A stretch of DNA of 32,285 bases. It comes from a virus. The notes beneath the pieces were generated by a model that worked only from the letters and a program-made list of their open reading frames with translations, did not search any database and was not told the DNA's origin. Where the stretch lies: IMG/VR virus record IMGVR_UViG_3300049893_000293, positions 1 through 32,285 of that record. The stretch is one strand, 5' to 3'. Every line of letters begins with the position of its first letter. Positions within the stretch are counted from its first letter, which is position 1. Shown piece by piece: positions 1 to 32,285 of the stretch. The translations under genes were made by a program, and so were the position numbers.

Positions 1-1
1 G

Positions 2-307
2 CCTAGCGATCCCCGGTACTACAATCATCGGGCGGAAATGTGGCTACTCGTCTACCACTGGCTGCGCCGTAGTGGCCGGCTTCCTATGAGTCAGGATCTA
101 AAGCGCGATCTAACCACGCCTCGGCACTTTACGACGGACAAGGGCCAGACGCAGCTTGAGAGCAAGGAAGACTTGAAGAAGCGCGGCATGAAGTCACCTG
201 ACTACGGTGATTCGCTAGCCCTTACATTCGCCATGCCAGTCCAGCCCCGTAGCTCATTGGAAGCCTCAGCCAAGCCACGCCACGATTGGGACCCCTTCGC
301 CGTTTGA
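2..307 (+). CDS. Terminase large subunit, C-terminal fragment
   Basis: This is the end of the ATP-driven packaging motor that moves DNA into the procapsid and cuts it with a C-terminal RNase H-fold nuclease. The open frame runs in from the left edge at base 2 with no start in the window. It reads PSDPRYYNHRAEMW at the edge, a conserved stretch of phage terminase nuclease domains, and then KSPDYGDSLALTFAMP near the end, which matches the last nuclease motif (SPD...D/A-L-A-L). An ATG at 38 lies inside the first motif and is not the real start. About 101 residues are present of a protein that is usually 450-600 long. The TGA stop overlaps the -35 element of the next promoter. The family call is firm; the subfamily cannot be decided from this fragment. 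Confidence 0.9.
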   Translation, partial: PSDPRYYNHRAEMWLLVYHWLRRSGRLPMSQDLKRDLTTPRHFTTDKGQTQLESKEDLKKRGMKSPDYGDSLALTFAMPVQPRSSLEASAKPRHDWDPFAV

Positions 308-331
308 CACTAACTCTCATCGGGTTAGTAT
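304..331 (+). promoter_or_regulatory. Sigma-70-like promoter, TTGACA-N16-TAGTAT
   Basis: A consensus -35 TTGACA (304-309) overlaps the terminase stop, followed after 16 bases by TAGTAT (326-331). The same 16-base spacing occurs at six further + strand sites. Unlike those, this one has a leader: transcription should start near 338-339, just at an AGGAG (339-343) that precedes the ATG at 354. A 6-bp inverted repeat (ACTAAC 309-314, GTTAGT 324-329) overlaps the -10. Confidence 0.6.
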
Positions 332-353
332 GCTCGTCAGGAGTTACTAGCTC

Positions 354-956
354 ATGGGATGGAAAGCACCTAAATGGAGTCCACCGAAGATCAATGCTTC
401 GGCTATTGAGGACAAGTACAACCGTGGACTAGAGAAGCCTGGTGCTAAGGCGCTGGACACAACCTTCTCGGATCAGCTCTGGAAAGATCCACGGGATGTT
501 CTAGGTGCGTGGGGCGATGTTGGACAGGGTGCTACGGCTGAAGGAATCAACGCTGCTCTAGGTGATACGACTACGGCTTATGTTGCAGATCATCAGCGTG
601 AAGCATGGCTTGCAGCCGCACTTGCTCTAGGTGGAGCTGGAGCGATTCAAGTAGGTATGACCGGCGGTGCTTGGGGTGGTATTGGAACAGCGGCAGGTGT
701 TGGTGCAGCTCTTGCAGGTGAAGCTCTTACGAAGAACCGAGTGGATGAGGCTCGCGCACAGTCCCGTGATCAGAGCAAACAAGACAATCCTCCCGATGTC
801 AACGAAGCCAACGACCCGCGTATGGCCGAGCAATTCCAGCGTCTACGCAAAGCCGCCCGTGGTCTAGGCCGGGCTGGTACAATCAAGTTCAAGGGTGCTG
901 CCAATCTTGGTGGAACCGATTCACTGGGTGATGCTCTCGCCCTGCAAGGTGCCTAA
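354..956 (+). CDS. Ala/Gly-rich protein between terminase and portal, 200 aa
   Basis: The function is unknown, but the position between large terminase and portal is typical for a small, probably virion-associated protein of podoviruses. The start at ATG 354 is supported by AGGAG at 339-343. Residues about 85-125 form a hydrophobic stretch rich in Ala and Gly (AAALALGGAGAIQVG onward), which may be a membrane-active or packed helical region. A charged segment rich in Arg, Asp and Asn follows. The tail, RLRKAARGLGRAGTIKFKG followed by LGD, resembles the Arg-rich RGRASTI...LGD ending seen in many unnamed phage proteins at this locus. The stop TAA shares its last base with the portal start (TAATG), so the two are probably translationally coupled. 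Confidence 0.8.
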   Translation: MGWKAPKWSPPKINASAIEDKYNRGLEKPGAKALDTTFSDQLWKDPRDVLGAWGDVGQGATAEGINAALGDTTTAYVADHQREAWLAAALALGGAGAIQVGMTGGAWGGIGTAAGVGAALAGEALTKNRVDEARAQSRDQSKQDNPPDVNEANDPRMAEQFQRLRKAARGLGRAGTIKFKGAANLGGTDSLGDALALQGA

Positions 957-2620
957 TGGACCAGACTGTACACGGCAAGATCCAATACCGGCTGTCCTGC
1001 ATGAAGGACCGTCGAGAGTCATTTGAGGATCATTGGCGGGAGATTGCCGAGTACATGATGCCTCGGGCGTACCGCTACCTAGATGAAGCCTGGGAAAAGC
1101 GCGGGAACAAGGCTAACAAGAAGATCATCGACCCGGCAGCTACAGTCTACTGCCGGGCTGCTGTAGCCTCGTTTATGTCGAACATCACGCCTCCTTCGCG
1201 CCCATGGAAGAAGCTCCGTAGCTTTGGCGAACTGTCCGATAACTACGAGGCGAAGACATATTTGGAAGCATCGTCCGAGATTATGGACGAGCATATTCTC
1301 AAGGCTAACTTCTATACCGAAGCGTCTAAGCTGTACGAATCCGTTATGGTATTCGGTACTGGTTGCATGCTGATTGAGGAAGACGACGAGACAGACTTCC
1401 GTTGTGAGGTTCTTCCTGTCGGTTCGTACTGGCTAGGCACAGACCACAAGCGCCGCGTTACTGAGTTCATGCGCGAAGTGGAAATGACAGCCTATCAAAT
1501 GGCCGAAGCCTTTGGTGAAGAAAACCTAAGTGAAACGCTGAAATCCTGCCTAAAGAGCGGGAACAGTGTCCACAAGGAAGTCCGCAAGGTATTGCACTAC
1601 ATTGGCGAGAACGAGTGCTACTGCGCTGATGCCCCGCTCGGTGGTCTTGAGTACCAGTCGATCTACATTGATCCGACCGACAACGACAAGAACCGGGTTC
1701 TTCGCCGTAGCGGTTATGAAGAGTTCCCGGTTGTAGCAGTTCGATGGAAGGCCACTGGCGACGACACATATGGCCTTGATTGCCCCGGCATGATGGCGCT
1801 CGGAAGTGTGAAGCAGTTGCAGCACGCGCAGAAGCAGTTGGCTAAGGCTGTTGAGAAGATGGTCAGCCCTCCGACACAGCGGCCGGAAGGTACGATCAAG
1901 AAGGGTGTGGACTCGACTCCAGGCGCAGACAATATAGTTACGCGTGGCGCGGCTGCTGACGGAATCCGCCCGCTCTATCAGATCAATTTTGATGTGCAGG
2001 CTGTGACGATGCTGATCCAAGATCTTCGGGATCAGATCGGCAAGATATTCTTCTACGACCAGTTCTTGATGGTTGCCAGCCAGCGCCGGTCAGGTACCAA
2101 GGCCCGTGAGATTGAAGAACTGCACGATGAGAAGATGCTCATTCTTGCGTCTGTATATGAGCAGTTCAGCAATGAGTTCCTTGATCCAGCGGTTAGCCGA
2201 ATCTACAGCATTCTCAATCGGCGTGGTCGTCTGCCTGTTGTTCCTGAGGTTCTTGCTGGCCGTGAGTTCACTATCGAGTATGTTTCGGTAATGGCCCAGG
2301 CTATGAAGCTGGTTGGCATCGGCAACATGGATCGGGCACTGGCGATCATGGCGCAGACAGCAAGCATCGATCCTACTTCGCTTGATCTTGTCAACATGCA
2401 GCGGTTTACGAAACAGTACTGGGAGCGCCTTGGTGTTGACTCCCGAATCATGTCGTCGCCTGACGAAATTGCACAGAAGGAAGAAGCGCGTGCCGCTTCG
2501 CTCCAGAAGGCTCAGACTCAGCAGCAGGCCACGGTTGAAGCCGAGACTGCCAAGATGCTGTCGGAGACGAAGACCGACGAGGACAACGCCCTGACGCAGA
2601 TCATGGGGAATACGCTGTGA
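956..2620 (+). CDS. Portal (head-to-tail connector), T7 gp8-like
   Basis: This is the portal protein, whose ring of twelve subunits forms the DNA channel at one capsid vertex, docks the terminase, nucleates head assembly and holds the tail. The 554-residue length is in the normal range for T7 gp8-type connectors. Recognisable family stretches are the N-terminal region with FEDHWREIAEYMMPR, the segment FMSNITPPSRPWKKL near residues 70-85, and KIFFYDQFLMVASQRRSGTKAREIEEL near residues 360-390. The C-terminus is rich in Gln, Ala and Glu, as expected for the barrel end. ATG 956 overlaps the preceding stop. The stop (TGA 2618-2620) overlaps the GTG start of the next gene. Confidence 0.95.
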   Translation: MDQTVHGKIQYRLSCMKDRRESFEDHWREIAEYMMPRAYRYLDEAWEKRGNKANKKIIDPAATVYCRAAVASFMSNITPPSRPWKKLRSFGELSDNYEAKTYLEASSEIMDEHILKANFYTEASKLYESVMVFGTGCMLIEEDDETDFRCEVLPVGSYWLGTDHKRRVTEFMREVEMTAYQMAEAFGEENLSETLKSCLKSGNSVHKEVRKVLHYIGENECYCADAPLGGLEYQSIYIDPTDNDKNRVLRRSGYEEFPVVAVRWKATGDDTYGLDCPGMMALGSVKQLQHAQKQLAKAVEKMVSPPTQRPEGTIKKGVDSTPGADNIVTRGAAADGIRPLYQINFDVQAVTMLIQDLRDQIGKIFFYDQFLMVASQRRSGTKAREIEELHDEKMLILASVYEQFSNEFLDPAVSRIYSILNRRGRLPVVPEVLAGREFTIEYVSVMAQAMKLVGIGNMDRALAIMAQTASIDPTSLDLVNMQRFTKQYWERLGVDSRIMSSPDEIAQKEEARAASLQKAQTQQQATVEAETAKMLSETKTDEDNALTQIMGNTL

Positions 2621-3420
2621 GCATACTGACTGGTACATTCACAACCACCGGGGATGTGTCTCCAGACCGCACACTAACCGTTGGTAAGCGTGTAGTCATC
2701 GCGCTCTGGGGAACTTGGACTGGCGTTGTTCGCGTGTGCGCTGGAGAGGCTACGGTAGCGTTCTGGACTGCCAATACGAACACGCAGCTGATTATTCCGC
2801 CAAGCATCAACAGCATTCATTTACATGCCGCACAGATTTCTAGCGGAACAGTCGGCTGGCGGCTTGAAGAATCTAACGACTTCGTGCGTCTTGGTGATCT
2901 TGAGTGGGAGGACTACCAGACTCCGGGGAGTGCTATCAATCCACCTGGAGCGGTATCTGATCCTGCCGTGGACTCTGTAGAGGCTGATTGGCCTGGCACC
3001 CTGTTGTTCTCAGCTAGCGCAACAAACATGGTTGCTGGAGTCTGGCAGATGCAGCATGCCTGGGCACAGGGCACCCCGATCCGTCCGCACATACACTGGA
3101 TGCAGACTGGAGCAAATGGAGGAAAAGCGGTTTGGCATCTGTACTACCGCAGAGTTAGCCGAACAGGCGCTAGCGAGGATTGGCAGGGTCCGGTTGTTGG
3201 TGCTGATGAGCTAACAACCGGTGGTATTGCGGACCGCGAAGGTATTACATCCTTTGGATCTATCGATCTATCAAGCACAACATCCCAAGCTGTAGGCTGG
3301 AAACTCTACCGTATGGGCGGTGACGGTGCCGACACTCTATCAACAACAGCCCGTCTAATGCACCTAGATTATCACTATCAGAAGGATAGTTTGGGCAGCG
3401 GAGCGGAGTACTTCAAATGA
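2617..3420 (+). CDS. Virion-associated RPHIHW-family protein, 267 aa
   Basis: This is a phage structural-type protein of unknown exact role. The GTG start at 2617 overlaps the portal stop (GTGA). Two parts can be seen. Residues 1 to about 85 are a beta-rich, Thr/Val-rich segment. From about residue 90 the sequence follows a family common in tailed phages: LGDLEWEDYQTP, then IRPHIHWMQT near residues 152-161, a Trp/Tyr-rich strand region (AVWHLYYRRVS), and the ending LDYHYQKDSLGSGAEYFK. Many relatives consist only of the second part, so the front part may be an added head-binding or decoration domain; that is inference. It sits in the head gene section, between the portal and Bbp19-like genes. 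Confidence 0.75.
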   Translation: MSILTGTFTTTGDVSPDRTLTVGKRVVIALWGTWTGVVRVCAGEATVAFWTANTNTQLIIPPSINSIHLHAAQISSGTVGWRLEESNDFVRLGDLEWEDYQTPGSAINPPGAVSDPAVDSVEADWPGTLLFSASATNMVAGVWQMQHAWAQGTPIRPHIHWMQTGANGGKAVWHLYYRRVSRTGASEDWQGPVVGADELTTGGIADREGITSFGSIDLSSTTSQAVGWKLYRMGGDGADTLSTTARLMHLDYHYQKDSLGSGAEYFK

Positions 3421-3686
3421 AGTACGATCCAGAAAGGGATCTTGATGAGGTTCTTCGTTCTGGAGCCGGCCGTCGAGTCATGGCCCGCATCGTTCGGAGT
3501 GGACTCGATAGCCCACCGTTTTGCAGCGATCCAGTCACCATGGGATACAACGCAGGAATGCAGCAGATCGCCCGTGACCTCGACAGATGGCTCAAGGCAG
3601 TCAACCTTGACGCATGGCTGCTCATGCACCGGGAGATTGCACAGGCCGAAGAAGATGACCAGGAGACATCCAATGCGGGAGAGTGA
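3417..3686 (+). CDS. Bbp19-like phage protein, 89 aa
   Basis: This resembles the Bbp19 family, first named from Bordetella phage BPP-1, whose members are short proteins found near portal and capsid genes. Supporting residues are the N-terminal RSGAGRRVMARIVRSG, the central TMGYNAGMQQIARDL and the late WLLMHREIAQAEED, matching the family pattern of a GR-V segment, an N-x-G motif and a final M..E helix. The ATG at 3417 overlaps the preceding TGA (ATGA). The molecular job is not established. The BPP-1-type capsid and cement genes downstream fit this assignment. Confidence 0.7.
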   Translation: MKYDPERDLDEVLRSGAGRRVMARIVRSGLDSPPFCSDPVTMGYNAGMQQIARDLDRWLKAVNLDAWLLMHREIAQAEEDDQETSNAGE

Positions 3687-3888
3687 CGCAGAGATTCTTC
3701 GTAGCCAGCTTGAGGCTAAAGAGAACAGGATTGCAGAGCTTGAGCTTGTAGTACAGAAGGTCGAGCGTGACCTTCTAGCTGCCCGCATGTGCGCCAATCG
3801 CTGGGAGCATGAGGCGAAGGCGGTTCGTAAGGAGTTGCAGCGCGTTAGGATGACATGCGACACTGATCGTTTGACCAAGAAGAAATAG
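3673..3888 (+). CDS. Small coiled-coil protein, 71 aa
   Basis: The protein starts MRESDAEILRSQLEAKENRI and continues as an almost unbroken charged helix (IAELELVVQKVERDLLAAR...WEHEAKAVRKELQRV), so a coiled coil covers nearly its full length. The start at ATG 3673 is favoured because AGGAG lies at 3661-3665 and the coiled-coil pattern begins there. A longer frame from 3442 would only read the Bbp19-like gene out of frame. It overlaps that gene by 14 bases. The role is unknown; such proteins can be assembly chaperones or tail/head accessory factors. The -35 of the next promoter lies inside its last codons. Confidence 0.7.
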   Translation: MRESDAEILRSQLEAKENRIAELELVVQKVERDLLAARMCANRWEHEAKAVRKELQRVRMTCDTDRLTKKK

Positions 3889-3898
3889 AAAGTACTAT
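3871..3898 (+). promoter_or_regulatory. Promoter TTGACC-N16-TACTAT, predicted leaderless start at 3905
   Basis: TTGACC (3871-3876) is followed after exactly 16 bases by TACTAT (3893-3898). Only six bases (CACGCC) separate it from ATG 3905, so the predicted transcript begins at or next to the start codon and no ribosome binding site fits. The -35 lies within the end of the coiled-coil gene. Confidence 0.6.
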
Positions 3899-3904
3899 CA
3901 CGCC

Positions 3905-4045
3905 ATGCTAGGTCTTGGTTTCGGAAACTTCTGTACGCGGATCGCCAGCAGCGTTCTGTTGTTTATTTTGCCAGGATCAGAGTTGACTAGCGAGACTACA
4001 GATACATTAACCACAGAGTCGGCAGACCCGATTACAACGGAATAA
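3905..4045 (+). CDS. Small ORF, 46 aa, first gene of a leaderless block
   Basis: This ORF begins MLGLGFGNFCTRIASSVLLF and ends in a Thr/Glu-rich tail (SETTDTLTTESADPITTE). Residues about 13-23 (IASSVLLFILP) are hydrophobic but short for a membrane helix. No Shine-Dalgarno is present. The case for a real gene is the promoter whose TACTAT ends six bases before the ATG, and the way the ORF fills an otherwise empty 159-base gap. Short proteins starting MLGLG are common in phage structural regions, and their role is not known. The stop is directly followed by the tail-fibre-like gene at 4048. Confidence 0.55.
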   Translation: MLGLGFGNFCTRIASSVLLFILPGSELTSETTDTLTTESADPITTE

Positions 4046-4047
4046 AT

Positions 4048-5097
4048 ATGCCTGTTGCCATTAGCGCCCTTCCAGCCGCATCAAGCATCGCCTTTGGTGA
4101 TGTTATTCCACTAGTCCAAGGTGGAGTAACAAAGAACGCAAATGTTTCTACTATCCCAACCTTGATGTGGGGAACGGCTGGAACTTGGACGACCGCGCAG
4201 ACCTTCCGCGCCGCGTCGGCGGTGCGCGCCGAGGCTGCTGCCACCCAGGACGCTGTTATCATCGCAGGCCGCGCTGGCGGCACTTCGTCATACGCGGTGT
4301 CGATCACCCCGACCACGCTGACCGCATCGCGCACGCTGACGCTACCGGACGCGAGCATCACCGTCGCCGGTTCTGCGTCTGCGCTGACTTCTGGACGCAT
4401 CCCCTACGCGACGACCGGAGGGCTGCTTACGGATAGTGCTGGCATGACCTACGACGGCACTTCGATGACGCTTACCGGTGCGTTGACAGTACCCAACGGA
4501 ACCGCCGCCGCTCCTGGTATTCGTATGACGAGTGAGGCGCATGGGCTATTTCGTGCGTCATCCACGAATCTCGGGCTAGCGGTCGCTGGCGCTGAAGCCC
4601 TGCGTTTCATATCACAGGGAGGAGGCTTTGGCGCGGCCATCCAGATCCAAGGCCCTGCCGCTGGGCGCTCGTACATCTACAACGGATGGAACGACGGTGC
4701 GCTGGAGATCTACGGTGGCTCGTCGTCTACTACAGGCGGACAAGTCAGACTCTACGGCAGCACCCACGCCACCAAAGCTAGCTATGTCGAGTTCACGAAC
4801 GGCAACACTGTACGCGGATACTTCAACGCCGCTGGCGATCTGAGCCTTTCCAGCACCACCGCCAGCACCACGACCGCCACCGGCGCTCTTGTGGTTGCTG
4901 GCGGGGTTGGCGTTGGCGGTGCGCTAGTGCTTGATGGAGGGGCAGGTGCCTCGCTTCGCGTCACCAACGGTGTTGCCAACGCTTCCGTTGCCACAACCCT
5001 TGGAAGCACAGGCCCGACTGGATCAACGGCCGGCGCACCTCAAGGGTGGATGCGTGTAAATGTCGGTGGAACCGACCGCTTTATCCCATACTGGTAG
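4048..5097 (+). CDS. Tail-fibre-like structural protein, 349 aa
   Basis: This looks like a fibre or spike protein made of beta repeats. The N-terminus (MPVAISALPAASSIAFGDVIPLV...) matches the start of many phage fibre-type proteins. The middle is Gly/Ser/Thr/Ala-rich with strand-like repeats such as TTLTASRTLTLPDASITVAG. Residues about 270-295 carry TTASTTTATGALVVAGGVGV, a repeat frequent in phage fibres. The end, GWMRVNVGGTDRFIPYW, resembles the closing strand of many fibre and head-fibre proteins. No intramolecular chaperone or enzyme motif is visible. From about base 4180 the gene is clearly more G+C-rich than its neighbours, with many C/G-ending codons, suggesting acquisition from elsewhere. 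Binding to a host receptor is inference. Confidence 0.7.
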   Translation: MPVAISALPAASSIAFGDVIPLVQGGVTKNANVSTIPTLMWGTAGTWTTAQTFRAASAVRAEAAATQDAVIIAGRAGGTSSYAVSITPTTLTASRTLTLPDASITVAGSASALTSGRIPYATTGGLLTDSAGMTYDGTSMTLTGALTVPNGTAAAPGIRMTSEAHGLFRASSTNLGLAVAGAEALRFISQGGGFGAAIQIQGPAAGRSYIYNGWNDGALEIYGGSSSTTGGQVRLYGSTHATKASYVEFTNGNTVRGYFNAAGDLSLSSTTASTTTATGALVVAGGVGVGGALVLDGGAGASLRVTNGVANASVATTLGSTGPTGSTAGAPQGWMRVNVGGTDRFIPYW

Positions 5098-5127
5098 GCT
5101 CTTGACTTATTCTTGCAAGAACAGAGC
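5098..5127 (+). promoter_or_regulatory. Inverted repeat directly before ATG 5128
   Basis: TTCTTGCAAGAA (5110-5121) is a perfect 12-base palindrome, flanked by GCTCT (5098-5102) and AGAGC (5123-5127). The dyad fills the gap between the fibre stop and the 52-residue ORF. No U-tract follows, so it is not a typical intrinsic terminator; an operator or RNA processing hairpin is possible. Confidence 0.4.
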
Positions 5128-5286
5128 ATGCCAGACATGGAAAACTTCCAGGCTTTGATCGGTGTCCTAAACGCGGCTCTTGAGCATGTGCCCGAACACA
5201 CGCGACTTCTGCTGGCTAATGCTGCCAAACCGCACGCGGATGCTCTAGCTGAGAAACTGAAGCCAACAGATGTGCAGCCTGCTTAG
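5128..5286 (+). CDS. Small hypothetical protein, 52 aa
   Basis: The ORF reads MPDMENFQALIGVLNAALEH and then a helical stretch (TRLLLANAAKPHADALAEKL) with a short PTDVQPA tail. It looks like two amphipathic helices with no membrane segment. It fills a 172-base gap between the fibre-like gene and the lipoprotein gene, and its last 17 bases overlap the latter. No strong Shine-Dalgarno is present (only AGAG close to the ATG). I do not recognise the family. It is listed because it fits the tight gene packing. Confidence 0.5.
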   Translation: MPDMENFQALIGVLNAALEHVPEHTRLLLANAAKPHADALAEKLKPTDVQPA

Positions 5287-5581
5287 GCTGCTGGTACCGA
5301 TTTTTCTTGTTGGATGCACCACGCACCTTAACCAAGGTGCTAGGGCGGATGTGTGGATCCGTGACGATCTGCCGCGTGGAGTAAACGGTACACACTCGCC
5401 AAAAACGGGCTGCATTTCAATCCGCTACGGACTAGACCAGCGTGAGACTACGCGGGTTGCGATGCATGAGTTTGTCCACGCATGCGAGAATAATCCGAGA
5501 ATGAGGCCGCGTGAGGTATTGCGCTTGTACGCTACTAAGGAATGGAACGCCATGCGATCCGACCTTGAACCGATTGAATAA
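5270..5581 (+). CDS. Predicted lipoprotein with HExxH zinc-binding motif, 103 aa
   Basis: The N-terminus MCSLLRLLVPIFLVGCTT is a short lipoprotein signal with lipobox L-V-G-C at residues 13-16, so the mature protein should be anchored by lipidated Cys16, probably at the outer membrane. Residues 62-72 read RVAMHEFVHAC, giving H66-E67-F-V-H70, the HExxH signature of zinc metallopeptidases. The third ligand is not obvious; Glu83 and Glu91 are candidates. The motif sits in a predicted helix, as expected. The protein is small, so it may be a minimal peptidase or a degenerate binding protein. ATG 5270 lies within the end of the 52-residue ORF. A function in host-surface change or superinfection control is speculation. 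Confidence 0.65.
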   Translation: MCSLLRLLVPIFLVGCTTHLNQGARADVWIRDDLPRGVNGTHSPKTGCISIRYGLDQRETTRVAMHEFVHACENNPRMRPREVLRLYATKEWNAMRSDLEPIE

Positions 5582-5601
5582 CAGGATACAAGGACACCAC
5601 T

Positions 5602-5979
5602 ATGGTATTCAAGACTCAGCTTAGCGAAGACATTCCCGTAATGCCAGACAATGCCTTTGTCTACAACAGCGTGGTTGTACCGGATTCTGGTGGCGCTGCC
5701 GTAACTCTGCGTACTGCGATCCTGGCTCTTTCTGGCGGTGCTATCCCAACTAAGCCTATTATCGGTGGGTGGCTGATCCCGGCTTCTGGTGGCGTGGCCG
5801 CTACCATCATGTTCTCGCAGATCGGTGACACACCGCTGACTACCAACGCTGGCGGTGGCAAGATCACGATTGCAGCCGGGGCCACATTTGACCTTCTGCC
5901 TAGCGATCCGCTGGATAAGGTGTGGTTGATTTCGTCTGGCGCAGCTAGCACTTGCACGCTGGTTCTCTGGACTGACTGA
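5602..5979 (+). CDS. Small beta-rich virion-type protein, 125 aa
   Basis: The function is not known. AAGGA at 5590-5594 supports ATG 5602. The sequence is rich in Gly, Ala, Thr and Val (VVVPDSGGAAVTLRTAILALSGG, GGKITIAAGATFDLLPSDPLDKVWLISSGAASTCTLVLWTD), with alternating strand-like segments and no signal peptide or membrane helix. The end, a strand with KVWLISSGAAS, resembles small beta-sandwich proteins that decorate phage heads or fibres. It lies in the fibre/accessory section just before another small beta protein, and the gene after it has its own promoter. Confidence 0.7.
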   Translation: MVFKTQLSEDIPVMPDNAFVYNSVVVPDSGGAAVTLRTAILALSGGAIPTKPIIGGWLIPASGGVAATIMFSQIGDTPLTTNAGGGKITIAAGATFDLLPSDPLDKVWLISSGAASTCTLVLWTD

Positions 5980-5987
5980 TACACTGG

Positions 5988-6015
5988 TTGACGGTAGGGC
6001 CACCTAGACTAGACT
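5988..6015 (+). promoter_or_regulatory. Promoter TTGACG-N16-TAGACT, predicted leaderless start at 6023
   Basis: TTGACG (5988-5993), 16 bases, TAGACT (6010-6015), then seven bases (AGGTGGC) and ATG 6023. Transcription should start at the A of the ATG or a base before it. The AGGTGG could look like a ribosome binding site but touches the ATG too closely to work as one. The -10 lies within a perfect inverted repeat. Confidence 0.6.
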
Positions 6016-6022
6016 AGGTGGC
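5999..6022 (+). promoter_or_regulatory. Perfect 9-bp inverted repeat over the -10, abutting ATG 6023
   Basis: GCCACCTAG (5999-6007), six-base loop ACTAGA, CTAGGTGGC (6014-6022). The right arm ends on the base before the start codon, and the dyad covers the TAGACT -10. It could be an operator for a repressor. In read-through RNA from upstream promoters it would form a hairpin that touches the start codon. No U-tract is present. Confidence 0.6.
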
Positions 6023-6379
6023 ATGCCTACGATTCAGCATGCGCCTGTAACCTTGCCTACATGGCAAGACTTTGATGGTGTTCGCGTGCGCCAGTGGACT
6101 CCGATGGCCCTTGGGGATGTTGGCGAGCCGATCATCCTGGCCCGATTCAACGACAAGACGGTGCAGGTGTCAGGCAACTTCGGGGCTGGGGGCAAGGTAG
6201 TGCTAGAAGGCAGTATTGATGGTGTCAACTACGCGCCAATCAAGAGTGTCTTCGGTGGAACGTTGGAACTGACTAGCGCCCAGCTCCAGACCATCACTGA
6301 AGTTCCGGTCTACATGCGTCCGAACATCACAGCGGGCGATGGGACGACTTCGCTAACCGTTTCGATTCTGGTGCGCTAA
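6023..6379 (+). CDS. Small beta-sandwich virion protein, 118 aa
   Basis: This matches a widespread family of small phage proteins found near fibre and capsid genes. The visible signature is VQVSGNFGAGGKVVLEGSIDGVNYAPI at residues about 49-75, then ELTSAQLQTITEVPVYMRPNITAGDGTTSLTVSILVR. This is the usual pattern of a G-x-FG-x-GG strand, an EGS-DG turn and an RP...TAGDGTTS ending. The exact role is unproven; decoration of the head or a fibre base is likely. Start ATG 6023 is set by a promoter ending seven bases upstream and the absence of a Shine-Dalgarno at normal spacing. The stop TAA overlaps the next ATG (TAATG). Confidence 0.75.
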   Translation: MPTIQHAPVTLPTWQDFDGVRVRQWTPMALGDVGEPIILARFNDKTVQVSGNFGAGGKVVLEGSIDGVNYAPIKSVFGGTLELTSAQLQTITEVPVYMRPNITAGDGTTSLTVSILVR

Positions 6380-6849
6380 TGGTAGACACGGCCCGCCTCA
6401 AGAACCTCGTTGAGATTCTTCGTCCGCTCACAGAGTTAGTGCCGGTTCTTGAGCGTGTGGAGAACGCAGAGCAGAGCATCCGGTCGGCCGAGGCCCAGGC
6501 AGCTAAGATTAAGGAAAAGTCTGATGCCATCCTCGCCCGTGCAGATCGCTTAGACGCAGAACTTATTGCGCGTAACGCTTCGATCGCCAAGCGTGAGGAA
6601 GCGGCCGAAAAGGCGTGCGAGGACTTAAAGGCTATTGCGGCAAAGGAAGTAGCAGCCATCAAGCAGGAGGCCGAGGAATACGACGACCGACTGCGTAAAT
6701 CAGCTGATGTACTTCTAGCCAATGCAGAGGCAGAAGCTAAGAGCATTGGCCTGCGGATTGCTGACAAGCGCAAAGAAGCTGACGCTCTGGACGCACGGAT
6801 CGCAAAAGCAAAAGAACAACTCAAGCGCATGCTTGGGGCTGCGGAGTGA
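6379..6849 (+). CDS. Long coiled-coil protein, 156 aa
   Basis: The protein is almost entirely a charged alpha helix rich in Ala, Glu, Lys and Arg, for example ENAEQSIRSAEAQAAKIKEK at about residues 28-47 and KAKEQLKRMLGAAE at the end. A parallel coiled coil of roughly 130 residues is the simplest reading. It is coupled to the preceding gene by TAATG and is followed three bases later by the SGNH tail protein gene. A structural or assembly role linked to the tail protein is inferred from the context only; it could be a trimeric connector or a chaperone. Confidence 0.7.
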   Translation: MVDTARLKNLVEILRPLTELVPVLERVENAEQSIRSAEAQAAKIKEKSDAILARADRLDAELIARNASIAKREEAAEKACEDLKAIAAKEVAAIKQEAEEYDDRLRKSADVLLANAEAEAKSIGLRIADKRKEADALDARIAKAKEQLKRMLGAAE

Positions 6850-6852
6850 AGC

Positions 6853-9800
6853 ATGTCTGACAATGTTCCAGTAACGCCAGGCAGTGGTGCGATTATCGCC
6901 ACGGATGATGTTGGTGGTGTACAATTCCAGCGTGTCAAGATCGCACTCGGTGGCGATGGGGCTGATGGCGGAACAATGCTACAGCCTTTGACGGCTGCCG
7001 AGCTAGCTGCAACGCAGACGCTTTTACCAACAGGTGCTGCAACTGCTGCTAATCAGGCTACGCAGAATGCAAGCCTTACCGTGCTTGAGACGGATGCTCT
7101 AGTAAGCCTTGCAACCGGCGTCAATCTATGCCCCACGCAAGCCGAGTTCTTTGTTAACGCAGGAACAACTAGAACCCTTGACTACGGTACTGGCCCGCTT
7201 CCTGGTACACGCTCTGTTCGTTGGCAGTTTCAGAATACTCCGAATAACCAAGGGTTTTCTGTAGATGTTGGCGTTGAGGGTAGATGCGATGGAGCAAACT
7301 TTGTCGTTAGCTTTTGGGCGAAGGGAAGCGGATCTCTAAGCCTTGTGTGGGCTTCGTATTCGTCAGGCCCAGCCATTGATCCAGAATATACGACGGTCTG
7401 CACCCTGGACTCGACATGGCGGCGTTATTATTTCAATGGTCGCTGTTCGCAGGCATCTGCCTACCAAGTTCTGTTCCAGCTTTACGGGAGCCTCGTGGAC
7501 ATGGAGGTCTACGGGGTTCAGATCGAGTGTACTGAAAACTCAGTTCCTTCTAGATACTCTGACCCGTTAAAGAGGCCAACTACCTCGCCGTATAAGTGGG
7601 TTTGCGCCCCTCGTCCCAGAACATCCGTCGCGTGCTGGGGAGATTCACTCACCGGTGGTGCATACGGTCAGAACTTCAGAACTGAACTATCACGGCTATT
7701 AAACTTCTCCACTGTATACGATGGCGGCGTCGGTGGTGAGACTTCAACGCAGGTCAAGACGCGAATGATCGCAGCAACAGCGAAAAATCGCTTTGGCTGT
7801 GTTACGATATGGGTTGGTCGCAATAACCTAACAGATCCAACGACCATCTTGGCTGACATCGAGACGATGGTCGCCGCGCTGAATCACGGACGGTTCTTGA
7901 TCATCGGCGTCATGAACGCCACTAATGAACCGACAGGATCCTTGGGCCACACCAACGCTGTTCTAATCGAGAACACGCTTCTAGCCAAGTACGGCAAGCG
8001 GTTCCTTAGCGTCCGAAAGCACTTTAATGCCGGTGTTTCCGACGATACGCCTAGCACTACGCTGATGGCTGATCTAGTACACCCTAATGCTGTTGGCTAC
8101 GGACTAGTAGCTTCGCTGATTCGTGATGCGCTACGCGACGCTGGATTCCTAACTTGGATGCCGCAGGTTTCCAACAAGGACGACGGTCAGTCCACGATGG
8201 CCAATAGTGCCCCGGTGGTCATCGCCAGCGACCAGACCGATGTTGGCACCAGGTTGCACGGACACACCTATGACTACGCCCCTGGATATGATGCAGTAGA
8301 GGATACTACTGGAGAAGCTGCGTTCGATGTGGCGGGAAATCTAATTACCCGCGCACAAACACTGACAGACGAGGGTGGATACCGCTACAATCCAGCCGGT
8401 TCTAGCCTAGCTGTGAGCCTTGGCACTTGCACATTCACTAACGGTAGCGATATAGTCACAGGTACCGGATTTGATAGTGTGGATGTACACATGGGCGACT
8501 ATGTGTACCTAGACGCTGATGGCGTTACTCAAGCTAAGCAGGTTCTTTTCCTGACTCCGACGCAACTTACTCTAAAGTCTGCATACACCGGGACAGGTGG
8601 AACTGGAGCTAGTTCTCGTCAGTATCTCAAGAGTGTTGTCGGTTCTGGTGGCACCATCACCGTTAGCAATGGTCAGGCCGTAATCGCGGCGCAAACTACA
8701 GCGACTTCTGTCTTTGAACTAGAGCGCGATGTTGATGTTCTGCCTATGGTGAAGCAGACGCAGATCACGATTAGCCAGCGTATCGCTAACCAAGATATTT
8801 ACCTCGGCCTGTACGACGAGAACAACGGCGGTACTGCCAAGTGGTACTACTGGTTCCATTTCACCGGAACTACCAACACAGCAGTCAACTGCGTCTGTGG
8901 TCGCAACCCATCTGGCGCTCCGACAGGCGGTGAAATCAAAACACAGGCAGTCACGCTACCTAATGGCTCAACCACGGCGATTGCACATCGGTACCGTATT
9001 GAGGCGCTGAAAGATCGAGTCAGCTTCTACATTGACGATGTTCTTGTTGCCCAGGAGTTCGTACAGGTACCGCATCCTGCGGACTTCCTGACTAGCACGC
9101 TGCGTGTCGTCAACGGGACGACACCGGCGACCAACACCAACATTACGCTAGATTACGATTCGACTTTCAACTTCAATGTGTTGAGTGCAGAGTACCCGAG
9201 CCAGACCACGGCGGCTGCTGCACCAAATATGCCGCTGGAGAACTTCTCGTACTCGCAGGCTGGTGTAATCACCATCAACACCGACCTGCTGGTCATCGAC
9301 TGCCGGCGTTTCCGGTCTGTCGCGTTCCAGTGTACCAGCATGGGCACCTCGGGCGTCGTGACGATTCAGTGTGCTGACGATATTGCGTTCACCACTCCGC
9401 AGACTGTCACTACTTTCGGAATTGATGGGTCGGCGGTCGCTACCACATTCAACGCTGCGACGATTCGATTCTTCAACACCTACGCACCATATATCCGGTT
9501 CCGGTTAACCACGGCAACAACTGGTGGAACGACCACTATCTTCGCCCACGGAAGTCATCAGTTGATGCAGTCGTGGGTAGCTACTCAGCCGGTAAGCGGA
9601 AGCGTCACAGCAACGGTAACCAGCACCCGTATTACGCCAAACGCTGCCGATGGTCATAGCAGCAACAACCACCTTATTAGTGCAAATAGCACGAACGCCA
9701 CTAGCGTCAAAGCGTCGGCCGGTTCTGTTGGTCTTATTGTGGTCAGCAACATCAATGCGGCGGTACGCTACTTAAAGATGTATAACAAGGCTAGCGCCCC

Positions 9801-9942
9801 CACGGTTGGGACAGACACACCTGTGATGACGATTGCAGTTCCACCAAACCAGACCGTGGTTATAGGAGGCAATAGCCCGATCCGGTTCAGTACAGCCGCA
9901 GTTGCGGCTGCCGAAATGTCCATTTCCATCTTCTATACCTAA
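6853..9942 (+). CDS. Tail protein with SGNH esterase-like domain, 1029 aa
   Basis: This is probably a tail spike or fibre enzyme that removes acyl groups from host surface polysaccharide. GGAG at 6842-6845 precedes ATG 6853. Residues 1-85 look like a virion-attachment region. Residues about 115-235 resemble a carbohydrate-binding beta sandwich (VVSFWAKGSGSLSLVW, STWRRYYFNG, VYGVQIE). Residues about 255-430 show all SGNH blocks: GDS at 263-265 (nucleophile Ser265), GGVGGET at 291-297, GRNN at 322-325 and DLVHPNAVGY with Asp407 and His410. Residues about 600-790 look like a lectin-type jelly roll. The last 120 residues (ATSVKASAGSVGLIVVSN, YLKMYNKASAPTVGTDTPV) match a C-terminal module common in phage virion proteins. 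The substrate cannot be told. Confidence 0.85.
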   Translation: MSDNVPVTPGSGAIIATDDVGGVQFQRVKIALGGDGADGGTMLQPLTAAELAATQTLLPTGAATAANQATQNASLTVLETDALVSLATGVNLCPTQAEFFVNAGTTRTLDYGTGPLPGTRSVRWQFQNTPNNQGFSVDVGVEGRCDGANFVVSFWAKGSGSLSLVWASYSSGPAIDPEYTTVCTLDSTWRRYYFNGRCSQASAYQVLFQLYGSLVDMEVYGVQIECTENSVPSRYSDPLKRPTTSPYKWVCAPRPRTSVACWGDSLTGGAYGQNFRTELSRLLNFSTVYDGGVGGETSTQVKTRMIAATAKNRFGCVTIWVGRNNLTDPTTILADIETMVAALNHGRFLIIGVMNATNEPTGSLGHTNAVLIENTLLAKYGKRFLSVRKHFNAGVSDDTPSTTLMADLVHPNAVGYGLVASLIRDALRDAGFLTWMPQVSNKDDGQSTMANSAPVVIASDQTDVGTRLHGHTYDYAPGYDAVEDTTGEAAFDVAGNLITRAQTLTDEGGYRYNPAGSSLAVSLGTCTFTNGSDIVTGTGFDSVDVHMGDYVYLDADGVTQAKQVLFLTPTQLTLKSAYTGTGGTGASSRQYLKSVVGSGGTITVSNGQAVIAAQTTATSVFELERDVDVLPMVKQTQITISQRIANQDIYLGLYDENNGGTAKWYYWFHFTGTTNTAVNCVCGRNPSGAPTGGEIKTQAVTLPNGSTTAIAHRYRIEALKDRVSFYIDDVLVAQEFVQVPHPADFLTSTLRVVNGTTPATNTNITLDYDSTFNFNVLSAEYPSQTTAAAAPNMPLENFSYSQAGVITINTDLLVIDCRRFRSVAFQCTSMGTSGVVTIQCADDIAFTTPQTVTTFGIDGSAVATTFNAATIRFFNTYAPYIRFRLTTATTGGTTTIFAHGSHQLMQSWVATQPVSGSVTATVTSTRITPNAADGHSSNNHLISANSTNATSVKASAGSVGLIVVSNINAAVRYLKMYNKASAPTVGTDTPVMTIAVPPNQTVVIGGNSPIRFSTAAVAAAEMSISIFYT

Positions 9943-9943
9943 T

Positions 9944-10033
9944 ATGCTCATCTTCTTCTGGCTTGGATCGTCTGATGTCGGCCCTGTCGGCGCAGGCCCG
10001 ATCTGGTGGTTACGCCGCCGTCGCCGTCAATAG
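9944..10033 (+). CDS. Very small ORF, 29 aa, with WWLRRRRR tail
   Basis: The ORF reads MLIFFWLGSSDVGPVGAGPI and ends WWLRRRRRQ. Its ATG lies two bases past the preceding stop. The composition (short hydrophobic head, Gly/Pro centre, aromatic and Arg-rich end) resembles tiny proteins seen in other phage structural regions. No ribosome binding site or TANNNT promoter precedes it, so translation would rely on coupling. It occupies most of the 136-base gap before the scaffold gene. Confidence is limited by its size. Confidence 0.35.
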   Translation: MLIFFWLGSSDVGPVGAGPIWWLRRRRRQ

Positions 10034-10043
10034 AGAAACTATA

Positions 10044-10071
10044 TTGACCCTTGCGCGGTGAGTCATACACT
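10044..10071 (+). promoter_or_regulatory. Promoter TTGACC-N16-TACACT, predicted leaderless start at 10079
   Basis: TTGACC (10044-10049), 16 bases, TACACT (10066-10071), then GACCGCC and ATG 10079. It would drive scaffold, capsid and cement genes up to the terminator at 12191-12230. An imperfect inverted repeat (GCGGTGAGT 10055-10063 with ACTGACCGC 10069-10077, eight of nine pairs) is centred on the -10. Confidence 0.65.
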
Positions 10072-10078
10072 GACCGCC

Positions 10079-10642
10079 ATGCCTGACGAGGTTCCTACTA
10101 ACACCCCACCCCCTGCCCCGGCTGGTGAAACCAATCCGGCCGTTGCTACACCGCCTCCCGAAGCTAAGGTTGATCCGAAGGTACAGCTAGAAAAGATGTG
10201 GGCTGACTTCAAGGATCCCGAAGGCTATGACAAGACCAAGTTTCAAGACGCCAAGGACTTTGCCAAGAAGCTAGGTCTTCCGCCCCAGGCAGCCGTTGTG
10301 CTGGCCGAGCGTGAGAAGGCCCTGTCCGCAAAGGAAGATGCGGAATACAAGTATCTACAGGAAAAGGGCTGGCTAGAGGAATTGCAGAAGGATAAGGAAT
10401 TGGGTGGCGAGAAGTCGCGTGAAACAATGGTCGATGTGATGCGCGCCCATGACAAGTTGCCGCCAGAGACTCAGCAGATGATTAAGGAACATGGCGTACT
10501 CTACAACCCAGTGGTTGTCCGCATCCTGCATGCTATCGGCAAGCAGCAAAAAGAAGACACCTTTGTCCGGCCTGGGGCTGCTCCTGGGCAGGAACAGAAA
10601 AAGAGCCTAGATGAGCGTCTCATCGGGCTATTCAACAAATAA
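10079..10642 (+). CDS. Capsid scaffolding protein, 187 aa
   Basis: This is the assembly scaffold that fills the procapsid and leaves before DNA is packaged. It lies directly before the major capsid gene, the usual order. The N-terminus is Pro/Thr/Ala-rich and probably disordered (PTNTPPPAPAGETNP). The rest is acidic-basic helix rich in Lys and Glu. Scaffold-type features include the AKKLGLPPQAAVVLAEREKAL helix, WLEELQKDKELGGEKS, and KEHGVLYNPVVVRILHAIGK near residues 140-160, followed by a charged tail ending LIGLFNK. The start is placed at ATG 10079, not GTG 10058, because the longer reading would begin upstream of the -10 hexamer that ends seven bases before this ATG. Confidence 0.85.
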   Translation: MPDEVPTNTPPPAPAGETNPAVATPPPEAKVDPKVQLEKMWADFKDPEGYDKTKFQDAKDFAKKLGLPPQAAVVLAEREKALSAKEDAEYKYLQEKGWLEELQKDKELGGEKSRETMVDVMRAHDKLPPETQQMIKEHGVLYNPVVVRILHAIGKQQKEDTFVRPGAAPGQEQKKSLDERLIGLFNK

Positions 10643-10657
10643 ACAAGGAATTAGCCA

Positions 10658-11695
10658 ATGGCTACACTTGGTGCAACTTACCTCAACCTGATGGATCTTG
10701 TTCAGCGCGAAAAGCCTGACCATACCGTCGCAACCGTTTGCGAGATTCTGAATCAGCAGAACCCCGCCCTCCAGGATATTGCCTGGAAGGTGTGTAATGA
10801 TGGCTCCCAGAATATCACCCACTACCGCACCAAGCTGCCTTCGGCTTCGTTGCTCCAGGTCGGTGCTGGTATCCCTCTGGACAAGAGCAATGTGTCGCAG
10901 ACCACCGACACCACCGCCCGTATCGGCGTGGCTTCGGAAGTCAGCAAGCGTCTGGCCGAGTTCAATGGCAACAGCGCTGCGCAGCGTGCCCTTGAAGCCC
11001 GTGCGATGCTTGAGGCCATGAACCAGAAGATGATGAACCTGTGGTTCTACGGCAACGCCCAGGGCTCGGCCACCACAATCGGCCTACCCGGCACCCGCGA
11101 CCCGCTCGGCTTCGACGGTCTGAGCTACCGCTACGGCACTATCTCTGGTGCTGCTAACGCTGAGCAGATCATTGACGCTGGTGGAACTGAGAACAACGGC
11201 AATACCTCGATCTGGATGGTCGTTAATGGTCCCAAGACCATCAGCGGCCTGATCCCCCAGGGCGCGGTTGCTGGCGTCAAGCACACACCCTTCAATGGTG
11301 GCATGCCGGTCAGCAAGACCCTTAGCTCTGGCAACATTGAGGAAGTGTATCAGGACGCCTGGGAATGGCATACCGGTCTGTGCGTTGAAGACTGGCGTGG
11401 CGCTGTCCGTATCGCTAACATCGATGTTAGCAACCTGACCAGCGAGTCGAGCGCCGCGGACCTGATCAAGCTGATGATCAAGGCCCAGCACCGTCTTGAG
11501 CCCGTCGAGCGCCTTGGCGTTCCGACGATCTACTGCACCCGTACCGTGGCTCAGATGCTCGACATCCAGGCTCTCGGCAAGGCTGCCGGCAACCTGACCA
11601 TTGAGACGGTTGACGGCAAGAAGAAGACCTCGTTCCGTGGCTACCCGATCCGCGTGGTTCACGCTCTGTCGGACGCCGAGGCCCGCGTGGTCTAA
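10658..11695 (+). CDS. Major capsid protein, epsilon15/BPP-1 type
   Basis: This is the shell-forming protein, presumably with the HK97 fold. The 345-residue length fits the epsilon15 gp7 / BPP-1 group. Family-like stretches are VCEILNQQNPALQDIAWKVCN at about 27-47, THYRTKLPSASLLQVGAGIP at 54-73, the helix ALEARAMLEAMNQKMMNLWFYGN, the GTRDPLGFDGLSYRYG segment, NTSIWMVVNGPKT, WEWHTGLCVEDWRGAVRIANID, and the end FRGYPIRVVHALSDAEARVV. AAGGAA at 10645-10650 precedes the ATG. Codon use is biased to C-ending codons, as expected for a highly expressed gene. It is followed by the cement protein. Confidence 0.93.
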   Translation: MATLGATYLNLMDLVQREKPDHTVATVCEILNQQNPALQDIAWKVCNDGSQNITHYRTKLPSASLLQVGAGIPLDKSNVSQTTDTTARIGVASEVSKRLAEFNGNSAAQRALEARAMLEAMNQKMMNLWFYGNAQGSATTIGLPGTRDPLGFDGLSYRYGTISGAANAEQIIDAGGTENNGNTSIWMVVNGPKTISGLIPQGAVAGVKHTPFNGGMPVSKTLSSGNIEEVYQDAWEWHTGLCVEDWRGAVRIANIDVSNLTSESSAADLIKLMIKAQHRLEPVERLGVPTIYCTRTVAQMLDIQALGKAAGNLTIETVDGKKKTSFRGYPIRVVHALSDAEARVV

Positions 11696-11737
11696 CCCTG
11701 ACACAAATAACAAAGAAACACAAGGAATAATACTCAA

Positions 11738-12175
11738 ATGGGTTACTTCACCGATCCTGCCCTCACACTGTCGGACAGCCAGGCCATCACAGGCTCGGCT
11801 GACTCGACCAATGTGATCGACTGCCAGGCTTCTCCCACTCTGCGCGACCTGGGCATCCGTCCGATGTTCCTGCGCGTCGTGGTCACTGAAGCCTTCAACA
11901 CTCTGACTTCGCTGGACATCAGCCTCAAGTCGGACAGCACTACCAACCTGGACACCAGCGAGACTGTGCATGCGACTAAGAATGTGGTCCTTGCTTCGCT
12001 GACCCTTGGTGCTGAGTTTGTGCTGCCCCTGCCTACTGGCCAGAACTACGAGCGGTACCTGGGCATCGAATATGTGGTCAACGGTTCGAACCCCAGCACC
12101 GGCAAGCTGCACGCCTGCATCGTGCCTTCCGTGGATTCGCGCCAGGTGTTTGCTGACGGCTCCAGCATCCAGTAA
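11738..12175 (+). CDS. Bbp16-like capsid cement (decoration) protein, 145 aa
   Basis: This resembles the Bbp16 family of Bordetella phage BPP-1, a jelly-roll cement protein that binds the outside of the capsid and stabilises it. The visible pattern is LTLSDSQAITGSADSTNVIDC near the N-terminus, LDISLKSDSTTNLDTSETVHATKNVVLASLTLGAEFVLPLPTG in the middle, and YERYLGIEYVVNGSNPSTGKLHACIVPSVDSRQVF near the end. AAGGAA at 11723-11728 supports ATG 11738. It lies between the capsid gene and the strong terminator, like a highly expressed head gene, and shares the capsid gene's C-ending codon bias. Confidence 0.85.
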   Translation: MGYFTDPALTLSDSQAITGSADSTNVIDCQASPTLRDLGIRPMFLRVVVTEAFNTLTSLDISLKSDSTTNLDTSETVHATKNVVLASLTLGAEFVLPLPTGQNYERYLGIEYVVNGSNPSTGKLHACIVPSVDSRQVFADGSSIQ

Positions 12176-12190
12176 TCTGCTGTAGTCCCG

Positions 12191-12230
12191 AACGACCCGC
12201 AGGGCACTTGCCTTGCGGGTCGTTTCTTTT
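12191..12230 (+). terminator. Intrinsic terminator after the head genes
   Basis: A 14-pair stem joins 12191-12204 (AACGACCCGCAGGG) and 12211-12224 (CCTTGCGGGTCGTT) with one G-T pair and a six-base loop, followed by TTTCTTTT. The position after the capsid and cement genes and before tail tubular protein A matches that of the T7 T-phi terminator after gene 10, and would lower downstream tail gene expression relative to capsid. The right side overlaps the next promoter. Confidence 0.9.
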
Positions 12231-12235
12231 ACTAT
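12208..12235 (+). promoter_or_regulatory. Promoter TTGCCT-N16-TACTAT embedded in the terminator
   Basis: TTGCCT (12208-12213) lies in the loop and right arm of the terminator, and TACTAT (12230-12235) starts at its last T. The spacer is 16 bases. Eight bases separate the -10 from ATG 12244. This would restart transcription for the tail and ejection genes. The same TTGCCT form occurs at 18093. Confidence 0.55.
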
Positions 12236-12243
12236 GGTGCCAA

Positions 12244-12873
12244 ATGAATAAGACAGCGATTTGCAACCTAGCGTTGCTCCGTATCGGGATTGCCCAGCAG
12301 ATTGCGTCTATTGACGAGAATAGCGTTCAGGCCCGTGCGTGTAAGGCGGTCTATGACTTGTGCGTAGAGTCCATGCTACGCGACCGGCCTTGGTCTTTCG
12401 CTACGCGGCAGATCGACCTAGCTCTGGTAGGATCGCAGCAGATCGCAGACTGGTACTACTCGTACCGCTATCCTTCCGGCTATGTGTCAATCCACCGCGT
12501 TCTTCCGGTGCAGTCGGTAGACTCGACAACGGTTCTTGCGTACACCGAGACAGACCGGCTTCCTAGCCCACAGACCTATCCGTTCAAGATCGGTAGTGAT
12601 GCCGGTGGACGGCTGATACACACCAATGTCAGCAACGCTGTAGCCATTGGCAATGTGATGATCGATGACACTTCCCTTTACGATCCTCAGTTCTCGTCCG
12701 CCCTGGCGTGGTATGTGGCTGCTGAAATAGCACTATCGCTGACTAAGAGCCGGGATATTTACACAACGGCCTACGGAATGTACGAGCAGAAGGCTAGCGA
12801 GGCGTTTGCTTCGTCGGGCAATGAGCGTGAGCCGGAGCAGAAGGACGCTGAAATGATCGAGGCGCGCAACTAA
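12244..12873 (+). CDS. Tail tubular protein A (T7 gp11-like adaptor)
   Basis: This protein should form the ring below the portal that joins head and tail nozzle. The sequence starts MNKTAICNLALLRIGIAQQI, then has VYDLCVESMLRDRPWSFATRQIDLALV at about residues 38-64, the typical LRDRPWSFA-type motif of gp11-like adaptors, then YPSGYVSIHRVLP and a helix LAWYVAAEIALSLTKSRDIYTTAYGMYEQKASEA. The 209-residue length matches the family. The start at ATG 12244 is chosen because a longer frame from 12208 would begin inside the terminator, and because the TACTAT promoter ends eight bases upstream. The TAATG overlap couples it to tail tubular protein B. Confidence 0.88.
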   Translation: MNKTAICNLALLRIGIAQQIASIDENSVQARACKAVYDLCVESMLRDRPWSFATRQIDLALVGSQQIADWYYSYRYPSGYVSIHRVLPVQSVDSTTVLAYTETDRLPSPQTYPFKIGSDAGGRLIHTNVSNAVAIGNVMIDDTSLYDPQFSSALAWYVAAEIALSLTKSRDIYTTAYGMYEQKASEAFASSGNEREPEQKDAEMIEARN

Positions 12874-15806
12874 TGCGAGACATGCATCGTTCCTTCGCGT
12901 CTGGTGAGGTATCGCCAGCACTCTATGGTCGTGCTGATGTTGAGCGTTGGAGCAGCGCACTCAAGGAGTGTAGCAATTTTCTGGTTATGCCTGAGGGTGG
13001 GTTGACTACACGACCAGGTACTGTTGCCATCGGAGACATTGCAGCACAGATCAATGTTATTCGTGCCAAGTACGGTTTAGACAGCACATACGACTACCGC
13101 ATGATCCCGTTTGAGTTTGGTCCTAGCGATAGCTATGTCGTAGTAATCGACGGAGACTTTGCATACTTTATTAGAAACGGAGCTATCAATACAGGAGACA
13201 ATATCATATTTGGTTGTACGGTGGTAAAGCCGAGTGCAAGCTGGACCATTCAGTTACCTCTTGCTGCCGGTGGCGGTCCTTTGCCTTACTGGAGTCATGG
13301 GTATGATGCTGGAGACACAATAGCGTTTGTTGACGAGTCAGGTACTGAGACAGCCTACACCGTTACTTCAATTGGAGCTGGACCTGGGTACAACATCAAT
13401 GTAACTGGCTCTGGTGCTGGAACTACGGCAACCGTTGATATTAGGCGAACGGCCAGAGCATCAGACTCGGCTGAGATAACCTATGTTATGCTGCCGTTGA
13501 ACATAAGCACCGTTCGCTTCGTGCAATCTGGTGATGTTCTGTTTTTCTCCGATGGAGTTCATGATCCGAAGAAATTAACCAGAGAGTCGCGTGGTAACAT
13601 ATCGCGTTCATACTGCTGGCGTACAGAGAACGCGCCAATGATCCCGAGTTTCGTGTCAGCAGTGACACGAACTGTGACTGGTTCTGGATCAAGCGCCATT
13701 CCAGTCCGGTATCGTGTGACAGTTACTGACGGCGATGGTGTTGAGTCGGCAGTTGTTAGGTCTGCTCTGTCCGGAGGAACCGTAACCGTTGTTGGAGGCG
13801 TCTGGCGTGTTAACGAAGTCGGCCATGGGTTGGTAGTCAACGACACGATCATCATCGCATACAATAAGATAAAAGATACCAACGGCGCACTTGTGTATAA
13901 GCTTGGTGATAAGGTGAAGATCAACTATGTTGACGCAAACAACTTTGAGGTTACTGGAAGTCAATATGCTCCTGACACTGGAAGTATTGGTTACTATAAG
14001 ATTGACTTCACAAACAACGGCATTGCACAGCCAGCCTCTGCTACTCCAGTAACAGTTACGCTAACGGCAGTCGCGGGGGCTACACAATATAACTTCTTCC
14101 GTGAGTTCGGCAGAGTGTTTGGTTATGTAGGATCAACCAGATATGTTACTGGCGGAAACGCTCAGTTTGTTGACAACGGCGTTATCCCAGACATCAAGGA
14201 CACTCCGGTTGTTGGCGTTAGCCCTTGTGCAGGATTGGTGTTTCCTACAGCTATCGGCCTATTCCAGCAACGACTGACACTAGGTGGCTTCTCCGACAAC
14301 ACCGAGCGTCTGACTGCCAGCCACATCGGTAACTACTCGGCCTTCGATCCAGGCGCAGAAGACTCAAGCGGTATCGACTTCGATATCGCCGGCCGCACAG
14401 TGTCCAATATCAAGCACCTATTGGAGATTTCGGGCCGTTCTATTGTACTTACCGGAACGGCTGAGTGGGTTCTCAAGGGTGGTTCCACAGGTAGCCTTAC
14501 ACCAACGGCAATCAACGCCCGTGCTGACAGCTACCACGGTTCGTCAGACTGCATCCCTGCGCTTGTTGGATCTAACCTGCTATACGCCCAGCGTGGAGGC
14601 AAGATCCTGCGCGACATGCAGTACGACTCAGGACCTGAGTCGCTTGTATCACGCGACCTAACGCTGTGGGCAAAGCACCTATTCAAGTCCACTATCCGAC
14701 GCATTGTGTACCAGCGCACAGAGCAGTTGGTTTGGGTTCTGCTCGACAACGGTAAGCTACTGTGCCTTACCTACATCCCTGACCAAGAGGTATGGGGTTG
14801 GAGTCAGCACTCAGTTAAGGTTACAGAAGACGATGGTGATGTTGACGAGATTACAGTCTATGATATTTGCGGAGTCTCTGAGAGCGAACGCGACAGGTTG
14901 TATGTTCTTCTTAATGGATTTAAGCGTTCTGGTAACTCCCAAGTGCTAGCCCGTCTAGCGACACCGTGGGAGGAAGATCCATCAATGCCTGGCAGCCTAA
15001 TGGGCTATCAGGTCGCCGGAGCTACGCACTACGGATTTGACGCATGCCACAAGGCTACGCTTGCATATTCAGCGGTTGATGGCGCTCTGTCCGGTGGTGT
15101 CACTTGGGCGGCTGGCGAGACGATGACTCTAACAGGAACGGCCACCTTCGATCCAAGTGATGTTGGTAAGGTGTTCATCCTGCGCGATATTGTTCCGCAG
15201 ACTGACGGTACGGTAGAGCGGCAGGCTGCCTATGTTCGCGTAACGGTTCGGAATAGTGCATCTAACTGCACGGTGGTCGCAGAGCGCGACATTCCTGTGC
15301 GGTTCCAGACTGGATCGTTCTATCTGTATCGTGATGTTCGCACGATCAGCGGCCTTGACCTTTACGAAGGAATGACACTCAAGGCCCTAGTTGACGATGG
15401 CACTCACACAGATGTTGTTGTATCTGGTGGAGCGGTAACACTTAGCAGGTCATGGGAGGTAGCCGTTCTAGGTTGCCCGATGGTTTGCCAAGCCAAGACG
15501 CTTCGGCTTGAATCCTCAGGCAAGGACAGCCTGCTTGGCGCAACCAAGCACATAACTCAAGTCCTACTTGATGTTGTTGACACCCGTGGCGCAGAAGTCG
15601 GTCTAAGCGAGTCAACGCTTGAGCCTATGCGCCCCGTGTACAACGGCGGAATGAACGCTATACCTACGCTACAAGATGGGCAGGTCACTGTTCTTATGAG
15701 CGCAACGCACGATGAGGAAGGGTCTATCGTGATCCGGCAGGACCAGGGCTTGCCGACTACGATTCTGAACGCCAGGCCTATCTTTAACATTGGGGAGGAG
15801 CGGTAA
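12873..15806 (+). CDS. Tail tubular protein B (T7 gp12-like nozzle), 977 aa
   Basis: This is the tail nozzle at the lower end of the short tail. The N-terminus SFASGEVSPALYGRADVERWSSALKECSNFLVMPEGGLTTRPGT is the signature of gp12-like proteins. Further matches are MIPFEFGPSDSYVVVIDGDFAYFI, STVRFVQSGDVLFFSDGVHDPKKLTRES, QQRLTLGGFSDNTERLTASHIGNYSAFDP and GSNLLYAQRGGKILRDMQYD. T7 gp12 is 794 residues, so this one is longer. The extra length seems to lie in loops or inserted beta domains at about residues 130-190 and 250-410, where the DNA is also more A+T-rich than in the ends of the gene. Both flanking junctions are TAATG overlaps. Confidence 0.92.
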   Translation: MRDMHRSFASGEVSPALYGRADVERWSSALKECSNFLVMPEGGLTTRPGTVAIGDIAAQINVIRAKYGLDSTYDYRMIPFEFGPSDSYVVVIDGDFAYFIRNGAINTGDNIIFGCTVVKPSASWTIQLPLAAGGGPLPYWSHGYDAGDTIAFVDESGTETAYTVTSIGAGPGYNINVTGSGAGTTATVDIRRTARASDSAEITYVMLPLNISTVRFVQSGDVLFFSDGVHDPKKLTRESRGNISRSYCWRTENAPMIPSFVSAVTRTVTGSGSSAIPVRYRVTVTDGDGVESAVVRSALSGGTVTVVGGVWRVNEVGHGLVVNDTIIIAYNKIKDTNGALVYKLGDKVKINYVDANNFEVTGSQYAPDTGSIGYYKIDFTNNGIAQPASATPVTVTLTAVAGATQYNFFREFGRVFGYVGSTRYVTGGNAQFVDNGVIPDIKDTPVVGVSPCAGLVFPTAIGLFQQRLTLGGFSDNTERLTASHIGNYSAFDPGAEDSSGIDFDIAGRTVSNIKHLLEISGRSIVLTGTAEWVLKGGSTGSLTPTAINARADSYHGSSDCIPALVGSNLLYAQRGGKILRDMQYDSGPESLVSRDLTLWAKHLFKSTIRRIVYQRTEQLVWVLLDNGKLLCLTYIPDQEVWGWSQHSVKVTEDDGDVDEITVYDICGVSESERDRLYVLLNGFKRSGNSQVLARLATPWEEDPSMPGSLMGYQVAGATHYGFDACHKATLAYSAVDGALSGGVTWAAGETMTLTGTATFDPSDVGKVFILRDIVPQTDGTVERQAAYVRVTVRNSASNCTVVAERDIPVRFQTGSFYLYRDVRTISGLDLYEGMTLKALVDDGTHTDVVVSGGAVTLSRSWEVAVLGCPMVCQAKTLRLESSGKDSLLGATKHITQVLLDVVDTRGAEVGLSESTLEPMRPVYNGGMNAIPTLQDGQVTVLMSATHDEEGSIVIRQDQGLPTTILNARPIFNIGEER

Positions 15807-16312
15807 TGACAGTTCCTAGAACTTCCGCTGCTACAGCTCCGGCTGCACCTGCTAGCCGCTTCAACTATGGCATGGCGGCACAAGGCGTAGGAGGTCTGTT
15901 TAGTGCCGCCGCCACAATTCTCGGTGCCAACGCAAGCGTCACGGCTGCCCGCCAGCAGCAAGAGTACCTAGAGAAGTCGGCAGAGTTCGACCTAATGCGC
16001 GGCCGTTTAGCACAGGCCGATGTTGACCGCCAAGCTGGCGCAGCGTGGCAGGAGCAGAAGGCAAGCTATGCAGGCCAGAATGTCGATCTAGCGTCTGAGT
16101 CCGTGTCACAAGTCCGAGAAGAAACCTTTGTTGAGGCACAGCGAATGAAGAACGAGGTTGAGCTAGACGCAGCCATGTCGGCCTGGGGCAAGCGTGAACA
16201 AGGGCGTATTGGCGTCAAGGGTGCCAAGGACGCACAGCGTGCAGCCCGTATCGGTGCTGCCGGTCAGGTGATCACTAGCGCGGCCATGATTGGCGCGGCA
16301 GGAGCGGCATAA
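15806..16312 (+). CDS. Internal virion protein, T7 gp14-like
   Basis: By position and sequence type this is the smallest of the three ejected core proteins, which in T7 forms the channel part in the outer membrane. It has an Ala/Gly-rich hydrophobic stretch at about residues 28-50 (VGGLFSAAATILGANASVTAA), a long helical region rich in Gln, Glu and Ala (RQQQEYLEKSAEFDLMRGRLAQADVDRQ), and a second Ala-rich hydrophobic end (AARIGAAGQVITSAAMIGAAGAA). GAGGAG at 15796-15801 and the TAATG overlap set the start. The 168-residue length is close to T7 gp14. Confidence 0.8.
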   Translation: MTVPRTSAATAPAAPASRFNYGMAAQGVGGLFSAAATILGANASVTAARQQQEYLEKSAEFDLMRGRLAQADVDRQAGAAWQEQKASYAGQNVDLASESVSQVREETFVEAQRMKNEVELDAAMSAWGKREQGRIGVKGAKDAQRAARIGAAGQVITSAAMIGAAGAA

Positions 16313-18078
16313 TGCCTACAGCCCCACGGTTCGTTGGTCAGGGTGTGCGTGTCGGTGAGGCTCCGGTTCCTACCGTGAAGCCAAACATGGCTACGGCCAA
16401 CATTGTCGGAGCTATCGGTGACACGATTTCCGGCGTAGGCAAGGCTGCTCAGTACGCCATCGATGCGCGTGAACGGTCAGAGGAAGCCGCCGCGCTTGAT
16501 ATGTTCGACCGCTGGAAGGTCAACGCTGACGCAAGCGATGCGGAGTTCATGGCTAAGAATGTAGGCGGTAATGCGGCCCGCAATCTTCCGAACCACCTTG
16601 AGGCGCAGAAGGCTAACAATGGCGAGGATTTGATAGCTGATGCGAGTGAAGGCGTAAAGGCAAAGTTCCGTTTCCGGCGCGACAACTACCTGGTCCACAG
16701 TCAGTCGAAGACTGAAACCTACACGCTTGGTCAAGAGCGCGATTTTCAGGTTAAGACTTTCTCTAAGGATTATCAGAACGCTACGGAGCAGGCTGCTTAC
16801 TCGTTGGCTGGTGATAACACCAATGAAGCTACGGCTGCAATGTACGCTGCCGATCACTCGCTTTCTCAGTTGTCGAAGATTACCGGCCAGGACCGTCCAG
16901 ATATCGGGTCCGTGAAGGCTGATGTATATCTAGCGGCAGCTAAGTTAAAGTTCCAGTATGACAAGACAAAAGGGCTGGAGTTTGTAAAGGCCAATCAGAA
17001 GAACCTTGGTGTGAATGCTGCCTCAGCTAACGCTATGGTGGTTGGTGTTGAGGCTGAGTTGTGGGGTGAAAAAACAGCAGCCAGAGTTGCATGGGCTTCA
17101 AGCAACCCTAGCGGTGTTATCGATCCGGTACGACTAGCAGACAACGCTAGGGCCGAGTTGGAGTCTGCTCCAACCGACTACGCAAAAGAACAGTTGCATA
17201 AGAGTTTACAAGCTCAGTTGGCTGCTAACAACAGGTACCGCGATGCGTCTGCTGTACAGGCTATTGCTGCTCTCGGTACTGCTCAGATGACACTTGATAC
17301 CGCCGGTGTTGCGGCACTAGAGGCAGATCCAAACCACCAGCGTATGGTTTCTGCCATGAAGCCGGAGGATAGGCTGTCGTACTTGAAACTTCGCAACAGC
17401 GGTGGAACCAGCGATACATCGGCGGTTGCCGCTTTCTCTGCGGCACTGAATGATTCTGGATTATCTCAGGATGATATTAGAGATCAGCTAGACAGCCTAC
17501 AGAAAGCTCCGCTAAATAAGGCAGACCGTCTGCGCTATGAAGAAGCATTCCGTAAGCGTCTAGCCGACTTCGGTAATGACGAAGACAAGGCTAAGAACAA
17601 GGTCATTAGTGATTTGATAGAAACCGGATTCTACAAGGTTCCAAACGCCACGCAGGATAAGCCGTTAAAGCCGGGATCCCGTGAGTTCAGGGAGCGTACC
17701 GCTGCGATGGATATTGCTGCGCAGGTAGTGGCGCACAACCGGCAGAACAAGCGTAGCTTAGATAACATCACCGATCTAAGGCAGTCGTATGCGGAGGTCG
17801 TTGGGCAAATGAAGAAAGTTGCTCCTGGCTTCTTCGGTGGTGGTGTATCGGTTGGTAAGCTCGCCGAGCTTCCGACACTGGATAGCGTGACGGAGGCAGA
17901 GAAGGTTAAGTTGCCAGCCGGTGTCACTGACCTGACTAAGCGGGCCGTGCTGGAGGCGATGCGCCGTCCAAATAGCGTGCAGTCAATAGAGGCTAGAGAG
18001 CGTCTGTTTACTGGAACTAGCGACACCCCAGCCTGGATGGATTACTCCGGGCCTACTATGGATTATTACGACCGCTAA
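16312..18078 (+). CDS. Internal virion protein, T7 gp15-like, 588 aa
   Basis: This is the likely middle ejection protein, expected to form the periplasmic tube with the gp16-like protein. The 588 residues are mostly helical and polar. The N-terminus PTAPRFVGQGVRVGEAPVPTVKPN is a Pro/Val-rich arm of the kind seen in gp15-like proteins, followed by a long charged helical part (RSEEAAALDMFDRWKVNADASDAEFM...). The end is DTPAWMDYSGPTMDYYDR. No enzyme motif is visible. The assignment rests on gene order between gp14-like and gp16-like genes, on size and on the N-terminal pattern. It starts with a TAATG overlap and is the last gene before another promoter. Confidence 0.8.
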   Translation: MPTAPRFVGQGVRVGEAPVPTVKPNMATANIVGAIGDTISGVGKAAQYAIDARERSEEAAALDMFDRWKVNADASDAEFMAKNVGGNAARNLPNHLEAQKANNGEDLIADASEGVKAKFRFRRDNYLVHSQSKTETYTLGQERDFQVKTFSKDYQNATEQAAYSLAGDNTNEATAAMYAADHSLSQLSKITGQDRPDIGSVKADVYLAAAKLKFQYDKTKGLEFVKANQKNLGVNAASANAMVVGVEAELWGEKTAARVAWASSNPSGVIDPVRLADNARAELESAPTDYAKEQLHKSLQAQLAANNRYRDASAVQAIAALGTAQMTLDTAGVAALEADPNHQRMVSAMKPEDRLSYLKLRNSGGTSDTSAVAAFSAALNDSGLSQDDIRDQLDSLQKAPLNKADRLRYEEAFRKRLADFGNDEDKAKNKVISDLIETGFYKVPNATQDKPLKPGSREFRERTAAMDIAAQVVAHNRQNKRSLDNITDLRQSYAEVVGQMKKVAPGFFGGGVSVGKLAELPTLDSVTEAEKVKLPAGVTDLTKRAVLEAMRRPNSVQSIEARERLFTGTSDTPAWMDYSGPTMDYYDR

Positions 18079-18092
18079 ATGGCGGGGCCCCG

Positions 18093-18120
18093 TTGCCTAG
18101 CGTCTGACAAGCCCTATATT
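18093..18120 (+). promoter_or_regulatory. Promoter TTGCCT-N16-TATATT, predicted leaderless start at 18128
   Basis: TTGCCT (18093-18098), 16 bases, TATATT (18115-18120), then CTAGGGC and ATG 18128. No ribosome binding site fits in the seven bases. It lies in the 49-base gap between the gp15- and gp16-like genes and would drive the giant ejection protein gene alone or with what follows. Confidence 0.6.
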
Positions 18121-18127
18121 CTAGGGC
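18111..18127 (+). promoter_or_regulatory. Inverted repeat over the -10, abutting ATG 18128
   Basis: GCCCTA (18111-18116), five-base loop, TAGGGC (18122-18127). The dyad includes most of the TATATT hexamer, and its right arm ends on the base before the start codon. This is the same geometry as at 5999-6022 but a different sequence, so a shared repressor site is unlikely. Confidence 0.55.
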
Positions 18128-21100
18128 ATGCCTGACCCTCTTGATCCCATGGACCCGGTAGCCATTGCGGAGGCTGCCAAGCTCATCACGCCAGAGGATG
18201 CCACTTACCTGTCAAAGCGGTCTGCCGAACTAGGCATACCGGCAAACCTGCACGGGGCTGATGTAAGCGAGGTCAAGCGGATATGGGAAAGCGGTGCCCA
18301 CACGGACGAGTTCCGCCGGGCGTTCCCGACACCGGAAGCCGTTAGCTGGGCTCGTGATGCCTATAACGCTTCTAAGGTCCAAAAGAACCTTGGTCAGATC
18401 GTCGGACTGCGGGAAGCTGCCAAGAAGCTAGACCTCCCCGACGCGGCTGGACTGCACAACATCGCTTGGGCGCAGATCAAGCACTCGGCGAAGGCCGCCG
18501 GCATGGGACTTGCCATGATCCCGGCTGCCGTGGCGTCTGGTGGTGTGGCCCTTGGAAACCTTACGCGGGACTCTGGCGACGAACTTGAGCTTCCTATTCT
18601 GTGGCTAGCCAAGCAGGCCGATGACGAACTTGATGCCTTCAACCAGGAAGCGTACGACATTCGCCAGCGGCACTACGCCACGGGTGGCAACACCTTCCAG
18701 GCGGTTGTAGGAAGCGTCATGGGAAGCCTGCCAGAATCGCTAGCAAGCGGCGTAGGCGCTGGTTTGTTGGCCAAGTCGGGCGTAGCCCTAGCCACCGGGA
18801 CTTTCGTGCGTGGAGCGGCTTTGCCGGCCATTACTGGGGCACGCCAGGCTATGGCACTTCGGGCGGCGGTCATCATCAGTGGTGCCCAAGAGGGTACCAC
18901 TGGTGTCGTCCAGCGCATGAAGGAGAACGAGACAGAGGGCAATGACCTTCTGCGCCCACAAGACATTGCCTACGGCTTGGCTGTGGCAGCCACGGTCATC
19001 GGGTCAGAGCTTCTAGGTGGTGCCCGTGGTGAGTTCGCATCACTTGGGGGGTCGGCAGCCATCAAGTCGATGCGCCGTGAGCTTGGCAAGGACTTGGCGA
19101 TCCAGGTCGGGCAAGAGGGCTTCCAAGAGGGTGCCCAGCAGATCCTTGACGATGTGACCAAGAACCAGGTTCCTCTGTGGTCGGAAGTCGGCTGGGCTAC
19201 CTTGGGCGGCATGATGGCTGGCGGTGCGTTCACACTGCCCTCTGTTGGCCACTACGCCTCGTTGGTCCAGACCGAGAAGAAGGTCAAGGCACTTGAGGGC
19301 ATGCAGGCCCTGTTGCCTAACATGGCAAATGCGCCTTCGGTGGTGACGAACGCCAACGGCATTGCGAACATGGTTACGGTACTGAACCAGGGAAGTCTGC
19401 CAGAGCGTCTGGCCGACAACGAACTGATTCAGTTGATGCATACAGAGGGCCGGGTCCAGGCTAGCAACCAGTCGTTCACGATGGCCGACTGGTCTGCCCT
19501 GGCTCAGATGCTCGGAAAGGACGAAGCGGCCCTGGCGGCTTCGTGGGGCGCGAAGCGGGAAGCTGGAATGGTCAGCATCGACACGGCAACGCTGATTGTA
19601 CACGCTCGTAAACTAAAACCTGCTGAGTTTGAAATGGTTGTGGATAGCGTGCGGTCTGCGCCTGACAAGCAATCGCTCAAGGACTTGTCGGATACGGCCA
19701 AGCAGTACGAGGAAATTGCGAAGAAGATTTCCGACGAGTACAATTCTCCTAAGTTGCCAGACGGTACCGATGACGATTCAGACCTACTGGTAGATGAACT
19801 AGCTGGACAGATCCAGTTCGCAGCCGAGGGGGCTAAGGCAAAGATCACACAGAGCCAAGCCCGTGCGTCTGCCAAGATCCAAGCCGCAATGGCTCGGACG
19901 GCTGCCATTTCGTTCAACGCCGCTGCCACAAAGTCTGGGGGTTCCAAGATCACGCCTAAGCAACTCTGGGAGAAGTATGGGGCGAAGTTCGGTACAACCG
20001 AGCATAACCTTGACAAGCGCGCCGACTATGATGCGGCAAAGGCTGTCGTTCTGTTGAAGTCAGTATCGGATGTGACTTCCGTAAACCACGAACTAATGCA
20101 CCACTGGCTAGAAATGCACAGACTGTGGGTGTCTGACGCGAACGCACCTGCTGAAATTAAGCAGATCGTTGCCGATATCGGTTCGTGGGCAGATGCCAAT
20201 GCTAAGAAGTTGTCTGGCGGTAATGCTGCAACTGAAGCACAGATCCGTCTGTATGCTTCGGATATGACCAAGCTAGACCTAACGCAGCCGGGTGGCGTGG
20301 CTATCCATGAGGCTCTAGCGACTCAGTACGAGCAGTACCTAAAGAGCGGAAAGCCGCCAACCAACGCACTACGCAACGCCTTTGCTTCGATGCGTAAGTG
20401 GTTCCAGAAGATCTACGGTTCGCTTATCGGTCAGGTAGATCCTGAGCTAGAGAAGGTCTTCGTAAAGATGATCGTCAGCGAAGGCGAGGCGAAGCGCCTG
20501 TCGCTTGAGTTAGATCCTAGGGCCTTGGGCATTTCGGAAGACCGTGCGCTATGGATCGAGAACACATTCCAGAAGGAACTGTCGGAAGCCGCTACTCTGG
20601 CGCGGGTGAAGTACGAGGCGAGGGAGAAGGCAGCTAACTCGGCCGAGCGGAAGCGTGAAGTAAAAGCTGAAATGGAGTATTTGAACAATCAAGATCCGGT
20701 CTGGAAGGCTAGCGCAGCACTACTGACAGGAAACGCTGCCGACAAGCTAGACGAGTCGGCCGTTATGGCGTTCCTAAAGCAGTCTGGAAAGCTGCACATG
20801 GCTGGCAGTCTACAGCGTTTCATGGCTAAGGGCGGCGGTAGATCTGACATTTCAGTGCTGGCCGTTGGACTTAACTACCCTGATGCCGACGCAATGTTGA
20901 CTAGCTTGGCTGCTAATAGCATGACGCTTGAGGAAAAGGCAGAGCAGAATGTGGATACGAAGCACGCAACAGATGGCGAGACTCCTGAGAGCCAGATTGC
21001 GGATGCCGAGCTTCGTGCGCTGATTGCACAGGAACAGTCGGTTGCGCTTCGTCGTGTAATCCGTCTTGGCAAGCAGGCCGATAAGTCCGAGGCTAAGGCA

Positions 21101-24100
21101 GCGGTCACTTCTGAAAGGATGGACGCCATCAAGGCTGAGTGGAAGAAGAAGCGGGATGATCTAGCGTCACGCTATAAGCTACAGAACGAGGGATGGGATA
21201 CCGACCGCCAGGTAATGCTGCGTGAAATGTCGCAAGACCAAGAGAAGTCCATTGCTGATGCAGCAGCCTATCGCCTGGCAGAAGGTGAGAAACCGTCGCC
21301 TGACAAGATGGCAGAGCTTGGACTCAAGATCGCAAAGCTCGGGTCTAGCGGTGACTTCGCGGGGGCCATTGATGCGTACATGAAACTGCAAGTCTACGCA
21401 GAAATGCAGAACCAGTTGAAGACCGACACGATTGAAGCCGTGCGTACTAAGGCCGTGCTTGAAATGCAGGTACTGAACCAGGTGATGTACGAGCGGGTTT
21501 CCAAGATGCCGGCAAAGGACATTCGCCCGCACCGCGCTATGCAATTGGCTAGCGCGGCACGGAAGCGCCGTGAAATCGCCATTGCAAAGCAGGACATTGC
21601 GAGCATTGAGCTTGAGTCCCGGAACATCGCAGCCGCCGAGGCATTCCACGCTGCGCTAGAGCAGATGGTGATTCAGCGCAAGGAGTCGCTGACTATTATC
21701 GAGAACGGTACAAGCCCCGCTAATCTGACGAATATGTCAACCTCGGGCAAGCCGAAGGTCATTGACAACAAGGGTGTGACTACCTACTTCGATAGCTACA
21801 AAGAAGCTGAAATGTACTATGACAGTATCGGAGGCGAGCGTAATGCCGCCGTGTTCGATACATCACGCGACCTATGGAATCTTGGAACGGCGATCCGTGA
21901 GCTAATCACTTCGACCAAGATCACTGACCGGAGAAACGCACGCCTCAAGCTACAGGAAATGGTAGTCGGAAACATCGAAGGTGGATCGTCAATGTCCTGG
22001 GAGTTCCGCAAGCTAGTGGAAACCAAGGGGCTTGATCCTAGCTCTTGGACCGTCGCAGACTGGGACACCGTGCGCCGTCAGGTTGAATGGCTGAACCATG
22101 AGGCTAAGACTCGGCCAGAGCTTATGGCCTTCATTGCTGAGGCAGCCGCCGACATGGCGAGCGTGAAGCGTCTGATCGACCATTCGCCGCACAAGCAGCG
22201 CGACGATATGAACTCTGTTGAGGAAGTGGCCTGGACACTAAGCGAGTCTAACGCCAATCTGCGTACACTGCTGCGCCACTTCGACGACGGCGGTAAGAAT
22301 CTTGGTGATAGGTACATCATGCGCCCGCTACTTGATGCACAGGTAGCCGAGCAGGGAATCCGTAAGCATGTACTTCGCATCACGGAGCCAGCGTTTGCCG
22401 CATTTACTGCGGCTGAACGCAAGGCCCTAGACACCAAGTATACCGTTGAAGGCATAAAGACGGACGGCATGGAGCGCCTAGTTCGCCTGTCTCTGTGGGG
22501 CACTCAGTCAGGCCGTCAGCGTGTGCAGCAGGATCTAGCTGTGCGCTTTGCTGATCTAGGGATCAAGGACGCTAAGGTCATCAAGGCTAAGACGGCTGCG
22601 TTCCTCGATAACATGCTCAGGCCAGGAAGCATTTCAGCCAAGGAAGCCGACTTGGTTGATGCTATGTGGCAGGCCAACGAGGTTCTGTGGAAGTACACCG
22701 ATTCTGCTGCTAATCGTACTGGAACGCCTCACGCTAAGAAGTTGCCTAACTACGAGTATCGGATTCAGATGGCTGACGGGTCGATCCGTATCATGTCTGG
22801 CGGATATGCAGCCGTTCCGTACATCGGAACCAGCTTCGCTATCGATCTGCTGGCTGGAGATTCAGTCAACAAGCAGGCCCTGTTGGATCTAGGCTTCACT
22901 GAGGAACGCATGGATAGCGTTTCCGGTAAGATGCTGGACCTTGGGATAGATGCTCAGGGCAACAGTATGTGGGCAAGGGCTCATACAGCGGCTTACCTAC
23001 CTGTGGTCAAGACGGTTGGCGGTCTGATCTATAACAACCAGTTCCAGTCAGCAGCCCGCACGCACCTTGGTCAAGACTACTTGAATGATCTACAGGAAAA
23101 GATCACCACGGTAATCAACGGGGTGAAGCCGCCTCCGACATGGATTGCCATTCCGTTCAAGGCTATGGGAACGGCCGTGTTCGCTGCAAACATCACCACG
23201 GCGGTCAAGCAGCCTCTTGGCATTATCTCGTCGGCCGGGCATCCTGAGATTTCTACGCTAGCTCTAATGGCGGCTTATGCCAAGTTCCTGAGCAACCCAC
23301 GAGAAGTGTCTAGATACGCGGCCAACGCATCTGGTATTATGGAGAATCGCCGAGAGGCATTCGATATCGATACCGCACCAGACGCCGAAAAGATTGGACG
23401 CACTAAACTTACTGATAAGTACATTCATTCTCTATCGTGGCCTATACGAATGGCTCAGTACTTCGGTGCTGATATAATTACATGGACGGCCGCCCACGAT
23501 AGCACGCTAGCCAAGCAACTCGCCATGGGTGTGCCTATGGACAAGGCTAGGTACGAGGCACGCAAGACCGCAGACCGCATACTACATGAGACGCAGGGCT
23601 CTGCCATGATCGCAGAGCAGGCAAAGGTCAACGATACAGCCTGGGGCAAGCTATTCACCTTCGCTGGTAAGTGGGTCATCAATAACGCTAATCTGATGTA
23701 CCGACTGACAGCAGACTTGAAGCGTGAGCCTACATTTGAGAACGCTAGCAAGCTGGCGAAGGCTTCGTTGTTTAGCGTTATCCTGTCATCGGGTGCCATG
23801 GTCGCTGCCAGCGCACTATTGCAGCCCGAGAAGGACGACGAGGAAGAACGCGATCTTTCGGACTACGCAATCCGTACCGCTCTAGATGTGTCCACCCAGC
23901 CGATGTGGATTCTGCGCTCGGTACTACCGATGGTCTACGAGGAAATGTGGGGCGTTCCTGCCATTGCAACTCGGGCTACTGGCAACCTTGCAACCTCGCT
24001 TTACGACCCTCCGAGCAAGCTGGTTAAGCAGATAAAGAAGTGGTCAGTTGACGATAGTGCGTTCTCCATTGAGCGCACCATCGGTGCAGCCGTGGGTACT

Positions 24101-24238
24101 GGCGCACTCGTAATCCCAGGCATTCCAGCCGTCCAGTTCAACCGGCTCATGGAAGCCATCGAAGCCTCACCAGAAGCCGGCTGGGAAGCGTTCGTCGCCG
24201 CCGTCTTCGGCTGGGATAAGACCATCCGCCGGGATTGA
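18128..24238 (+). CDS. Giant ejection protein (gp16-like position) with HELMH motif, 2036 aa
   Basis: The place after gp14- and gp15-like genes and the very large size point to the main ejected core protein that enters the host with the DNA. T7 gp16 is about 1318 residues and begins with a transglycosylase; no such domain is evident here. Residues about 115-370 contain several Gly/Ala-rich hydrophobic stretches (GMGLAMIPAAVASGGVALG, GVGAGLLAKSGVALATG). At residues 654-658 lies HELMH, in NHELMHHWLEM, an HExxH zinc peptidase signature. Residues about 950-1200 are highly charged helix. The last 350 residues resemble the ends of other large phage proteins sometimes grouped as polyvalent proteins. 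The start is set by the promoter just upstream. Proteolysis of host or phage proteins on entry is a hypothesis. Confidence 0.85.
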   Translation: MPDPLDPMDPVAIAEAAKLITPEDATYLSKRSAELGIPANLHGADVSEVKRIWESGAHTDEFRRAFPTPEAVSWARDAYNASKVQKNLGQIVGLREAAKKLDLPDAAGLHNIAWAQIKHSAKAAGMGLAMIPAAVASGGVALGNLTRDSGDELELPILWLAKQADDELDAFNQEAYDIRQRHYATGGNTFQAVVGSVMGSLPESLASGVGAGLLAKSGVALATGTFVRGAALPAITGARQAMALRAAVIISGAQEGTTGVVQRMKENETEGNDLLRPQDIAYGLAVAATVIGSELLGGARGEFASLGGSAAIKSMRRELGKDLAIQVGQEGFQEGAQQILDDVTKNQVPLWSEVGWATLGGMMAGGAFTLPSVGHYASLVQTEKKVKALEGMQALLPNMANAPSVVTNANGIANMVTVLNQGSLPERLADNELIQLMHTEGRVQASNQSFTMADWSALAQMLGKDEAALAASWGAKREAGMVSIDTATLIVHARKLKPAEFEMVVDSVRSAPDKQSLKDLSDTAKQYEEIAKKISDEYNSPKLPDGTDDDSDLLVDELAGQIQFAAEGAKAKITQSQARASAKIQAAMARTAAISFNAAATKSGGSKITPKQLWEKYGAKFGTTEHNLDKRADYDAAKAVVLLKSVSDVTSVNHELMHHWLEMHRLWVSDANAPAEIKQIVADIGSWADANAKKLSGGNAATEAQIRLYASDMTKLDLTQPGGVAIHEALATQYEQYLKSGKPPTNALRNAFASMRKWFQKIYGSLIGQVDPELEKVFVKMIVSEGEAKRLSLELDPRALGISEDRALWIENTFQKELSEAATLARVKYEAREKAANSAERKREVKAEMEYLNNQDPVWKASAALLTGNAADKLDESAVMAFLKQSGKLHMAGSLQRFMAKGGGRSDISVLAVGLNYPDADAMLTSLAANSMTLEEKAEQNVDTKHATDGETPESQIADAELRALIAQEQSVALRRVIRLGKQADKSEAKAAVTSERMDAIKAEWKKKRDDLASRYKLQNEGWDTDRQVMLREMSQDQEKSIADAAAYRLAEGEKPSPDKMAELGLKIAKLGSSGDFAGAIDAYMKLQVYAEMQNQLKTDTIEAVRTKAVLEMQVLNQVMYERVSKMPAKDIRPHRAMQLASAARKRREIAIAKQDIASIELESRNIAAAEAFHAALEQMVIQRKESLTIIENGTSPANLTNMSTSGKPKVIDNKGVTTYFDSYKEAEMYYDSIGGERNAAVFDTSRDLWNLGTAIRELITSTKITDRRNARLKLQEMVVGNIEGGSSMSWEFRKLVETKGLDPSSWTVADWDTVRRQVEWLNHEAKTRPELMAFIAEAAADMASVKRLIDHSPHKQRDDMNSVEEVAWTLSESNANLRTLLRHFDDGGKNLGDRYIMRPLLDAQVAEQGIRKHVLRITEPAFAAFTAAERKALDTKYTVEGIKTDGMERLVRLSLWGTQSGRQRVQQDLAVRFADLGIKDAKVIKAKTAAFLDNMLRPGSISAKEADLVDAMWQANEVLWKYTDSAANRTGTPHAKKLPNYEYRIQMADGSIRIMSGGYAAVPYIGTSFAIDLLAGDSVNKQALLDLGFTEERMDSVSGKMLDLGIDAQGNSMWARAHTAAYLPVVKTVGGLIYNNQFQSAARTHLGQDYLNDLQEKITTVINGVKPPPTWIAIPFKAMGTAVFAANITTAVKQPLGIISSAGHPEISTLALMAAYAKFLSNPREVSRYAANASGIMENRREAFDIDTAPDAEKIGRTKLTDKYIHSLSWPIRMAQYFGADIITWTAAHDSTLAKQLAMGVPMDKARYEARKTADRILHETQGSAMIAEQAKVNDTAWGKLFTFAGKWVINNANLMYRLTADLKREPTFENASKLAKASLFSVILSSGAMVAASALLQPEKDDEEERDLSDYAIRTALDVSTQPMWILRSVLPMVYEEMWGVPAIATRATGNLATSLYDPPSKLVKQIKKWSVDDSAFSIERTIGAAVGTGALVIPGIPAVQFNRLMEAIEASPEAGWEAFVAAVFGWDKTIRRD

Positions 24239-24262
24239 CCGGCCTAACCTACAAGGTATCGT
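24235..24262 (+). promoter_or_regulatory. Promoter TTGACC-N16-TATCGT, predicted leaderless start at 24269
   Basis: TTGACC (24235-24240) overlaps the stop of the giant ejection gene. After 16 bases comes TATCGT (24257-24262), then AAGCCC and ATG 24269. It would drive the fibre-type gene and the two lysis-type genes behind it. Confidence 0.6.
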
Positions 24263-24268
24263 AAGCCC

Positions 24269-25042
24269 ATGACTATCAGCACCGAGACGATTCGTGCCAG
24301 CTATTCTGGCAACGGGTCAACGCAGAACTTCGCGTACACCTGGCCCATATGGGACGATGATGAATTGCTGGTATACTCGGTTGTGACCGCTACTGGAGTT
24401 GAGACGCTACAGACCAAGACGACTCACTACACTGTTACAGGTGTAGGCGCTAACGCTGGCGGGAATGTGGTCATGGTGACTGCACCAGCTACTGGAACCA
24501 CGCTGGTCATTAAGGCCACGATTCCGTTCAAGCAGGAAGCAGACCTAGTTAACGAGTCGTCGAACTTTCTTGAGAGTATTGAGCTAGGTCTTGACAAGGC
24601 GCAGCGTCAGGCTGCTGTAGCCAACGAGAAGGCTATACGCGGGTTGCAGTTGCCGGAAGCGGAAGCAACAAGTTCCACCAAGACCGTTGTACCTGCGCTA
24701 GAGGAACGCAAGGGTAAATACCTTTATTTCGATGCATCCTCTGGTCAGCCGATGGTACAGGCCTTCTCTATTCCTGCTGGAGCCTCGCTTCACGGAACCA
24801 AGACTTGGAACACAGGTACTATCGGTGCAGGAAGCTATGTCTGGACCAATATCACAATCAGTGGTGCGGCTGTAGGTGATACCGTGGTTGTCACGCACAA
24901 GAGCGCACAATCGGCTGGATCAGTAATTCCAAGCGGATATGTAAACGCAGCCAACACCGTGTTTATCTTCCTGTTTAATGTTGGTGGATCTGTTACACCA
25001 CCGTCAGACACCGCGTATGTTCGTGTCATCAAACAGGGATAA
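24269..25042 (+). CDS. Fibre-type protein with T7-tail-fibre-like N-terminal domain, 257 aa
   Basis: The first 140 residues match the head-binding domain of T7-like tail fibres and related adhesins: IRASYSGNGSTQNFAYTWPIWDDDELLVYSVV, then TKTTHYTVTGVGANAGGNVVMVTAPATGTTLVIKATIPFKQEADLVNES and a short helical LDKAQRQAAVANEKAIRG. Such domains attach fibres to the tail. The C-terminal part from about residue 175 (WNTGTIGAGSYVWTNITISGAAVGDTVVVTHK...YVRVIKQG) is a small beta domain found at the end of other phage virion proteins. At 257 residues it is much shorter than T7 gp17 (553), so it may be an adaptor that carries another receptor-binding protein, such as the SGNH protein. That link is inference. 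Confidence 0.8.
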   Translation: MTISTETIRASYSGNGSTQNFAYTWPIWDDDELLVYSVVTATGVETLQTKTTHYTVTGVGANAGGNVVMVTAPATGTTLVIKATIPFKQEADLVNESSNFLESIELGLDKAQRQAAVANEKAIRGLQLPEAEATSSTKTVVPALEERKGKYLYFDASSGQPMVQAFSIPAGASLHGTKTWNTGTIGAGSYVWTNITISGAAVGDTVVVTHKSAQSAGSVIPSGYVNAANTVFIFLFNVGGSVTPPSDTAYVRVIKQG

Positions 25043-25046
25043 ACCT

Positions 25047-25244
25047 ATGACAAAGCAACAAGTCACAGAAAATAGCGGTGTCGTAATCCGCTGGGGCCTG
25101 ATCGGTGCGCTAGTCCTTAGCCTAGCCGTGTGGTTCAACACCCGACTGTCGGCCGTCGAGATTCAGCAGGTAGAACAGAAGACCGACATTAAGCACATAC
25201 TTGAAATCGTCCAAGAGCTTCGGCAGATTCACAACAAGCCATGA
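25047..25244 (+). CDS. Holin-like membrane protein, 65 aa
   Basis: The protein has a short polar N-terminus (MTKQQVTENSGVV), one membrane helix at about residues 14-30 (IRWGLIGALVLSLAVWF) and a charged helical tail with heptad-like spacing (VEIQQVEQKTDIKHILEIVQELRQI). A single-span protein of this size resembles T7 gp17.5-type holins, which also lie behind the fibre gene. The ATG at 25047, with AGGG at 25035-25038, is preferred over an in-frame ATG at 24978 inside the fibre gene. Its stop overlaps the start of the next gene (ATGA). It could instead be an inner-membrane spanin, but the part outside the membrane is short for that. Confidence 0.6.
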   Translation: MTKQQVTENSGVVIRWGLIGALVLSLAVWFNTRLSAVEIQQVEQKTDIKHILEIVQELRQIHNKP

Positions 25245-25651
25245 TCCGCCTTCTACTTTCGTTCGTTATTGTAGCTCCATTAACTATTGTAGGCTGCAAG
25301 TCTGAGACACGGGAGACTACTGCGATCGACAAGGGCGATGATATTAGCATTAGCGGCACCATCCAGTTGCCTGTTGATGGTGGATTCCGATCTCTGCCTG
25401 TGTCCTTCTCGATCACCCGCAAGGGCTGGGAAGATCAGCGCAAGGAGTCAACTACAAAGAGTGGGGCGGATGCCGATGCTATCGGAAATGCGGTAGCAAA
25501 GGCTATACTTCCTATTATGACAGCCGGCTCTGGCGGCATCCCATGGTCTGGTCTTCTAGCTGGTGTCGGCGGTGCCGTCACAGCGGCCACCACAGGATAC
25601 CTGGCCTTGGCGAAGCGCGGGCAAATCAAGTCTTCCGCGAAGCCTTCCTAG
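25241..25651 (+). CDS. Lipoprotein with C-terminal membrane helix, u-spanin candidate, 136 aa
   Basis: Spanins join inner and outer membranes in the last step of lysis of two-membrane hosts. This protein has the layout of a unimolecular spanin such as T1 gp11. Residues 1-19 (MIRLLLSFVIVAPLTIVGC) form a lipoprotein signal with lipobox I-V-G-C and lipidated Cys19. Residues about 20-95 are a polar domain with strand-like segments (DDISISGTIQLPVDGG, RSLPVSFSITRKGWED). Residues about 98-124 (GIPWSGLLAGVGGAVTAATTGYLALA) are a membrane helix, followed by a basic tail (KRGQIKSSAK). The total length is near that of T1 gp11 (131). It directly overlaps the holin-like gene. No endolysin is next to it. 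The 3' end overlaps the convergent gene by 26 bases. Confidence 0.65.
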   Translation: MIRLLLSFVIVAPLTIVGCKSETRETTAIDKGDDISISGTIQLPVDGGFRSLPVSFSITRKGWEDQRKESTTKSGADADAIGNAVAKAILPIMTAGSGGIPWSGLLAGVGGAVTAATTGYLALAKRGQIKSSAKPS

Positions 25652-25910
25652 TACGCTTGCGCTTCATGCGATAGCCGAGTCCCCACAAGACCTCGGCTAT
25701 GTCGCGTTCCAGCTTGACCACTTCCTGCTCAGTCAGATCCCACCGGCTTGCGTGTGTCGCCTCATGGATACAGGTCCGTAAGTACTCCTTGCTGGACTCT
25801 GGCTCCTGCGGGTCAATAAAGATCCCACGCTTGTAGAATGTCAGTCCGGCTATTGGCGTGGTGTGAACCTGCCAGTGGCCTGTGGAAAGCTCTACGCCGA
25901 AGTTCTTCAC
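25626..25910 (-). CDS. Small HEATH-motif peptidase-like protein, 94 aa
   Basis: Residues 46-55 read RTCIHEATHAS, with H49-E50-A-T-H53 forming an HExxH zinc site. The following segment (DLTEQEVVKLERDIAEVLWGLGYRMK) matches a family of small phage proteins in which IHE-HA is followed by a Glu-rich helix and a final LW-LGYR. These are often described as SprT-like or metallopeptidase-like, without a known substrate. A basic tail (KRKRTRKASRK) may contact DNA or RNA. It has no signal peptide, so it is cytoplasmic. The start is GTG at 25910, overlapping the RusA stop (GTGA). It is the last gene of the - strand block and runs tail to tail into the u-spanin-like gene. Confidence 0.7.
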   Translation of the reverse strand: MKNFGVELSTGHWQVHTTPIAGLTFYKRGIFIDPQEPESSKEYLRTCIHEATHASRWDLTEQEVVKLERDIAEVLWGLGYRMKRKRTRKASRKT

Positions 25911-26263
25911 AACTCCCTTATACGAACCTCAACCCGTGGGCAAGATGCGTCTACGGGCATGCGAAGTAGCCTAGCATCGTCTACCTGCTGGTCATCGCGC
26001 CAGACCTTTGCGTGCGTTATGCAGTCGCTTAACAACTTTTCATAATTGCAGATATCACGACGCCGCCTGTCGTGGAAATGATACCGATACTCAACTGCAA
26101 CTGGCTTATTCGTATACCAGCCGTTCGACTGGTCACGGATCATCGGAACTACGCGCTGGATCCACTCACGCGCTTCCCGACTCAGGATATTCCGCTTGCG
26201 GACAGCGCGGTAAATCTCGTTGACACTCAGAGGAACAGGAAGCGTTAGGCTTATTTCCGACAC
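25907..26263 (-). CDS. RusA-like Holliday junction resolvase
   Basis: RusA-family endonucleases cut four-way DNA junctions, and phages use them to debranch replication products before packaging. The 118-residue length is typical. The active-site pattern is clear: HDRRRRDICNYEKLLSDCI (Asp70 and neighbours) and KVWRDDQQVDDARL (Asp90, Asp91, Asp95, Asp96), matching the D-x-DN...D-D-Q-V pattern of the family, with NY in place of the more common DN. The N-terminus LTLPVPLSVNEIYRAV fits the P-S-N-x-Y start of RusA. It lies in the recombination/replication operon and overlaps the winged-helix gene upstream by 13 bases. Confidence 0.85.
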   Translation of the reverse strand: MSEISLTLPVPLSVNEIYRAVRKRNILSREAREWIQRVVPMIRDQSNGWYTNKPVAVEYRYHFHDRRRRDICNYEKLLSDCITHAKVWRDDQQVDDARLLRMPVDASCPRVEVRIREL

Positions 26264-26490
26264 GCTTTTCCAGTAAGACGGTAGATGAATAGGTGAATGC
26301 GAGTTCCGTCTTCGTTTACTGTAGCGTGCTTCCGTCGCTCAACCAAGCCTGCCGCAGCCATGTCGGAAAGGTGAATACTTGCCCTGCTAGGCGAGCATTC
26401 TAACTCTTTTGCAACATCCTCCCGCGTAGACCAGCCCTTAGGTACTGGAATAGGTTGCTTCAGTAGATCACGCGCCTTAGCAAAACTCAC
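26251..26490 (-). CDS. Winged-helix DNA-binding-like protein, 79 aa
   Basis: Residues about 20-58 (GWSTREDVAKELECSPSRASIHLSDMAAAGLVERRKHA) read as a helix-turn-helix with recognition helix SRASIHLSDMAAAGLVERR, and the end (RIHLFIYRL) could be the wing. This pattern resembles MarR/ArsR-like or phage winged-helix proteins. It overlaps the phosphoesterase stop at its start and the RusA gene at its end, so it is expressed with the replication genes. It may be a transcription switch or simply a DNA-binding helper; the target is unknown. Confidence 0.65.
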   Translation of the reverse strand: MSFAKARDLLKQPIPVPKGWSTREDVAKELECSPSRASIHLSDMAAAGLVERRKHATVNEDGTRIHLFIYRLTGKACRK

Positions 26491-27419
26491 AGGATACCCT
26501 TCCGTAAAAGGCTCTTGCCGTTGATGATTGGAACATTGAAGTGTACAAACGACCCATCCTTATCAACGATCTGAACCCCGTAACCGTGGCTCCAGTCCGT
26601 AGGCCGAGTGTGGGCGTACATCGGCTGAAGCTGGCTAAGTGTTCCAGGGCAGTAGCCCGCGATTACGCCAGTTCCAATTGTGCGATTGACATAGCCCTGC
26701 GCCCGGTGCGTGTGACCATGCACGATGCATGCAGCAGCCCGGCTAAGGTGGTCGGCCGTAGCATGCCGGCCATGGCCGAAGCCGTGCGTAAAGTGGCACT
26801 TGCCTAGTTTGATCGTGCCAGGCGTAGGCAGCCCGTTGTACCGTCCGCTAGTACGGTAGTAGGTGATGCCGCGCTCCTTTAGTTTAAGCACTGCCTCTGG
26901 TCCAATGGCGTTCAGCAAGAACTGAGCGTTGCTCTTATTCCGCAAGGCCATCGTGATGCAGTACGCCTCCACTCGGTGTTCGTGGTTTCCCTCCAGGTAG
27001 TGAAACCTAGCCTTGGGCGCAGACTTCTGTAGCAAGTCAAGGAAATCGTTCGTAGACTTGCTATCATCCTCGTAAGTATCGTCACACTCAGCAACGAACC
27101 CGAGCGTGTGATGCTGTGCGAGGAATCCTCCGCAGTCTAGGTGGTCGCCAAGCATTACGACCTCACGAGGATTGATGCGCTTAACATCAGCAAGGAACGC
27201 GGCAGCCGCATGGCGTGCGATCTTATTTCCGTGGGTGTCTGGCACAACGATTCGCGTGAACTGACCGGTAGGTGCGGTCACTGGTGAGACATAGATGGGC
27301 TCCCGCTTACGACCGTGGCGAGCAGCCTCAAGGTGTTCGCGTAGCATTTCGGCTTCCTGCCGTGCCGCCTTCAAATCCGCCTTGCCTTCCTGCTCAGAGG
27401 CTTCTTTCCACTTACTCAT
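26487..27419 (-). CDS. Calcineurin-like metallophosphoesterase, 310 aa
   Basis: This is a two-metal phosphoesterase. The five blocks are present: VVPDTHGN (Asp61, His63), VMLGDHLDCGG (Gly91, Asp92), EGNHEHR (Asn145, His146), CHFTHGFGHG and VHGHTHRAQG. Residues 1-38 are a charged helix (EQEGKADLKAARQEAEMLREHL) in front of the domain. Similar phage enzymes occur in replication clusters and may act on nucleotides, RNA ends or DNA 3' ends. With an RNA ligase in the same block, a role in nucleic acid end repair is possible but not shown. It overlaps its neighbours by 4 bases on both sides. Confidence 0.88.
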   Translation of the reverse strand: MSKWKEASEQEGKADLKAARQEAEMLREHLEAARHGRKREPIYVSPVTAPTGQFTRIVVPDTHGNKIARHAAAAFLADVKRINPREVVMLGDHLDCGGFLAQHHTLGFVAECDDTYEDDSKSTNDFLDLLQKSAPKARFHYLEGNHEHRVEAYCITMALRNKSNAQFLLNAIGPEAVLKLKERGITYYRTSGRYNGLPTPGTIKLGKCHFTHGFGHGRHATADHLSRAAACIVHGHTHRAQGYVNRTIGTGVIAGYCPGTLSQLQPMYAHTRPTDWSHGYGVQIVDKDGSFVHFNVPIINGKSLLRKGIL

Positions 27420-27604
27420 TTGGCTAGACCCCGGTGAGCAAGAACCTCCTTGATGGCGTTGTTCTTGGCGGCTGCCAGAACGCGGGCGATGGCTTCCGTG
27501 TTAATCTTAGCATAACCCCACTTAAATAACTGGTGCTGTGCATCTAGGCACTCATCCATCGGTATGTCCTTAGGATCGTAATACGGCCATTCTGGTTCAG
27601 ACAT
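27416..27604 (-). CDS. Hypothetical protein, 62 aa
   Basis: I do not recognise this protein. It starts MSEPEWPYYDPKDIPMDECL and continues with a helical region (QLFKWGYAKINTEAIARVLAAAKNNAIKEVLAHRGLAK). The N-terminus is acidic and rich in Pro and Tyr, the C-terminus basic. It overlaps the DUF3310 gene by 8 bases and the phosphoesterase by 4, so it is a genuine member of the packed operon. Confidence 0.65.
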   Translation of the reverse strand: MSEPEWPYYDPKDIPMDECLDAQHQLFKWGYAKINTEAIARVLAAAKNNAIKEVLAHRGLAK

Positions 27605-27950
27605 TGCCGGCCTCTAGCACGATCTGGTGTTCGATGTAGTGGATTGCCTTCTTCAAGTCTTCAATGCGCTTGGCCTTATCCTTACGACGGAGCAGATACT
27701 TGATCGCATTACCCTCGTAATACGACAGGCCGTGTTCGTCAATGATATCCCAAGGCTGGATCTTGAAGCGTCGGTAGTGATCGCCACCTACCTGCTTGTT
27801 GCGGTCTTCGGCTTCGGCGTGCATGGTCATTAGCTCCTGGTGGGTGGTGTTGCGTGGAGGTAGGTACTGCTTGCACTCGGTTCTGTTACGGCAATCGATC
27901 GGGCATGTCCAGGCGTTTAGACAGTTAGCGCACAGGTTCACCAGTCCCAT
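27597..27950 (-). CDS. DUF3310 protein (T7 gp1.7-like) with Cys-rich N-terminus
   Basis: T7 gp1.7 is a nucleotide kinase for dGMP and dTMP, and DUF3310 is the shared core. Residues 53-109 carry the signature: QVGGDHYRRFKIQPWDIIDEHGLSYYEGNAIKYLLRRKDK...IEDLKKAIHYIEHQI. In front of it, residues 7-26 hold Cys7, Cys10, Cys16, Cys20 and Cys26 in a spacing that suggests a small metal-binding knuckle. T7 gp1.7 is 196 residues, so this 117-residue form is shorter. Kinase activity is therefore uncertain. It overlaps the acidic protein gene upstream by 13 bases. Confidence 0.8.
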   Translation of the reverse strand: MGLVNLCANCLNAWTCPIDCRNRTECKQYLPPRNTTHQELMTMHAEAEDRNKQVGGDHYRRFKIQPWDIIDEHGLSYYEGNAIKYLLRRKDKAKRIEDLKKAIHYIEHQIVLEAGNV

Positions 27951-28069
27951 AGCGTCTCCATGTAGTCGGCGTCATCCTCATCCGTGATGCGCTTTCGCAC
28001 GATCCTACCGTCTCCAGGCTCGTCTGGCTCAAGCTCGCTAGGATCTTCCTTTTCTTCTGGCAGGTCCAT
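27938..28069 (-). CDS. Small acidic protein, 43 aa
   Basis: This ORF fills the gap between the polymerase and DUF3310 genes. It reads MDLPEEKEDPSELEPDEPGD, then a short basic stretch (GRIVRKRITDEDDADYMETLWDW). About 16 of 43 residues are Asp or Glu. On the - strand an AAGGA lies a few bases before the ATG, which is two bases past the polymerase stop (TGA-CG-ATG). Its end overlaps the DUF3310 gene. Such small acidic phage proteins sometimes bind host enzymes or mimic DNA. The function here is unknown. Confidence 0.6.
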   Translation of the reverse strand: MDLPEEKEDPSELEPDEPGDGRIVRKRITDEDDADYMETLWDW

Positions 28070-28071
28070 CG

Positions 28072-30045
28072 TCAGTCCTTCTTGTAGCGTGGTCCGGTCC
28101 AGCCTGCGCCGTTCAGCCGCAAGCCTTCTGCCCAGGCTGGGGTTGTAAGCATCGCTTCCTTGAACCTAGCGAAAGCAGTCTCGTCAGCTTCAGGCATCTC
28201 ACACACCAGTTCATCATGCACACGAAGCACGACAGGAATACCGCGCACATGAAGCAGGCGGCAAGCGTGACGCAGAAGATCAGCACCAGTACCTTGCACC
28301 ACAACGTTGAAAAGCGCGCCCGCATGTGTCGGTCCTCTGGTCCATTGTTTTGTAACGGAGTGGATGTACTCATAGGTAAGGCTCGGGCGAAGCTCGCCCC
28401 AGGGTGTTTCCTTTTCTTCTACCAGCGCCCAGGGGAACCAGACTACTCGGCCAGACGGGAGCCGCAAGCGTAGGTGCTGGCCGTCATAGCACCACGCGCA
28501 CCGGCCTACGCGAAAGACTTTCTTCACATTAGCGATAGCAGACAGCGCACCGTTCTGTAGGTCGTGCCACATTCCGACCCACTTAGGGTGGTGCTTGCGC
28601 CAGTGTAGCTTGCACTCCCGCGCCTTATCTAGTGTCAGTTCCAACCCGAACATGGTCTTAGCTGATCGCTGGATGCTAGCCTCGCCGGATTCGTACTGAT
28701 TCTGTAGGACATAGACCTTTCCGAACTGGCGCATGTCTCCCTTGACTGCTTCCGGCTCACACTTGTAGAACCGGGCTGCCTCAATCTGGTAGATATCAAC
28801 GCCTCCGTGATCGTCGATATGCGAGAAGGCTTCCATCATAGCTCGGTCGTCTACCAGCCACGCGCCGATGCGCGGCTCTACGGCTGACCAGTCGCATTGG
28901 TGGAACACCGTGCCAGGAGCAGCGGTGAAGCACCCTCGCAGGCATGTTACCACACCCCCTAGTGGGTCTGCCTTTCCTTTTACCGCGGCAAGTGCGGTAA
29001 AGTCTGCGTCATTACCAGCAAGTACTGCGGCAATCATCTTCTCTGCGCTCATCTTCTCACCACGCGGAAGGTTCTGAAGCTGAACCCCCATGCTGGTGTC
29101 GCGGCCAGTAGCCGTACCGTGCGGCCGAGTCAGGAAGCGAACGACGCCGTTCTCGTCTGACTGATCGAGCATGGCGTCTAGCTTATACAGGCTAGTCTTT
29201 CCCACCGCTTGCCTAGCCTCCAGAGCAGATCGAGCTGATTGGGGAATATCCATCGCCAGGGTTTCACGAACAACAGCCTTAGCCACCGACTGAATGGCAA
29301 CTCCTTGGTCCTGCACATACCCAAGTACCTTCCGGTGGTTAGTCAAGTCTTCTGGCTTTAAGCATTCCATATTCTGGAATATAGAATGCTTAGTTCGGTC
29401 CACTAGTCCTTGAAGGGCAAGCACAAGTTCACGATCAACGCGCACGCCACGACGATTCATCTCCCAGGTGGCCAGCCAGAACGCCTGCTCGTCTTCGCTC
29501 GGCTCTGGAAGCGCATTAGCGATGGCAACCATCGTCGCAACATCCTGCTTGCAGTATGACAGCAGCTTAGCCCACCGCTCAGGGTCTTCGGACTTATCCC
29601 GAAGCGATCCCTTGCGATCACCAGATGCGACGGGCTTGCAGAAGTAATTGATTAGCGCAGCACCGGCCGCGTCCTTCTCTACAGGTAGACGCAACGCCAT
29701 GGCACAATCGCCTAGCTTTGCAGGGAGCCCGCAGCATAGACTAGTAAACTGCACATCCCGAAACATTTCCGGCATAGGCTCAGGCCAATGCTTCAGAGTA
29801 TTATGGATGATGCTCCACTCAAACGCCGCATTCCATGCGTGGATTTCCCAATGGCCGTAGACTGCTGCCTTCCACTCTGGAGGAACGAAGCCATCGGTTA
29901 GGTCATAGACAACCGGTGGTTCCCCATTGACTGACAAGCCTACGCAGAGAGCCGAGGTATTACTGTGGCAACTGTAATTCCATTGACCACACGAAATATC
30001 TACAGCAGCCTGCGTCTCAAAGTCAATATAAAGGCGATTCCCCAT
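28072..30045 (-). CDS. Family A DNA polymerase, 657 aa
   Basis: This is the replicative polymerase of the T7/pol I family, with a 3'-5' proofreading domain. The exonuclease domain has YIDFET (Asp8, Glu10), HAWNAAFEW (Asn72) and SYCKQD (Tyr164, Asp168). The polymerase domain has motif A, QCDWSAVEPR (Asp385, Glu390, Arg392), motif B, RQFGKVYVLQNQYESGE (Lys443, Tyr451), and motif C, VHDELVC (His610, Asp611, Glu612). TATGRDTSMGVQLQNLPRG at 311-329 is also typical. It starts at ATG 30045, two bases from the deaminase stop. Catalytic residues look intact. Confidence 0.95.
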   Translation of the reverse strand: MGNRLYIDFETQAAVDISCGQWNYSCHSNTSALCVGLSVNGEPPVVYDLTDGFVPPEWKAAVYGHWEIHAWNAAFEWSIIHNTLKHWPEPMPEMFRDVQFTSLCCGLPAKLGDCAMALRLPVEKDAAGAALINYFCKPVASGDRKGSLRDKSEDPERWAKLLSYCKQDVATMVAIANALPEPSEDEQAFWLATWEMNRRGVRVDRELVLALQGLVDRTKHSIFQNMECLKPEDLTNHRKVLGYVQDQGVAIQSVAKAVVRETLAMDIPQSARSALEARQAVGKTSLYKLDAMLDQSDENGVVRFLTRPHGTATGRDTSMGVQLQNLPRGEKMSAEKMIAAVLAGNDADFTALAAVKGKADPLGGVVTCLRGCFTAAPGTVFHQCDWSAVEPRIGAWLVDDRAMMEAFSHIDDHGGVDIYQIEAARFYKCEPEAVKGDMRQFGKVYVLQNQYESGEASIQRSAKTMFGLELTLDKARECKLHWRKHHPKWVGMWHDLQNGALSAIANVKKVFRVGRCAWCYDGQHLRLRLPSGRVVWFPWALVEEKETPWGELRPSLTYEYIHSVTKQWTRGPTHAGALFNVVVQGTGADLLRHACRLLHVRGIPVVLRVHDELVCEMPEADETAFARFKEAMLTTPAWAEGLRLNGAGWTGPRYKKD

Positions 30046-30046
30046 A

Positions 30047-30403
30047 TTATGGTTTGATGATATAGTAGTGTTTGTCTACCGTCTTACGGGGCTTCACTGG
30101 ACCATCGGAAGTCTCCCAGGTGATCTTGAATCGTGTCATGTCACGGGCACAGTCAGAGCAAACACGGGTGTGACGGACTACCATGTGCCCACCCTCTACA
30201 TCCTTGCCAGCCATGATCGCCTGGGTGATAGCGTGAAGTTCAGCATGCATAGGCTGCATGCACACTGATGCACACTTCTCATAGCCTTCGTCACCTACTC
30301 GTGGGCACTCTGCCTGCGGCTTCTGGCAAATGTTCTCGCCATGGTAGATCGAGCCGTCCCTTGTCGTTAGGGTGGCAGTTACCTTCTTCTTAGCGCAGGT
30401 CAC
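30047..30403 (-). CDS. Deoxycytidylate-deaminase-like zinc protein, 118 aa
   Basis: dCMP deaminase makes dUMP for dTTP synthesis. The zinc site is visible as PMHAELHAI (His53, Glu55) and RVCSDCARD (Cys82, Cys85), with Val in place of the usual Pro before the first Cys. The front part has further cysteines (Cys26, Cys33, Cys44, Cys48) in ICQKPQAECPR and YEKCASVCMQ, the pattern of phage deaminase-like proteins. It is short for a dCMP deaminase, so the substrate could be another cytidine nucleotide or a base in nucleic acid. It overlaps the RNA ligase gene by 4 bases and adjoins the polymerase gene. Confidence 0.8.
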   Translation of the reverse strand: MTCAKKKVTATLTTRDGSIYHGENICQKPQAECPRVGDEGYEKCASVCMQPMHAELHAITQAIMAGKDVEGGHMVVRHTRVCSDCARDMTRFKITWETSDGPVKPRKTVDKHYYIIKP

Positions 30404-30972
30404 TTCTTCTCCTGCTGAAACTTGTGAATCTTATCATTATCACACAGCCGCTTGAACTTAGCCTTGCTCATGTTCTTGTATGTAATGACAACACCTTCTG
30501 GCTGCATGAACCCAGGATATAGGACTGATCCACTAGCCTTTAGCGAGGCTACGGTCTGATCAATGATACCTTCTACCGGCTCGCCTTCGTACAGGGTTGG
30601 AACCACGCACACGCCTGGGATATCGAATGTGCGCCAGTACTCAAAGCTAGCCCAGCGGTTGTCGGTCAAGCCGTACTTGCGCTGGATTCCTTTACCGTGG
30701 AACTCGCCATAATGCGTGCCTGGTCCGAGCCGTCGCAGGTTGTCTCGACGCTCATAGACCCACGCCGCGAAACCAAAGTTGTCGGCCTGCTTGACGGGTG
30801 GCGTTCCATCCTCGTTAGATAGCCAACGCTCCCGGCTTCCAGCAAGGATCGGGGATGCGCTGTCTTCTGGTACATAGATTACGCCATTGGTTCCATCAAT
30901 TTTCTCTGTGATGTAACAGGTTTCGCTAGAAAGCCGCTGGATGGACGGCCATTTGTGGAAGTCAGGAAGCAT
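30400..30972 (-). CDS. Minimal RNA ligase (Rnl2-type nucleotidyltransferase), 190 aa
   Basis: RNA ligases seal RNA breaks through an enzyme-AMP intermediate. The nucleotidyltransferase motifs are present in order: motif I EKIDGTNG with Lys24 as the AMP-bound lysine, SRERW at 46-50, motif III HYGEFHGKGI at 87-96, motif IV PEGVVI at 158-163, and motif V KAKFK at 170-174. T4 Rnl2 is 334 residues and has a C-terminal domain; here the protein ends about 16 residues after motif V, so only the catalytic core remains. It may repair tRNA or mRNA cut by host defence, or work in a complex. It is in the replication operon between the nuclease and deaminase genes. Confidence 0.85.
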   Translation of the reverse strand: MLPDFHKWPSIQRLSSETCYITEKIDGTNGVIYVPEDSASPILAGSRERWLSNEDGTPPVKQADNFGFAAWVYERRDNLRRLGPGTHYGEFHGKGIQRKYGLTDNRWASFEYWRTFDIPGVCVVPTLYEGEPVEGIIDQTVASLKASGSVLYPGFMQPEGVVITYKNMSKAKFKRLCDNDKIHKFQQEKK

Positions 30973-31628
30973 TAGAACGGTTCCTTGCTAGTCTCAGGAA
31001 TACTGTTGCGGATCTTCGCAACATAGTCATCTACCAACGAATTGAAATCGCTCAGGTCGTGTGATAGATTACAGATATAGTCATTATCGCGGAACACACG
31101 CTTGCGGTACAGGTCACGCCCGGTTGCTGCAAGCTGCGGAAGGTACACGCAGAAGTCCCACCATCCACGATCCATGATCCACATGCAGCCTTGAACCTGG
31201 TCCATGAAGTCGGACAGATCATCATTCAACACAACACGCTGGATGCGGTCAGCGTTGACAAGGCACTTGTACTCAGCGCCACCAATGTCTCCGATAACAC
31301 CGTCAGGCGAACAGCCGTAGGTTCCGCAATCTGTCTTGCAGAATCCAAGCTGGCCAATCTCCTGCCCGATAGCCTTGGAGTGAGCCGCCCGTGCAGCCGG
31401 TTCAAGCTCTCGGCCTCGCTGCATGTACGCAGTATCCGCAGTGTCATCCAACGCCATGCCGCCCAGCCGTTCGATTGCTAGGCCAAACGCATAGCTACGC
31501 GCCGCGCTTGTTGGCTCTCCGCTTTTCTTGAGCTTTTCCCGAGCTACTGAGAACATGCTGGCAGTGATGACACCAGCCCGCGCTGTGTGCCACTCTGGGC
31601 TTCTCTGGATCACATTGATGATCTGCAC
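30972..31628 (-). CDS. YqaJ / lambda-exonuclease-like recombination nuclease
   Basis: This is a PD-(D/E)xK nuclease of the type that resects double-stranded DNA 5'-3' for recombination. The visible pattern is QRSPEWHTARAGVITASMFS near the start, the RGRELEPAAR helix (residues 71-80), GCSPDGVIGD with Asp109, GGAEYKC with Glu119 and Lys121, and a Gln-rich helix with FMDQVQGCMWIM. The last 40 residues are a helical tail. The start is GTG 31628, with AGGAG a few bases upstream on the - strand. A single-strand annealing partner is not seen in the window. The stop shares a base with the ligase start. Confidence 0.88.
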   Translation of the reverse strand: MQIINVIQRSPEWHTARAGVITASMFSVAREKLKKSGEPTSAARSYAFGLAIERLGGMALDDTADTAYMQRGRELEPAARAAHSKAIGQEIGQLGFCKTDCGTYGCSPDGVIGDIGGAEYKCLVNADRIQRVVLNDDLSDFMDQVQGCMWIMDRGWWDFCVYLPQLAATGRDLYRKRVFRDNDYICNLSHDLSDFNSLVDDYVAKIRNSIPETSKEPF

Positions 31629-31740
31629 GCCTGACTCCTTTGATTGCCGACGCTAGATAGGCTAGGTCGTAGGTTCCTTCGGTCTTTACCACTAGCTCTG
31701 CGGCAGCCAGCAGATTGTCCACCGCTTCACGATGCTTCAT
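31495..31740 (-). CDS. Small ORF overlapping the nuclease start, 81 aa
   Basis: The ATG at 31740 lies just inside the end of the primase/helicase-like gene (overlap 14 bases). The first 37 residues, MKHREAVDNLLAAAELVVKTEGTYDLAYLASAIKGVR, read as two regular helices and fill the only gap before the nuclease gene, so this part looks real. The rest overlaps the nuclease gene by 134 bases in another frame, which is unusual. The overlap part contains CHHC. Possible readings are a true long overlap, a frameshift product, or a gene truncated elsewhere. I do not recognise the family. Confidence 0.5.
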   Translation of the reverse strand: MKHREAVDNLLAAAELVVKTEGTYDLAYLASAIKGVRRADHQCDPEKPRVAHSAGWCHHCQHVLSSSGKAQEKRRANKRGA

Positions 31741-32285
31741 TCAGTGGCTGCCTTTCCTCAGGCGGATCTTCAACAGCAGACAGACCTTTCCAGACTAAGT
31801 ACACGCCGCCGCGCTTGCCGTGTGATTCACTGATCACACCCTGCGCCCGCATGCTGGCGATGATGGACTTGTGGGTCTGTTCATGGTATCGGGTCTGCGC
31901 TCGCAGCTTGCTGATAGCGATGCCGTAAGACCCTCCACCTTGGATCAACCGCTGGTAGGTGGCGAAATACTTAGCGTGCTGGTCCTGCTCGCCGGCCCCA
32001 CCGCTTAGGGCATCCAGCACGCCACGGTCTGCAATGTCGATGATGACTTGACCCCACTCGATAGCCTCCCTGGAGACGGACTGATCGGTCGTGCGTTCAG
32101 ACCACGCATAGATCGCTGCCAGCTTCATGATTCGTTCAAAGCTACGGCCGACTATAGCAGGCTCGCTGACCAGACCCTTGCGTATCATGCCGTACTGCTG
32201 GGCCTCAAAGAACGAGTACAGTTCTGCCGCGTAGTCCTCGGCTGCCTTGTCCTTGAAAGGTATGCGCGTATAGGTTCCACCGAAT
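31727..32285 (-). CDS. Primase/helicase-like protein, C-terminal fragment
   Basis: The open frame enters from the right edge (FGGTYTRIPFKDKAAEDYAA...) and ends at 31727. ATG 32188 is internal. About 185 residues are visible. The segment FERIMKLAAIYAWSERTTDQSVSREAIEWGQVIIDIA resembles the last helices of phage DUF3987-type and primase/helicase proteins, which handle DNA unwinding or priming. The tail (KLRAQTRYHEQTHKSIIASMRAQGVISESHGKRGGVYLVWKG) looks like a winged-helix domain. No ATPase motif is in the window, so the assignment depends on the missing part. Confidence 0.55.
   Translation of the reverse strand, partial: FGGTYTRIPFKDKAAEDYAAELYSFFEAQQYGMIRKGLVSEPAIVGRSFERIMKLAAIYAWSERTTDQSVSREAIEWGQVIIDIADRGVLDALSGGAGEQDQHAKYFATYQRLIQGGGSYGIAISKLRAQTRYHEQTHKSIIASMRAQGVISESHGKRGGVYLVWKGLSAVEDPPEERQPLNEAS

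Follow-up and report, generated by a model that had tools for sequence, protein, structure and literature searches.

Probable leaderless expression of late units from sigma-70-type promoters in an epsilon15-like podovirus and its close relatives

Late gene blocks in an epsilon15/phiV10-like podovirus are very probably headed by sigma-70-type promoters that drive leaderless mRNAs. The window, meaning the whole stretch of DNA analysed here, is one IMG/VR virus record of 32,285 bases. In the arrangement we propose, its late rightward half would consist of transcription units with a bacterial sigma-70-type promoter (TTG(A/C)C, 15-16 bases, TANNNT) at the head of each. The -10 element of six units lies 6-8 bases ahead of the start codon and would place the transcription start at the A of the ATG or no more than a base or two from it; host ribosomes would then initiate from the 5' end of these block-head messages, and genes inside the units would be translated via Shine-Dalgarno (SD) sequences or stop-start overlaps. 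We infer that the host enzyme reads these promoters, that 5' ends lie at the ATG and that the units are expressed late; host polymerase alone may well be sufficient at the block heads.

Phage identity and the seven promoter-like sites

Judged by its portal (phrog_332), major head (phrog_212), protease/scaffold-like and tail tubular A and B proteins, the window phage belongs to the epsilon15/phiV10-like podoviruses. It has the portal, capsid and tail tubular homologues of Uetakevirus and relatives, arranged in the same order, whereas none of this wider group outside the clade described below has its promoter set. Virion genes are among the rightward genes (354-25651), while the leftward genes (25907-32188) include those for a DNA polymerase, RusA, a YqaJ-like recombinase, an RNA ligase and a primase-family fragment. 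The record is cut off at the far end of the leftward region, so that phage early genes past 32188 are missing. The RNA ligase gene (PF09414) occupies 30400-30972 on the minus strand, within the leftward replication operon, and the 2036-aa product of gene 18128, which is without a Pfam match, is probably an internal virion protein.

The initial annotation had described seven sites with a spacer of exactly 16 bases and, at six of them, -10-to-ATG gaps of 6, 7, 7, 8, 7 and 6 bases; all seven read letter for letter as described, and the gaps are correct. The features are as follows.

304-331, plus strand: promoter TTGACA-N16-TAGTAT; led, with the SD AGGAG at 339-343 ahead of ATG 354
3871-3898, plus strand: promoter TTGACC-N16-TACTAT; 6 bases to ATG 3905 (46-aa ORF, gene 4048 next)
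5988-6015, plus strand: promoter TTGACG-N16-TAGACT; 7 bases to ATG 6023; kept in L175/G002 and L228
10044-10071, plus strand: promoter TTGACC-N16-TACACT; 7 bases to ATG 10079 (scaffold/protease-like gene); kept in L171, L173, L177 and L228
12190-12232, plus strand: intrinsic terminator, 16 pairs (10 G-C) and T tract; sequence in common with the 12208 promoter
12208-12235, plus strand: promoter TTGCCT-N16-TACTAT; 8 bases to ATG 12244 (tail tubular A); -35 inside the loop of the terminator (12190-12225)
18093-18120, plus strand: promoter TTGCCT-N16-TATATT; 7 bases to ATG 18128 (2036-aa protein); kept in L177 and L179 with a 5-base gap
24235-24262, plus strand: promoter TTGACC-N16-TATCGT; 6 bases to ATG 24269 (tail fibre N-terminus); kept in L179 with N15

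At sites 304 and 24235 the upstream gene ends within the -35 (stop codons TGA 305-307 and TGA 24236-24238), and promoters that overlap upstream coding ends in this way make for a very compact arrangement.

Comparison with shuffled sequence, which the initial annotation had proposed as a check, leaves a clear excess. Against 300 dinucleotide shuffles of the window, TTG(A/C)C-N16-TANNNT was observed 7 times on the plus strand (shuffle mean 0.56, maximum 3), and with an ATG 6-8 bases downstream 6 times (0.023 in shuffles); among spacers from 8 to 29 bases, that of 16 is the outlier. No excess came from a generic sigma-70 scan that allowed spacers of 16-18 at any position (9 vs 9.1 expected, 5 vs 9.5), which indicates that the signal consists of the rigid spacer and the fixed position relative to the ATG. 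A second class, TTGAC-N11-TANNNT, was considered and dropped: of its four plus-strand matches, three fall within genes and the remaining one is site 5988.

Start codons and conservation within the clade

Pairing with the anti-SD is weaker at the six starts (mean -3.1 kcal/mol) than at other starts (-5.1 kcal/mol, p = 0.024), and at ATG 6023 the AGGTGG directly abuts the start codon, too close to work as an SD, which agrees with the earlier view that these starts lack a usable SD. The other starts show a good SD or a stop-start overlap, again as had been described for genes within blocks, and in those relatives that were examined the capsid gene has AAGGAA-type SD sites. The -10 ends, with its last T, 5-8 bases ahead of the start codon, the layout of bacterial leaderless genes of the TANNNT type, and the usual initiation point would accordingly be on or beside the A of the ATG; “leaderless” is assigned here from this layout, in which a leader of 1-5 nt looks the same as none. 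Of 16 such sites, 13 have C at -1, two have T and one has A, and a pyrimidine is thus found in 15 of 16 as against 11 of 25 other starts (p = 0.001); the C at -1 is compatible with initiation on the start codon itself, in the usual pyrimidine-purine context. Structure just after the ATG was not reduced in the leaderless genes (p = 0.23).

N-termini are conserved in relatives at five of the six starts, among them 24269 (MTISTETIR/MTIPTTTIR), 12244 (TAICNLALLRIGI) and both 10079 and 18128 (MPD/MPE), and the 24269 protein aligns to tail families from their position 1. Since these N-termini are conserved at the same ATGs, the start codons of the leaderless genes are, on this comparison, correctly called, with the exception of the uncertain 3905. 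For that 46-aa ORF no homologue was seen and no ortholog is covered in the relatives, and it is the least certain of the six.

The clade comprises uncultivated relatives (L171-L179 and L228) that were found with capsid and tail tubular B as queries; capsid identity within it is 73-80% where the capsid is covered, and the next relatives fall to 44%. Single-protein searches with the portal and the DNA polymerase returned no close relatives. Orthologs of four block heads (6023, 10079, 18128 and 24269) show the layout in 10 of 12 cases, which near-duplicates among the relatives reduce to about eight independent ones, compared with 1 of 43 at internal-gene orthologs (Fisher p = 2e-8) and a background rate of 0.8% over all ATGs. 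The layout is kept at block heads and not at internal genes; this conservation and the excess over shuffles run counter to two of the outcomes that the initial annotation had named as refuting it. Even the sole internal-gene match is a gene that has become a block head: in L177 the ortholog of 24269 was not found, and the next gene is now at the head of the block, with TTGACT-N15-TACTAT-7-ATG.

The individual elements vary in sequence around a nearly constant geometry, with a spacer of 16 in 21 of 23 sites. Gene 10079 orthologs carry TTGCTT-N16-TAGCAT-6-ATG (L171), TTTACA-N16-TATATT-6-ATG (L173) and TTGCAA-N16-TAGCAT-6-ATG (L177 and L228); those of gene 6023 carry TTGACC-N16-TATATT-6-ATG (L175) and TTGCAC-N16-TAGTAT-6-GTG (L228); those of gene 18128 carry TTGCTT-N16-TAACCT-5-ATG (L177) and TTGCCC-N16-TATTAT-5-ATG (L179); and that of gene 24269 carries TTGAAA-N15-TAGGAT-6-ATG (L179). 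Both exceptions come from L175 and the near-identical G002, in which the scaffold gene has TTGAAA-N16-TATAAA and an SD leader. The conservation in related phages that had been suggested as a check was thus found at the block heads of close relatives, but it is not universal in the clade, given the led scaffold gene of L175/G002 and a 12208 promoter that is leaderless only in the window phage. Among about 270 more distant epsilon15-like loci there was never more than one match per locus, and distant relatives (35-44% capsid identity), considered as carriers, lack the motif set. The promoter layout is, as read from these loci, specific to a narrow clade.

Alternative readings, host and known systems

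What we count in favour of leaderless block heads is the number of sites with an adjoining ATG (6 vs 0.023), ortholog conservation, the C at -1, the conserved N-termini, the weak SD pairing, the shift in L177 and the clade specificity; on the other side are the led scaffold gene of L175/G002 and the fact that none of the bacterial clades sampled has the layout at a comparable density. That the sites are chance or compositional matches picked by eye agrees with the lack of excess in the generic sigma-70 scan, yet it is contradicted by the start-codon-constrained count and by the ortholog conservation at p = 2e-8, and we give it almost no credence. It is also very improbable that the sites serve chiefly to terminate transcripts or, as hairpins at gene ends, to process RNA, with the promoter-like letters as by-products. 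Site 12208 does overlap a strong conserved terminator, and the -10 lies within a strong hairpin at 6023 (z -3.4) and at 10079 (z -2.9), but the other sites are without such hairpins, these are not conserved in relatives (mean z -0.8), and even the 12208 composite retains the -35/-10 spacing.

A different objection concerns the enzyme. The leaderless promoters could be real but read only by host RNA polymerase together with a phage-encoded factor (sigma-like or RNAP-binding), which would fix the N15-16 spacing and the late specificity. The near-invariant spacer of 16 and a layout density far above that of any sampled bacterial genome speak for such a factor, which could be encoded among the early genes missing past 32188; however, both hexamers are ordinary sigma-70-like elements and no factor was recognised among the scanned proteins, and we regard this reading as unlikely. 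The initial annotation had proposed host-type polymerase instead of a T7-type polymerase. This was the wrong contrast, because the phage is epsilon15-like and belongs to a group where a T7-type RNA polymerase is not expected; none was seen in nine records, which are incomplete genomes and for which the search control gave no match.

Promoter density was also considered as a guide to the host. In a bacterial sample made up of Alphaproteobacteria, Gammaproteobacteria, Gemmatimonadota, the phylum of L156 and 20 single genomes, and leaving out Deinococcota, typical Actinobacteria and Acidobacteria, a narrower pattern (TTGAC, gap 6-7) occurs at most 18 times per genome, against 3 exact matches and further variants in the 32 kb here. 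No sampled clade comes near the density of the window phage, and the genome labelled Actinomycetota behind L156 gave no match. A tentative and somewhat doubtful extension of the preferred reading, that of sigma-70-type promoters with leaderless late mRNAs, is that the whole clade moved nearly all late-unit heads to leaderless translation via a dedicated N15-16 promoter class, which would imply either a move into a phylum of hosts in which leaderless genes abound, or a change of translation initiation that the phage imposes late in infection.

The cI mRNA of phage lambda, transcribed from PRM, is a leaderless phage message off a sigma-70 promoter. It serves a single regulatory gene, whereas the window phage would use such messages for late structural units. 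Two papers mention leaderless initiation in lambda (PMC3160421; PMC9031893). In Deinococcus-Thermus and Actinobacteria, leaderless genes are known to be marked by a TANNNT adjoining the start codon (PMC3160421), and this mark has been tested by experiment in Deinococcus (PMC12340547). The likeness lies in a TANNNT a few bases ahead of a start without SD; those examples, however, are cellular genes, most of which in Deinococcus are without a -35, whereas in the window phage and its clade one is always present at 15-16 bases. In the Thermus phage phiYS40 most middle and late mRNAs are leaderless, a trait tied to altered levels of IF2 and IF3 (PMC3594737). There too late genes are read by host-type machinery, as the sequence suggests for the window phage, but phage and host are unrelated, and the window sites have strong -35 boxes and occur only at block heads.

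Leaderless phage messages are therefore already known from phiYS40 and lambda cI, and the novelty would be a clade-wide variant at late block heads; leaderless late block heads with a strong -35 across a clade of epsilon15-like podoviruses were not found in the limited literature searched. As leaderless late phage expression is documented mainly for phiYS40, a conserved case that can be read from sequence in a large podovirus group would allow led and leaderless relatives to be compared ortholog by ortholog, and so to ask why a phage drops leaders. The layout would also aid start-codon calling in such phages and help to narrow down the host.

Variant sites and further occurrences

The led site 304 departs from the other six, in that AGGAG, its own SD, would form the 5' end of the transcript; the arrangement is kept at L176:840 as TTGCCT-N16-TATCCT-ATCACC-AGGAG. 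At site 12208 the -35 lies in the terminator loop (GGGC-TTGCCT) and is followed by the T tract and then the -10, so that one short sequence would end one unit and start the next. Stem, loop, spacing and -10 of this composite are kept in seven relatives, with stem letters that vary in a pairing-compatible manner, and in L172 the terminator is kept with no TANNNT at N16. The composite spans 12190-12243 in the window, L171:2390-2440, L173:3355-3402, L177:6130-6175 and L228:8615-8662. In seven of eight relatives it is followed by a gene of about 108 codons with an SD, with tail tubular A close behind; this extra gene has the 11738 ortholog on one side and tail tubular A on the other (L171:2474-2800, compared with window 12176-12243). 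In the window phage it is absent, so that the 12208 promoter abuts tail tubular A and is leaderless, whereas in the relatives the following gene is led.

The inverted repeats near the -10 at 5999-6022 and 10055-10077 end at, or one base ahead of, the ATG, and may serve as operators or, in read-through transcripts, occlude the start. As a common feature of the sites, a hairpin around the -10 was rejected, since only these two stand out and relatives do not keep them.

Outside the virion blocks, a putative HNH-type endonuclease gene in L227 (G002; ATG 2046 on the reverse complement) also has the leaderless type of layout, TTGACT-N15-TATACT-6-ATG, and on the same strand two TTGACA(T/C)CTTGCAAGA copies lie at 172-190 and 662-680, in short gaps between genes upstream of the terminase region.
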